Below are positions 1-64,000 of a DNA stretch of 64,000 bases, piece by piece. The stretch is from positions 3,596,001 to 3,660,000 of the forward strand of contig NC_013530.1 in the NCBI RefSeq assembly GCF_000024965.1. The letters run 5' to 3'. The stretch is from Xylanimonas cellulosilytica DSM 15894. Lineage in GTDB: Bacteria > Actinomycetota > Actinomycetes > Actinomycetales > Cellulomonadaceae. The notes under the pieces are model-generated. The model worked only from the letters and a program-made list of their open reading frames with translations. It did no database searches and was not told the DNA's origin. A program made the translations under genes and the position numbers. The number at the start of each line of letters is the position of its first letter. Position 1 is the first letter of the stretch.

Positions 1-10
1 GGCCCGCCGC

Positions 11-3000
11 ATGACGACGTCGCGGACCGTCGACCACCGCCGCTACCTCACCGTGCTCACCGACACGATCGCCCAGCTCACCCCCGTGCTCGTCGCATCT
101 CTCGGCGGTGCCATCGCGCTGACGCTCCTCGTCGTCGGGCTGCGACGGCGTCGGCAGGACGCCCCCGGCGCGCACTCCCCCCGCACCGGGGTGCCGGTGC
201 TGCTCGTGGCCGCCGCGGCCCCCGCCGGCGCCACCCTCGCCACCCTCTCCCGCTGGTGGGTGTGGCCCGCCCCCACCAGCGCGCTCGCCGTCACCGTCGC
301 CGTCGGGACGCTCGCCGTCGCGCTCGCCGCCTGGTACGCCCGCCACCTCGTGGCGCGCACCCCGCTGCCCCTGGCCGTCGCCGTCGCCGCGGTCACCTGG
401 CTGGTCCTGACCGTCGACGGGCTCACCGGCACCACCCTCCAGCAGGGGTCGCTGCTCGGGCCGTCCCCCGCCCTCGGTGCGCGGTTCTTCGGGTTCGGCA
501 ACACGGTGTTCGCCGTCTACGCCGTCGCCGCGCTCGTGCTGGCCTGGGGGCTGGCCTCCCTGCCCCGGCGCGCGAACCGGGCGCTCTCGATCCTCGTCTG
601 CCTGGCCGTCGTGACGATCGTCGTCACCGTCGCGCCCCTGTTCGGCGCCGACGCCGGCGGGCTCCTCGCCCTCGTCCCCGCGTTCGCGGTGCTGCTGTAC
701 CGGTTCGCGGGCTGGCGCGCGTCACCCCTGCGGGCCGTGCTCATCGTGGGCGCGGCCACCGCCGCCATCGCCGTCGTCGTCGCCCTGCTCGCCTGGCTCC
801 TGCCCGGTGACGGGGCGCACCTCGGCGCGTTCGTCCAGCGCCTGATCGACGGCGAGGCGCTCGCCGTGGTGCGGTCCAAGGCGGCCGGGGCGTGGGCCAC
901 CGTCGCCTCCGTGCCCGGCGCGCTCGCCGTCGTGCTCTGCCTCGCCACCGCCTGGGCCACCCTGCGACCCGAACGGTTCCGCTGGAACACCCTCGTGCGC
1001 GCCTACCGCGAGATCCCCGGGCTGCGCACCCTCGTGCTCGCCCTGTGGACCGTGGCCGTCGTCGGCTCCGCCGTCAACGACTCGGGCATCGTCGTCGCGC
1101 TCGTCGTTCACCTGGCGGCCGTGCCGATCATCGGCGTCGCCCTGCTGCTGCGGCCGTCCGACGGCGCAGCGCCCACCGCACCGGCCGCTGCACCGGCCGC
1201 TGCACCCGGCGGCCGCGCGAGCGCCACCGCCGGGCTGCGGGTCGCCGGCGTGGCCGCCGGGATGATCGGCGTGCTCCTGATCGGCTCCGTCGTCGCGCCC
1301 GCCCCCGGAGCACCCGCCCGGGCCGGTGACGTCATCCGCGGCGGCACCGAGGTGCTCACCACGGACTCCCCCGTCGTCGTCGTCGGCACCTCCGGCGTGC
1401 GCTGGTCCGACGTGAGCCCCGAGCAGACCCCAGCCCTGTGGTCCCTGCTGCGCGACGGCGCCGACGCGGGCGGCGTCACCCCCGCCGTCGTCGACGTGCA
1501 CCGGCGCTGCGCCGGAGCCGGCTGGCTCGGGCTGTCCGCCGGCCGCACCGTCATCACCGGGTCCGCCGTGCCCGGCGGGTTCGACTGCCTGCCGTGGTCG
1601 GTCGACGCCGTCCCCGCCAGTGCCGACGACGCCGCCGCGTCCGACGACGCCGCAGCCATCGACAACTCCGCCGTCGTCGTCGGGTGGGGCGACCTCACCG
1701 CCGCGCAGGCCCGCTCACCGTTCCGGCCCGGGCTCGGGACGTTCGGCTCGGCGCTCGCGGACGCCGGGGTGTGCGCCACCGCCGTCGGGCCGGGGGCCGC
1801 GCTCGCACTGGCCGAGCGGGACGGGACCACCCCGCGCTACGTGCCGTTCGACGACCTCACGACCGACGCCTTCGGCTGCCCGCTGACCGTCGTCGACGCG
1901 GGTGCCGCACCGACCACGGAACCCGACCGCGACGCGGCGCTCGCCGCCGTGGACGCGAACGTGCGCCGCACGCTGGCCATGACGCCCCGCAACGCGACCG
2001 TGCTGGTCGTGGACGTCGGGAACCCCACCCCGGACCCCTCCGTCCTGGGCGTCGGGCTGGTGCAGGGTGCCAGCACGGCGCCGGCCAGGTTCGTGTCGAG
2101 CACGGCCACCCGGTGGGAGGGCGTGGTGCGGCTGCTCGACCTGCCGCTGTCGCTGACCGCCGCGCTCGACGTCCCGCAGCCCACGGAGTTCTCGGGCAGC
2201 CCGCTGCTCCTGACGGGGACGCGCCCGCCTGGCGTCCAGACGGTCGACGAGCTCGAGCTGCTCTCCACCCGCGACCGCGCCCTGCGGCAGGTCACGGGCA
2301 CCACCACGGCGATCCCGCTGTGGATCGCGCTGGCCGCGCTCGGCGCGCTGGTCCTCTCGCCGCGAATCCGGGCGACGCGCGGGGCGCGGCGTGGGATCGA
2401 CGGGCTCTTCCTGGTGCTCGCCTCGATCCCGGCCGGGCAGTTCCTCATGACGGCATGGTCGTGGTGGCTGCCGTCGACGAGCCCCGGGCGGATGTGGGCG
2501 GCGCTCGTCGCCAGCACGCTGCTCGTGGCCGCCGTCGCCGCGCTCGCCCCGCGCCGGCCGGTGTGGGCCGCCCCGACGGTGATCGCGTCGATCACGTTCG
2601 GGCTGCTCACCCTCGACGCGGTGCTGGGCACGCCCCTGCACCGGGGCAGCCCGCTCGGCCCCGCCGTCACGCTCGGCGGGCGGTTCTTCGGGTTCGGCAA
2701 CCCCACCTACTCGGTGTACGTGGCGGCGGGCCTGGTCGCGGCCGCAGGGCTCGGCACGATCGTCGCCGCGCGGTTCGGGCGCCGGTGGGCCGGGCTGCTC
2801 GTCAGCGTCGTCGGGCTGGTCGCCCTCGTGATCACCCTGTGGCCGGACTTCGGCGCCGACGTCGGCGGCGGGCTCGTGGTGCTGCCCGCCTTCGCGATCC
2901 TCGCCCTCGTGGTCTCCGGGCTGCGGGTCACCTGGAAGCGGCTCGTGGCCGTGGCCGTCATCGGCGTCGGGCTGGTCGCGGGCATCGGCGTGCTCGACTG

Positions 3001-3388
3001 GCTCCGGCCCGCGGCCGAGCGCACCCACCTGGGCATCTTCGTGCAGTCCGTCATCGACGGGTCGGCGCTGGAGACCGTGTGGCGCAAGGCCGGCTTCGCG
3101 CTGCGCACCGTCACGCGCGGGCCGGAGGCCTGGATCACCCTCGCGGTGCTCGTCGCCTTCGTCCTGGTGCTGCTGGGCGTGCTGCGGGCGCGGTGGCTGG
3201 ACCGCGCCCGCACGGACTGGCCCGTGCTCGTGCCGCTGCTGGTCGCCCTGCTGGTGGCGGCGGTGGGCGGCGCGTTCGTCAACGACTACGGCGTGCGCAT
3301 CGTGACCATCATGATGTTCACGGCGGTGCCGCTGGTCGGCCTGCTGGTGACGCGGGGGTCGGAGGACGCCCGCTCAGCCGCGGACTGA
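11..3388 (+). CDS. Large polytopic membrane protein with duplicated halves and a central phosphatase-like domain
   Basis: The 1125-residue product has hydrophobic segments at both ends around a more soluble centre. The two membrane halves are clearly related: each has an SxLGP...LG(A/G)RFFGFGN motif (RFFGFGN at about residues 158-164 and 891-897), followed by an acidic FGAD(A/V)GG motif and a HLG(A/I)FVQ..IDG stretch, which points to an internal duplication. The centre (about residues 450-740) looks like an alkaline-phosphatase/sulfatase-type fold (VVVVGTSGVRWSDV, then a long soluble stretch), but I cannot identify a full metal-binding set. The ATG at position 11 is the first start in the window; the frame is open to the window edge, so a start further upstream is possible. 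It converges with the glycosyltransferase and overlaps its 3' end by 15 bp. The linkage suggests an envelope role, which is inference; the reaction is unknown. Confidence 0.8.
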   Translation: MTTSRTVDHRRYLTVLTDTIAQLTPVLVASLGGAIALTLLVVGLRRRRQDAPGAHSPRTGVPVLLVAAAAPAGATLATLSRWWVWPAPTSALAVTVAVGTLAVALAAWYARHLVARTPLPLAVAVAAVTWLVLTVDGLTGTTLQQGSLLGPSPALGARFFGFGNTVFAVYAVAALVLAWGLASLPRRANRALSILVCLAVVTIVVTVAPLFGADAGGLLALVPAFAVLLYRFAGWRASPLRAVLIVGAATAAIAVVVALLAWLLPGDGAHLGAFVQRLIDGEALAVVRSKAAGAWATVASVPGALAVVLCLATAWATLRPERFRWNTLVRAYREIPGLRTLVLALWTVAVVGSAVNDSGIVVALVVHLAAVPIIGVALLLRPSDGAAPTAPAAAPAAAPGGRASATAGLRVAGVAAGMIGVLLIGSVVAPAPGAPARAGDVIRGGTEVLTTDSPVVVVGTSGVRWSDVSPEQTPALWSLLRDGADAGGVTPAVVDVHRRCAGAGWLGLSAGRTVITGSAVPGGFDCLPWSVDAVPASADDAAASDDAAAIDNSAVVVGWGDLTAAQARSPFRPGLGTFGSALADAGVCATAVGPGAALALAERDGTTPRYVPFDDLTTDAFGCPLTVVDAGAAPTTEPDRDAALAAVDANVRRTLAMTPRNATVLVVDVGNPTPDPSVLGVGLVQGASTAPARFVSSTATRWEGVVRLLDLPLSLTAALDVPQPTEFSGSPLLLTGTRPPGVQTVDELELLSTRDRALRQVTGTTTAIPLWIALAALGALVLSPRIRATRGARRGIDGLFLVLASIPAGQFLMTAWSWWLPSTSPGRMWAALVASTLLVAAVAALAPRRPVWAAPTVIASITFGLLTLDAVLGTPLHRGSPLGPAVTLGGRFFGFGNPTYSVYVAAGLVAAAGLGTIVAARFGRRWAGLLVSVVGLVALVITLWPDFGADVGGGLVVLPAFAILALVVSGLRVTWKRLVAVAVIGVGLVAGIGVLDWLRPAAERTHLGIFVQSVIDGSALETVWRKAGFALRTVTRGPEAWITLAVLVAFVLVLLGVLRARWLDRARTDWPVLVPLLVALLVAAVGGAFVNDYGVRIVTIMMFTAVPLVGLLVTRGSEDARSAAD

Positions 3389-4249
3389 GTCGGCCTTCAC
3401 GCCGCGCACGGCGTCGAACGCGCCGCGCACCCGGCGGGCGTTCACCGCGACCATCACGTCGCGGTACTGCGCCGCCCGGTGCAGCTGCCCCTTGAGGTCG
3501 TTCGACGACGCGCGGTGCTTGAGGTCGCACGGCACCTCGACGGCGACGTACCCCTTGCGCAGCAGGTCGATCGTCATGCCCGTCTCGACGCCCCAGCCAC
3601 GGGCCAGCGGCGTCGCCGCCTCGAACGCCTCGCGCGTGAGGCAGCGCATGCCGCTCAGCGGCTGCGTGGGGGTCCAGCCGGTCAGCGCGTGGATCGCCCG
3701 GCGGGCCGCGCCGACGACGATGCCGCGGCCGCCCGCGCCCGGCTGCGGGGGCAGCAGCGCGATCGCCACGTCGGCCACGCCCTCGCGGACGGGCGTCACC
3801 AGGGGCGCCGTGTTCACGGCCGTGTCGCCCAGGTCGCCGTCGATGAACAGCAGCAGCCGCTCGGGGCGGCCCGGGGCGTCACGCATGGCGACGACGGCGG
3901 CGCCGGTCTCCATCGCGGCCGCCTTGCCGCGGTTGTGCGAGTGCCGCACGACGACGGCGCCGGCCGCGCGGGCCGCGTGCTGGGTGTCGTCCTCCGACCC
4001 GTCGTCGACCACGAGCACCAGGTCGACGTGCGGGATCGCGCGCGCCGACCGCACGGTGGCGGCGATCCGCTCCTGCTCATCCTTCGCGGGGATCACGACG
4101 GCGACGCGCTGCCGGGCACCGCGCGGCACGTCGGGGCGGGGCGTCTTCGCGACAGGTAGCTCGGCTGCGGACGTGCCGTCGACCGGCGTGTCGGCCGGTC
4201 CGGTCACCGGTTCGGGTTCGGTGCGTCCCCGTACATGGTCCGCGTTCAC
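3374..4249 (-). CDS. Glycosyltransferase family 2
   Basis: This 291-residue protein carries a GT-A fold nucleotide-sugar transferase domain. The N-terminal about 45 residues are low-complexity, then VAVVIPAKDEQERI begins the Rossmann-like core, followed by VLVVDDGSEDDT and the metal-binding-type LLFIDGDLGD motif. A later GMRCLTREAF segment and WGVET(G)M motif resemble dolichol-phosphate mannose synthase-like and polyprenyl sugar transferases. No membrane helices are evident, so it is probably cytosolic or peripheral. It reads in the same direction as the DUF5926 gene upstream, but a 118-bp gap with an inverted repeat separates them. Acceptor and sugar donor cannot be told from sequence. A link to cell-envelope glycan is inferred from the neighbouring membrane protein. 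Confidence 0.88.
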   Translation of the reverse strand: MNADHVRGRTEPEPVTGPADTPVDGTSAAELPVAKTPRPDVPRGARQRVAVVIPAKDEQERIAATVRSARAIPHVDLVLVVDDGSEDDTQHAARAAGAVVVRHSHNRGKAAAMETGAAVVAMRDAPGRPERLLLFIDGDLGDTAVNTAPLVTPVREGVADVAIALLPPQPGAGGRGIVVGAARRAIHALTGWTPTQPLSGMRCLTREAFEAATPLARGWGVETGMTIDLLRKGYVAVEVPCDLKHRASSNDLKGQLHRAAQYRDVMVAVNARRVRGAFDAVRGVKADSVRG

Positions 4250-4292
4250 ACGTCCTGCCTGCAGCGTCGAGGTGGAAAGGATGAGTAGGGCA

Positions 4293-4336
4293 AAGGATTA
4301 CCCGCAGAATGCTACTCCCCCGGTAGGGGAATCCTT
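4293..4336. promoter_or_regulatory. Inverted repeat between the DUF5926 and glycosyltransferase genes
   Basis: AAGGATT at 4293-4299 pairs with AATCCTT at 4330-4336, and after one mismatch CCC at 4301-4303 pairs with GGG at 4326-4328. A second, mutually exclusive hairpin can form inside it from CTCCCC and GGGGAAT. It lies in the leader of the glycosyltransferase gene (minus strand). No U-tract follows, so a simple terminator is not supported. An attenuator or protein site is possible. Confidence 0.35.
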
Positions 4337-4367
4337 CGCGCGGTGACGTCGGTGCTGGTGGATCGCG

Positions 4368-5204
4368 TCAGCGGAGCGTCACCTGGCGGGACACGATGCC
4401 CGCCCGGGCCCGGCGCTCGTTCGCGTCGAGCGGCTCGGTGACCGCGAGCGCGGCGTCCAGACGGGCACCGAGCTCCGCCGCGGGCTGCTCGACGTCGGCG
4501 GCCTGCACGCCCTTCGGCAGCTCCCACACGGGGACCACGAGGCCCGCCGCACGGAACATGCCCAGGAACCGCGCCTGCCCGCCGTCGGCCAGCGCGAGCG
4601 CCGAGACGCGCTGCGCGTGCAGGCGGGCGAGGGCGTCGACGACGGCGTCCTCGTCCTCGGTGCGCACCCAGCGCAGGAACTGCTTGCCCATGTCGCACCA
4701 GTAGGCGTGCTCCACGGAGGCGAGGCGGACGGTGGGGATCGTCGACTCGGCGGCCTCGGTCAGCGACTGCTCGACCTCGGCCGTGCGCTCGGCGGTGCCG
4801 TCCACCCAGAAGTCGTAGTCGTCGTGCACCGTGACCTCGAACGCGACGCGCAGGTCGAGCACGTCCTGCAGGCGCGGGCCCCCCGGTGCGGGCTTGGCGA
4901 CGATCGCCGTGCCCGGCTCGGCGTCGATCGCCTCGAGCAGCGCGCCCGCGAGGTCGCGCGAGAGGTCCGTCGAGCTCAGCGCGCCCTGGAGCGCGAGCAG
5001 GATCGTGCCGTCGGGGCGGTGCATGGCCGCGTAGCCGCCCGGCAGCATGGTCACGACGACGACGTCGACGCCGCCGTGCTCCTTGACGGTGCGCGCGGTG
5101 CCGGTCGCGGCCGGCACGATCTCCCGGAAGGCGACCCAGTCGGGCTCACCGGGAAGCCCTTCGAAGGGGCGCAGCACGAAGTCGTCGGAGGAGTTCTTGG
5201 CCAT
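4368..5204 (-). CDS. DUF5926 family protein
   Basis: The frame is open far upstream because of high GC, but the recognisable protein starts at the ATG encoding MAKNSSDDFVLRPFEGLPGE (position 5204) and is 278 residues long. It matches the actinobacterial DUF5926 family by its N-terminal LPGEPDWVAFREIVPAAT segment, the HDDYDFWVDG motif and the HAYWCDMGKQFLRWVRTEDE motif. Family function is unknown. It has no signal peptide or membrane segment, so a cytosolic location is expected. The gene is followed on the same strand by the glycosyltransferase, an arrangement I believe recurs in actinobacteria. The CoA transferase is divergent upstream. Confidence 0.85.
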   Translation of the reverse strand: MAKNSSDDFVLRPFEGLPGEPDWVAFREIVPAATGTARTVKEHGGVDVVVVTMLPGGYAAMHRPDGTILLALQGALSSTDLSRDLAGALLEAIDAEPGTAIVAKPAPGGPRLQDVLDLRVAFEVTVHDDYDFWVDGTAERTAEVEQSLTEAAESTIPTVRLASVEHAYWCDMGKQFLRWVRTEDEDAVVDALARLHAQRVSALALADGGQARFLGMFRAAGLVVPVWELPKGVQAADVEQPAAELGARLDAALAVTEPLDANERRARAGIVSRQVTLR

Positions 5205-5294
5205 GGGCGCGATCCTAGCGGCCACGCGGGTGTCGGGCGGGCCGTGACGGCGCTGCCGGTGGTGCCCGCGCCCGGGCGTGCGTACCGTCGATAG

Positions 5295-6686
5295 ATGGAC
5301 GCTCGCCGCGTCGGCGCCAGGGTCGTCGCCGACTACGAGGAGGGCGCCGGGCTCACGTCGTCGGACGGGCAGACCGGCGACGACGGCGCCTGGGCGAGCA
5401 CCGACGACACGCCCTGGCTCGCGGCCACCCTGCCCGTGCTCGACCTGGCCGCCGGGTCCGTGCAGGCGCTGCGCCGGGCGGCGCGACGGGCGGGCGCCGT
5501 CGGGCCGCTCGTCGACGCCCCACTGGACCTGCGCCGGGTCGCAGCGTCGTTCTGCTCCGAGCGGCTCTTCCGGCTCGACGGGCACGAGGTGGACGGCTTC
5601 GGCCCGCTGTCCGGCTTCTTCCGCACCGCCGACGGCTGGGTGCGCACGCACGCGAACTACCCGCACCACGCGCACCGGCTGCTCGCCATCCTGGGGTTGC
5701 ACGGGACGGGTGGCACCGAGGACCCGGCCACCGTGCTGGCCCGTGCCCTCGCGGGTTCGCACGCGCAGGACCTCGAGGACGCCGCAGCGACCGGCGGCGC
5801 CGTCGTCGTCCGCGTTCGGACCGAGGACGAGTGGCGGGCGTCGGCCTACGGACAGGCCGCGGCGTCGGGCCCGCTGGTGCGCCACACGCTGCGCGACGAC
5901 GTCGGACCGGCCCGGCCCGTGGTGCCCGGCGGATCCACGGCGCTGGCGGGGCTGCGCGTCCTGGACCTGACCCGCGTCGTCGCGGGCCCCGTGGGCACGC
6001 GCGACCTCGCGCTGCTCGGCGCGGACGTGCTGCGGATCGACCCGCCGGTACCCGCGGAGATCCGCTGGCAGCACCTCGACACGGGGCAGGGCAAGCGCAC
6101 CGCGCTGCTCGACCTGTACGACGAGGGCGACCTCGCCCGGGCCCAGACCCTGCTCGACGCCGCCGACGTGCTGGTGACGGGCTACCGGCCGGGTGCCGGG
6201 GCCCTCGCGCGGCTGCGGGTGCCGCCCGGGGTGGTGCACGCGCGGGTCTCGGCGTGGGGCGAGGCGGGGCCGTGGGCGTACCGGCGCGGGTTCGACTCGA
6301 TCGTGCAGGCCGCGACGGGGATCTCGATCATCGAGTCGCTCGGCGGGGACGCCCGCGAGACCGCCCGGCCGGGGGCGCTGCCGGCGCAGGCGCTCGACCA
6401 CGCCACCGGCCACCTGCTCGCCGCCGGGATCGTCGACGCGCTCGCCGCGCGGGCGGTGGACGGGCGCGGCCGCGACGTCGTCGTCTCCCTGGCCCGCACG
6501 GCCACCTGGCTGCTCGACGCCCCCGGCCGCGACCCGCAGCACCCGCCGGCAGAGCCACCACCGCTCGACACGGCGGTCAGCCACGGCCACGCCCCGCAGG
6601 TGACGACGGCGCGCCCGCCCCTCCCCGGCGTCGACGACTACGGCTCCCCCGCCGTCCCCTGGGGCAGCCACCACGCCACGTGGTGA
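5295..6686 (+). CDS. CaiB/BaiF-type (family III) CoA transferase
   Basis: The 463-residue product belongs to the family that moves CoA between acyl groups through a covalent aspartyl-CoA intermediate. The core signature LRVLDLTRVVAGPVGTRDLALLGADVLRID lies in the middle of the chain and is followed by DTGQGKRTALLDL, ADVLVTGYRPGA and VVHARVSAWGEAGPW. Unlike canonical CaiB proteins, which begin with the L(x)GxRVLDL motif, this one has about 220 residues before it that look like a degenerate first copy. This makes it one of the double-domain actinobacterial members. The substrate is unknown. It converges on hemA with a 10-bp gap and shows no functional link to heme synthesis. Confidence 0.85.
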   Translation: MDARRVGARVVADYEEGAGLTSSDGQTGDDGAWASTDDTPWLAATLPVLDLAAGSVQALRRAARRAGAVGPLVDAPLDLRRVAASFCSERLFRLDGHEVDGFGPLSGFFRTADGWVRTHANYPHHAHRLLAILGLHGTGGTEDPATVLARALAGSHAQDLEDAAATGGAVVVRVRTEDEWRASAYGQAAASGPLVRHTLRDDVGPARPVVPGGSTALAGLRVLDLTRVVAGPVGTRDLALLGADVLRIDPPVPAEIRWQHLDTGQGKRTALLDLYDEGDLARAQTLLDAADVLVTGYRPGAGALARLRVPPGVVHARVSAWGEAGPWAYRRGFDSIVQAATGISIIESLGGDARETARPGALPAQALDHATGHLLAAGIVDALAARAVDGRGRDVVVSLARTATWLLDAPGRDPQHPPAEPPPLDTAVSHGHAPQVTTARPPLPGVDDYGSPAVPWGSHHATW

Positions 6687-6696
6687 GCCGCGGGTG

Positions 6697-8319
6697 CTAG
6701 TGCTGCACCCGCAGCGGCGGTTCGGCGGGCTGGAGGTTCTCGGCCGTGTCGGCCACGTCGCGCTCGGCCGCTCGGGCGGCGGCGATCGCCTCGGCGCGCG
6801 CCTCGACGATCCGGGTGTGCAGCGCGCTGTGGACACGCTTGCGGACGTCGCGGGAGATGCGGTCGACGTCGTCCTCGTCCGGCTCGGCGTGCTCGCCGCG
6901 CGCGGCAAGCTCCGCCCGCAGCCGCTCGACCGCCGCCGCGATCTCCGCCCGCACCTGCAGCTCGGCCTCGTCGAGCAGGGCGACGACGGCGGCGTCCGCC
7001 GCGCGGCCCACCTGGTGGTCGGCGAACTCGCGGGCCGCGCCGTCGACGAGCTCGCGCGCGTGCTGCACGACGGCGACGGCGGTCGTGGGGGCGTGCGCCT
7101 TGAGGGCCTGCAGGTCGTAGAGGAGCACGCCCTCGACGTCGGCGACCTCCGGGTCGACGTCGCGGTGCAACGCCAGGTCGAGGATGACGAGCGGGCGCGG
7201 TGCGCTCCGGTCGGCGGAGCCCGCACGGGCAGCGGCACGCTCCGCGGCACGCACGCGAGCCCGGGCGACGGCGGCGGCGTCGAGCACGAACTCGAGCGAC
7301 GCCTCGGGGCCGCGCTCGTACTCCGTGGTGGTTGAGCCGTACCCGGTGGTTTCGACAGGCTCAACCACCGGGTGGTGGGGCGTGGTTTCGACAGGCTCAA
7401 CCACCGGGTGGTGGGGCGTGGTTTCGACAGGCTCAACCACCGGGTGGTGGGGCGTGGTTTCGACAGGCTCAACCACCGGGTGGTGGGGCGTGGTTTCGAC
7501 AGGCTCAACCACCGGGGTGCGCTCGACCAGCGTGCGGTGGCGGCCGCGGGCGCCCGAGACGGAGACGACCAGGTCGGCCTCCGCGAGCGCCTCCACGAGG
7601 GACTCCTCGTCGGTGCCGAGCGCGACGACGTCGTGCCCGTCCGCGAACAGCTCCGCGCGGCCGGACTGGGAGTAGACGCGTACGTCGTCGGCGCCCCGGC
7701 CGTGCAACGCCGCGACCGTGGCGCCCGCGTAGGAGCCGGTGCCGATGAGGATGGTGCGGACGGAGCGCCACTCGGGCAGGGCGTCGGCGGCGAGGTCGAG
7801 CGCGAGCTTGACGATCGAGCGGCCCGTGGAGCCCAGCTCCGTCGACGCGCCGACCCGCTTGGACGTGCGCGACGCCGTCTGGAACAGCAGCTCGAGGGTC
7901 TTGGACGTGGTGCCCTCGTCGCGGGCGACCTCCAGGGCGCGCTTGACCTGGCCGGCGATCTCCCGCTCACCGATCACCATCGAGTCGAGGCCGGAGGCGA
8001 CGGAGAACAGGTGCTCGGGCACCTCGGAGGCGGTGCGCACCGTGAACGAGGCGGCGGCGGTCTCGGCCGTCACGTCCGAGGCGGCGGCGATCAGCTCGGC
8101 CACGTGCGTGGTCGCGTGCTTCAACGTGGGGCCGTTCATCGGGGCCTCGACGTCGAGGTAGATCTCGAACCGGTTGCACGTGGAGATGACGACGGCGCCC
8201 TGCACGGGCTTGCACGAGCCCACGATCGTGCGCGCCACCGACGTGGATCCCGACGACAGTCGTTCGAGTGCGTCGAGGTCCAGCTCCCGGTGGCTGGCGG
8301 TCAGGGAGAGCAGCACCAC
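6697..8319 (-). CDS. hemA: Glutamyl-tRNA reductase with an in-frame repeat array
   Basis: This enzyme reduces glutamyl-tRNA(Glu) to glutamate-1-semialdehyde, the first committed step of C5 tetrapyrrole synthesis. The start is taken as GTG at 8319, giving MVLLSLTASHRELDLDALER; the ATG at 8382 would run into hemE. The catalytic cysteine is in VVISTCNRFEIY, the RNA/substrate region holds GLDSMVIGEREIAGQVK, and the NADPH-binding part has ILIGTGSYAGATV. Residues about 269-325 are a 12-residue tandem repeat ([12 protein letters not shown], five copies) coded by 36-bp units. It sits in a loop between VVSVSGARGRHRTLVE and the strand PLVILDLALHRDVDP. The C-terminal dimerisation helix is intact, so the gene looks functional. 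It diverges from hemE. Confidence 0.93.
   Translation of the reverse strand: MVLLSLTASHRELDLDALERLSSGSTSVARTIVGSCKPVQGAVVISTCNRFEIYLDVEAPMNGPTLKHATTHVAELIAAASDVTAETAAASFTVRTASEVPEHLFSVASGLDSMVIGEREIAGQVKRALEVARDEGTTSKTLELLFQTASRTSKRVGASTELGSTGRSIVKLALDLAADALPEWRSVRTILIGTGSYAGATVAALHGRGADDVRVYSQSGRAELFADGHDVVALGTDEESLVEALAEADLVVSVSGARGRHRTLVERTPVVEPVETTPHHPVVEPVETTPHHPVVEPVETTPHHPVVEPVETTPHHPVVEPVETTGYGSTTTEYERGPEASLEFVLDAAAVARARVRAAERAAARAGSADRSAPRPLVILDLALHRDVDPEVADVEGVLLYDLQALKAHAPTTAVAVVQHARELVDGAAREFADHQVGRAADAAVVALLDEAELQVRAEIAAAVERLRAELAARGEHAEPDEDDVDRISRDVRKRVHSALHTRIVEARAEAIAAARAAERDVADTAENLQPAEPPLRVQH
7345..7513. repeat. Family A tandem array, five 36-bp units inside hemA
   Basis: Units begin at 7345, 7381, 7417, 7453 and 7489 with an exact 36-bp period. 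Each contains the reverse complement of the 19-nt core GGTTGAGCCTGTCGAAACC followed by a GGTGGTGGGG spacer. A truncated copy (GTGGTTGAGCC) stands just before at 7327-7337. On the hemA strand each unit codes for 12 residues, so copy number can change without a frameshift. The units are almost identical, which suggests recent expansion. Confidence 0.95.
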
Positions 8320-8368
8320 AATGACCGGACTGTAATTGCCCGGCGCGTCCGGGGCAGAATCGACGTCC
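8320..8368. promoter_or_regulatory. Divergent hemA/hemE promoter region
   Basis: Only 49 bp separate the two start codons. A single stretch, CTGTAATT at 8330-8337, reads as a -10-like TGTAAT toward hemE and as TACAGT toward hemA. In the hemA direction the -10 would lie about 10 bases before the GTG, predicting a nearly leaderless transcript. In the hemE direction the leader would be about 25 bases. I see no convincing -35 boxes. This is a pattern-based prediction only. Confidence 0.4.
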
Positions 8369-9505
8369 GTGACCTCCCACACTCCGGCTCACGCGCCGTC
8401 CGGCGCCCCGTTCCCGGCGACGGCGACCCCGCTGCCCGCGGACCATCCGCTCACCGACGGCCGCACGACGGCGTCCCCGCTGGTCAGGGCGCTGCGCGGC
8501 GATCGCCCCGAACGGCTGCCCGTCTGGTTCATGCGTCAGGCGGGCCGCTCGCTGCCCGAGTACCGGGAGGTCCGGCGCGGTCACGCGATGCTCGACTCCT
8601 GCCTGAACCCGCCGCTTGCGACCGAGATCACACTCCAGCCGGTCCGCCGGCACGGCGTGGACGCCGCGATCTTCTTCTCCGACATCGTGGTGCCGTTGCG
8701 GCTCGCCGGCGTCGCCGTCGACATCGTCCCCGGCGTCGGGCCCGTGATGGACCAGCCGTACCGGACGCCGTCCGACGTCGATCGGCTCGTGTCGACGGCG
8801 CTCGACGACGAGGCGCTGGCGCCGATCCGCGAGGCCGTCGCGCTGACCGTCGCGCAGCTCGGGGGCACCCCGCTCATCGGGTTCGGCGGGGCACCGTTCA
8901 CGCTCGCCGCCTACCTGGTCGAAGGGCGGCCGTCCCGCGACCACCTCGCCGCGCGCACCCTCATGCACGCCGACCCCCAGACGTGGGACCGGCTCGTGAC
9001 GTGGACCGCGTCGCTCACCGGCGACTTCCTGCGCACCCAGGTGCTCGCCGGCGCCTCGGCCGTGCAGCTCTTCGACTCGTGGGCCGGGTCGCTGTCGCTC
9101 GCGGACTACACCGCGCGGGTGGCGCCGTCGTCGGCACGCGCGCTCGCGGCCGTGGCCGACCTCGGGGTCCCCGGCATCCACTTCGGCACCGGCACCGCGC
9201 ACCTGCTGCCCGCGATGCGGGACGTCCTGACGTCGGCCGGGATCGCGGACCGCACCGTCGGGGTCGACTACCGCACGCCGCTGGACGAGGCTCTCGGCAT
9301 GATCGGTGCGGGCGTGAACCTCCAGGGCAACCTCGACCCGGCGCTGCTCGCAGCGCCGTGGGAGGTGCTGGAGGCGCACGTGCGCGACGTCGTGGCTCGC
9401 GGTGCCGAGGCCCCGGGCCACGTGGTCAACCTGGGGCACGGGGTGCCGCCGGAGACGGATCCGACCGTGCTGACCCGCGTCGTCGAGCTGGTGCACTCGC
9501 TGTGA
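8369..9505 (+). CDS. hemE: Uroporphyrinogen decarboxylase
   Basis: This enzyme removes four carboxyl groups from uroporphyrinogen III to give coproporphyrinogen III. The GTG at 8369 is chosen because the TTG further upstream would overlap the promoter. It gives 378 residues with a short disordered N-terminal extension before LVRALRGDRPERLPVWFMRQAGRSLPEYRE, which holds the substrate-binding arginines of the PVWxMRQAGR signature. The IGFGGAPFTLAAYLVEG motif is also present, and the C-terminal GNLDPALLAAPWE and HVVNLGHGVPPETDP motifs end the TIM barrel normally. The stop overlaps the hemY GTG by four bases, so the two are probably translationally coupled. Confidence 0.95.
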   Translation: MTSHTPAHAPSGAPFPATATPLPADHPLTDGRTTASPLVRALRGDRPERLPVWFMRQAGRSLPEYREVRRGHAMLDSCLNPPLATEITLQPVRRHGVDAAIFFSDIVVPLRLAGVAVDIVPGVGPVMDQPYRTPSDVDRLVSTALDDEALAPIREAVALTVAQLGGTPLIGFGGAPFTLAAYLVEGRPSRDHLAARTLMHADPQTWDRLVTWTASLTGDFLRTQVLAGASAVQLFDSWAGSLSLADYTARVAPSSARALAAVADLGVPGIHFGTGTAHLLPAMRDVLTSAGIADRTVGVDYRTPLDEALGMIGAGVNLQGNLDPALLAAPWEVLEAHVRDVVARGAEAPGHVVNLGHGVPPETDPTVLTRVVELVHSL

Positions 9506-11001
9506 GCGGGGGCGGTGGGGTGGTTTCGACAGGCTCAACCACCGGAGGCGGCTCAGCCGACGCGCCCCCCGAGAAGGTCGACGCCGTCGTCGTCGGCGGC
9601 GGTATCGGCGGGCTCACCGCCGCCCGCACGCTCGCGCGACGCGGGCTGCGCGTCGTCGTGCTGGAGGCCGACGCCGTCCCCGGCGGGCCGGTGCGCGGCG
9701 GGCACTTCGCCTCGCTGCCGTCGGTGCCGATCGACGTCGGCGTGGAGTCGTACGCTGCGCGCGGTCTGGCCGTGACGGAACTCGCGGCCGAGCTGGGGCT
9801 CACCGGCGCCGTGCCCGCCGCCGCGCAGGCGTGGGGGTACTCGGCCGGGCGCACGTTCCCGCTGCCGAAGGCGGGGATGCTCGGCATCCCGTCGACACCC
9901 TGGGCCGCGGACGTGCGCCGCGCCATCGGCTGGCCCGGCGTGCTGCGCGCCTCGCTGGACCGGGTGCTGCCCGCGCGGTTCGTGGACACGTCGTCCCTCG
10001 GGGCGCTGGTGCGCTCGCGCATGGGGCGGCGCGTCGCGGACCGGCTCGTGACCCTCATCGCGGCCGGGGTGCACTCGGCCACGGTCGACTCGCTGGACGT
10101 CTCCGCGGTGGCGCCGGGCCTGCTCGACGCGTTCGCCCGCGAGGGCTCGCTGTCTCGCGCGGTGGGGTCGTTGCGCAAGGCGGCGCCCGCCGGGGCGATG
10201 GTCCGCGGCGTCGACGGCGGCATCCACGCGATCATCGAGGCGATGGTCGGCGAGCTCAACGCCGACGCCGAGCACTGGGCGCCCGACGACGCCCTCGCCA
10301 CCGGGGCGGGCGTGCGGTGCGGCGAGAAGGTCGTGGGGATCGAGCGCGTCGCGGGGCTCGGCGGATCCGCCGCCGCGGGCCGCTGGCAGGTCACGACGGC
10401 GACAGGCACCGTCGTCGTCGCCCCGAAGCTCGTGGTCGCGACGCCCGCGGTCGCCCCGCTGCTCGCCCCCGTCGTCGGCGTCGACCCACCGACCGCGACG
10501 CCCGGCGCACCCATCGCCCTGGTCGCACTGCTGCTCGACGCGCCCGAGCTCGACGCCGCCCCGCGCGGCACCGGCATGCTCATCGCCCCGGACTCGCGCG
10601 GCGGTGCCACGGGGGTGGCGGCCAAGGCGTTCACGCACGCGACGGCCAAGTGGCCGTGGCTCGCCGACCGCGTCCGCGCCGCCGCCGGTTCCGGCGTGCA
10701 TGTGGTGCGCCTGAGCTACGGCCGCCTGGGCGACACGATCGTCGAGCCCGACGTCGAGCGCGCCACCCACGACGCGGGCGTCCTGCTCGGCGTCGACCTG
10801 AACGGCCGGGTGCGCGACCACCTGATCCAGCGCTGGGACGGGTCGCTGCCACCCCCCACGCCCGCCTACCGGGCCGCGCTGACGGGGTTCACCGACGCGG
10901 TCGCCGCCCAGGACGGCCTCACCGTCGTCGGCGGCTGGGTCGCGGGCACGGGCCTGGCGTCGATCGTGACGCACGCACGCGAGGCGACCGCAGGTCTGTA
11001 G
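9502..11001 (+). CDS. hemY: Protoporphyrinogen/coproporphyrinogen III oxidase (HemY type)
   Basis: This FAD-dependent oxidase has 499 residues. In actinobacteria it usually converts coproporphyrinogen III to coproporphyrin III. The dinucleotide-binding motif VVVGGGIGGLTAARTLARRG lies at about residues 28-47, followed by VVVLEADAVPGGPVR. The C-terminal FAD motif is LTVVGGWVAGTGLASI. The GTG start overlaps the hemE stop by four bases. Codons 6-15 come from a single family A repeat ([10 protein letters not shown]), so the N-terminal leader before the FAD domain is repeat-derived. No ferrochelatase (cpfC) or coproheme decarboxylase (chdC/hemQ) gene is in the window, so the last heme steps are encoded elsewhere. 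The next gene, fic, is separated by a palindrome. Confidence 0.92.
   Translation: MSGGGGVVSTGSTTGGGSADAPPEKVDAVVVGGGIGGLTAARTLARRGLRVVVLEADAVPGGPVRGGHFASLPSVPIDVGVESYAARGLAVTELAAELGLTGAVPAAAQAWGYSAGRTFPLPKAGMLGIPSTPWAADVRRAIGWPGVLRASLDRVLPARFVDTSSLGALVRSRMGRRVADRLVTLIAAGVHSATVDSLDVSAVAPGLLDAFAREGSLSRAVGSLRKAAPAGAMVRGVDGGIHAIIEAMVGELNADAEHWAPDDALATGAGVRCGEKVVGIERVAGLGGSAAAGRWQVTTATGTVVVAPKLVVATPAVAPLLAPVVGVDPPTATPGAPIALVALLLDAPELDAAPRGTGMLIAPDSRGGATGVAAKAFTHATAKWPWLADRVRAAAGSGVHVVRLSYGRLGDTIVEPDVERATHDAGVLLGVDLNGRVRDHLIQRWDGSLPPPTPAYRAALTGFTDAVAAQDGLTVVGGWVAGTGLASIVTHAREATAGL
9519..9543. repeat. Family A unit inside the hemY 5' end
   Basis: One complete unit (reverse orientation) begins 14 bases after the hemY start. 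It is read in frame as VVSTGSTTG, before the FAD-binding strand. Confidence 0.95.
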
Positions 11002-11005
11002 CGCG

Positions 11006-11039
11006 TTACTTCAACAAGGGGGGATCCTTATTGAAGTAA
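11006..11039. promoter_or_regulatory. Palindrome upstream of fic
   Basis: Fourteen-base arms TTACTTCAACAAGG (11006-11019) and CCTTATTGAAGTAA (11026-11039) match except at one position and are separated by six bases. The AT-rich arms stand out in this GC-rich sequence. The hemY stop codon is four bases before the left arm. The fic start is 48 bases after the right arm. A dimeric repressor site is likely. Fic has a C-terminal winged helix, so autoregulation is plausible. A factor-independent terminator for hemY is less likely because no U-tract follows. Confidence 0.6.
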
Positions 11040-11087
11040 ACCTCGGTAAGGTTCAGCAGGAGATCGGCCTACTGAAGGGATCCGACG

Positions 11088-12269
11088 ATGACGTGGCCGA
11101 CCCTCGACTACGAGGACCGGGCCTGGGTATCGACCATCGACCCCGGCCATCTGTCCGTCTACGAACGTCTGCGCACCTCCCGCCCGTACCGTGCCGCCGT
11201 CGTCCCGCGCATCGCCGACGAGGCGGTGCGGGTGGGGCCTGCCGCCACCGAGATCTCCGAGGCCGCCACGCAGGACGTCGTCCGCTTCGACGAGCAGATG
11301 GCCGCGTTGCCCGTCCCGATGCCCGCGGTGCTGCTGCGCACGGAGTCGGCGTCGTCCTCGCAGATCGAGCACCTGACCACGAACACCCGCAACCTGGCCA
11401 TGGCGAGCATCGGCATCGACTCCAAGCAGAACGCCGAGCTCGTCGCGGCGAACGTGCGCGCCATGACGCTGGCGTTCGAGGCCGGGGCGCAGCGCGTCGA
11501 CGCCGCCTCGCTCCTCGCGGTGCACCGGGCCCTGCTGGGAGGCTCCGAGCCCGACGTCGCCGGACGGTGGCGTACGGAACAGGTGTGGATCGGCTCGCAC
11601 GCTGCCTACCCGCACGGCGCGGACTTCATCCCTCCGCACCACGAGCGGGTGCCGGACGCCATCGACGACCTCGTGACCTTCGCCGGGCGTACCGACCTGC
11701 CACCGCTGGTCCAGGCCGCGATCGCCCACGCCCAGTTCGAGACCATCCACCCGTTCACCGACGGGAACGGGCGCACCGGGCGCGTGCTGCTCCAGTCCTT
11801 GCTGCGCCACCGCGGCCTCGTCCGCCATGCGACCACGCCCGTCTCGGCCGGGCTGCTGCGCGACCCCGACCGGTACTTCCGTGCCCTGACCGCCTACCGC
11901 GAGGGCGACGTCGACGACATCGTGCACCAGGTGGCCCAGGCCGCGATGACGGCGGCGGCGAACGGTCGCGAGCTCGCCGCCCACATCACCGAGATCCGCA
12001 CACGGTGGCGCGAGCAGATCACGGCACGCTCCAACTCGTCAGCCTGGGCACTGTCCGACGCCCTCTTCGCGCAGCCTGTCGTCACGGCCGAGCACGTCTC
12101 ACGCACCCTGGGGCTCTCCGACCGCGGCGCGCGCAACACGATCGACGTGCTCGTGCGCGACGGCGTCCTCACCCCCGCGACCTCCGCCAAACGCATGCAG
12201 TACTGGCAGGCCCCCGAGGTGCTGACGGCGATGGACGAGTTCGCGCGCCGCGCCGGGCGCCGGCGGTGA
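11088..12269 (+). CDS. Fic family protein with C-terminal winged helix
   Basis: Fic domains usually transfer AMP or another nucleotide moiety to hydroxyl side chains. The 393-residue protein has a Fic_N-type region containing ESASSSQIEHL, where class II proteins carry the inhibitory (S/T)xxxE(G/N) helix. Here the final position is H. The active-site motif HPFTDGNGRTGR begins near residue 221 with all key residues (H, N, R). The last about 80 residues form a winged-helix segment (VTAEHVSRTLGLSDRGARNTIDVLVRDGVL). The ATG has a GAAGGGA ribosome site. It interrupts the heme gene run and has its own palindrome, so it is probably a separately regulated insertion. The target is unknown. Confidence 0.9.
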   Translation: MTWPTLDYEDRAWVSTIDPGHLSVYERLRTSRPYRAAVVPRIADEAVRVGPAATEISEAATQDVVRFDEQMAALPVPMPAVLLRTESASSSQIEHLTTNTRNLAMASIGIDSKQNAELVAANVRAMTLAFEAGAQRVDAASLLAVHRALLGGSEPDVAGRWRTEQVWIGSHAAYPHGADFIPPHHERVPDAIDDLVTFAGRTDLPPLVQAAIAHAQFETIHPFTDGNGRTGRVLLQSLLRHRGLVRHATTPVSAGLLRDPDRYFRALTAYREGDVDDIVHQVAQAAMTAAANGRELAAHITEIRTRWREQITARSNSSAWALSDALFAQPVVTAEHVSRTLGLSDRGARNTIDVLVRDGVLTPATSAKRMQYWQAPEVLTAMDEFARRAGRRR

Positions 12270-12333
12270 CCGTCATGGCTCTCCGCGGGGCCGCCAGCGA
12301 CGTGGTTTCGTCCCGCGCGCGGCAGGGGTGAGG

Positions 12334-13365
12334 ATGGGGGACGTGACCGCACCCCTCCGCCTCGGCACCCGTGCCAGCCTGCTGGCCACGACCCAGTCGG
12401 GCCTCGTGGCCAAGCGCCTTGAGGAGCTCACCGGCCGCCCCGTCGAGCTCGTCCACATCCGCACCGACGGCGATGTGCTCACCGGGTCGCTCGCGTCCCT
12501 GGGCGGCACCGGTGTGTTCGTCGCCGCGCTGCGCGAGGCCCTGCTCGACGACCGCTGCGACGTCGCCGTCCACAGCCTCAAGGACCTGCCCACCGCCGCC
12601 GTCGAGGGACTCACCTTCGTCACCCCCGAACGCGAGGACCCGCGCGACGCCCTGTGCGCCCGCGACGGGCTCACGCTCGACACGCTGCCCCGCGGCGCCC
12701 GCATCGGCACCGGATCGCCCCGCCGCGCCGCCCAGCTCCGCGCCGCCCGCCCCGACCTCGACGTCGTCGACATCCGCGGCAACGTCGACACCCGGCTGAA
12801 GCGGGCCCTCGGACCCGACGCCGACCTCGACGCCGTCGTGCTCGCCTGCTCAGGCCTCGCGCGGCTCGGCCGCACCGACACCGTCACCCAGGCGCTCGAC
12901 CCCGCCGTCGTCGCCCCGGCCCCCGGGCAGGGGGCGCTCGCCGTCGAGGCACGCACCACCGACCTCGCCCCCGGCGGCCCGCTCGCCGCGGCGTTCGCCG
13001 CGCTCGACCACCGCGCCACCCGCCTGTCCGTGACCGCCGAGCGGGCCGTGCTCGCACGCCTCGAGGCTGGCTGCGCCGCCCCCGTCGGGGCCCTCGCCCG
13101 CGTCGACGAGGGGCAGCTCACGCTCACCGCCGTCGTCGCGCGCGTGGACGGTACGGAGAAGCTCCGGCACCGGGCGTCGGTCGCGCTCGGCGCCATCTCG
13201 GGGGACGACGACGCCGCACGCGACCTGGGCGTACGCGTCGCCGAGGCACTGCTCGCCGACGGCGCGGCAGACCTCGCCCCGCTCGCCGCCACGGCACAGC
13301 GCCCGACGACGACGCCGGACCCGGCGCTCGCCGACCCGACCGAGGCGGGCGCGCCCGGATCGTGA
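12334..13365 (+). CDS. hemC: Hydroxymethylbilane synthase (porphobilinogen deaminase)
   Basis: This enzyme joins four porphobilinogens into hydroxymethylbilane on a dipyrromethane cofactor. The 343-residue protein has LRLGTRASLLATTQSG near the start, VHSLKDLP in domain 1 and IGTGSPRRAAQLRAARPDL. The cofactor-attachment cysteine is in LEAGCAAPVGALA. The ATG at 12334 follows AGGGG with five bases between. GTG at 12343 is an alternative that removes three residues. The C-terminal about 25 residues are low-complexity. Its stop overlaps the hemD GTG by four bases. Confidence 0.94.
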   Translation: MGDVTAPLRLGTRASLLATTQSGLVAKRLEELTGRPVELVHIRTDGDVLTGSLASLGGTGVFVAALREALLDDRCDVAVHSLKDLPTAAVEGLTFVTPEREDPRDALCARDGLTLDTLPRGARIGTGSPRRAAQLRAARPDLDVVDIRGNVDTRLKRALGPDADLDAVVLACSGLARLGRTDTVTQALDPAVVAPAPGQGALAVEARTTDLAPGGPLAAAFAALDHRATRLSVTAERAVLARLEAGCAAPVGALARVDEGQLTLTAVVARVDGTEKLRHRASVALGAISGDDDAARDLGVRVAEALLADGAADLAPLAATAQRPTTTPDPALADPTEAGAPGS

Positions 13366-14942
13366 CCACCCCGGACCTCCCCCTCGGCGACCCCGGGGCG
13401 GCGAGCGGCCCGCCCGCCGGCCTCTCGCCGGTGCGTGCTGAGGGCCCCCACGCTGACGGCCCACACACCGCCCGTCCCCTCGCGGGCCACGCTGAGGGCC
13501 CCCACGCTGACGGCCCGCGCACCGCCCGTCTCCTCGCGGGCCGCACGGTGCTCATCACGCGCGCGCCGGACCGTGCACACTCACTCGCGGACCTGCTGGA
13601 GCGCCTGGGCGCGCGCGTCGTCGTCGCACCGGTGACGACGACCGCGCCCCCCGCGTCTCCCGCGGCGCTGGACGCGGCGGTGCGATCCCTCGACGACTAC
13701 GCCTGGGTGGCCGTGACGAGCGTCAACGCCGTCGACGCCCTGCGCGACGCCGCCGCCCGCACGGCAACCCCCCTCTCCCCCGGCCTGTCAGGTGCAGGGC
13801 GCGGCGGGGCCCCCGGAGCGCCTGACACCGCGGGCACCCCCTCAGGCATGTCAGGTGCTGAGCGCACCCGAGCCCCCGGAGCGCCTGACACCGCGGGCAC
13901 CCCCTCGGGCATGTCAGGTGCTGAGCGTGCCCTGCCCCCCGGAGCGCCTGACAACTCGTTGGCGGCCGCCCAGCCGTCGATGGGCGCCAGCGGGCCGCGG
14001 TGGGCCGCCGTCGGCCCGGCGACGTCGCGCGCTCTGCACGCCGCGGGAGTCCCGGTATCGCTGGAGGCCACCGGCACGGCCACGGACCTGGCCGCCCGCT
14101 TCCCCGCCCCACCGAACCTGTCAGACCCACGCAAGACCCCACCCTTGCCAGCGTCTGACAGGCGCGAGGACCACGACGGGTTGTCAGAGGGACGCGAGAC
14201 CCCACCCTTGCGAGCGTCTGACACCTTCGACGCGCGCGAGCTGTCAGGCGCACAGGGCGCCATGCTCCTCCCAGCGCCTGACAACGAGGATGCACGCGAA
14301 CTGTCAGGCGCTCCGGGGGGACAGGTTCGCCCAGCACCTGACATGCCCGAGGGGGTACCCGCGGTGTCAGGTGCGCAGGGTGGTTCGCCGCCCCCTGCAC
14401 CTGACAAGCCAGGGGTGGCGGTCACCGGGGCGGGGCGGAGTCGGCGGGTGTTGTTGCCGCTCGGGGACCTTGCGCGGAGCGTGCTCGCCGACGGGTTGCG
14501 CGCCGCCGGGTGGGACGTCCACGCCGTCGTCGCCTATCGGACCGTTCCGCTCGCGCTGCCCGACGACGTCGTCGACGCGGCGTGGGGTGGGACGATCGAC
14601 CTCGGCGTCGTCGCGGCCGGGTCCGCGGCACGCGAGCTTGCCCGGCAGCTCGGCGAGGCCGCACCGCCCGTCGTCGCCATCGGGCAGCCCTCCGCCGAGG
14701 CGGCCGTCGCGGCGGGACTCACCGTCGTCGGCGTCGCCGAGCGTCCTACCGACGACGCCCTCGCCGCCGCGCTGGTGGCGGCCGCGGGCGGCACGGTCCA
14801 CGGCGCTGCGGTCCTCGACACTGGGGACCTCGGGGCCGCGGACCTCGACACTGCGGTCCACGGCGCTGCGGTCCACGGCGCGGCACCGACCACGGGCCCA
14901 GCGTCCACGCACACAGCACCGACCACGAGGAGTGACACGTGA
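13362..14942 (+). CDS. hemD: Uroporphyrinogen-III synthase inflated by four repeat blocks
   Basis: This enzyme closes and inverts ring D of hydroxymethylbilane. The product is 526 residues, about twice the usual 250-270. The excess is four inserted or repeat-derived parts: residues about 26-61 (two 18-residue copies), 142-197 (three 42-bp units), 253-349 (five 42-bp units) and 479-526 (His/Ala/Thr-rich tail). Removing them leaves about 265 residues with [69 protein letters not shown] and [14 protein letters not shown] in normal HemD order. The family is weakly conserved, so operon position is a main support. GTG start overlaps hemC, and the stop overlaps hemB. The insertions keep frame throughout, so the gene is not a pseudogene by sequence. 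Confidence 0.9.
13437..13544 (+). repeat. 54-bp tandem duplication in the hemD 5' end
   Basis: Copies at 13437-13490 and 13491-13544 both begin GCTGAGGGCCCCCACGCTGA and differ at only a few positions. They encode two 18-residue copies starting AEGPHADGP. Being a multiple of three, the duplication is frame-neutral. It is unrelated in sequence to the 42-bp units. Confidence 0.9.
13786..13953. repeat. Family B array, three 42-bp palindromic units in hemD (block 1)
   Basis: Units at 13786-13827, 13849-13890 and 13912-13953 each begin TGTCAGGTGC and end GCGCCTGACA. The period is exactly 63 bp, with a nearly identical 21-base linker. The arms can pair over ten positions with one G-T wobble. In frame each unit reads LSGA...GAPD. 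Confidence 0.95.
14119..14406. repeat. Family B array, five 42-bp palindromic units in hemD (block 2)
   Basis: Units start at 14119, 14182, 14242, 14302 and 14365, each exactly 42 bp. The first two end in TCTGACA and carry an inner GCAAG/CTTGC or GCGAG/CTTGC stem. The last three end in CCTGACA, with arms extended to GCGC or GTGC types. Periods are 63, 60, 60 and 63, all multiples of three. Confidence 0.95.
14797..14890 (+). repeat. Low-complexity repeats in the hemD 3' end
   Basis: GGTCCACGGCGCTGCGG and CTCGACACTG recur several times, coding for [20 protein letters not shown] and similar. This makes a tail after the HemD core. Confidence 0.8.
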
Positions 14943-15994
14943 GCACGAACGGGGCAGCGATCGTCTACCGGCCGCGGCGGTTGCGGGCCACGCCGCGCAT
15001 GCGGCGGCTCGTCGCCGAGAACCGGCTGCACGCGGCCGACCTGGTGCTGCCGCTGTTCGTCAAGGAAGGGCTGAGCGAGCCCGCGCCCATCACCTCCATG
15101 CCTGGGCAGGTGCAGCACACGCTCGACACCCTGCGCGACGCCGTCGAGGCGGCCGCCCGCGCGGGGCTCGGCGGCGTGATGCTGTTCGGGATCCCCGCGG
15201 TGCGCGACGCCGTCGGGTCCCAGGGCGACGCGCCCGACGGGATCCTGCAGCGCGGGATCGCCGTCGCGCGGGCGGCGGTGGCCGAGGTGGAGGCGGAGAC
15301 CGGGCGGCCCGGGCCAGTCGTCATGGCGGACACGTGCCTGGACGAGTTCACCGATCACGGGCACTGCGGGGTGTTGGTCTCGACAGGCGGGGTGGTTTCG
15401 ACAGGCTCAACCACCGCCGGGCGCGGCGCCGTCGAGGTCGACAACGACGCCACGCTGGAGCGGTACGCATCGATGGCCGTCGCGCAGGCGCGCGCGGGCG
15501 CCGAGATCGTGGCCCCGAGCGGCATGATGGACGGGCAGGTCGCCGTGATCCGCGATGCGCTCGACGATGCCGGGTTCACAGGCGTCAGCATCCTGGCCTA
15601 CTCCGCGAAGTACGCGAGCCCGTTCTACGGGCCTTTCCGCGAGGCTGTGGACAGCGCGCTGCAGGGCGACCGCCGCACGTACCAGATGGACGCCGCGAAC
15701 CTGCGCGAAGGGATGCGCGAGGCCGACCTGGACCTGGCCGAGGGCGCCGACATCGTCATGGTCAAGCCAGCGGGCTCGTACCTCGACGTGCTGCGCGGCG
15801 TCGCCGACCGCTCCGACGTGCCCGTCGCGGCGTACCAGGTCAGCGGCGAGTACGCGATGATCGAGGCTGCCGCGGCCAACGGCTGGATCGCCCGCGAGGC
15901 GTCGATCCTGGAGTCCGTCACGAGCATCAAGCGCGCCGGCGCGGACATCATCCTCACCTACTGGGCCCTGGAGATCGCGAAGTGGATCAAGTGA
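14939..15994 (+). CDS. hemB: Delta-aminolevulinic acid dehydratase (porphobilinogen synthase) with a repeat insert
   Basis: This enzyme condenses two 5-aminolevulinates to porphobilinogen. The 351-residue protein has VLPLFVKEG near the start, catalytic lysines K224 ([10 protein letters not shown]) and K276 ([10 protein letters not shown]), and [18 protein letters not shown] between them. The metal-loop motif is [14 protein letters not shown] with C133 and C143; the middle cysteine of the three-Cys zinc type is replaced by D. Right after HGHCGVL comes about 16 extra residues ([17 protein letters not shown]) coded by one partial and one full family A unit, then the normal [11 protein letters not shown]. 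This insert sits in the lid/metal loop of the active site. GTG start overlaps hemD, and the stop overlaps hemL. Confidence 0.94.
15391..15415. repeat. Family A unit inside hemB
   Basis: One complete reverse-orientation unit, preceded at about 15374-15388 by a truncated one (TTGGTCTCGACAGGCGG). It codes for VVSTGSTT next to the metal-binding loop. Confidence 0.93.
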
Positions 15995-17301
15995 CAGCAA
16001 CGACCAACCACGAGGCGTTCGTCCGCGCCCAGGCCGCCATCCCGGGCGGCGTGAACTCCCCCGTGCGCGCGTACCGCTCGGTGGGCGGCGACCCCCGCTT
16101 CCTCGCGCGCGCCCAGGGCGCGTACGTGTACGACGTCGCGGGCCGCGAGTACGTGGACCTGGTGTGTTCCTGGGGCCCGGCGCTGCTGGGGCACGCACAC
16201 CCGGAGGTGGTCGCCGCCGTGCAGGAGGCCGCCGCACGCGGCCTGTCCTTCGGGGCGCCCACGCTCGCCGAGGTGGAGCTCGCGGAGGAGGTCCGACGAC
16301 GCGTGCCGGCCGCCGAGCGCGTGCGCCTGGTGTCCACCGGCACCGAGGCGACGATGACGGCGATCCGCCTCGCGCGCGGGGTCACGGGCCGCCCGCTGAT
16401 CGTGAAGTTCGCGGGCAACTACCACGGGCACGTCGACGCGCTGCTGGCCGAGGCAGGCTCCGGCGTCGCGACCCTGGCGATGCCGGGCACCGCGGGTGTC
16501 ACCGCGGCGTCGGCGGCCGAGACGCTGGTGCTGCCGTACAACTCGCTGGAGGCCGTGGAGGCGGCGTTCGAGGCGCGCGGCGACCAGATCGCCGCCGTCA
16601 TCGTCGAGGCCGCCCCCGCCAACATGGGCGTGGTGCCGCCCGCCCCGGGCTTCAACGCGGGGCTCCGGGCGATCACCGCCGCGCACGGTGCGCTGCTGAT
16701 CCTCGACGAGGTGCTCACCGGGTTCCGCGTCGGGCCGGCGGGCCACTGGGGGCTGGAGGGCGGCTTCACCCCCGACCTGTTCACGTTCGGCAAGGTCATC
16801 GGCGGCGGGATGCCCGTCGCCGCCCTCGGCGGCCCGACCGCGATCATGTCCCAGCTCGCCCCCGAGGGCCCGGTGTACCAGGCGGGCACGCTGTCCGGGA
16901 ACCCCGTCGCCGTCGCGTCCGGCCTGGCCACGCTCCGCCTCGCCGACGACGCCGTCTACGCGCACGTCGACCGCGCGGCCGCCGCCCTGTCGCGCGAGGT
17001 GGGCTCGGCGCTCGACGCCGCCGGTGTCCCCCACCGCGTCCAGCACGCCGGCAACCTGTTCAGCGTGTTCTTCGGCGAGGCTGCGGTGTCGTCGGGCGTG
17101 CGCGACTACGCCGACGCCCAGCAGCAGGACGGGTTCCGCTACAACGCCTTCTTCCACAGCATGCTGGACGCGGGGGTGAACCTGCCGCCGTCGGTCTTCG
17201 AGGCGTGGTTCCTCTCGGCGGCGCACGACGACGCGGCGCTCGACCGGATCGTCGCGGCGCTGCCTGCGGCCGCGCGTGCGGCGGCGGCCGCACAGCCGTA
17301 G
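15991..17301 (+). CDS. hemL: Glutamate-1-semialdehyde 2,1-aminomutase
   Basis: This PLP enzyme turns glutamate-1-semialdehyde into 5-aminolevulinate, directly downstream of HemA in the pathway. The 436-residue protein has [19 protein letters not shown] at the start, [29 protein letters not shown] and [13 protein letters not shown]. The PLP lysine is K268 in [16 protein letters not shown] start overlaps the hemB stop (GTGA), so hemC-D-B-L form one coupled run. No repeat has inserted here. The 3' end converges with an AMIN-like lipoprotein gene after four bases, with no terminator hairpin visible. Confidence 0.95.
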
Positions 17302-17305
17302 CCCG

Positions 17306-18001
17306 TCAGGGGTGGGCGACGTCCACCACGAGGCGCAGCGGGTCGTGGTGCAGCTCCGCGGTGACCTGCGGCTCGCCGTCGCCGACGACGCCGAGGAACA
17401 CGTTGAGGTTGCCCTCGGACCAGAAGCGCACGGCGACCTGGGCGAGCGCGGCGCCGTCGACGTCGAGGAGCTGCGGCTCGATCTGGGCGTGCTCGGCGTC
17501 CACCGGGAACTCCATCCCGGCGAGGCGCAGCAGCACGAACTGGTCGCCCTCGACCTCGACGGGGAAGCCGGAGCCGTCGTCGGACGCGGTCTCGACCACT
17601 TCAACACCCCACCCGGGCTCGCCCGTGCCGGCGAGGTCCAGGACGAGGCGGTCGACGCCGTCGAGCAGCTCGGTGCGTGCGCCGGTGACGGTCAGGGCGG
17701 CGTCGGCGCTGGGTGGGGAGTCGAGCCACCACCAGACGTCGTCGAGGACTGCCGCGGCCGCGGACTCGCGCGCGGTGAGCTCGCCGTGAATCGTCCGCTC
17801 CTCGGCGGCGAGCCGCTCGGCCGCCTCCTCCGCCAGCTCCGCCTCGGTCGCCGCATCTGCCGCGTCTGCCGCGGCCAGCTCGTCCGCCACGGACGCGGCG
17901 GCGGCGTCGGGCAGGCCGGAGGACGGGGCAGTGCACCCGGAAGCGAGCAGGGACACGGCCATGACCGACGCTGCGGCCGCGAGCCGGAGTCTGGTGCGCA
18001 T
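17306..18001 (-). CDS. AMIN-like domain lipoprotein
   Basis: The ATG at 18001 gives a signal peptide, MRTRLRLAAAASVMAVSLL, and a lipobox LASGC, so the 231-residue protein should be lipid-anchored outside the membrane. Residues about 25-70 are Ala/Glu-rich and probably helical. The C-terminal half holds DRLVLDLAGTGEPGWGVEVV, a DGSGFPVEVEGDQFVLLRL stretch and a final LRLVVDVAHP. This is the pattern of the actinobacterial AMIN-like domain, thought to bind envelope components. An earlier in-frame ATG at 18049 is rejected because it would bury the signal peptide. The role is unknown. Confidence 0.75.
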   Translation of the reverse strand: MRTRLRLAAAASVMAVSLLASGCTAPSSGLPDAAAASVADELAAADAADAATEAELAEEAAERLAAEERTIHGELTARESAAAAVLDDVWWWLDSPPSADAALTVTGARTELLDGVDRLVLDLAGTGEPGWGVEVVETASDDGSGFPVEVEGDQFVLLRLAGMEFPVDAEHAQIEPQLLDVDGAALAQVAVRFWSEGNLNVFLGVVGDGEPQVTAELHHDPLRLVVDVAHP

Positions 18002-18163
18002 CGTTGCTCCCAGGGAGTGAGGTGCCGAAACACGTGCAGTTTTACGCAATCTTGGCCAAAACTCGACTCCCGGTCACACAGCAAGACGATCCTGGCGCCC
18101 GGTGCGGCCTCACGGCGGCGTCCGCGCGGCGCGCCGCGTCGTCGGGCAGGCTGCGTCGACCGG

Positions 18164-18190
18164 TTGACAACTACCCCCAGGGGGTATAGA
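18164..18190 (+). promoter_or_regulatory. CsoR-type operator overlapping the copper operon promoter
   Basis: TTGACA at 18164-18169 is a clean -35 box, and TATAGA at 18185-18190 is a possible -10 with a short 15-base spacer. Between them lies the palindrome TACCCCC-A-GGGGGTA (18172-18186), the G/C-tract pattern known for CsoR operators. Copper release of CsoR would de-repress csoR-copZ-copA. This is inferred from the family and site. Confidence 0.75.
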
Positions 18191-18198
18191 CCGGAGTC

Positions 18199-18504
18199 AT
18201 GACCGAGCACAGCCACGACGCCGCCCACGGCTACGCCTCCGACAAGGAGGCCTACCTCAAGCGCATGCGCCGCATCGAGGGGCAGGTGCGCGGCATCGCC
18301 CGCATGATCGACGAGGACGTCTACTGCATCGACATCCTCACGCAGGTGTCCGCAGTCAAGAGCGCGCTCCAGGCCGTCAGCCTCGCGCTCGTCGAGGACC
18401 ACCTCGGGCACTGCGTCGTCGACGCCGCCAGGCAGTCCGACGACGCGGGCGCCGAGAAGGTGCGCGAGGCCGCCGAGGCCATCGGCCGGCTCGTGCGCAG
18501 CTAG
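18199..18504 (+). CDS. csoR: Copper-sensing repressor CsoR
   Basis: The 101-residue all-helical DUF156-type regulator has the expected Cu(I) ligands: C43 (VYCIDIL), H68 and C72 (EDHLGHC). The helix-1 motif YLKRMRRIEGQVRGIARMI is typical. Apo-CsoR binds the palindrome immediately upstream and leaves on Cu(I) binding. The gene is first in an operon with copZ (30-bp gap) and copA. The N terminus is short and has extra histidines (H4, H6, H10) whose role is unclear. Confidence 0.93.
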   Translation: MTEHSHDAAHGYASDKEAYLKRMRRIEGQVRGIARMIDEDVYCIDILTQVSAVKSALQAVSLALVEDHLGHCVVDAARQSDDAGAEKVREAAEAIGRLVRS

Positions 18505-18534
18505 TACCGACCCACTCTTTCGGAGGATCTCCCG

Positions 18535-19017
18535 ATGACGACTCTCACCACCCTCTCCGTGACCGGCATGACCTGCGAGCACTGCGTCGCCGCGGTCAGC
18601 CGCGAGCTCAAGGCCGTCGACGGCGTCAAGCGCGTCTCCGTCGAGTTGCGCAACGGCGGCACGTCCTCCGTCTCCGTGCACTCGGGCGCCCCGCTCGACG
18701 AGGCCGCGCTGCGCGAGGCGATCGACGAGGCCGGCTACGACGTCGTCGGCATCGACGTGCTCGAAGACGCCCTCACGGCACAGATGACCGAACGCGCCGA
18801 CGCGTACCGCGCGACAGGCGTGCGGACGGTGGACGACGCGGCGGCGCCGGCGGCTGCGGCTGAGGTGGCGGCGCCCGACGCGACGCCTGAGGCGGCACCT
18901 GAGGCGGAGGCGCCCGAGGCGGCCGCCGAGAGGCAGCACGGCGGTTGCGCGTGCGGCTGCGGCGGCCACGGCCGCCAGGGCCTCGGCATCGGCCTGCCGA
19001 TCGTCCCGCTGAACTGA
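18535..19017 (+). CDS. copZ: Copper chaperone CopZ-like, with a Cys/His-rich tail
   Basis: Residues 1-70 form a heavy-metal-associated domain with the GMTCEHC motif (C14, C17), which carries Cu(I) to the CopA ATPase. CopZ proteins are normally about 70 residues. This one is 160, with an Ala/Glu-rich linker and a C-terminal segment QHGGCACGCGGHGRQG that has three cysteines in CxCxC spacing plus histidines. The tail could be an extra metal site. The GGAGG ribosome site precedes the ATG. It lies between csoR and copA, which supports the role. Confidence 0.9.
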   Translation: MTTLTTLSVTGMTCEHCVAAVSRELKAVDGVKRVSVELRNGGTSSVSVHSGAPLDEAALREAIDEAGYDVVGIDVLEDALTAQMTERADAYRATGVRTVDDAAAPAAAAEVAAPDATPEAAPEAEAPEAAAERQHGGCACGCGGHGRQGLGIGLPIVPLN

Positions 19018-19028
19018 CTCCTTCCGGG

Positions 19029-19090
19029 GTTCGGCAGTTCGTCGCGAGCTCGGCACTCCGCACTGCCGATCCGGTACCGGACTGCCGAAC
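19029..19090. repeat. Inverted repeat between copZ and copA
   Basis: GTTCGGCAGT at 19029-19038 and ACTGCCGAAC at 19081-19090 are perfect ten-base complements. Further copies of CACTGCCGA and CTTGCCGAA and a CGGTACCG palindrome lie inside or just after. The hairpin could reduce copA relative to copZ, as a partial terminator or processing site. There is no U-tract. Confidence 0.5.
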
Positions 19091-19156
19091 GCCCGGCATC
19101 TTGCCGAACACACCCCGCGCGGCACCATCACGCTTTCGACCACGAATCGAGTGAGC

Positions 19157-21811
19157 ATGAGCACCGACACCGACACCCCCGTGCGTGAGGTCGACCTCGA
19201 CGTCACCGGGATGACGTGCGCGTCCTGCGTAGCACGAGTCGAGCGCAAGCTGCAGAAGCTGCCCGGCGTCATCGCCACGGTCAACCTCCCGCTCGAGAGC
19301 GCGCACGTCGTCCTGACCACCGACGTCGACGACGACGCCCTCGTGGCCGCCGTCGAGTCGGCGGGGTACGGGGCGGCGGTCACCGGGTCGCGCGTTCCGG
19401 GCGGTCACCGGCCGGAGGCTGCCCCGCCGGCCGTACGCGAGGCCACCTCCGCCGCACACGCGCACGCTGAGCCCGCGACCACAGAGCCCTCGACCGGAGA
19501 GCCCAGCGCGGAGGAGCCCGAACCCGAACCCTTCGACGGTGGCCCGCACGCCGGCCACCACGGTTACGCGGGCGACATCGACCTGCGCGGGCACGACCTC
19601 CGGCGCCGGCTGGTGGTCGCGGCCGTGCTGAGCGTGCCCGTCGTCGCCATCTCGATGGTGATGCCGTTGCAGTTCCCGGGCTGGGGCTGGGTCGTGGGTG
19701 CCCTCGCGCTGCCGGTCGCCACCTGGGCGGGCTGGCCGTTCCACCTCGCCGCGTTCAAAGCCGCACGCCACGGCACGTCGACCATGGACACGCTCGTGTC
19801 GATCGGCGTGATCGCGGCGACGTTGTGGTCGTTCGTCGAGCTGTCGCTGGGGCGGATGCACGGGGTCTACTTCGAGGTCGCCGTCGTCGTCGTCACGTTC
19901 CTGCTCGCAGGGCGCTGGGCCGAGCACCGCTCGCGGCGCCGCGCCGGGGACGCCCTGCGGACGCTGCTCGCGCTGGGGGCCAAGGAGGCCGAGCGGGTCA
20001 CGCTCACCGGGTCCGGGGAGCCGGTCCGGCGGGCCGACGGCGCCTGGGACACCACCCTGGTGGCCGTCGAGGACCTGCACGTCGGGGACGTGTTCACGGT
20101 GCGCCCCGGGGCGACGGTGGCCACGGACGGCAGCGTCGTCGACGGGTCCTCCGCCGTCGACACCTCGCTCGTCACCGGCGAACCGGTGCCGGTGGACGTG
20201 ACCGTGGGCGACGCCGTCGTCGGCGGCACCGTCAACACCGCGGGGCACCTGCTGGTGCGCGCGACGCGGGTCGGTGCCGAGACGACGCTCGCCCGCATCG
20301 GGCGGCTCGTGGCCCAGGCGCAGACGGGCAAGGCCCCGATCGCGCGCCTCAGCGACCGCATCTCGGCCGTGTTCGTGCCGATCGTCCTGGTGCTCGCGAT
20401 CCTCACCCTGGCGGGGTGGCTGATCGCGACCGGCGACGTCGAGCACGCCTTCATGGCGGCCGTCGCGGTGCTGATCATCGCCTGCCCGTGCGCCCTGGGG
20501 CTCGCGACGCCGACGGCGATCCTCGTGGGTACGGGCCGGGGCGCGCAGCTCGGCGTGCTCATCAAGGGCCCGGAGGTCCTGGAGCGCACCCGCACCATCG
20601 ACACGGTGGTGCTCGACAAGACGGGCACGGTCACCGAGGGCCGCATGGTCCTGGAACGCGTCACCCCTTCCGCGGGTGTCGACGCCGCCGAGGCGCTGGC
20701 CTACGCGTCCGCCGTCGAGGCGCTCAGCGAGCACCCCATCGCCCAGGCGATCGCGGCCGCGCGCCCCACCGCCTCCCCCGCCGAGTTGTCAGAGCGTGGC
20801 AAGCATGGGGACTTGCGTGGATCTGACACGGCAGATGCCCTCGCCGACATTGGGTTGTCAGAGGGTGGCAAGGGTGGGGACTTGCGTGCGTCTGACACGG
20901 CAGATGCCCTCGTTGGGTTGTCAGAGCGTGGCGAGGGTGAGGGCTTGCGTGCGTCTGACAAGGCGACGGGTGGCGACGGCGACGGCGCGGGGGCCGGCGG
21001 AGCCAGCGCGGCCGGTGGGTTGGAGGTCAGTGGGTTCCGGGCCGTTCCCGGGGGCGGCGTCGAAGGGGTCGTGCGGGTTGCGCACTCCGGGCTCTCCCCC
21101 GCGGGCGCGCTCAACTCGCGCCGCGTCGTCGTCGGGCGTGTGACCTGGCTCGCCGCGCAGGGCATCAGCGTCGACGACGACGTCGCGGCCGCCGTCGAGC
21201 GCGCGGAGACCGGAGGCGCGACCACCGTCGTCGTGGCGTGGGACGGTGCCGCCCGTGCGGTGCTCGAGCTGCGCGACCCCGCCAAGCCGACGTCGGCGCA
21301 GGCCGTCGCCGAGCTGCGCGCGCTCGGGCTGCGGCCCGTGCTGCTGACCGGCGACGGCGAGGGAGCCGCACGTGCTGCCGCTGCCGCAGTCGGCATCGAC
21401 CCGGACGACGTCGTCGCCCGCGTGCTTCCCGAGGAGAAGGCCGCTGCGGTGACCCGCCTGCAGGGCGAGGGCCGCGTGGTCGCGATGGTGGGCGACGGGA
21501 TCAACGACGCCGCGGCCCTGGCGTCCGCCGACCTAGGCCTGGCGATGGGCACCGGCACCGACGTGGCCATGGAGGCGAGCGACATCACCCTGGTGCGCGG
21601 CGACCTGCGCGCCGCCGCGAGCGCCGTGCGCCTCTCGCGTCAGACCCTGCGCGTCATCAAGCAGAACCTGTTCTGGGCGTTCGCGTACAACGTCGCGGCG
21701 ATCCCGCTCGCGGCGGCCGGGGTGCTCAACCCGATGATCGCGGGTGGCGCGATGGCGGCGTCGTCGGTGCTGGTCGTGGCGAACTCGCTGCGCCTGCGCC
21801 GCGCGGGCTGA
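19157..21811 (+). CDS. copA: Copper-exporting P1B-type ATPase with a repeat-filled N-domain loop
   Basis: This 884-residue pump has one N-terminal HMA domain (GMTCASC, C21/C24), a disordered His/Glu-rich linker, and membrane helices with the CPC metal site at residues 443-445. The actuator motif is SLVTGEPVP, D487 in DKTGT is phosphorylated, the nucleotide-domain HP is in SEHPIAQ, and the hinge is GDGINDA. Residues about 544-601, between the HP helix and FRAVPGGGVEGVV, are coded by three 42-bp family B units. These give LSERG...LRGSD-type repeats, followed by a Gly/Ala-rich run. This enlarges a surface loop of the N-domain without breaking any motif. ATG at 19157 is chosen over GTG at 19151; both fit. 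Confidence 0.95.
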   Translation: MSTDTDTPVREVDLDVTGMTCASCVARVERKLQKLPGVIATVNLPLESAHVVLTTDVDDDALVAAVESAGYGAAVTGSRVPGGHRPEAAPPAVREATSAAHAHAEPATTEPSTGEPSAEEPEPEPFDGGPHAGHHGYAGDIDLRGHDLRRRLVVAAVLSVPVVAISMVMPLQFPGWGWVVGALALPVATWAGWPFHLAAFKAARHGTSTMDTLVSIGVIAATLWSFVELSLGRMHGVYFEVAVVVVTFLLAGRWAEHRSRRRAGDALRTLLALGAKEAERVTLTGSGEPVRRADGAWDTTLVAVEDLHVGDVFTVRPGATVATDGSVVDGSSAVDTSLVTGEPVPVDVTVGDAVVGGTVNTAGHLLVRATRVGAETTLARIGRLVAQAQTGKAPIARLSDRISAVFVPIVLVLAILTLAGWLIATGDVEHAFMAAVAVLIIACPCALGLATPTAILVGTGRGAQLGVLIKGPEVLERTRTIDTVVLDKTGTVTEGRMVLERVTPSAGVDAAEALAYASAVEALSEHPIAQAIAAARPTASPAELSERGKHGDLRGSDTADALADIGLSEGGKGGDLRASDTADALVGLSERGEGEGLRASDKATGGDGDGAGAGGASAAGGLEVSGFRAVPGGGVEGVVRVAHSGLSPAGALNSRRVVVGRVTWLAAQGISVDDDVAAAVERAETGGATTVVVAWDGAARAVLELRDPAKPTSAQAVAELRALGLRPVLLTGDGEGAARAAAAAVGIDPDDVVARVLPEEKAAAVTRLQGEGRVVAMVGDGINDAAALASADLGLAMGTGTDVAMEASDITLVRGDLRAAASAVRLSRQTLRVIKQNLFWAFAYNVAAIPLAAAGVLNPMIAGGAMAASSVLVVANSLRLRRAG
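20787..20960. repeat. Family B array, three 42-bp units in copA
   Basis: Units start at 20787, 20856 and 20919 and are each exactly 42 bp, beginning TGTCAGAG and ending TCTGACA. An inner GCAAG/CTTGC stem is present in the first two. The third has GCGAG/CTTGC, a G-T wobble. Periods are 69 and 63. Confidence 0.95.
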
Positions 21812-21838
21812 CCCAGCACCCCGGCCTTCCGCCCGACG

Positions 21839-22122
21839 TGTCAGGGGGACAGCGCGCTGGGCACCTCCATCGACCTGACACGGCACCACCCCACCCCGGC
21901 TGTCAGGCCCAGCGCGCGGTGGACGGCGCGGCCCTCCTGACACGGCACCACCCCACCCCGGCTGTCAGGCCCAGGGGGCGGTGGAGAACGCGGTGGGGCT
22001 GCCCCCCGAGTGCGCGTGCTGTCAGGGGGACAGCGCGCTCACGAGCGCGGTGGGCCTGACACGTGTCCAGGCGTCGGCGCTGTCAGGTGGGTGGCGGCGT
22101 CCGGTGCGCGGTGGGGCTGACA
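21839..22122. repeat. Family B intergenic array, five units, filling the 380-bp gap after copA
   Basis: The gap 21812-22191 holds no gene. Units start at 21839, 21901, 21963, 22020 and 22081. Four are exactly 42 bp with intact TGTCAGG and CTGACA ends. The third has a degenerate right end. Periods are 62, 62, 57 and 61, unlike the multiples of three seen in genes. The remaining sequence up to the CPBP start has short GGGTGCCCAGCCGGGTGC-type direct repeats. Confidence 0.93.
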
Positions 22123-22191
22123 GGGCGTCCCCGGCGGGGTGCCCAGCCGGGTGCACAGCCGGGTGCCAGGCGGGCGGCCTAGCCTGGGGGC

Positions 22192-23073
22192 GTGACAGCC
22201 GCCGCCGTGCCTGCGCCCACCGACGTCGCGCGGCGGCGCATCCTGTGGGAGATCTGGATCCTGCTGGGGCTGAGCCTCGGGCGGTCGGCCGTGTACGCGG
22301 TGGTCGACATCGGCGCGCGGCTCACCGCGGGCGTCCCGCTGGCCGAGCAGACCGCGACGCTCAACCCTTCCCGCTCCCCGCGGCCGTACCTGGACCTCAC
22401 GTACCAGGTGCTGCAGGTCGGGTTCGCGGTGGTGCCGGTGCTGCTCGCCGTCTACCTGCTGGCGATCCGCCGCGGCGCCCCGCCCGTCAGCCGGGCGATC
22501 GGGTTCGACTGGCACCTGCGCCGTCGGGCCGTGTTCGACCCCGACGTCGCGGGCGCGTCGCACCCACCCGCCGCGGGCCGCCGACGTCGGGACGTCGCCT
22601 GGGGGTTCGCTCTCGCCGCGGCGATCGGGCTGCCCGGGCTTGCGTTCTACGCCGTCGGGCGCCTGCTGGGGATCACCGTGTCCATCGAGGCCAGCGCGCT
22701 GGCCGACCACTGGTGGACCGTCCCGGTGCTGATCCTCGCGGCGCTGCAGAACGGAGCGCTGGAGGAGGTCATCGTGGTGGCCTACCTGTTCGAGCGCACG
22801 CGCGACCTCGGCTGGTCGCCCACGGACCGGCTCGACTGGCGGTTCCTCGTCACGAGCGCGCTGCTGCGCGGCTCGTACCACCTGTACCAGGGGTTCGGGC
22901 CGTTCCTGGGCAACGTGGTGATGGGGGTCGTGTTCGCGTGGTGGTACCGGTCGCGCTGGGGGCGGCGGCGGGTGATCCCGCTGGTCGTCGCGCACACGGT
23001 GCTCGACGTCGTCGCGTTCGTGGGGTACGCGCTGATCCCGGCGGGGTGGCGGGAGGCGCTCGGGATCACCTAG
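22192..23073 (+). CDS. CPBP family intramembrane metalloprotease
   Basis: The 293-residue polytopic protein has six or more hydrophobic segments. It carries the Abi/CAAX-protease signature in order: GALEEVIVVAYLFER (paired glutamates and arginine), LLRGSYHLYQG (histidine of motif 2) and VAHTVLDVVAF (histidine of motif 3). The family includes prenyl-protein and intramembrane proteases and some bacteriocin-immunity proteins; the substrate here is unknown. GTG start. A family B array lies upstream and a family A cluster downstream, where it converges with the ABC transporter operon. Confidence 0.88.
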   Translation: MTAAAVPAPTDVARRRILWEIWILLGLSLGRSAVYAVVDIGARLTAGVPLAEQTATLNPSRSPRPYLDLTYQVLQVGFAVVPVLLAVYLLAIRRGAPPVSRAIGFDWHLRRRAVFDPDVAGASHPPAAGRRRRDVAWGFALAAAIGLPGLAFYAVGRLLGITVSIEASALADHWWTVPVLILAALQNGALEEVIVVAYLFERTRDLGWSPTDRLDWRFLVTSALLRGSYHLYQGFGPFLGNVVMGVVFAWWYRSRWGRRRVIPLVVAHTVLDVVAFVGYALIPAGWREALGIT

Positions 23074-23083
23074 GGCGCGGGCG

Positions 23084-23181
23084 GGTGGTTTCGACAGGCT
23101 CAACCACCGGGGGGCGCAGCCACCGGGGTGGTTTCGACAGGCTCAACCACCGGTGGGGCGGGGGTTGAGCCTGTCGAAACC
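23084..23181. repeat. Family A cluster between convergent CPBP and ABC ATPase genes
   Basis: Units at 23084-23108 and 23127-23151 are in reverse orientation, and a forward core copy is at 23163-23181. The last ends one base before the ATPase gene's terminal TCA (23182-23184). Confidence 0.93.
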
Positions 23182-24846
23182 TCAGGGGGTGCGGCGTGCG
23201 CGCTGGGCCTCCGGGTCGGGGATGGGCAGCGACGCCAGCAGGCGGCGCGTGTAGTCCTCCCGCGGGTGCTCCAGCAGGTCCGCTCCCGGCCCCTCCTCGA
23301 CCAGCCGGCCGTGGTAGAGGACGGCGATGCGGTCGGCGATCAGGTCGACGACGGCGAGGTCGTGCGAGACGAACAGGCACGCGAACCCGAGCGACCGCTG
23401 CAGGTCCGCGAACAGGTCCAGCACGCGCGCCTGCACCGACACGTCGAGCGCCGACGTCGGCTCGTCCGCGATGAGCAGCTCGGGGTCGAGGGCCAGGGCC
23501 CGCGCCAGCGACGCCCGCTGCCGCTGCCCGCCGGACAGCTCGTGCGGGAACCGGTCGCCGTACGAGCGCGGGAGCTGGACCGCCTCGAGCAGCTCGTCGA
23601 CGCGAGCGCGTGCGGCGGCCGGCGTGCGGAAGCGTCCGTGGACCACGAGCGGCTCGGCCACGCACTCGGCGATGGTCAGCAGCGGGTTGAACGACGTCGC
23701 CGGGTCCTGGAACACGAACCCGAGCCGCGGGCGCAGCGCACGCAGGTCGCGGGCGTGCACCCCCGCCACCTCGGTGCCCAGCACCTTCAGCGACCCGCCG
23801 CTGACCGGCTGCAGCCCGGCGATCGCGCGCGCGATCGTCGTCTTGCCCGAGCCGGACTCGCCCACCAGGCCCAGCACCTCGCCGGGACGGATCTGCAGCG
23901 AGACGCCGTCCACCGCCGTGAAGTCGGGCTGCCGGAAGCGCCCGGGGTAGGTGATGGTCAGGTCGGTGGCGGCGACGACCGGCGCAGAAGACTCCCAGCC
24001 GGCGGGCCGCGACGCCGCCCGCACGACGGCCCGCGGACGGCCCTCGCCGATGCGCGGCACGGCCCCGAGCAGGGCCTTGGTGTACGCGGCCTGCGGCGTC
24101 GCGAACAGCTCGCGCACCCCCGCCTGCTCGACGACGCGGCCCCGGTACATGACGGCCACCCGGTCGGCGAGATCGGCCACGACGCCCATGTTGTGCGTGA
24201 TGAGCACGATGGCGGTTCCCGTCTCGTCGCGCAGCCGTCGCAGCAGGTCGAGGATCTCGGCCTGCACCGTGACGTCGAGCGCCGTCGTCGGCTCGTCCGC
24301 GACGATCAGGCCCGGCCCGAGGGCCAGCGCCATCGCGATGACGATGCGCTGCTTCTGCCCGCCCGAGAACTGGTGCGGGTAGTGGTCGACGCGCTGCTCC
24401 GGGTCGGGGATGCCGACCTGTCGCAGCGCCTCGATCGCCTGCGCCCGCGCGACCTTCCGCGGCACCCGGCGGTGGGCGCGCAACCCTTCGGCGATCTGCC
24501 AGCCCACCGTGTACACCGGGTTCAGGGCCGTGGACGGCTCCTGGAACACCATGGCCACGTCGCGGCCGCGGGCCTCGCGCAGCCGCGCCGGGCTGACGTT
24601 CACGACGTCGGTCGAGCCGCCGTCGGTCGAGGTCAGCACGACGGCGCCGCGCGTCGTGGCCGTCTCGGGGAGCAGGCCGAGGATCGTCTTGGCGGTGACG
24701 GTCTTGCCCGAGCCGGACTCGCCGACGACGGCCAGCACCTCCCCGGGGGCGACCTCCAGGCTGACGCCGTCGACGGCGCGGACGTCGCCGCCGTCGGTGG
24801 CGAAGGTGACCTCGAGGTCCTGGATGGTGACGACAGGGGTGGTCAT
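23182..24846 (-). CDS. Oligopeptide-type ABC transporter, fused double ATP-binding subunit
   Basis: The 554-residue protein joins the two ATPases (DppD-like and DppF-like) that are separate in many bacteria. Each half has Walker A (VVGESGSGKTVTAKT and LVGESGSGKTTIARA), a signature (FSGGQKQR and LSGGQRQR), Walker B (LIVADEPTTALD and LLIADEPTSALD) and an H-loop (LITHNMG and FVSHDLA). It powers import through the two permeases encoded upstream on the same strand. Its ATG overlaps the stop of the permease gene by four bases. The substrate is probably peptides, possibly nickel or other solutes. Confidence 0.93.
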   Translation of the reverse strand: MTTPVVTIQDLEVTFATDGGDVRAVDGVSLEVAPGEVLAVVGESGSGKTVTAKTILGLLPETATTRGAVVLTSTDGGSTDVVNVSPARLREARGRDVAMVFQEPSTALNPVYTVGWQIAEGLRAHRRVPRKVARAQAIEALRQVGIPDPEQRVDHYPHQFSGGQKQRIVIAMALALGPGLIVADEPTTALDVTVQAEILDLLRRLRDETGTAIVLITHNMGVVADLADRVAVMYRGRVVEQAGVRELFATPQAAYTKALLGAVPRIGEGRPRAVVRAASRPAGWESSAPVVAATDLTITYPGRFRQPDFTAVDGVSLQIRPGEVLGLVGESGSGKTTIARAIAGLQPVSGGSLKVLGTEVAGVHARDLRALRPRLGFVFQDPATSFNPLLTIAECVAEPLVVHGRFRTPAAARARVDELLEAVQLPRSYGDRFPHELSGGQRQRASLARALALDPELLIADEPTSALDVSVQARVLDLFADLQRSLGFACLFVSHDLAVVDLIADRIAVLYHGRLVEEGPGADLLEHPREDYTRRLLASLPIPDPEAQRARRTP

Positions 24847-25967
24847 CGGGGGTCCTCCGGCGTCGTCGGGGTGGTTTCGACAGGCTCAACCACCGGGAGG
24901 GCGGAGTCAACCACCGGGAGGGCGGGCTCGACCGGTGGGGTGGTTTCGACAGGCTCAACCACCGGAGGGGCGGGCTCGACCACCGGGGTCGCGGGGGTCG
25001 ATGCGCGGACGCGGCTGCGCAGGCGCGGGTCCGCGAGGTCGTTGAGGGACTCGCCCACGAGGGTCATCCCCAGGGCGACGATGACGATCGCCGTGCCGGG
25101 GAACACCGCCGTCCACCAGATGCCCGACGTGACGTCGGCGATGGCGCGCTGCAGGTCGTAGCCCCACTCGGCGGCCGCCGTCGGTTCGATGCCGAACCCG
25201 AGGAAGCCCAGACCGGCGAGGGTCAGGATCGCCTCGGAGGCGTTGAGCGTGACGATGAGCGGCAGCGTGCGGATGGAGTTGCGCAGCACGTGCCGGGTCA
25301 TGATCCGGCCGGGTCGCGTGCCGATGACGCGGGCCGCGTCGACGAACGCCTCCCCCTTGACGCGCAGCACCTCGGCCCGCACCACCCGCAGGTACTGCGG
25401 GACGAACACCACGGTGATGGCCAGCGCCGTCGCGCCGACACCACCCCACAGCGAGGACTCCCCGCCGGAGATGACGATGGCGCCGAGGATGGCGAGCAGC
25501 AGGGACGGGAACGCGTAGATCGCGTCGGCGACCAGCACCAGGACGCGGTCCACCCACCCGCCGAGGTACCCGGCCAGCAGGCCGAGCAGCACGCCCACGA
25601 CGATCGAGGCGAGGATCGCGGCGACGACGACGAGCAGCGCCGTCTGCGCTCCGTAGATGACGCGGGAGAGCACGTCGTACCCGCCCACCGTCGTGCCCAG
25701 CCAGTGGGAGGCCGACGGCGGCTGCTGCGCCCCGAACGTCTCGGTGCCGGACCGGAGCTGGCCGTACCCGTAGGGCGCCAGCAGGGGCGCGAACACCGCG
25801 ACCAGCACGAACAGGCCGGTGAGCACCAGCCCGGTGACCAGCATGCCGCGCTGCAGGCCCACGCTCTGGCGCAGCTGCCGCAGCACGGGCAGGCGCCGGT
25901 ACCAGGGGTCGTGGGTGGGCGCGGCCGCAGCCGTGCCGACGGGGCCGGCGGAGAGCACCTCGGCCAT
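24843..25967 (-). CDS. Oligopeptide-type ABC transporter permease (DppC-like) with repeat-coded tail
   Basis: The protein has 374 residues. Residues about 1-310 form a normal DppC permease: a hydrophobic helix near residue 40-60, GTTVGGYDVLSRVIYGAQTAL, and the EAA-type loop (EAFVDAARVIGTRPGRIMTRH) that contacts the ATPase. The last about 50 residues are not part of the family. They are Pro/Val/Glu/Thr-rich (VVEPVETTP twice, plus decayed copies) and come from family A units in the DNA. The tail faces the cytosol after the last helix and reaches the start of the ATPase gene. Two bases separate this gene from the DppB-like gene. Confidence 0.92.
   Translation of the reverse strand: MAEVLSAGPVGTAAAAPTHDPWYRRLPVLRQLRQSVGLQRGMLVTGLVLTGLFVLVAVFAPLLAPYGYGQLRSGTETFGAQQPPSASHWLGTTVGGYDVLSRVIYGAQTALLVVVAAILASIVVGVLLGLLAGYLGGWVDRVLVLVADAIYAFPSLLLAILGAIVISGGESSLWGGVGATALAITVVFVPQYLRVVRAEVLRVKGEAFVDAARVIGTRPGRIMTRHVLRNSIRTLPLIVTLNASEAILTLAGLGFLGFGIEPTAAAEWGYDLQRAIADVTSGIWWTAVFPGTAIVIVALGMTLVGESLNDLADPRLRSRVRASTPATPVVEPAPPVVEPVETTPPVEPALPVVDSALPVVEPVETTPTTPEDPR
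24870..24963. repeat. Family A units in the permease 3' end
   Basis: Full reverse units lie at 24870-24894 and 24939-24963. Decayed fragments (GAGTCAACCACCGGG, GGCTCGACCACCGGGG) lie between and after them. They encode the C-terminal VVEPVETT tail. Confidence 0.93.
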
Positions 25968-25968
25968 G

Positions 25969-27012
25969 TCAGTACCTCACCCTCGGGTCGACCACGGCGG
26001 CGATCACGTCGACCAGGAAGTTGGTCACCGCGACCACGACGGCCATGAGCGCGACGATGCCCTGCACGGCGACGAAGTCGCGCGCCTGCAGGTACTCGGA
26101 GAGCTGGAAGCCCAGCCCGCGCCACTCGAACGTCGTCTCGGTGAGCACGGCGCCCACCAGCAGCATGGCGATCTGCAGGCCCACCACCGTGATGATGGGG
26201 ATGAGCGCGGGACGCCACGCGTGCGCGGTCACGAGCCGCCGCTCCCCCACGCCGCGCGAGCGGGCGGCGTCGACGTACTCGCGGCCCAGCGTGCCGATCA
26301 TGTTGGTGCGCACGAGCCGCAGGAACACGCCCGCGGTGAGCAGGCCCAGGGCCGTCGCCGGCAGGGCGGCGTGCAGCAGCACGTCCCCGACGATGGCGGA
26401 GTCGCCGGTGCGCAGCGCGTCGATCAGCATGAACCCGGAGTCGGCGCCGGACTTGCGCAGCGCGATGTCGCCGGCGGTGGAGATGCGCCCCGCGACGGGG
26501 AACCACCCCAGCCCGACGGCGAAGATCAGCTTGAGCAGCAGGCCTGCGAAGAACACGGGCGTCGCGTACGCGAAGATCGCCAGGACGCGCAGCACGGCGT
26601 CGGGCCAGCGGTCGCGGAAGTACGCGGCCAGCATGCCCAGCGGGATGCCCAGCACGAGGGCCACGAGCACGGCGTAGACCGTGAGCTCGAGCGTCGCCGT
26701 GCCGTACGTCGTCAGCACCTCGGTGACGGGGCGGTTGTCGGACAGCGTGGTGCCGAAGTCGCCGCGGAACACGTTGCCGAGGTACTCGACGTACTGCACG
26801 AGGATCGGCCGGTCGTAGCCCGCCGCGTGGATGCGCTCGGCGAGCTGGTCTGCCGTGAGACGGCCGCCCAGGGCGGCCGTGATGGGGTCACCGGTGGCGC
26901 GCATGAGCACGAACACAGCGGTGACCAGGATGAACACCGTGGGGATGATCAGCAGGAAGCGCACCAGGAGATACCGTCCCAGTGCGCCTCCTGCCGTGGA
27001 GCGGCGAGCCAC
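25969..27012 (-). CDS. Oligopeptide-type ABC transporter permease (DppB-like)
   Basis: The 347-residue polytopic protein starts with a single helix (YLLVRFLLIIPTVFILVTAVFVLM), has a periplasmic-side domain typical of DppB, and then helices around the EAA loop EYVDAARSRGVGERRLVTAHAWRPAL. The final DVIAAVVDPRVRY ending is the standard DppB C terminus. It forms the import channel with the DppC-like subunit. An 11-bp gap separates it from the substrate-binding protein gene upstream, indicating a single operon. Confidence 0.93.
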   Translation of the reverse strand: MARRSTAGGALGRYLLVRFLLIIPTVFILVTAVFVLMRATGDPITAALGGRLTADQLAERIHAAGYDRPILVQYVEYLGNVFRGDFGTTLSDNRPVTEVLTTYGTATLELTVYAVLVALVLGIPLGMLAAYFRDRWPDAVLRVLAIFAYATPVFFAGLLLKLIFAVGLGWFPVAGRISTAGDIALRKSGADSGFMLIDALRTGDSAIVGDVLLHAALPATALGLLTAGVFLRLVRTNMIGTLGREYVDAARSRGVGERRLVTAHAWRPALIPIITVVGLQIAMLLVGAVLTETTFEWRGLGFQLSEYLQARDFVAVQGIVALMAVVVAVTNFLVDVIAAVVDPRVRY

Positions 27013-27022
27013 GAGAGGGTCG

Positions 27023-28675
27023 TCAGCCCTTGGCCAGCGCGCCGTAGCGGAACTTGAACGACGGGTCGAGCGTGTCCTCCGTGCCGGTCACACCGGTCCG
27101 CACGACGGCGGTCTGCGCGCCCTGCAGGTAGGGGACGGTCGAGAGCTCGGCCGCGACCGCGTCCTGGATCTGGCCGATGAGGTCGGCTCGCGTGTCCGGG
27201 TCGCCCTCGACGCCCTGGGCCTGGATGAGAGCGTCCACCGCAGGGTTGCTGTAGTGGTTGGCCAGGAAGTTCTCCGTGAGGAAGAACGGCGTCAGGTAGT
27301 TGTCGGCGTCCGAGTAGTCCGGGAACCAGCCGAGCTGGTAGGCCGGGTAGACGTCGGAGCTGCGGTCCTTGGAGTACTGCACCCACTCGGTGGTCTGCAG
27401 GTTGACGGCGAACAGCCCGTCAGCCTCGAGCTGGTCCTTGATCAGGGCGTACTCGTCGCCCGACGACGGACCGTAGTGGTCGTTCGAGTACTGCAGGGAG
27501 AGCTGCACCGGGGTCTCGACGCCCGCGGCGGCGAGGCGCTCCGCGGCCTTCTCGGCCGAGGGTCCGCCCTCACCGTCGCCGTACAGGTCCTTGAGGGACT
27601 CCGTCGCGCCGGTCAGGCCGTCCGGCACGTACGAGTACAGCGGCGTGTAGGTGCCCTTGTAGACCTGCTCGGCGATGGTGTCGCGGTCGATGAGGTCCGC
27701 GACCGCGTGCCGCACCGCGAGCGCCTTGCCCGCGTCGGCCTCGGGGGTCGCCGCGCCGTAGGGCTGCGTGTCGAAGTTGAAGGTGATGTAGCGGATCTCG
27801 CCGCCCGGCCCGTTGATGACCTCGACGTCGTCGTTCCCCTCGAGGCTGGCGACGTCGGTCGCGGACAGCGAGCGGAACGCCACGTCGATGGAGCCCTGCT
27901 CGATCTCGAGCTTGAGGTTGGAGGCGTCGGCGAAGTACCGGACGTTGACCTCGGGGGTCTTCGCGGCGCCGAGGATGCCCTGGTAGCCCTCGTAGGCCTC
28001 GTAGCTGACGAGCTCGTTGAGCGAGTAGCTCGTGATCGTGTACTGGCCGGCGAACGCGTTGCCGTCCACGATCGTGGCGTCGGGGGTCACGGCGTCGGCC
28101 GCGAACACCTCCTCGTCGACGATCGGGCCGACGGGCGAGGACAGCACCTGCGGGAAGGTCTGGTCGTTGCCCGACTTGAGGTGGAAGACGACGGTGGTCT
28201 CGTCGGGCGCCTCGACGGAGTCGAGGTTCCACAGCAGGGACGACGGGCCGTTGTCGGCGGCGATCGCGACCTGGCGGTCGAACGTGAACTTCACGTCGGA
28301 GGAGGTCAGGTCGTTGCCGTTGGCCCACTTCAGGCCCGGCTTGAGCGTCACCGTGTACTCGGTGGGCGACGTGAACTCGGCCGACTCGGCGATGTCCGGC
28401 TCGACGTCCGGGCTGCCCAGGGGCGTGTTGAGCAGGAACGGGTACACCTGGTTCATGACGGCGAACGAGCCGTTGTCGTACGACCCGGCCGGGTCGAGCG
28501 ACGTGACCTTGTCGGTGGTGCCGATGGTCAGCGAGCCGCCGCCGTCGGCAGCGGTGCCCTCGCCGTCGTCGTTGGCGTTGCCGCTGCTCGCACACGCGGT
28601 CAGCGCCAGCGCGACGGCAGCGATCCCTGCTGCGGCCGTCAGCGGCCGTCCCCGGAAGGCTCGGTCTGAGCTCAT
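27023..28675 (-). CDS. Family 5 extracellular substrate-binding lipoprotein of the ABC importer
   Basis: The 550-residue protein begins with a lipoprotein signal peptide ending LALTAC, then a Gly/Asp/Glu linker. The SBP_bac_5 core starts at SLTIGTTDKVTSLDPAGSYD, with FLLNTPLGSPDVEPDIAESAEF, YTVTLKPGLKWANGNDLTSSDVKFTFDR and QLGWFPDYSDADNYLTPFF. Such proteins capture peptides, nickel or glycans at the outer face of the membrane and deliver them to the permeases. It is first in the operon, behind a promoter at 28723-28752 and a GAGAGGGGA ribosome site. Confidence 0.93.
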   Translation of the reverse strand: MSSDRAFRGRPLTAAAGIAAVALALTACASSGNANDDGEGTAADGGGSLTIGTTDKVTSLDPAGSYDNGSFAVMNQVYPFLLNTPLGSPDVEPDIAESAEFTSPTEYTVTLKPGLKWANGNDLTSSDVKFTFDRQVAIAADNGPSSLLWNLDSVEAPDETTVVFHLKSGNDQTFPQVLSSPVGPIVDEEVFAADAVTPDATIVDGNAFAGQYTITSYSLNELVSYEAYEGYQGILGAAKTPEVNVRYFADASNLKLEIEQGSIDVAFRSLSATDVASLEGNDDVEVINGPGGEIRYITFNFDTQPYGAATPEADAGKALAVRHAVADLIDRDTIAEQVYKGTYTPLYSYVPDGLTGATESLKDLYGDGEGGPSAEKAAERLAAAGVETPVQLSLQYSNDHYGPSSGDEYALIKDQLEADGLFAVNLQTTEWVQYSKDRSSDVYPAYQLGWFPDYSDADNYLTPFFLTENFLANHYSNPAVDALIQAQGVEGDPDTRADLIGQIQDAVAAELSTVPYLQGAQTAVVRTGVTGTEDTLDPSFKFRYGALAKG

Positions 28676-28722
28676 GGTGGGTCCCCTCTCGAAGTCCGCG
28701 GTGATGCCCCGCGGTGCGGAGG

Positions 28723-28752
28723 TTCTAACACGAAAGATTCACGTTTGGACAA
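28723..28752 (-). promoter_or_regulatory. Predicted promoter of the ABC importer operon
   Basis: On the minus strand TTGTCC (28747-28752) and TTAGAA (28723-28728) are separated by 18 bases, and the substrate-binding protein ATG is about 48 bases downstream. The region is noticeably AT-richer than its surroundings. Confidence 0.45.
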
Positions 28753-28837
28753 TCTCGCTGGCGTTCGTGATGACACCGTGACACCCGGACACGCCAACCC
28801 CCGGCCCAGCCCACACCACCGACCTACACTGCAGGAC

Positions 28838-31417
28838 ATGCCCGAGACGGTCCCTCCTGGCGCGCCTGCAACCCCTTCGGGTCCGCAGACCGCTGCCCTG
28901 CGGGCCGTGCTCTTCGACGAGGCGGCCCCGCCCGACTCGGAGCTGGTCCGCGTCGTCGACACGCCTGAGCGCCGCGTGCGCCACCCGTCCGACGTCGTGG
29001 GGATGATCGCCTCGGCGCTGGGGATCGCGCTGGTGCTGGTGCTGTCCGTCGTCGCGCACGGCACCACGCAGGGCGTGACGGAGGACGTCCAGGACTTCGC
29101 GACGGTGCTCGGGCAGCTCCTCGTGGTCCCCGTCAACGTGCTCGAGGGTCTGGTCACCATCGTCCTGCCCGTCGCCGTGCTCATCGAGCTCGGCGTGCGC
29201 CGGCTGGGCCGGCAGGTCGTCGAGTCGATCGCCGCGGCCGCGTTGGGCCTGGTCATGGGCGTCCTCGCGCTGGTGCTGGTCCGCGAGTTCGGGTCGCCCG
29301 AGTTCATCGGCGGCCTGTCGATCACCGATGGCAAGAACGCCAGCCACCTGGCCATCCCGGCCTACGTCTCGGCGGTCGCCGCGATGCTGACCGTCGCCGG
29401 GCCGCGCACGCGCCGTCGGACGGTGCGGTGGTCCTGGAACGTGCTGATCATCGCGCTGCTCGTCGTGCTCATCACCAACCAGGTGTCCCTGCCGGGCGCC
29501 CTGCTGACGCTGCTGCTGGGCCGGCTCGCGGGGCAGGCCGTGCAGTACCTCTCCGGGGTGCGTTCCGAGCGTGCGTACGGTCCCGCGCTGGTCCAGGCGG
29601 TGCGCCGGGCTGGCTTCCGCCCGACGGCGCTGGTGCGCGTGCGCGACCTCGGGACGGCGTCGGGCGTCGACGACCTCGGGCGCATCGAGGACGTCGTCGC
29701 CGTCACCCGGTCCTCGGACCCGGCCGCCGTCGCGCTCACCCGGGCGGGCGACAACCGCGTCTACGCGATGGTCGACGACGACGGCGTCCGCCGCGACGTC
29801 GTCGTGCTCGACGGCGACCGGCAGGTCGTGGGCGCCGTGACCCGGATGTGGCAGGCGCTGCGCATGCGCGGGCTCGAAGGCCGCGCCGAGATCTCCCTCA
29901 AGTCCGTCGCCGAGCGCACCGCGCTGCTGTCCTACGCGGCCGCGGGCGCGGGCGTGCGCACCCCCCGGCTGCTGGGCATCGGCATGGCCGAGGACTCCGC
30001 GGCGCTCGTGCTGGAGCACGCCCGCGGTGCCGTCTCCCTGCGCGACCTGCCCGACGTCGAGCTGGAGGGCGAGCGCGGCGACGCCGTGCTCGCCGAGGCG
30101 TGGGAGCAGCTGCGCCGGGCGCACACGGCCGGGCTCACCCACCACCAGCTCACCTCCGACGTGCTGCTCGTCCACCGCGATGAGGACGACGACCCGCACG
30201 TGTGGATCACCGGCTGGGAGCAGGGCGAGATCGCCTCCTCCACGCTCGCGCGGCGGCTCGACCTCACCCAGCTCCTCTCGCTGCTGGCGCTGCGGGTCGG
30301 GGCACGCCGCGCCGTCGCCAGCGCCGTGAAGGCCCTGCCGGACAGCGACATCGGCGCCATCGGCCCCCTGCTGCAGACCATCGCGCTGCCCACCGACACG
30401 CGCGTCGAGATGCGGCGCGCCAAGGGCCTCATCGACGAGCTGCGCACCGCGATCGTCGAGCGCCTGCCCGAGGCGAGCGTCCAGCCCACGCGCCTCGCCC
30501 GGTTCGGGGCGCGCACCGTCATCATGCTGACGCTCACGATCGTGGCCGTCGTCGCCGTCGTCACCACCATCAACTTCGACGAGATCCAGACCGCGCTCGG
30601 CGACGCCAACCCGTGGTGGATGGCGGTGTCGTTCGCCCTCGCGGGGATCACCTGGTTCGGGGCGGCGCTGACCCTCGTGGCGTTCACCCCGGGCAAGGTG
30701 CCGATCCTGCGGGCCACGCTCGCGCAGATGGCCGGGTCGTTCGTCGCGCTCGCCACCCCCGCCGGCATCGGGCCCGCCGCGCTCAACCTGCGGTTCCTGT
30801 CGCGGCGCGGCGTCTCCGTCCCGATGGCCGTCGCGACCGTCGCCCTCGTGCAGATCTCGCAGGTCGTCGTCACCGTCGCGCTGCTCATCGTCATCTCGCT
30901 CGCCAGCGGGTCGGGCGCCCTGGTGCAGCTCCCCTCGACGACGATCCTGCTCGCCGTCGCCATCACCGCCGTCGTCGTCCTCGCGCTGCTGCTGGTGCCG
31001 TGGGTGCGGCGCTGGGCCTGGGACAAGGCCCGGCCGACGCTCGAACAGGTGTGGCCCCGCCTGTCGCAGATGCTCGGGCAGCCCACCCGGCTGGCCGCCG
31101 GCCTGGGCGGCAACGTCATCATGACCATGGGTTACGTGCTGGCGTTCGACGCCGCCCTGCACGCGTTCGGGCACCGGCTGAGCATCGTCGACGTCGCCGT
31201 CGTGTACCTGGTGGGCAACACCATCGGTGCCCTCATCCCGACGCCCGGCGGCCTCGGCGGCGTCGAGGCCGCCCTCGTCGGCGGCCTCACCGCGGCCGGC
31301 ATCCCGTCCGCCATCGCCGTGTCGGTGACGTTCCTCTTCCGCTTCGTGTCGTACTGGGTCCGCGTCCCCATCGGCTGGATGGCCATGCGCTATCTGGAGA
31401 AGAAGAACGACCTGTAA
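28838..31417 (+). CDS. Membrane protein fusing a kinase-like domain to a flippase-like (LPG synthase TM) domain
   Basis: The protein has 859 residues. The N-terminal third has about six membrane helices. The middle (about residues 270-500) resembles a degraded protein-kinase fold: LLSYAAAGAGVRTPRLLG, AALVLEHARG, and HTAGLTHHQLTSDVLLVH in place of a catalytic HxD loop. The catalytic aspartate and DFG are not evident, so it is probably a pseudokinase. The C-terminal part is the lysylphosphatidylglycerol synthase TM/UPF0104 family (PF03706), with MAGSFVALATPAGIGPAALNLRF and NTIGALIPTPGGLGGVEAAL. The start is ATG 28838, just after a TACACT -10-like box, so the transcript may be nearly leaderless. 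A lipid-flipping role is inferred. Confidence 0.8.
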   Translation: MPETVPPGAPATPSGPQTAALRAVLFDEAAPPDSELVRVVDTPERRVRHPSDVVGMIASALGIALVLVLSVVAHGTTQGVTEDVQDFATVLGQLLVVPVNVLEGLVTIVLPVAVLIELGVRRLGRQVVESIAAAALGLVMGVLALVLVREFGSPEFIGGLSITDGKNASHLAIPAYVSAVAAMLTVAGPRTRRRTVRWSWNVLIIALLVVLITNQVSLPGALLTLLLGRLAGQAVQYLSGVRSERAYGPALVQAVRRAGFRPTALVRVRDLGTASGVDDLGRIEDVVAVTRSSDPAAVALTRAGDNRVYAMVDDDGVRRDVVVLDGDRQVVGAVTRMWQALRMRGLEGRAEISLKSVAERTALLSYAAAGAGVRTPRLLGIGMAEDSAALVLEHARGAVSLRDLPDVELEGERGDAVLAEAWEQLRRAHTAGLTHHQLTSDVLLVHRDEDDDPHVWITGWEQGEIASSTLARRLDLTQLLSLLALRVGARRAVASAVKALPDSDIGAIGPLLQTIALPTDTRVEMRRAKGLIDELRTAIVERLPEASVQPTRLARFGARTVIMLTLTIVAVVAVVTTINFDEIQTALGDANPWWMAVSFALAGITWFGAALTLVAFTPGKVPILRATLAQMAGSFVALATPAGIGPAALNLRFLSRRGVSVPMAVATVALVQISQVVVTVALLIVISLASGSGALVQLPSTTILLAVAITAVVVLALLLVPWVRRWAWDKARPTLEQVWPRLSQMLGQPTRLAAGLGGNVIMTMGYVLAFDAALHAFGHRLSIVDVAVVYLVGNTIGALIPTPGGLGGVEAALVGGLTAAGIPSAIAVSVTFLFRFVSYWVRVPIGWMAMRYLEKKNDL

Positions 31418-31465
31418 GGGCCTGAGCAGCGCACACGCTGCGGCACCTTGCCGCTGCAGCTAGCC

Positions 31466-31481
31466 GTGAACTACAGTTCAC
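31466..31481. promoter_or_regulatory. Palindromic operator of the toxin-antitoxin pair
   Basis: GTGAACT-AC-AGTTCAC is a perfect seven-base inverted repeat ending two bases before the toxin ATG. TACAGT inside it may be the -10 box, which would make the message leaderless. No ribosome site precedes the ATG. Repression by the helix-turn-helix antitoxin is the likely function. Confidence 0.65.
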
Positions 31482-31483
31482 AC

Positions 31484-31786
31484 ATGGTCGAAGTTGTCCG
31501 CACTGGCACCTTCGACCGCTGGCTTCGCAACCTCAAGGACCGCCGGGCACGTGCGCGCATCCAGGTCCGCATCGACCGCCTCAGGTCGGGAAACCCTGGA
31601 GACGTCAAGACCGTCGGGCACGGCGTGTCCGAGCTGCGGATCCACTTCGGCCCCGGATACCGGGTGTACCTGCTCCAGCAGGACAACACCTACGTCGTTC
31701 TGCTCTGCGGCGGCGACAAGAGCAGCCAAGCGAGCGACATCGCCACCGCCCGCAGCCTCGCCGACGAATGGAGGACCAGATCATGA
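31484..31786 (+). CDS. RelE/HigB-type toxin
   Basis: This 100-residue protein has the compact RelE/ParE superfamily shape of the addiction-module killer family: FDRWLRNLKDRRARARIQVRIDRLRSGNPGD, then SELRIHFGPGYRVYLLQQ, and a final VVLLCGGDKSSQASDIATA. Members usually cleave mRNA at the ribosome. The toxin gene comes first and the antitoxin second, as in HigBA. The stop codon overlaps the antitoxin ATG (ATGA). The start is ATG 31484; no Shine-Dalgarno sequence precedes it. Confidence 0.88.
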   Translation: MVEVVRTGTFDRWLRNLKDRRARARIQVRIDRLRSGNPGDVKTVGHGVSELRIHFGPGYRVYLLQQDNTYVVLLCGGDKSSQASDIATARSLADEWRTRS

Positions 31787-32082
31787 ACGCCGAAGAGACG
31801 TTCGACCGCTACGACAGTGCCGATTACCTCACCGACGCGGACGACGCTGCCGCATACCTGGAGGCGGCTCTGGAGGAGGCCGGCGACGACCCCGCCTTCA
31901 TCGCCCAGGCGCTCGGGACCATCGCCCGCTCGGGCAACATGAGCGAACTCGCTCGCCGCGTCGGAGTCTCTCGCGAAGGCCTCTACAAGGCCCTCGCCTC
32001 CGATGGGAACCCCAGCTTCGCAACAGTCGTCAAGGTCGCCAAGGCACTCGGGCTGTCCATCCACTTCGAGCCCGCGGCCTGA
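31783..32082 (+). CDS. HigA-type antitoxin (helix-turn-helix)
   Basis: The 99-residue protein has an acidic N-terminal half (ADDAAAYLEAALEEAGDDPAF), likely the toxin-binding part. An HTH follows in the C-terminal half (MSELARRVGVSREGLYKALASDGNPSFATVVKVAKALGL). It is the probable repressor of the palindrome at 31466-31481. A GAGGACC ribosome site within the toxin gene and the ATGA overlap indicate coupled translation. Confidence 0.88.
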   Translation: MNAEETFDRYDSADYLTDADDAAAYLEAALEEAGDDPAFIAQALGTIARSGNMSELARRVGVSREGLYKALASDGNPSFATVVKVAKALGLSIHFEPAA

Positions 32083-32110
32083 CCTCCGCAAACGCTGAGC
32101 AGACATGCGA

Positions 32111-32142
32111 CGGCCCGCCCCCGCCGTGGCGGGGGCGGGCCG
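32111..32142. terminator. Bidirectional hairpin between antitoxin and HU genes
   Basis: A perfect 15-base stem with a two-base GT tip (CGGCCCGCCCCCGCC and its complement) lies between the convergent antitoxin and HU genes, six bases after the HU stop. It has no U-run, but stems like this serve as terminators in GC-rich actinobacteria. Confidence 0.75.
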
Positions 32143-32148
32143 GTCAGC

Positions 32149-32430
32149 TCACTCGGAGACGGCCTTCTTCAGGACCGAACCGGCGGAGACCTTCACGCCG
32201 AAGCCGGCGGGGATCTGGATCTCCTCGCCCGTGCGTGGGTTGCGACCCGTGCGGGCGGCACGCTCGACGCGCTCGATCGAGAGCAGGCCCGTGAGCTTCA
32301 CGGCCTCGCCCTTGGCGAGCGACTCGACGAGCACCTCCTGGAACGCGTTGAGCGCGTCCTCGGCCTGAGCCTTGGTGAGCTCAGACTTGGCAGCGATCGC
32401 CGAGACGAGCTCGGACTTGTTGAGCGACAT
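32149..32430 (-). CDS. hup: HU family nucleoid protein
   Basis: The 93-residue protein matches HU along its length: MSLNKSELVSAIAAKSELTK, the helical body, then the beta-arm region RAARTGRNPRTGEEIQIPA that grips the DNA minor groove. It lacks the long lysine/alanine-rich tail found in many actinobacterial HU proteins such as mycobacterial HupB, so it is the short form. The ATG has a GAAGGGA ribosome site. Expression is probably monocistronic, ending in the strong hairpin downstream. Confidence 0.95.
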   Translation of the reverse strand: MSLNKSELVSAIAAKSELTKAQAEDALNAFQEVLVESLAKGEAVKLTGLLSIERVERAARTGRNPRTGEEIQIPAGFGVKVSAGSVLKKAVSE

Positions 32431-32524
32431 GCGATTCCCTTCGTTGTCACGTGCTCCACGGCGTATCGCCGGGAGACTGGAGCCACCTTAGGGAACTTCG
32501 GCAGAAATCCGCGACTTCTCGCGG

Positions 32525-33637
32525 TTGTGTCTGACTGGTGGTGCCGCATGGCGTTGCGGCGGCTGTCGCCGCGTTCGCCGCGCGCGTCCGTCCGAGCGGG
32601 GTCACGATGGGGCAGATCCGCCTCGGGAGGTCCCCCTGCGCCGTGCTCGTCCGTGGTCCGTCGGCGCCGTCGTCGTCACGACGACGGCGTTGCTGGTCGT
32701 CGCCACCAGCAGGCCCGACGGCGCGACGGCGCCCACACCGGACCCGCGACCGGCCGCCGTCACGCTCGTGCAGGTCATGGCGCCCGACGACGCGGCGTCA
32801 CGCGGCACGGACCGACGGGTCCCGGACGCGGAGACAGCCGAACGGACGGCGGCCGGGCGGACGACCGACCGGCGGGCGGCGGGGACTGCCGTCGACCGCG
32901 ACGGCAACGGGCTGAGCCGTGCGGACCTCGCGTGGGCGCAGCGCCTGACCGCGCAGGCGGAAGCCTGGTTCCGGGCGCACCCGGAGGCGGTCCCCTCGGC
33001 CGAGCCATCGAGCTCACCGTCGCCGTCGCCGACACCCTCACCGACCGCGGAGGCCCCGCCCGAGGCTGCGGCACCGGAGCCGGACGAGCCGGCGGTCACG
33101 AAGACGCCGGGCGCGACGAAGCCTGCCGTCGTCGACGAACCGGTCGCGCCCGAGCCCGCCGCGCCGGCCCCGGAACCACCCGTCGAGCAGCCGCCCGCCG
33201 AGGCCCCGCCGGAACCGGCGCCCGCGCCCCCGGACTACCGCGCCGAGGCCGAAGCGTTCCTCGACACCCTGCCGGGCGGGGCGACGGCGACGATCGAGTG
33301 GGGTGACCCGAACGGCCACCTGGGCGGGGTGTGGATCCCCGGCTCGGAGACGATCATCCTCAACGCGGCGCGCCTCGACGGGCGCCTGGAGCGCACCAAG
33401 GACGTGCTGCGGCACGAGATCGGTCACGTGCACCAGAACCGCGCGATGGCGGCAGCGGGAGTGTCGCTGGCCGACTTCGAGGCACGCCTGGACGCCCTCT
33501 TCGACGGCCAGGGCATCGAACGCTCCGCGGACGCGATCGCCCTGCTGCTGGGCGCCGGCTCCGTCCGCTACTCCAGCTCGTTCACGGACGCCCAGTACGA
33601 CGCAGCCCGCACCCTCCTACAAGACCGCATCCCCTGA
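32525..33637 (+). CDS. Membrane-anchored protein with Pro-rich linker and HExGH metallopeptidase-like domain
   Basis: The conserved part is C-terminal: VLRHEIGHVHQN (HExxH zinc motif), followed about 30 residues later by IERSADAIALLL, which could supply a third ligand in an ExxAD pattern. Before it come a predicted membrane helix (WSVGAVVVTTTALLVVATS), a variable region and a long Pro/Ala/Glu linker (about residues 155-240), so the domain should sit outside the cell. The start is uncertain. The frame opens at 32492 and contains no ATG or GTG before the helix. The TTG at 32525 is the only standard candidate, and it has no ribosome site. The substrate is unknown. Confidence 0.65.
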   Translation: MCLTGGAAWRCGGCRRVRRARPSERGHDGADPPREVPLRRARPWSVGAVVVTTTALLVVATSRPDGATAPTPDPRPAAVTLVQVMAPDDAASRGTDRRVPDAETAERTAAGRTTDRRAAGTAVDRDGNGLSRADLAWAQRLTAQAEAWFRAHPEAVPSAEPSSSPSPSPTPSPTAEAPPEAAAPEPDEPAVTKTPGATKPAVVDEPVAPEPAAPAPEPPVEQPPAEAPPEPAPAPPDYRAEAEAFLDTLPGGATATIEWGDPNGHLGGVWIPGSETIILNAARLDGRLERTKDVLRHEIGHVHQNRAMAAAGVSLADFEARLDALFDGQGIERSADAIALLLGAGSVRYSSSFTDAQYDAARTLLQDRIP

Positions 33638-33655
33638 CCCGTCCCGTGGCGGGAG

Positions 33656-34333
33656 TCAGTCTTGGCCGGGGGGGCCGAAGCCGCGCGTGCCGTTGCGGCG
33701 GCGAAGCATCAGGGCGACGACCGTGCCGACGATGGCGACGGCTGCGATCAGGCCGACGATCGGGCTGCGGCCCGGCGCCAGGGTCTCGGGGGCGGGGCTC
33801 GGGTCGGACGTCACGGCCGTGTCCGCCGGGGCGTCGGTCGCGGTCGGCTGGTCGCTCGCCGCGTCGTCGGACAGGGCTGCGATCGCCGGGGCGTCCGACG
33901 CCGCAGCGAGCGTCGGGTCCTCGGTCGGTTCGGGTGACGCCGTCGGTTCGGGCGCGGGGACTGCCAGCACGAACGTGAACGTCCCCTCGATCGGGTGCCC
34001 GTCGGACGAGACGGCGCGCCAGGCGACGTCGTAGTCGCCGTTCGCCAGGTCGGGCGGGAGCGGGACGGTGACCGTGACGCCGTCGACCTCCGGGGCGGGC
34101 GCGCCGACGTCGGCACCACCCGTGGTGACCACCACCTGGGTGCCCGTGTCGAGCACCGCGTCGCTGAACTCCAGCGTGAGCACGGCGGGCAGCACGTCGA
34201 GCGTGGCGCCGTCGGCGGGGTCGGAGGAGACGAGCCGGTCGTGGGCGCTCGCGGGGGTCGCGAGCCCGACGAGGGCGAGCCCCGCAGCCACCAGGGCGAG
34301 GAGAAGACGACGGGCCGAGAAGGCAGACGACAT
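33656..34333 (-). CDS. CopC-domain copper-resistance protein, membrane anchored
   Basis: The 225-residue protein has a signal peptide ending PASA, so the mature chain would begin with H, the usual CopC Cu(II) ligand. The CopC beta-sandwich follows (HDRLVSSDPADGATLDVLP, LEFSDAVL, AWRAVSSDGHPIEGTFTFVL), with a second conserved histidine in DGHP. A Ser/Ala/Asp/Pro-rich stalk and a single C-terminal helix (SPIVGLIAAVAIVGTVVALML) with RRR anchor it. No CopD is adjacent. It converges with the metallopeptidase across 18 bp that hold a small TCCCG/CGGGA hairpin. Confidence 0.88.
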   Translation of the reverse strand: MSSAFSARRLLLALVAAGLALVGLATPASAHDRLVSSDPADGATLDVLPAVLTLEFSDAVLDTGTQVVVTTGGADVGAPAPEVDGVTVTVPLPPDLANGDYDVAWRAVSSDGHPIEGTFTFVLAVPAPEPTASPEPTEDPTLAAASDAPAIAALSDDAASDQPTATDAPADTAVTSDPSPAPETLAPGRSPIVGLIAAVAIVGTVVALMLRRRNGTRGFGPPGQD

Positions 34334-34370
34334 GCCCGAAACCCTAGCCCGGCCCGGACCCCATCCGAGC

Positions 34371-34474
34371 TGTCAGAGGCCAGCGAGCGCAGGGACTCGC
34401 GTGCTTCTGACAGCTCCAGCAGGCCCCGGGGTTGTCAGAGCGTGGCAAGGGCGTGGGCTTGCCACCCTCTGACA
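34371..34474. repeat. Two family B units between divergent copC and nadE genes
   Basis: Units lie at 34371-34412 and 34433-34474, 42 bp each with a period of 62. The first has an inner GCGAG/CTCGC stem. The second has an inner GTGGCAAG/CTTGCCAC stem and outer TGTCAGAG/CTCTGACA arms, an almost perfect hairpin. The rest of this 223-bp gap shows no gene. Confidence 0.95.
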
Positions 34475-34556
34475 GGGCCAGGCGGGGAGGCCGAGCGACG
34501 CCCGGTCGGCGGGTGACGGGACGGCAGGTCGGGGCGGGGTCCGGCAGACTGCGGGC

Positions 34557-36605
34557 ATGGCTTCTGGCTCGTTCTGGTCCTCCTACTCGCACGGGTTTGC
34601 CCGGGTCGCGGCCGTGACGGTTCCGGTCCGCGTCGCCGACCCGGCGGCCAACGCGGCCGTCGTCGTCGAGCAGGCGCGGGCGTGCCACGGCGAGGGGGTC
34701 GCCGTCGCCGTCTTCCCCGAGCTGTGCCTGACCGGGTACGCCATCGACGACCTGTTCCTGCAGGACCCGCTGCTGGAGGCCGCGGCCGACGCGCTCGCCG
34801 TCGTCGTCGACGCCTCCGCGGACCTCATGACAGTCCTCGTCGTCGGGCTGCCCCTCGAGGCGGGGGGCCGGGTGCTGAACTGCGCCGCCGTCGTGCACCG
34901 GGGCCGGATCCTCGGCGTCGCGCCCAAGTCGTACCTGCCCACCTACCGCGAGTTCTACGAGCGCCGCTGGTTCGCCCCCGGTGACGACCGGCGCGGCGCG
35001 ACGATCCGCGTGCTCGGCGAGGACGTCCCGTTCGGCCCGGACCTCATCTTCGAGGCGTCCGATGTCGCAGGCCTGCGGGTGCACGTCGAGGTCTGCGAGG
35101 ACATGTGGGTGCCGGTGCCGCCGTCGGCGGAGGCGGCGCTCGCGGGGGCGACGGTGCTGGCGAACCTGTCGGCGTCGCCCATCACGGTGGCGCGCGCGGA
35201 GGACCGGCGGCTGATGGTCCGCTCGGCGAGCGCCCGGTGCAGCGCGGCCTACGTGTACGCCGCCGCCGCCCAGGGCGAGTCGTCCACCGACCTGTCCTGG
35301 GACGGCCAGACGATGGTCTACGAGTGCGGCGACCTGCTCGGGGAGTCGGAGCGGTTCCCGGACGGGCCGCGGCGCACGGTCGTCGACGTCGACCTGGACC
35401 GGCTGCGGCAGGAGCGGCTGCGGCAGGGCACGTTCGACGACAACCGCCGCACGCTCGCGGCCCGCACGGGCAGCTTCCGGACGGTCGGGTTCGAGCTCGC
35501 CCCGCCGTCGTCGGACCTCGGTCTGAGGCGGAAGGTCGACCGGTTCCCGTTCGTGCCCGACGACGCGGAGCGGCTCGCGCTCGACTGCTACGAGGCGTAC
35601 AACATCCAGGTCACCGCGCTGGAGCAGCGGCTGACGTCGATCGGCCGGCCGAAGATCGTCATCGGGGTCTCGGGCGGCCTGGACTCGACGCACGCGCTGA
35701 TCGTGGCGGCCAAGGCGATGGACCGGCTCGGCCGCCCGCGCGAGGACATCCTGGCGTACACGCTGCCGGGCTTCGCGACGGGCACGGAGACGAAGGACCG
35801 CGCGTGGCGGCTGGGCCGGTCGCTGGGCGTGAGCTTCGAGGAGATCGACATCCGGCCTGCGGCGACGCAGCTCCTCACGGATCTGGGCCACCCGTTCGGC
35901 CGCGGCGAGCCTGTGTACGACGTGACGTTCGAAAATGTACAAGCCGGGTTGCGCACCGACTATCTGTTCCGCCTCGCGAACCACAACGGCGGCATCGTGC
36001 TGGGCACGGGCGACCTGTCGGAGCTCGCGCTGGGCTGGGCGACGTACGGCGTGGGCGACCAGATGTCGCACTACGTCATCAACTCGGGCGTGCCGAAGAC
36101 GTTGATCCAGCACCTGATCCGGTGGGTGATCTCGACGTCGCAGTTCGGCGCCGAGACGGACACCGTGCTGGCCGAGATCCTCGACCAGGAGATCTCCCCC
36201 GAGCTCGTGCCCGCGGGCGCGGACGGGGCGCTGCAGTCCACCGAGGCGAAGATCGGCCCGTACCCGCTGCAGGACTTCACGCTGTACTGGACGCTGCGGT
36301 ACGGCCTGCGGCCGTCCAAGATCGCGTTCCTGCAGTGGCACGCGTGGCACGACGCCGCGGCGGGCGAGTGGCCGCCCGGCTTCCCGCACGACGAGCGGTC
36401 GGCGTACGACCTGGCCACGATCCGACGCTGGATGTCGCTGTTCTTCCGCCGGTTCTTCGCGAACCAGTTCAAGCGCTCGGCGATCCCGAACGGTCCGAAG
36501 GTCTCGGCCGGCGGCACGCTGTCGCCGCGCGGCGACTGGCGGATGCCGTCCGACGCGTCGGCGGCGGCGTGGCTGGCCGACCTGGAGAACGTGCCCACCT
36601 CTTGA
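34557..36605 (+). CDS. nadE: Glutamine-dependent NAD+ synthetase
   Basis: The 682-residue enzyme amidates deamido-NAD+ using ammonia channelled from glutamine. The N-terminal nitrilase-like glutaminase has its catalytic triad in FPELCLTGY (E), PKSYLPTY (K) and VEVCEDMW (C180). The C-terminal synthetase has the ATP P-loop GVSGGLDSTHAL from about residue 370, GTGDLSELALGW and KIGPYPLQDF. The length matches the mycobacterial NadE type. ATG start at 34557. Two family B hairpins lie within the 223 bp upstream and could affect expression. Confidence 0.95.
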   Translation: MASGSFWSSYSHGFARVAAVTVPVRVADPAANAAVVVEQARACHGEGVAVAVFPELCLTGYAIDDLFLQDPLLEAAADALAVVVDASADLMTVLVVGLPLEAGGRVLNCAAVVHRGRILGVAPKSYLPTYREFYERRWFAPGDDRRGATIRVLGEDVPFGPDLIFEASDVAGLRVHVEVCEDMWVPVPPSAEAALAGATVLANLSASPITVARAEDRRLMVRSASARCSAAYVYAAAAQGESSTDLSWDGQTMVYECGDLLGESERFPDGPRRTVVDVDLDRLRQERLRQGTFDDNRRTLAARTGSFRTVGFELAPPSSDLGLRRKVDRFPFVPDDAERLALDCYEAYNIQVTALEQRLTSIGRPKIVIGVSGGLDSTHALIVAAKAMDRLGRPREDILAYTLPGFATGTETKDRAWRLGRSLGVSFEEIDIRPAATQLLTDLGHPFGRGEPVYDVTFENVQAGLRTDYLFRLANHNGGIVLGTGDLSELALGWATYGVGDQMSHYVINSGVPKTLIQHLIRWVISTSQFGAETDTVLAEILDQEISPELVPAGADGALQSTEAKIGPYPLQDFTLYWTLRYGLRPSKIAFLQWHAWHDAAAGEWPPGFPHDERSAYDLATIRRWMSLFFRRFFANQFKRSAIPNGPKVSAGGTLSPRGDWRMPSDASAAAWLADLENVPTS

Positions 36606-36647
36606 CTTTCCCGTCAGGAAAGTGGAGTCTCTTTCCTAACAGGAAAG
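36602..36647 (+). promoter_or_regulatory. Promoter with two tandem palindromic operators
   Basis: Two 17-base palindromes with the same plan, CTTTCC-N5-GGAAAG, lie at 36606-36622 and 36631-36647 with centres 25 bp apart. A TTGACT -35-like box at 36602-36607 overlaps the first, and CCTAAC in the second could be the -10. The downstream AGAGAGGGA is the ribosome site. The winged-helix protein encoded by the second gene is the likely ligand. Confidence 0.7.
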
Positions 36648-36659
36648 AGAGGGACGATC

Positions 36660-37133
36660 ATGAACATCACTCCTGAGGAAGCCCGCGCCGCACTCGTGGC
36701 CGCCGACGCCGGTCACCACGCGGTGGCCGACGAGGTCGGGGTCCCCGGCTGGTACTGGTGGGGGCTCGGCGCCGCCTGGATCGGGTTCGGCGTCATCGCC
36801 GACCTCGACGTCTTCTGGCTCACCATCGCCGTCACCCTGGCCTTCGGCATCGCCCACGCCCAGGTCTTCGCGCGCGTCGCCCACGGCCGACGCCGCACCG
36901 GCGCCGTCCAAGTGCGCCGCGACGTCGCCGGCCGCCGCACCATGCTCCACGTGTGGCTGCTGCTGCTCGCGCTCGCCGCCGCCGGGGTCGCCTTCGCGCT
37001 GCTCGTCGCCGCCGACGGCGCAGCCCACCCCGCGATCATCGGCGCCGTGCTCCCGGCCGCCGTCGTCGTCGCGGGCGGGCCGACCCTCGTGCGCTGGTCG
37101 ACGCGCCGCCAGGCCGCCCGGAGGGACGGATGA
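36660..37133 (+). CDS. Small membrane protein co-regulated with a winged-helix regulator
   Basis: The 157-residue protein has four hydrophobic segments in two pairs (starting YWWGLGAAWIGFGVIADL, VFWLTIAVTLAFGIAH, MLHVWLLLLALAAAGVAFAL and HPAIIGAVLPAAVVV). A basic loop (RRRTGAVQVRRDVAGRR) lies between the pairs. I do not recognise a named family. The stop overlaps the ATG of the regulator gene (ATGA). The tight linkage suggests that regulator and membrane protein respond to the same unknown signal. Confidence 0.8.
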   Translation: MNITPEEARAALVAADAGHHAVADEVGVPGWYWWGLGAAWIGFGVIADLDVFWLTIAVTLAFGIAHAQVFARVAHGRRRTGAVQVRRDVAGRRTMLHVWLLLLALAAAGVAFALLVAADGAAHPAIIGAVLPAAVVVAGGPTLVRWSTRRQAARRDG

Positions 37134-37450
37134 GCGCGTCACCCGAGGGCGACGCCATCGCCGTCGTCCCCCGGTTCGACGAGCTCATCCACCCGGCCAC
37201 CCGCCTCCAGCTGGCGGCGGCGCTCGCCGCCGCCGACTGGGCCGAGTTCGCGTTCCTGCGCGACAAGCTCGGGCTGTCCGACTCGGCGCTGTCCAAACAG
37301 CTCGGCGCCCTGGAGGACGCCGGGTACGTCACCACGGACCGCGTGCTCGACGGCGGACGACGGCGCCTGCGCGCCCGGCTCACACCGCGCGGGCGTGACG
37401 CCCTCGTCGGCCACCTGGCCGCACTGAAGGCCCTGCTGGACGGGGCGTGA
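37130..37450 (+). CDS. Winged-helix transcriptional regulator (MarR/ArsR-like, short type)
   Basis: The 106-residue protein consists almost only of one winged helix: PATRLQLAAALAAADWAEFAFLRD, the recognition helix LSDSALSKQLGALEDAGYV and the wing TDRVLDGGRRRLRARLTPRGRDAL. It is probably an autorepressor acting on the tandem palindromes at 36606-36647. No metal-binding cysteines are present, so the signal is not an ArsR-type metal site. It is translationally coupled to the membrane protein gene. Confidence 0.88.
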   Translation: MSASPEGDAIAVVPRFDELIHPATRLQLAAALAAADWAEFAFLRDKLGLSDSALSKQLGALEDAGYVTTDRVLDGGRRRLRARLTPRGRDALVGHLAALKALLDGA

Positions 37451-37463
37451 GCCCCGCCCAGGG

Positions 37464-38507
37464 TCACCGTTGGAAGAACGCCGGGACGCCGTTGCTGGCA
37501 GGTGCGGACTTGCCCTTCAGGACGACACGGACGTCGACGGCCTCCATGCGGTAGCCGAACCCTGCCGACCCGGACGACTGCCCGTTGGTCGCCCAGCCCG
37601 TCCAGCCGATGTTCTGGACATGAGTCCGGTAGTAGATGCGGTATTCGCTCGACGACGGCAGGTTCAGCCGGATCGCCTCCATGCGCAGGCCCTGGCCCTC
37701 GGTGCCGACGATGCCGCCGTTGTGGGAGACCGAGACCGGGGCCATCCATCCGCGGTTCTGGACGTGGGCCTGCGCCGTCAGGGGACCATCGCCCAGGTAG
37801 TTGAGGTTCAGGGCCTCCAGGCGAAGACCGCGGCCCGTGGTCCCGAGGACGGTGCCGCCGCGGACGGGGTCCTGCCACCCGATGTTCTGGACGTGGGCCT
37901 GAGCCAGGATGAGCGAGCCGGGGTCGTTCTGCCAATAGATGAACGACTCACGGTTCCCGGACTGCGCGGGTGCCGCACTGCCCTTGGGCAGCAGACGGAT
38001 CTCCAGGGCCTCGATGCGCAGGCTCTCCTCTGCGGAGCCCGCAGGGGAACCGTTCGACGTCCACGCGAGCCAACCGTGGTTCTGGATGTGCGCGCGGTAC
38101 CAGAGGTCGTAGTACCGGGCGACCTCTCCCGTCAGGCCGAGCGTGACGGCCTCGACGCGCAGCCCACGGCCCGTCGTCCCGATCGTGGCCCCGTCCGGCA
38201 CGTAGTCCGTCCACCCGATGTTCTGCACGTGCGCCTGCGCCAGGATCCCGCCCTGGTGGGTGGAGCTCGTCAGCTTGAGCTGCAACGCCTCGAGGCGCAG
38301 CGCCCGGCCCGTGGTCCCGACGACGCCGTTGCCCGTCCGCCACGGCTGCCACCCGATCGACTGCACGTGGCCGCGCACGGCGATCTGGGGGGCCACGGGA
38401 TCCGCGGCTGCCTGCGCGGGTGCTGCGCCCGCGAGCGCGGCGACGGCCAGGAGGGCGCTGACCCAGGCGAGGAGGCGTACCCGGCGTGCGGGTGGGAGTA
38501 CGGGCAT
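37464..38507 (-). CDS. Secreted protein made of six ChW (hydrophobic W) repeats
   Basis: A signal peptide (VRLLAWVSALLAVAALAGAAPAQA) is followed by six copies of a 45-60-residue repeat and little else, over 347 residues. Each repeat has the plan H(V/I)QxxGW ... GT(T/E)GxxLRxEAxxLxL; HVQNIGW occurs three times. This is the clostridial hydrophobic-W repeat (PF07538), usually found on surface proteins and thought to bind proteins or glycans. No catalytic domain or cell-wall anchor is visible. ATG at 38507 is preferred to one at 38612 because it starts the signal peptide. It is single and not in an operon. Confidence 0.88.
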   Translation of the reverse strand: MPVLPPARRVRLLAWVSALLAVAALAGAAPAQAAADPVAPQIAVRGHVQSIGWQPWRTGNGVVGTTGRALRLEALQLKLTSSTHQGGILAQAHVQNIGWTDYVPDGATIGTTGRGLRVEAVTLGLTGEVARYYDLWYRAHIQNHGWLAWTSNGSPAGSAEESLRIEALEIRLLPKGSAAPAQSGNRESFIYWQNDPGSLILAQAHVQNIGWQDPVRGGTVLGTTGRGLRLEALNLNYLGDGPLTAQAHVQNRGWMAPVSVSHNGGIVGTEGQGLRMEAIRLNLPSSSEYRIYYRTHVQNIGWTGWATNGQSSGSAGFGYRMEAVDVRVVLKGKSAPASNGVPAFFQR

Positions 38508-38628
38508 CGGTGCTCCGGTCTCGAAAGGGCTGCAGCCATGCGGGGGGTCGCGAACTGCGAGCTCGCGCCCGAGGGTAGCGGTCCACGACCCGTCCGCACA
38601 GGGTGATTCCACACCCTCTTTCCGCGCG

Positions 38629-40614
38629 CTACCGCCCCGTGAGGAACGCGTGCATGATCGGCCCCGACGTCGTCGATCCGCGCTCGCCGACCTCGACGAA
38701 CACCGCGACGGCGAGGTCGCCTGCGATGGCGATCATCCAGGTGTGCTGCTGGGTGCCGTCGCCGAACTGGGCGGTGCCGGTCTTGGCCCCGACGATGCCG
38801 GGCACGTCCTGCAGCAGGCGAGCGCTGCCGTTCTCGACGACGCCACCCATGAGGGAGCGCAGGGTCTCGGCCTCGGCCGCGGTGAGGGCCGACTCCGGCA
38901 CCTCCTTCGGCTCCGCGGGGGTCTCGGGCCGCACCAGCACCGGGTCGACGCGCTTGCCGGCCGCGACGGACGCCGCGATGCGGGCCATCGTGAACGGGGA
39001 GGCCTCGATGCGGTCCTGCCCGATGAGGGTGGCCGCGTGCTGGGCGGGCGTCGCGTCGGCGGGCACGTTGCCGTAGAAGACGGGCGCCCCGACCGGCGTC
39101 TCGACGCCGAGCCCCAGGTCCTGCGCGGCGGTGACGAGGTCCTGCTGCGAGACCACGTCGTGCTGGCTGATCATGGCCGTGTTGCACGAGTGGGCGATGG
39201 CGGTGCGCAGCGGGATGTCGCCGAGGTACTGCGCCTCGTACTCCGGCACGTTCTGGAAGTCGCGCCCGTTGACGTTGATCGTCGGCGTGCAGGGCACGGT
39301 CGTGTCCGGGGTGATCCCGTGGCGGCCGAACCCGAGGGCGTCCACCACCTTGAACGTCGACCCGGGCGCGTACTTGCCGAGCAGCGCGGTGTCGAGGCCC
39401 TGGCTTCCCGGGCCGGACGCCGCGGCCAGCACCTCACCGGTCGAGGGGCGGATCGCGACGATCGCGGCAGCCGGTTCCACGTCGGCGAGCAGCGACTCCG
39501 CCCGCTCCTGGAGGCCGACGTCGAAGGTGGTCGCGAGCGGGGTGCCGTTCACGGCCTCCTTCGTGAACACCTCGCGCGGCGCGGCGTCGGAGTCCGGGAC
39601 CGCGACGGTCACGGTGATGCCGGGCGACCCGGCGAGCTGCGCGTCGTACTGCTTCTGCAGGCCGGACAGGCCCGTGACGTCGCCCTTCTTCACGCGACCC
39701 TCGGACGCCTCGATGATCTCGGCGGTCGCCTCACCGGCCCGGCCCAGGATGGGGCGCGCGAACGTCGGCGTCGGCGCGAGGGCCAGCTCCGCGGCGATCA
39801 CCCCGACGCCGGGGGTCATGCGCGCGGCCTCGACGTCGACCTGCGGGTCCTCCTGGCGCACGGTGACGAGCTCGACGTACGCCTTGGGGCCCGCCGACGC
39901 CACCTTCGCGGCGTACCCGGGGGCGTCGACGGCGATGCCGCCGGCGATCACCAGCTCGGCGAGCGCGAGGGCGGAGGCCTCCCACTCCGACTCGGGCACG
40001 TGCGTCTTGTCGATGCCCAGCCGCCACACCGCGCGGTTGGTGACGAGCGGTTCGCCGGTGCCGTCCAGGATGTCGGCGCGGGCGGGCGCCACGCTCGCGA
40101 CCGTCACGCGCTCCTCGGGCTGAAGATCGGGCACCAGGATCGCCGGGTTCCACGCGATCGACCAGGCACCTGGCTCGTCGCTACCCTCCTCCGGCTCGAC
40201 GAACACGAGCTCGGCCCGCGTCAGGTAGGTCCACTCAGCCTCGGGGGCCAGCGGCCACGTCCACTGGAGGGTCGCGGTGGCCTGCTTGCCGGCGTCGTCG
40301 CCCTCGGTCTCGGTGACCACCTGGGTGATCGTGACGTCTGGGTGCTCGGCGCCCGACGCCGCCAGCAGCGGTTCGAGGACCTCGGTGGCCTGCTGCTGGG
40401 GGTCGCCCGTGAAGCCCCGGTGGAAGTCGAGGCCGTCGAGGGCGCCGGTCTGCAGCCCGCGCAGCAGGTCGTCCGCCGCAGCCTGCGCGGGCGGGATCTC
40501 GGGCCCGGTGCAGGCGGCCAGCGGCAGCGCGAGCGCCGGGACGACCAGCAGCGCGACGGCGCGCAGCAGGGACGGGCGGCGGGTTCGGGGCGTTCCGGGC
40601 GAGGGGGTGCGCAC
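38629..40614 (-). CDS. Class B penicillin-binding protein, MecA-like lipoprotein
   Basis: The 661-residue protein has a lipobox (ALPLAAC) instead of the usual uncleaved anchor, an NTF2-like MecA N-terminal domain (about residues 40-160), and a PBP dimerisation region. The transpeptidase domain has S419-T-F-K422 (SxxK), HSCNTA (SxN) and AKTGTAQ (KTG), all intact. It should cross-link peptidoglycan outside the membrane and be acylated by beta-lactams. MecA-like architecture does not itself show resistance. It is transcribed as a single gene, 38 bp upstream of which lies a hypothetical gene on the same strand. Confidence 0.93.
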   Translation of the reverse strand: MRTPSPGTPRTRRPSLLRAVALLVVPALALPLAACTGPEIPPAQAAADDLLRGLQTGALDGLDFHRGFTGDPQQQATEVLEPLLAASGAEHPDVTITQVVTETEGDDAGKQATATLQWTWPLAPEAEWTYLTRAELVFVEPEEGSDEPGAWSIAWNPAILVPDLQPEERVTVASVAPARADILDGTGEPLVTNRAVWRLGIDKTHVPESEWEASALALAELVIAGGIAVDAPGYAAKVASAGPKAYVELVTVRQEDPQVDVEAARMTPGVGVIAAELALAPTPTFARPILGRAGEATAEIIEASEGRVKKGDVTGLSGLQKQYDAQLAGSPGITVTVAVPDSDAAPREVFTKEAVNGTPLATTFDVGLQERAESLLADVEPAAAIVAIRPSTGEVLAAASGPGSQGLDTALLGKYAPGSTFKVVDALGFGRHGITPDTTVPCTPTINVNGRDFQNVPEYEAQYLGDIPLRTAIAHSCNTAMISQHDVVSQQDLVTAAQDLGLGVETPVGAPVFYGNVPADATPAQHAATLIGQDRIEASPFTMARIAASVAAGKRVDPVLVRPETPAEPKEVPESALTAAEAETLRSLMGGVVENGSARLLQDVPGIVGAKTGTAQFGDGTQQHTWMIAIAGDLAVAVFVEVGERGSTTSGPIMHAFLTGR

Positions 40615-40652
40615 GCCCGCACGCTAGCGGAACCCGCCGACGGCGAACAGGC

Positions 40653-41342
40653 TCAGGGCGCCGGGACCGCCTTGACCACCGGCTCCCACACCTCGCGGGC
40701 CAGGGGCGCCGCGTCCTCGTCCTCCCGGCCGGCCCAGACGCGGACCTCGGCCACCGTGTCGACGAGCAGCGCCCGCAACCGGCCGTCGACGTCGGGCACG
40801 AACGCCTCGCTGATGCCCTGCACCGCCGTCGAGACGACGGACGGGGCGGCGTCGCGGACGAACCGGCGCGGCTTGACGTGCGTGTCGGCCAGGAACTTGC
40901 GCGCCCACTGGGCCGTGCGCGGCACGGAGGCGAGCGCCTCGACGCTCTCGGGCTCGAGCGTCCCGCGGGGCCGGCCCTCGAGCTCGTCGAGCATGCGCTC
41001 GCAGCCGTAGATCGCGACGGCGAGGGTCTGCTGCCGGTCGGCAGGGCTGACGGGGATGGCCGTGCGTGCGGCACGCAGCGCGATCCGCACGTCCCAGGAC
41101 GGGTTCTCGCTCGTCAGGCCGATGACGTTCGGGATGAGCGGCGCGAGCTGCGGACGCGCCTCGTCGGAGGTCAGGTCGTTGACCGCGCGCGCGAGCATCG
41201 CGAGCAGCGGGTGCGTGCACGCGGGGTGGTCGCTCCAGCGCTCGCCCGCGAGGAACGACGCGAGCTCCATGAAGCAGGCGCCCTTCTTCGGGTTGCGGTG
41301 CTTTCCGCGGCCCAGCATGGGTAGCGCGTCGAAGGTCTGCAT
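40653..41342 (-). CDS. Conserved hypothetical protein
   Basis: This 229-residue protein starts MQTFDALPMLGRGKHRNPKK and continues GACFMELASFLAGERWSDHP, a strongly patterned N terminus I associate with an uncharacterised actinobacterial family. The rest is helical and lacks known catalytic motifs, signal peptide or membrane segment. The frame is open far upstream, but no family-like sequence precedes this ATG. It is divergent from the LAL regulator gene, with a 150-bp gap that may hold both promoters. No function is proposed. Confidence 0.75.
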   Translation of the reverse strand: MQTFDALPMLGRGKHRNPKKGACFMELASFLAGERWSDHPACTHPLLAMLARAVNDLTSDEARPQLAPLIPNVIGLTSENPSWDVRIALRAARTAIPVSPADRQQTLAVAIYGCERMLDELEGRPRGTLEPESVEALASVPRTAQWARKFLADTHVKPRRFVRDAAPSVVSTAVQGISEAFVPDVDGRLRALLVDTVAEVRVWAGREDEDAAPLAREVWEPVVKAVPAP

Positions 41343-41492
41343 GTCCCACCACCACCTGCGTCTCGAAGTCCTGCGGCCTCCCTCCAGTGTGCGCGCGGTG
41401 TGACCTGGATCGCAATCGCACGTCAGGAACCGGTGACCACCTGATGAGATTCGGCCTCGGGCGTTGTCGGTGGCCGGTGGCACGATCGGAGG

Positions 41493-44432
41493 GTGCGTCG
41501 ATCGACGAGTGTGCCGCTGGTGGCCCGGGAGGCCGAGGTCGCGACGTTCCGTCGCGCCCTGGCCCGCGCCGGCGAGGGCAGCCCTGGGGTGCTGCTGGTG
41601 GGCGGCGACGCTGGGGTGGGCAAGACGCGGCTGATCACGCACCTGGCCCAGGTGGCACAGCAGGCGGGCGCCCGCGTCGTCGTCGCGCACTGCGTCGACC
41701 TGGGCGAGGTCGGCATCCCCTACCTGCCCTTCTCGGAGGCGTTGTCGCAGCTCAGCGGCTCCGCCCTGGTCGACCAGACCATCCGCGAGCGCCCCGCGCT
41801 CGCCCGCCTGCTCGATCCGGGCGTCGCGCCCGCGGTCCAGTCGGACGACGTCGCGGAGCGGCTCCAGCTGCTCGACGGTCTGCGTTGCGCGCTGGCGGCG
41901 GCGGGCTCCGCGGACGAGCCGTTGGTGCTGGTGCTGGAGGATCTGCACTGGGCGGAGCCGTCCACGCGTGACGTGCTGCGGTTCCTGGTCGCCCGGCTGC
42001 GTTCGGAGCACCTGCTGGTGCTGGGCACGTTCCGCACGGACGACCTGGACCGCCGGCACCCGCTGCGGCCGGTGCTGGCCGAGCTGTACCGCCAGCCGAC
42101 GGTGGAGCGGGTGGACCTGTTCCCGTTCACGGAGCCGGAGCTGCGGCGGTTCACGACGGCGCTGGCCGAGTCCCCGCTGCCGGACGCGGAGTTCGACCAG
42201 GTGCTGCGCCGCTCGGAGGGGAACGCGTTCTTCGCGGAGGAGCTGCTGGGTGCGGGCGGGCCGTCCGCCGGGCTGCCATGGTCGCTGACGGACGTGCTGC
42301 ACGCGCGGCTGCAGCGCTTGGACCCGGCGGTGCACGAGCTGGCCCGGATCGCGTCGGTGGCCGGGCGCCTGGTCCGCGAGGACCTGCTGCGCGCGACCGC
42401 CGCCCGCACGCGCACGTTCGAGGACCCGGCGGCGCTGGATGCGGCGCTGCGCGACGCCGTCGCGCACCAGGTGTTCGAGGTGGAGGGCAGCAAGCTGGCG
42501 TTCCGCCACGCCCTGCTGGCGGAGGCGCTGTACCTCGACCTGCTGCCGGGCGAGCAGTCGCGGCTGCACCGCACGTATCTGAGCGCGCTGACGGACGACC
42601 CGTCGCTGGGCAAGGCGGCCCAGCGCGCGCATCACGCGCTGCACGGCCATGACCTGCCGACGGCGCTGGCCGCGTCGCACGAGGCCGCAGACCGGGCCGC
42701 GGGCGTGCTCGCCCCGGACGAGGAGCTGCGGCACCGCGAGCAGGTGCTCTCCCTGTGGGACTCCGTGCCCGACGCCGAGACGCTCGTCGGGGTCGACAAG
42801 GCGGAGGTGGCGCTGGCCGCGTCGGAGGCTGCGAGCCGGGCCGGGCTGTTCTCCCGCGCGGAGCAGCTCGCCCGCCGCGCCGTCGAGGCGTTGGAGGACG
42901 ACAAGGACCGGCAGGCGGCCGCGCGCGACCTGCTGGCCCGGCACCTGCTGGACCAGGACTTCGTCGACGAGGCGTACGAGCAGGCCGAGCTGGCGGTCGC
43001 CCGGCTGTCCGCGCAGGGCCCGTCGCCCGCGCTGGCCTGGGCCACCGCGCGCCGTGCCCGGGCGCTGCTCAACCTGGACCGCGACGACGACGCGGCGGCT
43101 GCGGCGGCCCAGGCGGTCGAGGTGGCGTTCGCCGTGGGCGCGCCGGGGGCGGAGGCCGACGCCCTGACGACGCTGGCCGTCCTCGACGCGGCCGACCCGG
43201 ACACCTCCGCCAGCCTGCTGGAGACGGCCCGCGCCCGTGCGGCCGATGCCGGGGAGCTGCTCGCCGAGCTGCGCACCACCCAGAACCTCAGCACGACGTA
43301 CTTCTACGCGGGTGACCTGGCGAAGGCCGACGTGGTCCTCGCCGAGGGCATTGCGCGGGCCGAGTCCACGGGCCTGTCCTGGTCGGCGGGCGGCCAGCAG
43401 CTCCACGTCCTCGACGAGCTGTTCCGCTACGTCCGCGGCGACCTCACCGCGCGCCCGGCCCCTCCCGGCATGCCGACGTCGGCGGTCCCGCTGATGACGG
43501 CCGTCCAGCTCTACGCGGCGGTGGCTCGTGGCGACGTCGACGCCGTCGCGCGGGGCAAGGGCCTGCGTGACGCGTGGGACGTCGACGGGCAGGTCGCCCT
43601 GTACGCGGGCGGCACGCTCGCCGACGCGCTGACGTGGGCGGGGCGGTACGACGACGCGGTCGCGGCCGCGGTCGAGCTCGCCGAGCACCTCGGCCGGGTG
43701 TGGTCGGAGTACTTCCTGGGCCGGATCTGGATCAGCGCGCTCGCGCTCGCCGCGCTGGCGAGCGCCGCCGAGCTCGTCCCGGCCGGGTCGAGCGCGGACT
43801 CGTTGTCCGCGGCCCGCGCCAAGCTGCTCGAGGTCGGCGACGCGCTCGCCGAGGTCGCGCACACCACGGCCGTGCGCGGCCGCCCCCGCGGCGGAAAGCT
43901 CGGCCCCGAGGGCCGCGCCTGGCTGCTGCGGGTCGACGCCGAGCTCGCCCGGCTGCGCGCCGCGGCGTCGGGCGCCCCGGCGGACCCCGCACGGTGGGAG
44001 GCCACGGTGCGCGAGTTCGGCTTCGGCTACCGCTACGAGGAGGCGCGGTCCCGGTTCCGCTGGGCGCAGGCCCTGCACGCCGCCGACGACGTCGAGGCCG
44101 CGACCCGCGAGGCGGTCACCGCGCTCGCCGAGGCCGACGTCATGGGGGCCGCCCCGCTCGCCGGCGCCGTCCGCGAGTGGGCCCGCCGTGCCCGCGTCGC
44201 CCTGCCCGGCACGCCCCGGCGGCACGAGTCGGTGGCCTCCCTCACGGACCGCGAGGAGGAGGTGCTGACGCTCGTCGCCGAGGGCTTGTCCAACCGGCAG
44301 ATCGGCGAACGCCTCTACATCAGCACCAAGACGGTGAGCGTCCACGTGTCCAACGTGCTGGCCAAGCTGGGGGTCTCCGGCCGCACCGAGGCCGTCGACG
44401 TCGCCCACCGCAAGGGCCTGCTCGAGGTCTGA
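41493..44432 (+). CDS. LAL-type LuxR transcriptional regulator
   Basis: The 979-residue protein has an N-terminal AAA ATPase (VLLVGGDAGVGKTRLITHL Walker A; LVLVLEDLHWAEPSTRD Walker B). A long helical TPR-like middle of about 600 residues follows, and the C-terminal LuxR HTH (LTDREEEVLTLVAEGLSNRQ, then TKTVSVHVSNVLAKLGVSGR) ends the chain. This is the MalT/LAL plan: a signal binds the middle, ATP drives oligomerisation, and the HTH activates transcription. GTG start. The target is unknown; the adjacent SpoIIE and sigma genes downstream on the same strand are candidates. Confidence 0.92.
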   Translation: MRRSTSVPLVAREAEVATFRRALARAGEGSPGVLLVGGDAGVGKTRLITHLAQVAQQAGARVVVAHCVDLGEVGIPYLPFSEALSQLSGSALVDQTIRERPALARLLDPGVAPAVQSDDVAERLQLLDGLRCALAAAGSADEPLVLVLEDLHWAEPSTRDVLRFLVARLRSEHLLVLGTFRTDDLDRRHPLRPVLAELYRQPTVERVDLFPFTEPELRRFTTALAESPLPDAEFDQVLRRSEGNAFFAEELLGAGGPSAGLPWSLTDVLHARLQRLDPAVHELARIASVAGRLVREDLLRATAARTRTFEDPAALDAALRDAVAHQVFEVEGSKLAFRHALLAEALYLDLLPGEQSRLHRTYLSALTDDPSLGKAAQRAHHALHGHDLPTALAASHEAADRAAGVLAPDEELRHREQVLSLWDSVPDAETLVGVDKAEVALAASEAASRAGLFSRAEQLARRAVEALEDDKDRQAAARDLLARHLLDQDFVDEAYEQAELAVARLSAQGPSPALAWATARRARALLNLDRDDDAAAAAAQAVEVAFAVGAPGAEADALTTLAVLDAADPDTSASLLETARARAADAGELLAELRTTQNLSTTYFYAGDLAKADVVLAEGIARAESTGLSWSAGGQQLHVLDELFRYVRGDLTARPAPPGMPTSAVPLMTAVQLYAAVARGDVDAVARGKGLRDAWDVDGQVALYAGGTLADALTWAGRYDDAVAAAVELAEHLGRVWSEYFLGRIWISALALAALASAAELVPAGSSADSLSAARAKLLEVGDALAEVAHTTAVRGRPRGGKLGPEGRAWLLRVDAELARLRAAASGAPADPARWEATVREFGFGYRYEEARSRFRWAQALHAADDVEAATREAVTALAEADVMGAAPLAGAVREWARRARVALPGTPRRHESVASLTDREEEVLTLVAEGLSNRQIGERLYISTKTVSVHVSNVLAKLGVSGRTEAVDVAHRKGLLEV

Positions 44433-44505
44433 CCGGGCGACACCAGACGGTGAGCGAAGCGCGCCGCCGGTGGATCGAGGCCGATCTGTGCACCATCCTG
44501 GGGCG

Positions 44506-46833
44506 ATGGCCACGGACGCGCAGGCTGCGCAGCAGCCCCGCCTCGGCCTGACGCACGCCGACGACGCGTTCGACCGCATCGCCCGGCTGGTGCGCCGGCA
44601 GCTCCACGTGTCCATCGCGACCGTCGCCCTCATCACGCCCGACGGGCTCGTGCTCCCCGGCGCGCTGGGCATGCCCGAGCCGTACCAGACCACCCGCCGG
44701 ATCCCCGGCCACCGCACCCTGACCCACAAGGTCGTCGAGTCGCGCAGCCCGATCGTGCTCCAGGACGTGCGCACCGACCCCGAGGCCGCCGCGGTGTGCG
44801 CGCTGTTCGGGGCAGGCGAGGGGTCCGTCGTCGTCCTGCCCGTGCACGCCGCCGACGACGTCGCCGTCGGCGCGCTGGTCGCCATGGACGTCGCGCCGCG
44901 CGTGTGGACGGGCGCCGACCTGGCCACGCTCGCCGACCTCGCGGCGTCCTGCTCCGGCGAGATCCGGCTGCGCACCGAACGTGAGCGCGCCCGGCAGGCC
45001 GAGCGCTCGGCCCGCCGCGAGCAGCGGCGCTCCCAGCTCCTGCTGAGCCTGTCGGAGGCGTTCGCGGGGTCCACCACGGCCGCGCAGGTCGAGCGGGCGC
45101 TGCGCGGCGTCGTCGCGCGCGGCATGGGCGCCTCCGCGACGTACCTCGCCCTCGTCGACGGCGACGGGCGCGGGGTCACGTTCGTGACCGCCGTGCCCGA
45201 CCTCGCCCCGCAGGCTGCGGGCGGTGGCGGCACGAGCAAGCCGCTGTGGGCGCGCACCACCGCCGACCTGCCCGTGTGCGAGGTCGCCCGGACCGGTACG
45301 CCGCTGTTCTTCGCCGGGTCGGCCGAGCTGCTCGCGCGCTACCCCGCGCTCACGGGCCTGCTGCGGTACGACGGCGCCTGCTCGATCCTGCCCGTGCACG
45401 CCGACGGGCGCGTGGCCGCCATCGTGTGCACGCGCTGGGACGCGCCGCGGGCGCACGACGCCGACACGACGTCGCTCGAGGCGACCCTGATGCCGTATGT
45501 CGCGCACGCGCTCGACCGGGTCGCGCTGCTGGAGGCCCGTCGCGAGGTGGCCACCACGCTGCAGGAGGCGTTGTTGACCGCCCCGCCGGCGGTCGCGCAC
45601 CTGGACATCGCGACGACGTACGAGCCCGCCACCCGCACCGATCAGGTGGGCGGCGACTGGTACGACGTCGTCGCCGTCGACGACGACACGACGCTGCTGA
45701 TGATCGGCGACGTCACCGGGCACGACATGCAGGCCGCAGCGCACATGGGGCAGCTGCGCTCGATGCTGCGCGCGCTCGCGTGGAGCCACGACGAGACGCC
45801 GTCGGTGCTGCTGACCCTGCTGGACCGGGCCAACCACCAGCTCGGTCCACGGGCCGGCGCCACCGCCGTCGTCGTCCGCCTGGAGCGGCTGCCGATCGTC
45901 GGCGAGCACGCGCACATGCCGGGCACGTACGCGGTGACCTGGTCGAACGCCGGGCACCCTCCCCCGCTGGTGCTGCGTCAGGACGGCAGCGTGGAGGTGC
46001 TGCGCCCACGCTCGGACCTGCTGCTCGGCGTCGTCCCCGCCGTCGAGCGCACGGACCACGCGACCGTGCTGCGACCCGGCGAGACCCTGCTGCTGTACAC
46101 GGACGGGCTGGTCGAGGCGCGCGGGACGATGCTCGCCGACCGCATCGACCTGCTCGCGCGGACCCTGCGCCGCTCGGCGTCGACCGCGACCGCCTCGCTG
46201 CCGGCCGCGCTCGTGCGCGCGCTCGTCCCGGTCGCGCCGCAGCGGGACGACGTCGCGGTGCTGGCCGTGCGGGCACGCGTCGCGGCGGCCCCCGTCCTGG
46301 ACACGCCGCCCGCGCCGTCGTCGGGGTCGGTGCCGTCGACCCAGGCCGCGGCCTCGCCGTCGGCGGCGGCACCCGGGGATGCGAGCTCGGTCGTCCGGGC
46401 GGAGCGTCGCGTCGCGGACTCGCTCGCGGAGCTGGGTCCGGCGCGCCGCTGGATCGACGACATCCTCGAGACGTCCGGGGTCGGTCAGCGCGCGCGGCGC
46501 ACCGCGATGCTGCTGTCCAGCGAGCTGCTGACGAACGCCCTCGAGCACGGCGGCGGGCCGGTCACCGCGATGGTCGAGGTCGACGCGCAGACATCGCTCG
46601 TCCGGGTGGGCGTGCGAGACGCCTCGCGCGACCGGCCGCTGCTGCGCCACCCCGAGCCGCACGAGCTGTCCGGGCGCGGCGTGCAGTTCCTGGAACGGCT
46701 GGCGGCGCGGTGGGGCGTCGTGGACCACACCGGGACCGAGGCCGTGGGACGGCACGGACACGACCTCACGGGCAAGACCGTGTGGTTCGAGCTGCGGCCC
46801 GGGACCGTGTCGGGGGCGGAGCGTAGCGTGTGA
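44506..46833 (+). CDS. GAF-GAF-SpoIIE phosphatase-HATPase signalling protein
   Basis: The 775-residue protein has a GAF domain (about 15-165), a charged coiled-coil (ERERARQAERSARREQRR), a second GAF domain (about 190-340) and a PP2C/SpoIIE phosphatase (VGGDWYDVV near 380, IGDVTGHDMQAA near 400, LLLYTDGLVEAR). A C-terminal HATPase_c domain follows (SSELLTNALEHGGGP near 670), of the anti-sigma kinase type. Such fusions carry both activities of a partner-switching circuit, dephosphorylating an anti-sigma antagonist and binding or phosphorylating it. No antagonist (STAS) gene is next to it. ATG at 44506 follows a GGGG ribosome site. The ECF sigma gene begins three bases downstream. Confidence 0.92.
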   Translation: MATDAQAAQQPRLGLTHADDAFDRIARLVRRQLHVSIATVALITPDGLVLPGALGMPEPYQTTRRIPGHRTLTHKVVESRSPIVLQDVRTDPEAAAVCALFGAGEGSVVVLPVHAADDVAVGALVAMDVAPRVWTGADLATLADLAASCSGEIRLRTERERARQAERSARREQRRSQLLLSLSEAFAGSTTAAQVERALRGVVARGMGASATYLALVDGDGRGVTFVTAVPDLAPQAAGGGGTSKPLWARTTADLPVCEVARTGTPLFFAGSAELLARYPALTGLLRYDGACSILPVHADGRVAAIVCTRWDAPRAHDADTTSLEATLMPYVAHALDRVALLEARREVATTLQEALLTAPPAVAHLDIATTYEPATRTDQVGGDWYDVVAVDDDTTLLMIGDVTGHDMQAAAHMGQLRSMLRALAWSHDETPSVLLTLLDRANHQLGPRAGATAVVVRLERLPIVGEHAHMPGTYAVTWSNAGHPPPLVLRQDGSVEVLRPRSDLLLGVVPAVERTDHATVLRPGETLLLYTDGLVEARGTMLADRIDLLARTLRRSASTATASLPAALVRALVPVAPQRDDVAVLAVRARVAAAPVLDTPPAPSSGSVPSTQAAASPSAAAPGDASSVVRAERRVADSLAELGPARRWIDDILETSGVGQRARRTAMLLSSELLTNALEHGGGPVTAMVEVDAQTSLVRVGVRDASRDRPLLRHPEPHELSGRGVQFLERLAARWGVVDHTGTEAVGRHGHDLTGKTVWFELRPGTVSGAERSV

Positions 46834-46836
46834 TGC

Positions 46837-47856
46837 ATGACACAGACGCTCGCGGGTGACTCGCTCGCCACGACCCTCGACGCCTACCGGTCGGAGCTGA
46901 CCGGGTACTGCTACCGCCTGCTCGGCGGCGCCGCCGACGCCGACGACGCGGTCCAGGAGACGATGGTGCGCGCGTGGCGGGCGTACGACCGGTTCGAAGG
47001 GCGGTCGTCGCTGCGGTCCTGGCTGTACCGGATCGCCACCAACGTCTGCTTCGACCACCTCGGCTCCGCGGCGCACCGACGCGAACGGCCGATGGGGCTG
47101 GGCGCCGCGCAGCCACCCGAGCTGGAACGGTTCGGCGACGTGCTGCCCGAGGCGCGGTGGGTCGAGCCCGTGCCCGACGACGCCGTGCTGCCGCGCGCCG
47201 GGGATCCCGCGCAGATGGCGGTGGGCCACGAGTCCATCCGGCTCGCGTTCGTCGCCGCGCTGCAGTACCTGCCACCCCGCCAGCGTGCGGTGCTGGTGCT
47301 GCGCGAGGTGCTGCGCTGGTCCGCGGCCGAGGTCGCAGACCTGCTCGACATGACGGTGGCCGCGGTGAACTCCGCCCTCCAGCGAGCCCGGGCGACCCTC
47401 CAGGAGAAGGCGCCGACCCTGGACACGACGGCGTCAGTTCCCGGTGAAGCGTGGCGCGACGCCCTGCTGGAGCGGTATCTCGACGCGTTCGAGCGGTACG
47501 ACATGGACGAGCTGGTCACGCTGCTGCGCGAGGACGCGATCCTCAACATGCCGCCCTACTCGATGTGGGTGCAGGGCCGCGACGACGTGGTGGCCTGGAT
47601 GCTGGGGCCCGGAGCCGGCTGCCGCGGGTCGAGGTGCCTGCCGGTACGCGCCAACGGCTCACCCGCGTACGGGCAGTACCGCCCCGACCCGGTCCGCGGC
47701 GGCCACTCCGCGTGGGGCCTCGCGGTCCTCGAGGTGGACCCGGACGGGCCGGCCGTCACCGGCATCACGACGTTCCTCGACACGGCGACCTGGTTCCCCC
47801 GCTTCGGCCTCCCCCTCCACCTCCCGCCGACCCCCGCCTCCGCCTCGGGTGGTTGA
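46837..47856 (+). CDS. ECF sigma factor with C-terminal SnoaL/NTF2-like domain (SigG/SigJ type)
   Basis: The 339-residue protein has sigma-70 region 2 (YRLLGGAADADDAVQETMVRAWRAYDRF), region 4 (YLPPRQRAVLVLREVLRWSAAEVADLL) and then an NTF2-like domain of about 130 residues (YLDAFERYDMDELVTLLREDAILNMPP). This plan is used by ECF sigma factors that have no separate anti-sigma and are controlled by their own C-terminal domain. Three bases separate it from the phosphatase gene, so co-expression is likely. Its stop codon TGA is formed by a family A repeat fragment (last codons GGT GGT TGA), and the C-terminal PTPASASGG is repeat-edge sequence. Confidence 0.92.
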   Translation: MTQTLAGDSLATTLDAYRSELTGYCYRLLGGAADADDAVQETMVRAWRAYDRFEGRSSLRSWLYRIATNVCFDHLGSAAHRRERPMGLGAAQPPELERFGDVLPEARWVEPVPDDAVLPRAGDPAQMAVGHESIRLAFVAALQYLPPRQRAVLVLREVLRWSAAEVADLLDMTVAAVNSALQRARATLQEKAPTLDTTASVPGEAWRDALLERYLDAFERYDMDELVTLLREDAILNMPPYSMWVQGRDDVVAWMLGPGAGCRGSRCLPVRANGSPAYGQYRPDPVRGGHSAWGLAVLEVDPDGPAVTGITTFLDTATWFPRFGLPLHLPPTPASASGG

Positions 47857-47980
47857 GCCGCCTCCGGTGGTTGAGCCTGTCGAAACCACCCCTCCGCTCC
47901 CGGTGGTTGAGCCTGTCGAAACCACCCCACACCGGAACGTGGTTTCGACAGGCTCAACCACCGGAGGGCTCAACCACCCG
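47848..47980. repeat. Family A cluster between convergent sigma factor and exonuclease genes
   Basis: Full forward units lie at 47866-47890 and 47902-47926, and a reverse unit at 47938-47962. Truncated copies at 47848-47858 and 47967-47980 supply the stop codons of both flanking genes. Confidence 0.95.
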
Positions 47981-48911
47981 AGGCGGCCAGCGCCGTCAGC
48001 ACGCGGCTGACGCTGCTGCGCAGCCCCCAACGCTCGGTGAGGAGCTGCAGCGCCTCCGGGTAGGCGGCCGCCCGCGGCAGCGCGTCGTCGAAGTCGGGCA
48101 GCGGAGCGTCGGTCGCCACCCGGACCACCGTCGGGGCGACCGTGAGGTACTCCGCCGCCTCCGTGAGCCGTCGCTGCTGCGCGGGCGTGAGCCCGAACCC
48201 GGAGTCGCGCGCGGCGAGAACCCCGTCGAGCGTGCCGAACCGGGCGAGCAGCCCTGCCGCCGTCTTCTCGCCGATCCCGACGACGCCGGGCAACCCGTCG
48301 GAGGGGTCGCCGCGCAGCACGGCCATGTCGGCGTACGCGTCGCCGGACGGCACCCCGTACTTCTCGGCGAGCCGCGCCTGGTCGACGACGTCGGGGTCGC
48401 GTACCCCGCGCGCCGGGTACAGGACGCGCACGCCCGCGTCGTCGTCGACGAGCTGGAACAGGTCACGGTCGCCCGTCATGATCGACGTCGGCCGGCGCCC
48501 TGCCGCGACCTCGCGGGCCACCAGCGTGCCGATGACGTCGTCGGCCTCGAAGCCCGGCGAGCCGATCCGTGCGATACCGATCGCCTCCAGCACGGACGCG
48601 ATGACCGGCACCTGCGGGGAGAGCAGGTCGGGCACCTCCTCGACGTCGGTGCCGCCCGGGCCCGCGTCGGGCACGGCGACGCGGTGCGCCTTGTAGGACC
48701 CGATGAGGTCCACCCGCCACTGTGGCCGCCAGTCGTCGTCCCAGCACGCGACGAGCCGCTCGGGCCGGTGCTCGGTGACCAGGAACGCGATCGTGTCCAG
48801 CAGCCCGCGGATCGCGTTCACGGGCTCGCCGCGCGGCGAGCGCAACGAGTCAGGCACGCCGTAGAAGGCCCGAAAGTACAGCGACGCGGTGTCCAGCAGA
48901 AGAAGGCTCAC
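47970..48911 (-). CDS. 5'-3' exonuclease (PolA N-terminal/FEN family)
   Basis: The 313-residue protein is a free-standing version of the nuclease domain of DNA polymerase I. Metal-binding acidic residues lie in LLLLDTASLYFRAFYGVP, VACWDDDWRPQWR, GFEADDVIGTLV and SIMTGDRDLFQLVDD. A helix-hairpin-helix follows (RGDPSDGLPGVVGIGEKTAAGLL). It acts on flap or RNA-DNA structures in the cytosol. Polymerase I itself is not in the window. Its last codons (GGT GGT TGA on the minus strand) are part of a family A fragment. It is divergent from crcB with 44 bp between starts. Confidence 0.92.
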   Translation of the reverse strand: MSLLLLDTASLYFRAFYGVPDSLRSPRGEPVNAIRGLLDTIAFLVTEHRPERLVACWDDDWRPQWRVDLIGSYKAHRVAVPDAGPGGTDVEEVPDLLSPQVPVIASVLEAIGIARIGSPGFEADDVIGTLVAREVAAGRRPTSIMTGDRDLFQLVDDDAGVRVLYPARGVRDPDVVDQARLAEKYGVPSGDAYADMAVLRGDPSDGLPGVVGIGEKTAAGLLARFGTLDGVLAARDSGFGLTPAQQRRLTEAAEYLTVAPTVVRVATDAPLPDFDDALPRAAAYPEALQLLTERWGLRSSVSRVLTALAASGG

Positions 48912-48955
48912 GCCAGCAGGGTGCCACGCCCCACCAGTCCCCCGACAATGGGCGG

Positions 48956-49414
48956 GTGACGAGCACTTCCCCGCACCGCGACCCGCGTCTGCTCGGGCTC
49001 GTCGCGCTCGGTGGGGCGGTGGGGTCCGTGCTGCGGTACGCCGTCGCGCTCGCCCTGCCGCCGACGACGTCGGGGTGGCCGCTGGGCACCCTCGTCGTGA
49101 ACGTGATCGGTGCGGGGGCGCTCGGGTTCCTGCTGGCGGCGCTCGCGCGGCGTGGCCCCGAGACGCAGCGGCTGCAGCGGCTGCGGCTCACGCTCGGCAC
49201 GGGCCTGCTCGGCGGGTTCACCACCTGGTCGTCCTTCGCGCTGGAGACCGAACGGCTGCTGCACGACGGCGCAGCCCTCGTCGCGGCGGGGTACGTGTCC
49301 GCGTCGCTCGTCGTGGGCACGCTGGCCGCCGTCGTCGGCATCCTGCTGGGGCAGCGGCTGCCGGACTCCACCGAGGCGCGCCGGATCCACGATTCCGGTG
49401 AGGCCGCGCCGTGA
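48956..49414 (+). CDS. crcB: Fluoride channel CrcB/Fluc, first subunit
   Basis: The 152-residue protein has four hydrophobic helices, GGAVGSVLRYAVA near the start, NVIGAGALGF (pore asparagine) and LLGGFTTWSSFALE (the GGxTTxSxF sodium/fluoride-path motif). Fluc proteins work as dual-topology or paired dimers that export fluoride. GTG start. The stop overlaps the second crcB GTG by four bases, so the pair probably makes a heterodimer. The 44 bp upstream is too short for a fluoride riboswitch. Confidence 0.93.
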   Translation: MTSTSPHRDPRLLGLVALGGAVGSVLRYAVALALPPTTSGWPLGTLVVNVIGAGALGFLLAALARRGPETQRLQRLRLTLGTGLLGGFTTWSSFALETERLLHDGAALVAAGYVSASLVVGTLAAVVGILLGQRLPDSTEARRIHDSGEAAP

Positions 49415-49800
49415 GCGGGCCGTGGGCGTTCCTGACGGTGGCGGTGGGCGGCGGGATCGGGGCGGCCGCCCGGTTCTGGGTCGCGGACACCATCACCACG
49501 CGCCGACGCTCGGCGATGCCGCGCGGCACCATCGCCGTCAACGTGCTCGGGTCGTTCCTCGTCGGCGTGATCACGGGGTTGGTGCTGACCGTCGGGACGG
49601 ACGCCTTCGAGCCCTGGCGGCTGTTCCTCGCCACCGGAATCTGCGGCGGCTTCACCACGTTCTCCACAGCGACGGTCGAGAGCGTCACCCTCGCGCGCGG
49701 AGGTCACCCGCTGCGGGCGCTGGCCAACACGCTCGGCACGCTGGCGGCCACCGTGCCGGCCGTCGCGGCGGGCATCGGCGTCGTCGTGATGTGGGCGTAG
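49411..49800 (+). CDS. crcB: Fluoride channel CrcB/Fluc, second subunit
   Basis: The 129-residue protein has four helices with GGGIGAAARFWVAD, AVNVLGSFLVGVI and ICGGFTTFSTATVE, all the usual Fluc elements. It is the partner of the preceding CrcB; in paired systems the two have opposite membrane orientation. A small gene follows after 14 bases. Confidence 0.93.
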   Translation: MSGPWAFLTVAVGGGIGAAARFWVADTITTRRRSAMPRGTIAVNVLGSFLVGVITGLVLTVGTDAFEPWRLFLATGICGGFTTFSTATVESVTLARGGHPLRALANTLGTLAATVPAVAAGIGVVVMWA

Positions 49801-49814
49801 GGGCGGAGGACGGA

Positions 49815-50006
49815 ATGGCACAGGCAACGGCGGCACCACCGGAGACCGACGACGTGCGCGAGCTCATCACCGTGGGCGTGCTGCTCGCGAACGGCCGGCT
49901 CGCGGGGCGCAGGTTCGCGGGCCGCGCGGAGGCGGAGGCGTGGGCGCGGCCGGAGGACGGCGAGGAGGTCGTCGAGTTCAACGCGGTGTGCGACTGCGAC
50001 ATGTGA
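49815..50006 (+). CDS. Small hypothetical protein downstream of crcB genes
   Basis: This 63-residue reading frame starts at ATG 49815 with GGAGG nine bases upstream. It reads MAQATAAPPETDDVRELITV, then VLLANGRLAGRRFAGRAEAE and ends VVEFNAVCDCDM. There is no membrane segment. The Cys-Asp-Cys end is unusual but a function cannot be assigned. Position and ribosome site suggest it is the third gene of the crcB operon. It converges on a VOC gene across a family A cluster. Confidence 0.6.
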   Translation: MAQATAAPPETDDVRELITVGVLLANGRLAGRRFAGRAEAEAWARPEDGEEVVEFNAVCDCDM

Positions 50007-50022
50007 GGCCGGGTCCCAGCCC

Positions 50023-50162
50023 GGTGGTTGAGCCTGTCGAAACCACGTCCAACCCCGGTGGTTGAGCCTGTCGAAACCACCCGACCCTGAGACGTGGTTT
50101 CGACAGGCTCAACCACCGGGGGGACGTTCCAGCATCGGGTGGTTTCGACAGGCTCAACCACC
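50023..50162. repeat. Family A cluster, two forward and two reverse units, between convergent genes
   Basis: Units lie at 50023-50047 and 50057-50081 (forward) and 50093-50117 and 50138-50162 (reverse). The symmetric arrangement presents the same strand of the repeat to transcription arriving from either side. The last unit supplies the TGA stop of the VOC gene. Confidence 0.95.
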
Positions 50163-50858
50163 GGTGGCGGGGAAGGCGCAGAACTCGTTGCCCTCCGGGT
50201 CTTGCATGATCGTCCAGCGGATCTCGTCGTCGGGTTCTCGCTGCACTGTCGCGCCCAGCGCCACGAGGTCGGCGAGCGTGACCCCGTCGGCGAGCGTCAC
50301 GTCCCAGTGGATGCGGTTCTTGAGGGTCTTCGGCTCGGGGACGGGCACGAAGTCGATGGACTCGAACGGCACGCCCGCCCCGCCGTCGAGCCAGTAGTCG
50401 CCGCCTGCGGCGTCATGGCCCAGCTCACCGCCCAGCAGCCGGTGCCAGAAGCGGCCGACCACGCCCGGGTCGGCGCAGTCCACCACCACGTCCTTGAGGC
50501 GGTAGGCCGGGACGTCGTCGTACTCGAAGACGCAGAGTTCGCCGCCCTCAGGGTCGGCGAGGGTGGTCCACCGGAACCGGCCGGGCTCGCTGACTCGGGG
50601 CGCGTCGGGGAACTCGTCCAGCGACCGCGCCCGCACGTCGAGGTGCACGCGGTGCTTGACGGTCTTGGGCTCGGGCACGGTGTTGATCCACACCGTCTGC
50701 TCGGGCCGCTCGCCGCGCAGCGCGACGTCGGGTCCGTCGTCGAACGTCTCGACCCGCAGCCCGAGCGTGCGCGCGTAGAACGCGCCGAGCGAGGCGGCAT
50801 CGTTCGCGTCGATGCACAGGTCCTTGAATGCCACGAGGGGCGTCGTCGCCATGTGCAT
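50154..50858 (-). CDS. VOC (glyoxalase-like) protein, two tandem domains
   Basis: The 234-residue protein has two VOC modules: residues about 8-115 (FKDLCIDANDAASLGAFYAR ... TTLADPEGGELCVFEYDD) and about 118-230 (LKDVVVDCADPGVVGRFWHR ... TIMQDPEGNEFCAFPA). The paired (D/E)PEGxExC motifs mark the end of each. It resembles the actinobacterial glyoxalase-like domain proteins of unknown substrate, not a true glyoxalase I. The final GGT GGT TGA is part of a family A repeat. ATG at 50852 is an alternative start. Confidence 0.85.
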   Translation of the reverse strand: MHMATTPLVAFKDLCIDANDAASLGAFYARTLGLRVETFDDGPDVALRGERPEQTVWINTVPEPKTVKHRVHLDVRARSLDEFPDAPRVSEPGRFRWTTLADPEGGELCVFEYDDVPAYRLKDVVVDCADPGVVGRFWHRLLGGELGHDAAGGDYWLDGGAGVPFESIDFVPVPEPKTLKNRIHWDVTLADGVTLADLVALGATVQREPDDEIRWTIMQDPEGNEFCAFPATGG

Positions 50859-50885
50859 CGACGCTAGCGCGCCGCGCCGTCGTCG

Positions 50886-53588
50886 TCAGCCCGTGTTCTG
50901 CAGGCCCGCCGAGACGCCGTTGACGGTGAGCAGCAGCAGGTGCTGCCAGCGTTCGCGCCGGGCGGCGGCGTCCTGCGACGGCTCGGAGGCGCCGTCGGTC
51001 CGCAGTGCGCGCAGGGCACGCACCTGGAGCAGGGACAGGGCGTCGACGTACGGCGAGCGGAGCTGCACGGCACGGCCCAGCACGCGGCGACCCTCGAGCG
51101 GCCACGCGTTGCCCGTCACCTTGAGCACCCACTCGCGCGTCAGGCGCAGCTCGTCGAGCACCTGCTGGGCGAGGTCGGGGCGGTCACCGAGCTGCAGGTA
51201 GAGCTGGGCGATGCGCTCGTCGGTCTTGGCGATGGACATCTCGACGTTGTCGAGCAGCGTGTTGAACAGCGGCCACTCGAGGAACGCCGACTGGAGCTCG
51301 GCGAGCCCGTCGGGCCGGGACTCCGCGTACGCGCGCAGCGCCGTGCCCAGGCCGTACCAGCCGGCCAGGTTGATGCGCGCCTGCGACCAGGAGAAAACCC
51401 ACGGGATGGCGCGCAGGTCGTCGAGCGAGTTGACCGACAGGCCGCGCTTGGCAGGGCGCGAGCCGATGGCCAGCATCCCGATCTCCTCCAGCGGCGTCAC
51501 CTGGGCGAACCACTGCGGGAAGCCCTCGGAGCGCACCAGGGCGTGGAACCGCTCGCGCGAGGCCACGTCCAGCGCCGATGCGAGATCCCGGAACCGTTCG
51601 GTGGCCGACGCGTTGCGCTTCTCCACCGAGGGTGCCGAGGCGAGCAGGGTCGCGGCGGCGACCTGCTCGATGTGGCGCATCGCGATGACCGGGTCGCCGT
51701 AGCGGGCCAGGATGACCTCGCCCTGCTCGGTGAGCTTGAAGCGCCCGTCGACCGAGTGCGGCGGCTGCGCGAGCACCGCCCGGTTGGCCGGGCCGCCGCC
51801 GCGCCCGAGGGCGCCGCCACGACCGTGGAACAGGGTGAGCTCGATGTCGTGCCGGTCGGCCCACTCGGCGATGCGCGACTGCGCGGTGTGCAGCGCGAGG
51901 GTCGCGGCGACCGGGCCGACGTCCTTCGAGGAGTCGGAGTAGCCGAGCATGACCTCGACCTTGCGGCCGTTGACCGCGAGGCGCGCCTGCACCTGCGGCA
52001 GCTCGAGCATCGCCTCGAGGATCTCCACCGAGCCTTCGAGGTCGGCGAAGGTCTCGAACAGCGGGATCGCGTCGATGACCGGACGCTCGTCCGGGTCGGG
52101 GAACGCGAGCTCGGCGAGCTGGTAGACCGCTGCCAGGTGCTCGGGCGCCTGCGTGAACGAGACGATGTAGCGGCGCGCCGCCCGCTCGCCGTAGCGCGCC
52201 TGGACGGCGCCGAGCGCACGGTACGTGTCGAGCACCTCGCGCGTGCGGTCGCTGAGCTCCGGGCTGTTGACGCCCTTCTCGGCGATCTCGGCGAGGGCCT
52301 CGGCGTGCACCTGCGAGTGCTGGCGCACCTCCAGCTCGGCCAGGTGGAACCCGAAGGTCTGCACCTGCCAGATGAGCTTCTGCAGGGACCCGTAGGCCAG
52401 GCGCGGGGCGCCCGCGGCGACGAGCGAGTCCTGCACGACGCGCAGGTCCGCCTCCAGCTTCTCCGCCGTCGGGTAGGCGAGGTCGGCGTCGCGGCGTCGG
52501 GTGGCGGCGATGCGCTCGGCGATCACCAGCAGCGCCGCGCGGTGCGGCTCGCCCGGAGACTCCGCCTCGGCGCGCGCCGCGGCCTCCCCGGAGAGCTGGC
52601 GCAGGCGGTTCCACAGCCCGCGCAGGGCGTCCGACGGCGGGGTGTCGCCGGCGGCCATCGTCAGCTTGCGGGCCGTGCTGAACGCCTCGTCCTCGAGCGC
52701 CGCGAGGGCGTGCTCGGCGGCGACGGCGGCGGCCTGCCGGGTGACGTCGGCGGTGACGTTGGGGTTGCCGTCACGGTCGCCGCCGATCCAGGTGCCCAGG
52801 CGCACGAACGGGCGCACCAGGGGGGTGGCGCGGCCGGCGTCGTCGCCCAGCAGCCAGTCGTCGAGGCGCCGGTAGACCTCGGGGAAGGTCTGGAACAGCG
52901 TCTGGTCGAACACGCCGACGGCGGACTTGACCTCGTCGATGACGGTCGGCTTGGCCGGGCGCAGCGGCTGGGTGCGCCACAGCACGTCGATCTCCGCGAG
53001 CAGGTGGCGGTTGATCTCGGCGAGCGCGGTGCCGCCGGGGCGCAGCGTGTCGCGATCGGCCAGCAGGTTGCCGATGCGGCGGATGGACCGGGACACCGCC
53101 CGACGGCGCGCCTCGGTCGGGTGGGCCGTGAGCACCGGCCGGAACTCGAGCTCCTGGAGGCGTCGCAGCGCCTCGTCGCGGCCGACCTCCTCCGCGAGCT
53201 GGTTGAACGCGCGCGGGATCGTCTCCTCGACCAGCGACCGCTCGACCGCCTGGTCGCGGGAGCGCAGCACGCGCACCCGGTGGTACTCCTCGGCGAGGTT
53301 CGCCAGGTGGAAGTAGCACGTGAAGGCGCGGGCGATCTGGTCGGCGCGGTCCAGCGACAGGGAGTTGACGTGCGCGGCGGCCGCGGCCAGCGCTGCGGCG
53401 TCGTCCCCGTACGCGCGGATCGTCAGCTCACGCAGGTGCTCGACGTCGTCGAGCAGGTCCTGACCGCCGGCCTCCTTGAGGATCGTGCCCAGCAGGCCGC
53501 CCAGAAGGCGGATGTCGTCCCGCAGCGGGTCGGGCATCTCGTAGCGCGCGACAACACGCTCGGTGGCTTGAGGGAAGATCTCGCTCAC
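50886..53588 (-). CDS. ppc: Phosphoenolpyruvate carboxylase
   Basis: This enzyme carboxylates PEP to oxaloacetate, replenishing the TCA cycle. With GTG at 53588 as start (MSEIFPQATERVVARYEMPD) it is 900 residues, the usual size. Catalytic motifs are LTAHPTEARRRAV, GTWIGGDRDGNPNVT, LGYSDSSKDVG and FHGRGGALGRGGGP. The C terminus is the canonical QNTG. An ATG fourteen codons further upstream exists, but family alignment favours the GTG. No ribosome site is visible before it. It stands alone, divergent from the epimerase gene. Confidence 0.95.
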   Translation of the reverse strand: MSEIFPQATERVVARYEMPDPLRDDIRLLGGLLGTILKEAGGQDLLDDVEHLRELTIRAYGDDAAALAAAAAHVNSLSLDRADQIARAFTCYFHLANLAEEYHRVRVLRSRDQAVERSLVEETIPRAFNQLAEEVGRDEALRRLQELEFRPVLTAHPTEARRRAVSRSIRRIGNLLADRDTLRPGGTALAEINRHLLAEIDVLWRTQPLRPAKPTVIDEVKSAVGVFDQTLFQTFPEVYRRLDDWLLGDDAGRATPLVRPFVRLGTWIGGDRDGNPNVTADVTRQAAAVAAEHALAALEDEAFSTARKLTMAAGDTPPSDALRGLWNRLRQLSGEAAARAEAESPGEPHRAALLVIAERIAATRRRDADLAYPTAEKLEADLRVVQDSLVAAGAPRLAYGSLQKLIWQVQTFGFHLAELEVRQHSQVHAEALAEIAEKGVNSPELSDRTREVLDTYRALGAVQARYGERAARRYIVSFTQAPEHLAAVYQLAELAFPDPDERPVIDAIPLFETFADLEGSVEILEAMLELPQVQARLAVNGRKVEVMLGYSDSSKDVGPVAATLALHTAQSRIAEWADRHDIELTLFHGRGGALGRGGGPANRAVLAQPPHSVDGRFKLTEQGEVILARYGDPVIAMRHIEQVAAATLLASAPSVEKRNASATERFRDLASALDVASRERFHALVRSEGFPQWFAQVTPLEEIGMLAIGSRPAKRGLSVNSLDDLRAIPWVFSWSQARINLAGWYGLGTALRAYAESRPDGLAELQSAFLEWPLFNTLLDNVEMSIAKTDERIAQLYLQLGDRPDLAQQVLDELRLTREWVLKVTGNAWPLEGRRVLGRAVQLRSPYVDALSLLQVRALRALRTDGASEPSQDAAARRERWQHLLLLTVNGVSAGLQNTG

Positions 53589-53776
53589 GATAGGGAGGGT
53601 ATGCCGAATCGTCCGGATCGCGGTCATCACGTCCGCGGATCGGTCGCCCGTGCGCTGGCCCGACGACGCCGGAGAGCGCCCCGGAACCGGACACAGGGCT
53701 CCTCAGCACCTGGAATGACGGCTGCGTCCTGTCTCCCGGTGCACCATGCGCCGGAGCAGCGGTATAGACAGTCCCC

Positions 53777-54655
53777 ATGAGCCTGTCGAACCATGCCTCC
53801 TCCGGTCGCGTCCTCGTCACCGGGTCCAGCGGACGCCTCGGGCCCGCCGTCGTGCGCCACCTGGCCGAGCACGGGTGGGACGTCGTCGCCGTCGACGTCG
53901 TGCCGCCGCGCGAGCCGCAGCCGGCCAAGTTCGTGCGCGCCGATCTCACCGACCTCGGGCAGGTCGTCGAGCTGATGACCGGGTTCGACGAGTCGGCGCC
54001 CGTCACCGCCGTCGTGCACCTGGCGGCGGTACCAGCACCTGGGCTGCGGCCCGACGCCGCGACCTTCGCGAACAACGTGCCCGCCACGTACAACGTGTTC
54101 CGTGCCGCGCGCGTCGCGGGCGTCAAGAACGTCGTGTGGGCGTCCAGCGAGACCGTGCTGGGACTGCCGTTCGACGTGCCGCCGCCGTACGTGCCCGTCG
54201 ACGAGGAGTACCCGGTGCGTCCCGAGACGACGTACTCGCTCGGCAAGGCCGTCGAGGAGGAGATGGCGCGGCACCTGACACGCTGGGACCCGGCGCTCAA
54301 GCTCGTGGGCCTGCGGTTCAGCAACGTCATGCTGCCCGAGGACTACGCGATGTTCCCCGGCTGGCAGTCCGACGCGAGCCTGCGGCGCTGGAACCTCTGG
54401 GGCTACATCGACGCCCGCGACGGCGCCCAGGCCGTGCGGCTCGCCCTCGAGGCCGACCTCACCGGTTGGGAGGCGTTCATCGTCGCCAACGCGGACACCG
54501 TCATGACCCGCGACTCGGCGGACCTCCTCGCCGAGCACTACCCGGACGTGCCCCGCAAGCGCCCGGTGACGGGCCGCGAGACGCTGCTCAGCATCGACAA
54601 GGCGCGCCGCATGCTGGGCTACGAGCCGCGGTTCGGCTGGCAGGACCAGGGGTGA
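53777..54655 (+). CDS. NAD-dependent epimerase/dehydratase (extended SDR)
   Basis: The 292-residue protein has the Rossmann nucleotide motif VLVTGSSGRLGPAVV, VVHLAAVPAPG, a serine region VWASSETVLG and the catalytic YSLGK (YxxxK). It resembles actinobacterial NAD(P)-dependent sugar epimerases/dehydratases, but the substrate is unknown. The first codons, MSLSNHAS, are coded by TGAGCCTGTCGAACCA, which matches a family A core with one base missing. This suggests the start region came from a repeat. TATAGA just upstream (53763-53768) may be a -10 box, giving a nearly leaderless message. Confidence 0.88.
   Translation: MSLSNHASSGRVLVTGSSGRLGPAVVRHLAEHGWDVVAVDVVPPREPQPAKFVRADLTDLGQVVELMTGFDESAPVTAVVHLAAVPAPGLRPDAATFANNVPATYNVFRAARVAGVKNVVWASSETVLGLPFDVPPPYVPVDEEYPVRPETTYSLGKAVEEEMARHLTRWDPALKLVGLRFSNVMLPEDYAMFPGWQSDASLRRWNLWGYIDARDGAQAVRLALEADLTGWEAFIVANADTVMTRDSADLLAEHYPDVPRKRPVTGRETLLSIDKARRMLGYEPRFGWQDQG
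53778..53793. repeat. Truncated family A copy at the epimerase start codon
   Basis: TGAGCCTGTCGAACCA begins at the second base of the ATG. It matches the repeat core over 13 bases and then lacks one A. Confidence 0.7.
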
Positions 54656-54662
54656 CGCCACC

Positions 54663-54806
54663 GGTGGTTGAGCTTGTCGAAACCACCCCGGTCCGTGGGG
54701 TGGTTTCGACAGGCTCAACCACCGGGGCGGCTCAACCACCGGGGGCGGGTGGACGCGTGGGGTGGTTTCGACAGGCTCAACCACCGAGGGCGGCTCAACC
54801 ACCGGG
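54663..54806. repeat. Family A cluster between convergent epimerase and anti-sigma genes
   Basis: A forward unit with one mismatch (AGCTTGTCG) lies at 54663-54687, and reverse units at 54699-54723 and 54761-54785. Truncated GGCTCAACCACCGGGG fragments lie near 54729 and 54792. Confidence 0.93.
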
Positions 54807-54828
54807 GCGGGGGCGGGCGCGGGGCGGT

Positions 54829-55650
54829 CTACAGCGTTGCCGCTGCCAGTGGCTCCGGGCGCCCCGCGATGGCGATCTCGATGCGTTCCAGCGACGAGAG
54901 CGGTAGCGCCGACGACGCGCCGAGGCCCGTGGCCTCCTGGTCTGCCGTCGTCCAGGTGGCGGCGACGATGCGCGCGCCCGTGCGGTCGACGAGCACGAGC
55001 TCGTAGGTGACGGGCTCCGGGCCGCCGCCGTAGCCGCCGTCCGGCCCGTCCGCCGCGCCGGCCTGCCGCTCGTACCGGCAGCTCCACGCCAGGCTGGTCC
55101 CCCACGGCGTCGGCGTCGCGACCAGGTCCGCCCACATCCCCGTGTCGCCCACGGGGGCAAGCTGGAGGGTCACCGTCCCGGCCACCGCAGCCGACGACGT
55201 CGGCGTCGGCGTCGTCGGGCCTGACTCGGAGCCAGGACTCAGCGCGGATCCGGCGAGCACGCCACCGACGGCGATGACGGTCGCCACCGCGACCAACCCG
55301 GCACGACGGCGTCGCCGCGAGCGCCGCGCCGCGGCGGCCACCCGGGCGAACGGCACAACATCTCCGGCCCTGGCCGCTGATCCCGGACCGGCCGCTGCCC
55401 GTGCGCCGGACGCGTCGGGACCGCCCCCTACGGGCAGCGCGGCGGCGGGCGGCCCGGCGGTGGGCGGCGCATCCACCGGCAGCAGGTCCGCCGGGACCGA
55501 CGCCAGCAGCCCGGGGAGCGCGGCGATCTCCGCGACGGCCGTGCGGCACGCCTCGCACGCCGTGAGGTGGGCGGCGTACTCGCGGCGCTCGGCGGGGCCG
55601 AGGGCGCCGAGCACGTAGGCGGCATCCCAGTGCGCATACCGGTCGGTCAT
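54829..55650 (-). CDS. RskA-type anti-sigma factor
   Basis: The 273-residue protein has an N-terminal zinc-type anti-sigma region (DAAYVLGALGPAERREYAAHLTACEAC, HxxxCxxC) that binds the sigma factor. A disordered linker follows, then one membrane helix (AGLVAVATVIAVGGVLAGSAL) and an extracytoplasmic RskA-like domain. Such proteins are released by regulated proteolysis. Its ATG overlaps the stop of the sigma gene by four bases, fixing the pair. The stop lies close to a family A cluster. Confidence 0.93.
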   Translation of the reverse strand: MTDRYAHWDAAYVLGALGPAERREYAAHLTACEACRTAVAEIAALPGLLASVPADLLPVDAPPTAGPPAAALPVGGGPDASGARAAAGPGSAARAGDVVPFARVAAAARRSRRRRRAGLVAVATVIAVGGVLAGSALSPGSESGPTTPTPTSSAAVAGTVTLQLAPVGDTGMWADLVATPTPWGTSLAWSCRYERQAGAADGPDGGYGGGPEPVTYELVLVDRTGARIVAATWTTADQEATGLGASSALPLSSLERIEIAIAGRPEPLAAATL

Positions 55651-56159
55651 GGCGTCACCCCCTTCTCCTGGAGCGAGAGCCGCAGCGCGCGCAGCGCGTA
55701 GTGCATGCGGGACTTGACGGTCCCGGGCGGGATCTCGAGGTCGTCGGCGAGCTCCGCGACGGACCGTCCGCCGTAGTAGGCGCCGACGACGACGGCGCGG
55801 TGCTCGGCGCTGAGCCCGGCGAGGGCGTCTGCGACGAGCCAGGCGTCGAGCACCTGCTGCGTCCGGTCGGGCTCGGGGCGTTCGGGCACGACGGCGGTGG
55901 TGCGCTCGTGGGCATGCCGGGCGCTGCGGCGCTGGTCGACGACCAAGTGCTTGGCGACGGTGAACAGCCAGGCGCGCACCGAGTCCTCGGGGCGTTCGAG
56001 CACCTCGGGGTGCCGCCAGGCCCGCAGCAGCGTCTCCTGCACCACGTCCCGGGTCTGCTCCTCGTCGGAGGTCAGGTGGCGCACGTAGCGGTGCAGCGCC
56101 GCGGCGTGGGTGCCGTGGACGGCCGCGAGGACGGCGTCGTCGGGGTGCTCGCGAGGCAT
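55647..56159 (-). CDS. ECF sigma factor (SigK/SigL-like), partner of the anti-sigma
   Basis: The 170-residue protein has region 2 (HRYVRHLTSDEEQTRDVVQE, then LLRAWRHPEVL) and region 4 (LSAEHRAVVVGAYYGGRSVAELADDLEIPPGTVKSRMHYALRALR). ATG at 56159 gives the usual size. It lies two bases after the YceI gene on the same strand and is coupled to the anti-sigma gene, so the three form one operon. It probably directs its own operon and possibly the divergent lipoprotein gene; this is inferred from similar modules. Confidence 0.93.
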   Translation of the reverse strand: MPREHPDDAVLAAVHGTHAAALHRYVRHLTSDEEQTRDVVQETLLRAWRHPEVLERPEDSVRAWLFTVAKHLVVDQRRSARHAHERTTAVVPERPEPDRTQQVLDAWLVADALAGLSAEHRAVVVGAYYGGRSVAELADDLEIPPGTVKSRMHYALRALRLSLQEKGVTP

Positions 56160-56161
56160 CG

Positions 56162-56872
56162 TCAGCCTGCCCGGGCGAGCACCAGGGAGAACTCGACGAA
56201 CCCGGCGTCCTGCACCCGCACGAATCCCAGCGACGGGGCCTCGACGTCGTAGTCCGCGAACGTGACAGGGATGCTGCCGACCACCTGCACCGCGTCCTGC
56301 CCCGTGGCGCCGAGCTCGGCGGCGACCGTGACCTGCCGGGTGACGCCGTGGATCGTGAGGTCGCCGGTCAGGTCGACGGCGGTGGCGCCGGCCGGGAGCG
56401 GGGCGGGCTCCGTGAGCTCGAACGTGGCCGTGGGGAACACGTCGGTGGCGAGCGCGGAGGTGCGGAAGTACCGGTCGCGCGGCGGCTGGTCCGTGGCGAC
56501 CGACGCCATGTCCACCGTGACCGTGGCCGCCGTGACCGCACCGTCGTCGAGCATGACCTCGGCCTCGACCTGCTCCGTGCGGCCCGTGGCGGTGGCGTTC
56601 TCGCCACGCAGCACCTCGTCCACGCGGTACCCGGCGTACGAGCCCGGCTGGGCGGTCCACCGCCCGTCGAGCGACGCGGGATCCTCGACCGGGTCTCCGA
56701 CGTCGAGCACCGGCGCCGCCTCCGCCTGGCTGTTCGCCCAGTCCGCGTACAGGCCCGGCCCCCAGACGACGCCCGCGACCGCCAGGGCGGCCACCGCCGC
56801 CCCGGCGCCGATCGCCACCTTCCCCCGTGTCCGCACGCCCGTCCCCCTCGCCGTCGTCGCCGGCCGGTGCAC
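56162..56872 (-). CDS. YceI family protein, membrane anchored
   Basis: The 236-residue protein has a basic N terminus, one membrane helix (KVAIGAGAAVAALAVAGVVWGPGLY) and an extracytoplasmic YceI lipocalin-like barrel. The barrel includes AGYRVDEVLRGENATATGRT, FPTATFELTEPAP and LTGDLTIHGVTRQVTV, the usual YceI strand. These bind isoprenoid-type lipids in known structures. It is first in the operon with the sigma and anti-sigma genes. A GTG at about residue 13 is an alternative start. Confidence 0.9.
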   Translation of the reverse strand: MHRPATTARGTGVRTRGKVAIGAGAAVAALAVAGVVWGPGLYADWANSQAEAAPVLDVGDPVEDPASLDGRWTAQPGSYAGYRVDEVLRGENATATGRTEQVEAEVMLDDGAVTAATVTVDMASVATDQPPRDRYFRTSALATDVFPTATFELTEPAPLPAGATAVDLTGDLTIHGVTRQVTVAAELGATGQDAVQVVGSIPVTFADYDVEAPSLGFVRVQDAGFVEFSLVLARAG

Positions 56873-57016
56873 GGCGCCTCCTGTGCACGACGACGAACCA
56901 CCAGGCCTCGTGGTTCAACTGTGCACCCGGCGACCGGCTCCCGGCGATCGTCGTGAACCCGCGGCGGCCCGGCGTCGTCGTCGTCATGGGAAGACATCAC
57001 GAGGAAGGACGGAGCG

Positions 57017-57514
57017 ATGCGACAAACGACCCACGCGCTCGCGGCCGCCGCGCTGGTCGCAGCGCTGGCGGGGTGCGCGAGCGGGAGCAGCGGCAGCCCG
57101 GGTGAGGCGCCCGCGCTGCCCGCGGGCACCGTGCTGACGACGGCGGACAGCGACCTCGGCGAGATCGTCGTCGACGCCGACGGCATGACGGTCTACTACT
57201 TCAGCAACGACGAACCCGGCTCCGGCACGAGCGCCTGCGAGGGCGACTGCCTGGCCGCCTGGCCACCCGTCCACGCGCCGGGCGAGGTGCAGGAGGATCT
57301 GCGGGCCGACGGCGTCGACGGCGTGCTCGGCACCATCACGGGCAACGACGGCGAGCCGCAGGTGACGCTCGACGGCCGCCCGCTCTACCTCTACGCAGGC
57401 GACGGCGCCCCGGGCGACGTCACCGGCCAGGGCCTCGAGGACATCTGGTGGGTCGTGGCCCCGGACGGCACGGAGATCCGCGAGATGCCGGCACCGGTCA
57501 TGCCGGGCTACTGA
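57017..57514 (+). CDS. Secreted lipoprotein with two Lipoprotein_15 (PF03640) repeats
   Basis: A lipobox (LVAALAGC) gives a lipid-anchored protein of 165 residues. Two copies of the short secreted repeat follow: GMTVYYFSNDEPGSGTSACEGDCLAAWPPV and PLYLYAGDGAPGDVTGQGLEDIWWVV. The pattern xYxFxxDxxG...CxxxCxxxWPP is typical of COG4315 proteins, possibly redox or heme related. It is divergent from the YceI-sigma-anti-sigma operon, with 144 bp between. In relatives these four genes often cluster, to my knowledge. Its stop overlaps the end of the small membrane gene on the other strand. Confidence 0.9.
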   Translation: MRQTTHALAAAALVAALAGCASGSSGSPGEAPALPAGTVLTTADSDLGEIVVDADGMTVYYFSNDEPGSGTSACEGDCLAAWPPVHAPGEVQEDLRADGVDGVLGTITGNDGEPQVTLDGRPLYLYAGDGAPGDVTGQGLEDIWWVVAPDGTEIREMPAPVMPGY

Positions 57515-57654
57515 GCACCGGTCCCTGAGGGCGACGCCGACCGGACCCGGTTACGGACGACGACGACGGCGACCGCGACGAGGGCGACGACGATCCCCAC
57601 CGCGACGAGGGCCGCGAGGCCGAGCATCGCGTAGACGAGGAACCAGAGGGACAT
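57508..57654 (-). CDS. Small single-pass membrane protein
   Basis: The 48-residue frame MSLWFLVYAMLGLAALVAVG... is one long hydrophobic helix with a basic RNRVR stop-transfer and a short polar tail. Its ATG overlaps the TGA of the SHOCT gene upstream (TGATG), which argues for coupled translation. Function is unknown. It might form a complex with the SHOCT membrane protein. Confidence 0.65.
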   Translation of the reverse strand: MSLWFLVYAMLGLAALVAVGIVVALVAVAVVVVRNRVRSASPSGTGAQ

Positions 57655-58010
57655 CAGAGGGTGCCGAGCAGCTTCGCGCGGGCGGCGTCCCGCTCGGCCG
57701 TGGTGATGGTGCCGGCACGGTGGAGGGCGTCCAGCTCGGCGAGGCGCTCCGTCAGGGACTGACGCGGTGCGGGCTGCGTCGGCAGCGCCTCCGTCGGCAG
57801 GGGCGCCATCAGGCGGCTCTCCGCGGCGCGGATCATCAGGTGGGCGGCCGGGTCGAGGGGGTCGATGCCCGCGTTCCTGAGCTTCCTGAAACGGCGGACG
57901 GCGAGGGCGATCACGACGATCACGGTCCCGATGACGAGGATCAGGACGAGCGTGAACATCAGGTCGTAGCCCGCAGGGACGAACCGGTCGGCGTCGTACA
58001 CCGGATCCAT
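57654..58010 (-). CDS. SHOCT-domain membrane protein
   Basis: The ATG at 58010 follows a GGAGG site with five bases between. The 118-residue protein has one helix (YDLMFTLVLILVIGTVIVVI) near the N terminus, a basic segment, and a C-terminal SHOCT motif (LAELDALHRAGTITTAERDAARAKLLG). SHOCT is a short oligomerisation motif. A possible upstream ATG at 58085 lacks support. It is followed directly by the 48-residue membrane protein. Confidence 0.82.
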   Translation of the reverse strand: MDPVYDADRFVPAGYDLMFTLVLILVIGTVIVVIALAVRRFRKLRNAGIDPLDPAAHLMIRAAESRLMAPLPTEALPTQPAPRQSLTERLAELDALHRAGTITTAERDAARAKLLGTL

Positions 58011-58144
58011 CTGTACCTCCCTCGGCGGCTGCCGCACGCGCGGCCTGGCGTGACCGTAGCGCGCCGGTACGCCGGGCACCAGCACCTGGCTCCGGCGTCA
58101 CACCGCACCTGGCGGTGGCGGCGCAGGCCTCTACGCTGGCACGC

Positions 58145-58933
58145 ATGAGCATCCGCATCGGGGCGCACGTCGACGGCGCCGACGCCGTCGCGCAGGCGCA
58201 GGCCATCGGGGCCGAGGTGGCGCAGGTCTTCCTCGGCGACCCGCAGTCGTGGAAGGTCACCGGGTCGGGGTACCCGGGCGGTGAGGAGGCGCTGCGTGAG
58301 GACGCGGCCGCCGCCGGCATCGACCTGTACGTGCACGCCCCGTACGGCATCAACGTCGCCTCGACCAACAACCGGATCCGCATCCCGAGCCGCAAGCTGC
58401 TGCAGGCCACGCTCGAGGGGGCGGCAGCGATCGGCGCCCGCGGCGTCGTCGTCCACGGCGGGCACGTGACCGGGAAGGACGCCCCCGAGGTCGGCTTCGA
58501 CAACTGGCGCAAGGCCATCGACTCCCTCGACACGGACGTGCCGGTGCTCATCGAGAACACGGCCGGCGGCGACTTCGCGATGGCCCGCCACCTGGAGCGC
58601 ATCGAGCAGCTGTGGGCGGCGGTGCAGTCGAGCACGAACGCCAGCGTCGTCGGGTTCACGCTCGACACCTGCCACGCGTGGGCGGGTGGCATCGACCTGG
58701 CCACCGCCGTCGCCGACATCCGGGCGATCACCGGCCGCATCGACCTGGTGCACGCCAACGACTCGCGCGACACCGCCGGGTCAGGTGCCGACCGGCACGC
58801 CCACTTCGGCGCGGGCCAGATCCCGCCCGACCTGTTGACAGGCGTCATCGCGGCCGCGGGCGCCCCGGTCGTGTGCGAGACGCACGGCGACATGACCCCG
58901 GACATCGCCTGGCTCCAGGACCGCCTCGTCTGA
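58145..58933 (+). CDS. nfo: Deoxyribonuclease IV (AP endonuclease, EndoIV family)
   Basis: The 262-residue TIM barrel carries the zinc ligands expected of endonuclease IV in order: GAHVDGA, YVHAPYGIN, VVHGGHVTG, VLIENTAGG, GFTLDTCHAWAGG, VHANDSRD with DRHAHFGAG, and CETHGD. It cleaves 5' of abasic sites in base-excision repair. ATG at 58145. Its 3' end converges with a propeller protein gene across 24 bases. Confidence 0.9.
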   Translation: MSIRIGAHVDGADAVAQAQAIGAEVAQVFLGDPQSWKVTGSGYPGGEEALREDAAAAGIDLYVHAPYGINVASTNNRIRIPSRKLLQATLEGAAAIGARGVVVHGGHVTGKDAPEVGFDNWRKAIDSLDTDVPVLIENTAGGDFAMARHLERIEQLWAAVQSSTNASVVGFTLDTCHAWAGGIDLATAVADIRAITGRIDLVHANDSRDTAGSGADRHAHFGAGQIPPDLLTGVIAAAGAPVVCETHGDMTPDIAWLQDRLV

Positions 58934-58957
58934 CACCGCCGCGTCGACGAGGCCCCG

Positions 58958-60640
58958 TCAGGGCGCCGGCGGGGTCAACCGGGTGAGCGTGCCGTCGCGG
59001 AACCACCCTGCCTCGCCGTTCGGCAGGTCGCGCACCTCGGTCGCGGTACCCGTCGCGTACTCCACCAGCGCACCGTCGACGACGAGGAGCTCCGCCATCG
59101 CGGTGTGCTCACGGTCGAGGGTCCACGTCCGGCCCGTGCGCAGGTCGACGCCGACCAGGTGCCGTTCCGGCGTGGCGCTCTGGTCGGCAGCGACGGCGAG
59201 CACGGCGACCGTGCCGTCGGTGACGGCCGCGTCCGTGCCGTACTCCGGCACACGCGTGTCCCGGTCGCCCTGCCACAGGAGCGTCCCGTCGTTCGCGTCC
59301 AGGCCCACCAGGGACCAGTCACGCGTCAGGCCCAGGACGACACCGCCAGCGCGGACGAGAACGGACGACACCGCCGGCGGCGACGTTGCCCCCGGGCTCG
59401 CCGGCCAGAGCCGCTGGCCGTCCGCATCGAGACACAGCAGGGTGCCGTTCCCGTCCAGCACCAACAGGTTCGCGGACACCGCGTCGGTGGCCGTGGGCAC
59501 GACCACGCCGAGGTTCACCACCGACCTGAGGCCCCCGCGTTCGTCGAGGACCTGCGACGGGGCGGCGTACCCGTGCAGGACGTAGCCGCCGTCCGGGTCC
59601 GGCTGCAGGTACGCCTGGTCCAGGTCCTCCCGCCCCGCCAGCAGGGTGCCGTCCGGGAGGAACGCCGCGTCGACGCCGCAGCCGTCGATGACGATCAGCG
59701 TCGGGGTCACGTACGCGCCGACGCTCAGGGTGATGCGGGTGGACCCGTCGACGTCGATGGTCGGTCCGCAGCCGAGGGGGTACGCGCCGGGCTCGAACGG
59801 CACCTCCGCGGTCCACCGGAGCGCACCCGAGGCGGCGTCGGTCATCTCCAGCAGCGCATCCGGACCGGCGAGGATGCCCTGGGGGAACGTCTCGCTCAGG
59901 TCGATGCCCGCGGGGGTGACCGGCAGCTCGGGCACCTCACCCGTCGGGCGCACGGTGAGCAGGCCACCGTCGGCCGTCGGCACCACCGAGCGGTCCGTCG
60001 TGTCGCCGAGGTCGCGCCGGGCGACGACGACGCCGTCCGCGTCGAGCACCGTGACCCGCCGGGCCTCGACAGGGCCGGCGAGGCACACCAGCGTGGTGGG
60101 CGTCGGGGCGCGCTCCCCGGGCATGGGCCGCAGCCCGCAGGTGAGGTCTCCGCCGAGCTCGTGCCGCCACGCCTCGCCGCCGTCGTCGACCCGCAGCCCG
60201 ACGGCGTCGGCGCCGTCGGCCACCACCACGGTGCCGGCCAAGGTTCCGGACAGGGTGCCGAGCACCGCGCCCGTGAGCGGCACGGACCAGGCCTCCTCCA
60301 ACGGGCCGCTCCCGAGGTCGAGCACCCCGCCGGGCGAGGCGAGCAGGGCGGCGACACGGTCGCGCTCCGCGGCCGCTGCCTGCGCGGCCCGCACCGCGAA
60401 CGTGCCGCCGACGACGCTGCCCGCGACCAGGGCGATCCCGACCCCGACGGCGACGAGGCGGCGCCGGGGCTGGCGGGCGACGAAGGCTCGGACGGCCCGC
60501 GCGCCGTGCCGGACGGGGTCGGCGAGCGCATCGACCTCCGGTTCGTCCGGGACGGCACCCAGTCCGTGCCGGTTCCCCTCGGCGCCGGCGTCGTCGTCGG
60601 GCTCGAGGTCGAACGTGACGCCGACGTCGCGATGACTCAC
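58958..60640 (-). CDS. Membrane-anchored PQQ-type beta-propeller protein
   Basis: The 560-residue protein has an acidic cytosolic start, one membrane helix (RRLVAVGVGIALVAGSVVGG) and an extracytoplasmic domain with repeated propeller blades. Examples are VVVADGADAVGLRVDDGGEAW, LLEMTDAASGALRWTAEVPF, LLCLDADGQRLWP and LVGLDANDGTLLWQGD. The xxLDAxxGxxxW signature is that of PQQ/WD-like repeats. No catalytic residues for a quinoprotein dehydrogenase are seen, so a scaffold or sensor role is more likely. The start is one of two close GTG codons (60640 or 60649). Confidence 0.85.
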   Translation of the reverse strand: MSHRDVGVTFDLEPDDDAGAEGNRHGLGAVPDEPEVDALADPVRHGARAVRAFVARQPRRRLVAVGVGIALVAGSVVGGTFAVRAAQAAAAERDRVAALLASPGGVLDLGSGPLEEAWSVPLTGAVLGTLSGTLAGTVVVADGADAVGLRVDDGGEAWRHELGGDLTCGLRPMPGERAPTPTTLVCLAGPVEARRVTVLDADGVVVARRDLGDTTDRSVVPTADGGLLTVRPTGEVPELPVTPAGIDLSETFPQGILAGPDALLEMTDAASGALRWTAEVPFEPGAYPLGCGPTIDVDGSTRITLSVGAYVTPTLIVIDGCGVDAAFLPDGTLLAGREDLDQAYLQPDPDGGYVLHGYAAPSQVLDERGGLRSVVNLGVVVPTATDAVSANLLVLDGNGTLLCLDADGQRLWPASPGATSPPAVSSVLVRAGGVVLGLTRDWSLVGLDANDGTLLWQGDRDTRVPEYGTDAAVTDGTVAVLAVAADQSATPERHLVGVDLRTGRTWTLDREHTAMAELLVVDGALVEYATGTATEVRDLPNGEAGWFRDGTLTRLTPPAP

Positions 60641-60740
60641 GAAGCGCACGCTAGGCCCTGGCGCGCCCGTTGGGAAGCGACCTCTGGCCGACCGGACCGT
60701 GGCGGTGCAGGCTGTGGATACCGGCAGCGAAGGAGTCCCC

Positions 60741-61580
60741 GTGAGCCTCACCCTGTGCGCCACCTGCGGCGTCGAGCACGCGTCCCGGCCCGAGGTCTGC
60801 AGGATCTGCGCCGACGAACGGCAGTGGGTGCCCGCGGACGGCCAGCGCTGGACCACCCTCGACGAGCTCGCCGCGGCGGGCGCGTCGGTCGCGTTCGCCG
60901 AGCTGGAGCCGTCGCTGTGGGCGCTGGAGGTGGCGGGGGTCGCCGTCGGCATCGGACAGCAGTCGAAGCTGCTGGTCACGCCCGCGGGCGCGCTGCTGTG
61001 GGACCCCTTGCCGTACGTCGACGACGACGCCGTGGGACGCGTGCGGTCCCTCGCCGGGGACGCCGGGGTGGTCGCGGTCGCGGCCTCGCACCCGCACATG
61101 TTCGGCGTGCAGCTCGAGTGGTCGCGGCGGCTAGGCTCGGCGGGCGGCGACGTGCCCGTGCTGGTCAGCCGCGCGGACCTCGACTGGGTGGCCCGGCCAG
61201 GACCGGCCCTGCGGGCGTGGGAGGGCGACCGGGTGATCCTGCCCGGGGTGACCATGACGCAGCCGGGCGGGCACTTCCCCGGCTCCGCCGTCGTGCACTG
61301 GGCCGGCGGTGCGGGCGGGCGCGGGGTGCTGCTGAGCGGCGACACCATCTTCGCCAACCCGGACCGGGTCTCGGTCAGCTTCATGCGCTCCTACCCCAAC
61401 CGCATCCCGCTGTCGGGCCGGGTCGCCGAGCGGGTGGCCCGGCACGTGGCCCGGTTCGCCTTCGAGCGGCTGTACAACAACTTCGACGGCGTCATCCCCC
61501 GCGACGCCGTCGACGTCGTCGTGCGTTCGGCACGCCGCCACCGCGAGTGGACGGACGGCACCCACGACCACCTGACGTAG
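60741..61580 (+). CDS. MBL-fold hydrolase-like protein with N-terminal zinc-ribbon-type cysteines
   Basis: GTG at 60741 is chosen because AAGGAG lies five bases upstream. The 279-residue protein begins LTLCATCGVEHASRPEVCRICADERQWV, with a CxxC...CxxC pair, followed by an MBL core: AASHPHMFG in place of HxHxDH, TQPGGHFPGS, and LLSGDTIFANPD. The first motif keeps two histidines but lacks the usual D-H, so metal binding may be altered. Hydrolytic activity cannot be assumed. It is divergent from the propeller gene. Confidence 0.82.
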   Translation: MSLTLCATCGVEHASRPEVCRICADERQWVPADGQRWTTLDELAAAGASVAFAELEPSLWALEVAGVAVGIGQQSKLLVTPAGALLWDPLPYVDDDAVGRVRSLAGDAGVVAVAASHPHMFGVQLEWSRRLGSAGGDVPVLVSRADLDWVARPGPALRAWEGDRVILPGVTMTQPGGHFPGSAVVHWAGGAGGRGVLLSGDTIFANPDRVSVSFMRSYPNRIPLSGRVAERVARHVARFAFERLYNNFDGVIPRDAVDVVVRSARRHREWTDGTHDHLT

Positions 61581-61684
61581 GCAACCGTGCCCAGGCCCGA
61601 CGCGGTCGCCCGTGCGAACGCGTGAACCCGACGCAGTGCGGTGAAGCCACGGACGACAACGGCCCCGTCATGGGACCGTGGGCC

Positions 61685-62293
61685 ATGACCGATCCCCGGG
61701 AGTCCCTCCAGCACTACCTCCAGCAGGCCCGCGACGCGCTCGTCTGGAAGACCGAGGGCTTGCCCCAGCGGGAGCTGCGGATGCCGCGCACGGTGACGGG
61801 CACCAACCTGCTCGGGCTGGTCAAGCACTGCATCGCCGTCGAGGCCGGCTACCTCGGCCACACCTTCGGCCGGCCCTTCCCGGACTTCGAGACCGCGATG
61901 CCGTGGCTCCGCTCCTGGGTGGATCCGAGCGTGCCGGAGGTGTTCGAGGAGGACCTGTTCGCCACCGAGACCGAGTCGGCGCAAGGGCTGGTCGACCTGT
62001 ACCGCCGCGTGTGGGCGCACGGCGACGAGACCATCGCCCTGCTCGACCTGGACGCCCCCGGCCGCGTGCCGTGGTGGTCGCCCGAGAAGGCCGACGTCAC
62101 GCTGCACCAGGTGCTCGTGCACCTGGTCGCGGAGCTCCAGCGGCACGCTGGGCACGCCGACATCCTGCGCGAGGGGATCGACGGCTCCGCGGGCGTGAAC
62201 AGGCGGTTCGGCAACCTGTGGACGACTGTCGAGGACCGACCGGCGCACGTCGCACGGCTGCGCGAGATCGCGGAGCGCTTCCCCGTGGACTGA
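61685..62293 (+). CDS. DinB/DUF664 family protein
   Basis: The 202-residue helical-bundle protein shows the DUF664-type pattern: RDALVWKTEGLPQRELRMPR, GTNLLGLVKHCIAVEAGYLG with a metal-ligand histidine, and VLVHLVAELQRHAGHADILRE with the second and third histidines. Relatives include mycothiol-dependent transferases; activity here is unproven. ATG at 61685 is used. ATG 61670 would add five residues. Confidence 0.87.
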   Translation: MTDPRESLQHYLQQARDALVWKTEGLPQRELRMPRTVTGTNLLGLVKHCIAVEAGYLGHTFGRPFPDFETAMPWLRSWVDPSVPEVFEEDLFATETESAQGLVDLYRRVWAHGDETIALLDLDAPGRVPWWSPEKADVTLHQVLVHLVAELQRHAGHADILREGIDGSAGVNRRFGNLWTTVEDRPAHVARLREIAERFPVD

Positions 62294-62413
62294 CCGGCCA
62301 GGCATTCTCCGCGCCGGCCGTGGGAACGCAAGGGCTCTGCCGGATCGTCTCGCCCCTTGGCGGATCCCGTCCTAGGGTGGCGGTTGGTACCGACTCGTCC
62401 GGAAGGTCACCTC

Positions 62414-62797
62414 ATGATCGAGCGCGTCAATCCTCCGACGCTCTACCAGAGCCCCGTGTTCTCCCAGGGCACGATCGCCCCCGCCGGCCGCACGCTGTTC
62501 GTCGGCGGCCAGAACGGCGTCGACTCCGACGGCGTGATGGCGTCCGGGATGGCCGCCCAGGTCAAGCAGGCCATCGCCAACGTACAGGCGGTGCTCGCGG
62601 CCGGCGGCGCCACGCCCGACGACGTCGCCAAGCTCACCATCTACCTCGACCAGCGCGTGGACCCGCGCGAGGCGTACGCGGCCTCCGTCGACGCGTGGGG
62701 CGAGCACCGCTGCGCGGTCACCGCGATGCTGGTCGCCGGGCTGGCGGTCCCGGGCGCGCTGGTGGAGATCGAGGCGGTCGCGGCTCTGCCCGAGTGA
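62414..62797 (+). CDS. RidA (YjgF/YER057c) family protein
   Basis: The 127-residue protein fits the RidA fold: SPVFSQGTIAPAGRTLFVGGQNGVD, a helix VKQAIANVQAVLAAGGATPDDVAKL and a final GALVEIEAVAALPE. The arginine usually found before the last strands (the PxR(S/T) stretch), needed for imine deamination in RidA itself, seems replaced by CAVTAM. It may therefore be a non-deaminase subfamily member. GGAAGG lies seven bases before the ATG. A family role in enamine/imine detoxification is possible only if that residue is not needed. Confidence 0.88.
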   Translation: MIERVNPPTLYQSPVFSQGTIAPAGRTLFVGGQNGVDSDGVMASGMAAQVKQAIANVQAVLAAGGATPDDVAKLTIYLDQRVDPREAYAASVDAWGEHRCAVTAMLVAGLAVPGALVEIEAVAALPE

Positions 62798-62816
62798 CGG
62801 CCCGGCCGGGCGCCCC

Positions 62817-63242
62817 TCACGCCACGAAGATGCAGAACGGGTGCCCCGCCAGGTCGGCGAACACCCGGAGCGGCTCCTCGTCGTCGTCGGACCGGTCGAG
62901 CAGCAGCGTGGCGCCGAGCGCGAGGGCGCGCTCGGTCTGCTCGTCGAGGGCCGCGACGTCGGGCACGGTGGTGTCCAGGTGGAGCTGCTGCGGCACCTCC
63001 GCCGCAGGCCACGTCGACGGCGACAGGCTCTCCACCTGCTGGAACGCGAGCTGGAGGCCGCCCGGGTTGCGCAGCACCAGCCAGTCCCGCTCCTCGGGCG
63101 CGACGTCCGCGATGTCGGGCTCGGCCGGCTCGTCGCCGGCGCGATAGGTCAGACCGAAAAGCTGACGGTAGAACTCCGCGAGCGCCCGCACGTCCGTGGT
63201 GTCGAGCACCACCTGCGCGATGAGCGGGAACTGGTTCGGCAT
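62817..63242 (-). CDS. VOC family protein
   Basis: The ATG at 63242 follows GGGAG with a proper gap. The 141-residue protein has the two beta-alpha-beta halves of a VOC domain: PLIAQVVLDTTDVRALAEFYRQLFGLTYR and LHLDTTVPDVAALDEQTERALALGATLL, ending VFADLAGHPFCIFV. It resembles glyoxalase/bleomycin-resistance-like proteins of unknown substrate. A cysteine in the final strand is shared with many actinobacterial members. It converges with the RidA gene and is divergent from the methyltransferase. Confidence 0.88.
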   Translation of the reverse strand: MPNQFPLIAQVVLDTTDVRALAEFYRQLFGLTYRAGDEPAEPDIADVAPEERDWLVLRNPGGLQLAFQQVESLSPSTWPAAEVPQQLHLDTTVPDVAALDEQTERALALGATLLLDRSDDDEEPLRVFADLAGHPFCIFVA

Positions 63243-63333
63243 GGCTGCTCCCTCGGGTGACGACGGGGTGCGACGTCGGGGGTACGACGACGGGGCCGGC
63301 GGCTTCGTCCACGCTATCGGGGACAATGGCCGG

Positions 63334-64000
63334 GTGCAGTGCCACCACTACGACGCCGGCCGCTGCCGCTCGTGCACGCTGCTCGACGTCGCCTATCCCG
63401 TGCAGGTGGCCGACAAGGAACGGCACGTGCGCGGGCTGCTGGAGCCGTTCGCGCCGGACGCCGCATGGCTGCCCCCCGTCACGAGCGCCGAGGGCGGCTT
63501 CCGCAACAAGGCCAAGATGGTGGTCACGGGCACGGTCGAGGAGCCCGTCATCGGGATCGTCGGGGCGCTGCCGCAGGGGTACGACCGGGTCGGACACCGC
63601 GGACCCACCGGCGTCGACCTCACGGACTGCCCCCTGTACCCGCCCACTCTGCAGGACGCGTTCGGCCCGCTCGCGGAGCTGGTCACCCGGGCCCGCCTCC
63701 AGCCGTACGACCTGACGCCGTCGCGCGGGCGGGTCACGCCGCGCGACGCCGCCGGGCGCGGCGAGCTCAAGCACCTCATCGTGACGGTCTCCCCCGCCGG
63801 TGCGCTCATGGTCCGCCTGGTGCTGCGGTCGCAGGAGCCGGTCGCGCGGCTGCGCAAGCACCTTCCGTGGCTCCAGACGGCGCTGCCGAACCTCGCCGTG
63901 CTGAGCGTGAACCTCCAGCCCGAGCACAAGGCCGTGCTCGAGGGCGAGCGGGAGATCGTGCTCACCGAGCGCGAGACCCTGCCGATGACGCTGCCCGTGC
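63334..64000 (+). CDS. RlmC/RumA-type 23S rRNA (uracil-5-)-methyltransferase, cut by window end
   Basis: The visible 222 codons begin at GTG 63334 (VQCHHYDAGRCRSCTLLDVA). The CxnCxxC pattern plus a later cysteine in LTDCPLYP suggests the [4Fe-4S] cluster of the RlmC/RumA family. FRNKAKMVVTGTVEEPVIGI is the usual next motif. The SAM-binding and catalytic cysteine domain lies beyond the window. The N terminus starts directly at the cluster without a TRAM domain, as in RlmC (23S U747). Gene symbol withheld because the catalytic part is not seen. Confidence 0.88.
   Translation, partial: MQCHHYDAGRCRSCTLLDVAYPVQVADKERHVRGLLEPFAPDAAWLPPVTSAEGGFRNKAKMVVTGTVEEPVIGIVGALPQGYDRVGHRGPTGVDLTDCPLYPPTLQDAFGPLAELVTRARLQPYDLTPSRGRVTPRDAAGRGELKHLIVTVSPAGALMVRLVLRSQEPVARLRKHLPWLQTALPNLAVLSVNLQPEHKAVLEGEREIVLTERETLPMTLPV

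Follow-up and report, generated by a model that had tools for sequence, protein, structure and literature searches.

A candidate AbiEi-like protein with a nuclease-type motif for the spread of 42-bp palindromes in Actinobacteria

The hypothesis

Palindromes of exactly 42 bp are dispersed through the genome considered here, and they are accompanied by the gene for a protein that we call X. We suggest, at a probability of roughly 60%, that the palindromes are double-stranded DNA sites for X, and that the dispersed copies are non-autonomous elements which X would bind and spread. The case is based on sequence: the fixed length of the palindromes, the near-independence of their halves, the association of X with them, the matching distribution of the two, lineage-specific motifs and a single reading frame. 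Binding, cleavage and mobilisation by X, and the order of these events, are what we infer. We also lean, a shade less firmly, towards regarding this as a new class of mobile palindromes, unrelated to REP/RAYT, in which a fusion of AbiEi-like and PD-(D/E)XK parts would spread a double-stranded palindrome and several diverged protein-palindrome pairs would exist in Actinobacteria, some of them side by side in one genome with different specificities.

The palindromes in the window and in the genome

The window (the whole stretch of DNA analysed, 64 kb) contains 17 exact copies of TGTCAG-N30-CTGACA, each 42 bp long, while shuffled window sequence gives a mean of 0.01 exact matches. They are found at the positions, and in the four loci, listed in an earlier note on this DNA. 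Eight copies are inside an ORF that ends as hemD (12654..14942, plus strand; two stretches match HEM4). Three of them form a first array (13786..13827, 13849..13890 and 13912..13953) and five a second (14119..14160, of class A, with GCAAG/CTTGC; 14182..14223; 14242..14283, of class G; 14302..14343; and 14365..14406). The best HEM4 match (residues 596-704, profile positions 115-230) lies downstream of all eight, and in G005 and G006 the hemD linkers corresponding to the palindrome stretches are short. Within copA (19151..21811, plus strand; HMA, E1-E2 ATPase and hydrolase) three copies stand in frame, at 20787..20828, 20856..20897 and 20919..20960. The gap after copA has exact copies at 21839..21880, 21901..21942, 22020..22061 and 22081..22122. 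It also has the eighteenth copy (21963..22004), rightly described as decayed: its right end, CTGCCC, has two mismatches, and a covariance model reaches it with an E of only 0.057, spanning model positions 4-39. Matches of the model at 54675 and 55585 (E 0.04 each) we regard as chance. The remaining copies, 34371..34412 and 34433..34474, are upstream of nadE (34557..36605, plus strand).

Length is constant throughout the genome as well. A search with spacers of N20-40 gave 109 exact matches, of which 104 have exactly N30; three of the five others are one repeated 51-bp sequence. The dispersed family of fixed length is therefore real, as the note had held, and we found no earlier description of it. 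Inside genes the palindromes keep to one frame, shared by all 54 intragenic copies in 32 called genes. This census drew on 206 exact copies from fetched stretches, which hold part of the copies of G015, G013, G019, G012 and G017, with genes called by a simple codon-score method of our own; the hemD copies of the window are absent from the 54 because the caller scored them as intergenic. Flank profiles from G000 and G015 show CGAG../..CTCG on the two sides of the palindromes. The idea that array linkers are conserved and interiors hypervariable was dropped, mean identity being 0.82 versus 0.80 over 14 array triples (0.74 versus 0.72 over nine triples in G000). Nor do we claim that the 11 longer linkers are helically phased (periods of 10.5 and 11.0 bp give p 0.83 and 0.40, and 10.0 bp gives 0.03 uncorrected).

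Protein X

The gene for X lies outside the window, at C1:2860469-2861404, between arrays of the same 42-bp palindromes. Its product has 311 amino acids and an N-terminus resembling AbiEi antitoxins. AbiEi is the best fold match in Foldseek (6y8q, E 1.4e-5; 1zel, E 2.3e-4), and the PADLOC model PDLC02249 matches residues 14-184 with an E of 8.4e-17. An acidic motif, E..D..ExD, has its residues E209, D241, E255 and D257 invariant in 32 aligned rows. Foldseek matches for this putative nuclease part are weak, all being above 0.001 with the aligned region unreported (ACE1, 0.038; R2 protein, 0.043; TnsA, 0.29). No Pfam or NCBIfam model matches X-type proteins above its cut-off; DUF559 and REase_MTES_1575 are sub-threshold Pfam matches for some homologues. 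We read X as probably consisting of an AbiEi-antitoxin-like winged-helix part that binds DNA and a putative nuclease part of the PD-(D/E)XK type.

Association of X with the palindromes

X is a genome-encoded protein distributed as the palindromes are, of the kind that the note had advised looking for. Palindromes lie on both sides of the X homologue in 30 of 37 loci. A strict flanking test, from which four loci were left out because their flanks were too short, gave 25 of 33 X loci against 0 of 65 control intervals. Its eight misses are L115, L122, L125, L128, L134, L141, L144 and L146; of these, L115, L125, L128 and L134 are nonetheless flanked on either side by TGTCAG 42-mers with no more than one mismatch. 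The anatomy of the X locus is similar at two different genomic places: next to response-regulator and ABC transporter genes (by Pfam names) in G000, G001 and G019, and between Pit-like and NUDIX-like genes (named by eye) in G015 and G032. Sites without X, in G005, G006 and G009, measure about 132-188 bp, against about 1409-1789 bp where X is present.

Among 150 genomes of the family, kinship being ignored, at least five copies occur in 21 of the 22 with a strong X and in 16 of the 128 others (p=1e-14), where "strong" means E<1e-60 and both this limit and that of five copies were picked after the data had been seen. At E<=1e-20 the counts are 22 of 29 and 15 of 121. The samples for copy counts and for the X search (150 genomes each) are taken as identical, 101 genomes without an X match being unlisted. 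The 16 genomes that hold at least five copies and have no strong X reach up to 109 copies; X may have been lost from them, have diverged past the reach of the search, or be dispensable. No X was found at E<=1e-10 in G012 or G017, which have 10 and 15 copies, and a frame between two palindromes 1.2 kb apart in G017 looks by eye like an oxidoreductase rather than X. G029 has a strong X and no TGTCAG copy. There is no TGTCAG copy near the weak X homologue of G016, and no X near the single palindrome of G023.

Other X homologues are accompanied by other palindrome families. This is so even for paralogues within one genome: L117 and L118 have different motifs, and L125 goes with TGTCAG and L136 with CGTCCG in a genome where both motifs are dispersed, in 87 and 27 copies. 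In G009, a distant AbiEi-like protein stands between members of an unrelated family, TCGGAACGTG-N10-CACGTTCCGA, which is itself dispersed. The motif of the own genome is the best fit for 185 of 203 copies; some copies at shared positions fit the motif of another genome better (L082, L015). In a Mantel test, motif distance against the whole X protein gave r=-0.01; against the winged-helix region the correlation is weak (r=0.25, with p=0.02 uncorrected in one of four tests).

Alternative roles for the palindromes and X

Could the palindromes be kept for the benefit of the host, as sites of a dispersed regulon or of chromosome organisation, with X a regulator whose nuclease part has another role? 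We think this unlikely, but it deserves the most attention among the alternatives. Orthologous loci hold copies in different genomes (hemD, copA, the upp/deaminase gap, ubiE, tilS and E2), 56 of 69 intergenic gaps between tandem palindromes measure 19-21 bp, a spacing that might suit cooperating sites, and proteins of the AbiEi type are autorepressors according to PMC7319586. However, genomes of the family have anywhere from 0 to 200 copies and those of a single genus from 0 to 104, many copies sit inside unrelated enzymes, and three congeners have no copies at copA or upstream of nadE.

A poorer prospect is that X and its flanking palindromes make up a cassette of homing type or for defence. 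The palindromes would then serve for recognition or self-marking, and their dispersal would be secondary. X is inserted between conserved genes, present in some genomes and absent from others. Also, the AbiEi models belong to a library of defence systems (PADLOC), and nucleases of the PD-(D/E)XK type are known from homing and restriction enzymes. Yet genomes with X are rich in intact palindromes, whereas a homing site is destroyed by insertion, and neither a methyltransferase nor an AbiEii toxin partner appears in the few X neighbourhoods read, mostly by eye (G000, G015 and G032). No X homologue was found on plasmids; phage records gave one, unannotated, with 36% identity.

Base pairing within the palindromes

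The earlier note had seen compensatory changes in the stems of a hairpin. The stems it quoted are correct, but they are selected examples. Across 88 distinct sequences among the 104 copies of this genome (taken from the N20-40 listing or the window), pairing is clearly above expectation only at positions 7, 14, 15 and 16, weakly so at 17, and near expectation at 8-13 and 18-21. A first count, on a mixed alignment of 63 sequences, had 80.5% of cells paired versus 68.8% after shuffling, and weakened once genomes and classes were separated. The excess over shuffled halves is z=17.2 with five genomes pooled and 8.1 in this genome alone. It drops to z=3.0 within class A and 1.0 within class G; G015 gives z=0.0 and G013 a residual z=3.0. 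Hence most of the apparent covariation comes from mixing motif classes, and a small residue stays. Compensatory evolution is thus mostly not borne out: the halves are nearly independent when a single genome and motif class are considered, as they would be where a protein dimer binds double-stranded DNA, and the palindromes may well be such sites. RNA or DNA hairpins selected for base pairing would fit the constant length, the pooled and residual excess and the eight hemD copies, where G.T mismatches exceed A.C (8 versus 3), but we consider them very improbable given that the excess is largely gone within genome and class, that covariation is almost nil at positions 8-13, and that the coding strands of the 54 other intragenic copies have 45 A.C against 23 G.T mismatches.

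A possible mechanism

If X does spread the palindromes, each would be bound, as double-stranded DNA, by two copies of X. Those near the X gene may be its operator as well as its ends, while the dispersed ones would be non-autonomous elements served by X in trans. X would probably cut or nick the DNA at a palindrome to which it is bound, or close by, and repair or copying would then place another copy. Copies landing in permissive protein linkers would survive only if in frame. Spread, so understood, would include in-frame entry into essential genes. Neither transposition, target duplication nor cleavage was seen in the genomes compared. Two objections to spread by X can be raised. A nuclease cutting intact palindromes would harm the host chromosome, and we know of no protection of host palindromes against cutting by X. 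Positions common to several genera could mean old sites useful to the host.

Implications

Some short palindromes, such as Rickettsia palindromic elements (RPEs) and CGTC REPs, have no known transposase that would account for their spread; for the present family X is a dedicated candidate of non-HUH type. If our suggestion is true, it provides a biological setting for AbiEi-plus-nuclease proteins beyond Pfam and NCBIfam models, and shows one way for hydrophilic, probably disordered peptides to get into conserved enzymes. Since X occurs in culturable species, each enzyme can be paired with its own motif and sites lacking X exist in nature, binding, cutting and gain of copies are directly testable.

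Comparison with known systems

A close parallel is with REP/REPIN sequences and their RAYT transposases (REPtrons). There, too, short palindromes are dispersed singly and in tandem, some inside genes, a dedicated enzyme gene is flanked by the repeats (here in 30 of 37 loci), and copy number tracks the enzyme. The enzymes are unrelated, however: X is AbiEi-like with a nuclease motif, and a RAYT, which the note had proposed to look for, is rejected as mobiliser, as are HUH transposases, given the lack of a Y1 transposase (PF01797) in all 37 same-family genomes. PF01797 occurs in 2 of 59 relatives overall; these two belong to other families and have 0 and 1 matches to the palindrome pattern. The GTAG tag of REPtrons is also missing from the flanks profiled in G000 and G015; the ends are TGTCAG/CTGACA, and the site is symmetric, with halves that behave as protein half-sites.

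X shares its C-terminal E..D..ExD pattern with DUF559 and REase_MTES_1575, although its homologues score below the Pfam cut-offs. To our knowledge no dispersed palindromes are tied to proteins of those families, and a literature search gave nothing relevant. Target-site duplication of the MITE type was not evident in flanks read by eye, where symmetric flanks confound the matter.

RPEs and CGTC-tagged REPs resemble the present family in being inserted in frame within coding genes. They differ in that the palindromes here are 42 bp long, a size other than that of RPEs, have symmetric ends and belong to another phylum. A further difference is the candidate dedicated enzyme, X; for CGTC repeats, PMC3733652 states that there is apparently no transposase of their own.

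AbiEi-type antitoxins, such as S. agalactiae AbiEi and Rv2827c, are the best fold match of X, and PMC7319586 describes them as binding pairs of 23-bp inverted repeats upstream of their gene, an arrangement like that of the palindromes before X. X differs by its additional C-terminal nuclease-type motif and by the absence of an adjacent AbiEii gene from the neighbourhoods read, and its palindromes, unlike AbiEi operators, are also present downstream of the gene and at dozens of other places.

The palindrome family

The earlier note counted seventeen exact TGTCAG-N30-CTGACA copies and a decayed one in the window, and this count is confirmed (shuffled sequence gives a mean of 0.01). Its claim of a fixed 42-bp length holds across the source genome, since 104 of 109 matches in a whole-genome pattern search with N20-40 have exactly N30. 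Symmetry extends slightly further, with CGAG or CGAC in front and CTCG or GTCG behind. They occur singly or as tandem arrays. In the stretches analysed, 56 of the 69 intergenic gaps shorter than 140 bp have linkers of 19-21 bp, and 25 of the 26 gaps classed as intragenic have a length divisible by three. An identical 51-bp sequence with TGTCAG/CTGACA ends, found three times in the source genome in either orientation (C1:208427, 1453599 and 2603353), is perhaps part of an insertion sequence.

Hairpin or protein site?

The palindrome had been read as a hairpin maintained by compensatory change. Pooled copies do pair above halves shuffled between copies (z=17.2 for five genomes; 8.1 for the source genome alone), but this excess is mostly gone within genome and class: z is 0.0 in G015, 3.0 in G013 and 1.8 in G019, three relatives, and 3.0 and 1.0 inside the two motif classes of the source genome (class A, A7 with C14-A16-G17; class G, G7 with G14-G16). 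Among 88 distinct copies of that genome, pairing is clearly above column expectation at positions 7, 14, 15 and 16 alone, and weakly at 17; at positions 8-12 the kind of base is kept (G/C at 8-10 and 12, A/T at 11), its partner hardly. Within each class the halves match about as often as by chance, except that class A shows some excess at positions 8-10. The coding strands of 54 intragenic copies carry 23 G.T versus 45 A.C mismatches, the reverse of what an RNA hairpin predicts; the eight hemD copies of the window carry 8 and 3, and 144 other copies, their strand arbitrary, 95 and 82. The palindrome is mostly not a compensatory hairpin. Halves that share one motif and vary almost independently are expected of a site that two protein subunits read.

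A candidate partner protein

Two kinds of partner had been suggested, a REP-associated tyrosine transposase and a binding protein of matching distribution. No Y1 transposase was found among 37 genomes of the same family. Among shared neighbourhoods, one gene, that of protein X (C1:2860469-2861404, 311 aa), is singled out by palindromes on both sides in the source genome and three relatives (G001, G013, G019). Its structure model (pLDDT 88) matches AbiEi (6y8q, E 1.4e-5) and Rv2827c (1zel, E 2.3e-4) and, more weakly (E 0.04-0.29), several nuclease-domain proteins including ACE1, the R2 retrotransposon protein and TnsA. PADLOC assigns residues 14-184 to AbiEi (8.4e-17); no Pfam or NCBIfam model scores above its cut-off. 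All 32 aligned rows share E209, D241, E255 and D257. A homologue, 36% identical, lies in a phage record (MT837139.1:3682-4500), a 7.6-kb unannotated "Bacteriophage sp." from human faeces.

Scanning GTDB genomes yielded 37 X-homologous loci, two of them (L145 and L149) truncated. With no more than one mismatch allowed across the two end hexamers, TGTCAG 42-mers flank X on both sides in 18 loci and on one side in two (L122, and L131 at a contig end). Twelve of the other 17 have different palindromes on both sides: CGTCCGCAC..GTGCGGACG, again 42 bp, in seven Cellulomonas loci, palindromes of 34-40 bp in three Pseudokineococcus loci, and others in Phycicoccus L148 and L143; L141, L144 and L146 have one on a single side. 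A strict automatic flanking test is positive for 25 of 33 X loci versus 0 of 65 control intervals from the same loci. Of the 18 TGTCAG loci, 12 have a pair of copies on either side of X; the spacing within a pair is 61-63 bp in 21 of 28 cases.

The interval between a conserved response-regulator gene and an ABC gene is about 132-188 bp in three relatives (G005, G006, G009) and about 1409-1789 bp in the source genome, G001 and G019, where it holds X and palindromes. Other genes occupy it in G002 (L150, C1:167000-171500; by eye, amylase-like and TetR-like frames) and G013 (L154, C71:2800-6500; a different short gene). In G015 and G032 the neighbours of X, named by eye, are a Pit-like gene on one side and a NUDIX-like gene on the other. 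A TGA inside the palindrome element is the stop of the X reading frame in G001 and G013.

X also has the matching distribution. At least five TGTCAG copies occur in 21 of 22 genomes with a strong X homologue (E<1e-60) versus 16 of 128 others (150 family genomes; Fisher p=1.1e-14, with both limits chosen after data inspection and kinship uncorrected), and in 22 of 29 versus 15 of 121 at E<=1e-20. The exceptions are those 16 genomes, one having 109 copies, and G029, which has X and no TGTCAG copies.

Different motifs coexist. The Cellulomonas-type palindrome is dispersed in seven genomes (21-38 copies each) and absent from the source genome, G009 and G184. G015 has two X genes, one surrounded by TGTCAG and the other by CGTCCG palindromes (87 and 27 copies genome-wide), and two loci of Cellulosimicrobium Marseille-Q4280, L117 and L118, have palindromes differing in their interior. 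A further family, TCGGAACGTG..CACGTTCCGA, is dispersed in G009 (37 exact matches) and G001 (16), with many of the matches nested (half-sites are nested at G009 L005:2491-2562), and has no exact match in 13 other genomes; G009 carries it within hemD and on either side of a distant AbiEi-like gene (L105:2827-3798). The same genome has two more long near-perfect palindromes of other sequence (L005:1068-1119, 52 bp; L005:19115-19161, 47 bp). In a Mantel test over 15 loci, motif distance is tied to the winged-helix region of X only (r=0.25, p=0.02 uncorrected); correlations with its other regions and the whole protein are near 0.

Copies inside genes

All 54 copies that gene calling places within genes, 32 genes of seven genomes from six genera, share one frame (NTG TCA G.. 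.. CT GAC A), regardless of gene strand. Of the alternative frames, one is interrupted by the TGA that the element itself carries; the one left open would yield a peptide that contains cysteine and is less hydrophilic (hydropathy of -0.17, against -1.13 in the used frame). Selection acting on host proteins would suffice to account for the single frame.

In the source genome hemD holds eight copies; the corresponding linkers are short in G005 and G006, and these two and G009 show no copy at copA or upstream of nadE. Sites of the source genome that hold copies elsewhere too are hemD in G001 and G013 (at its end in G019), copA in G012 and G017, the E2 gene in G015, and, in G013, ubiE, tilS and the upp/deaminase gap. 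The N-terminal extension of the hemD in the window also contains a tandem repeat of two 54-nt units with 76% identity (13414-13521), which may be an earlier insertion of a different type. The motif of its own genome, with its own array left out, is the best fit for 185 of 203 copies, including most at shared positions (exceptions there are the lone copy at each of the loci L082 and L015, plus one of the four at L073). So, judging by these motifs, copies appear to have been homogenised or re-inserted lineage by lineage.

Proposed mechanism and known systems

According to PMC7319586, AbiEi-type antitoxins place one monomer on each 23-bp inverted repeat, the repeats occurring in pairs. The 42-bp palindromes, whose halves measure about 17-21 bp and which frequently stand as tandem pairs upstream of X, fit sites of this kind. 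We infer that X binds the palindromes and mobilises copies by means of its putative nuclease part; the upstream pair may also serve it for autoregulation.

In the titles and opening lines of abstracts of open-licence literature, searched for the end hexamers, palindromic and REP elements, AbiEi, DUF559 and Isoptericola, the family is not described. Like the Rickettsia palindromic elements, it includes in-frame insertions. It resembles a REPtron (REP/REPIN elements with a RAYT, a Y1/HUH transposase) in joining a dispersed palindrome to an enzyme gene that palindromes flank, but differs in enzyme family and in tag, both of which were tested. Because of this difference, and of the literature searched, we regard the family as a new kind, its mechanism being itself a proposal: together with X it works like a REPtron, yet is not one.
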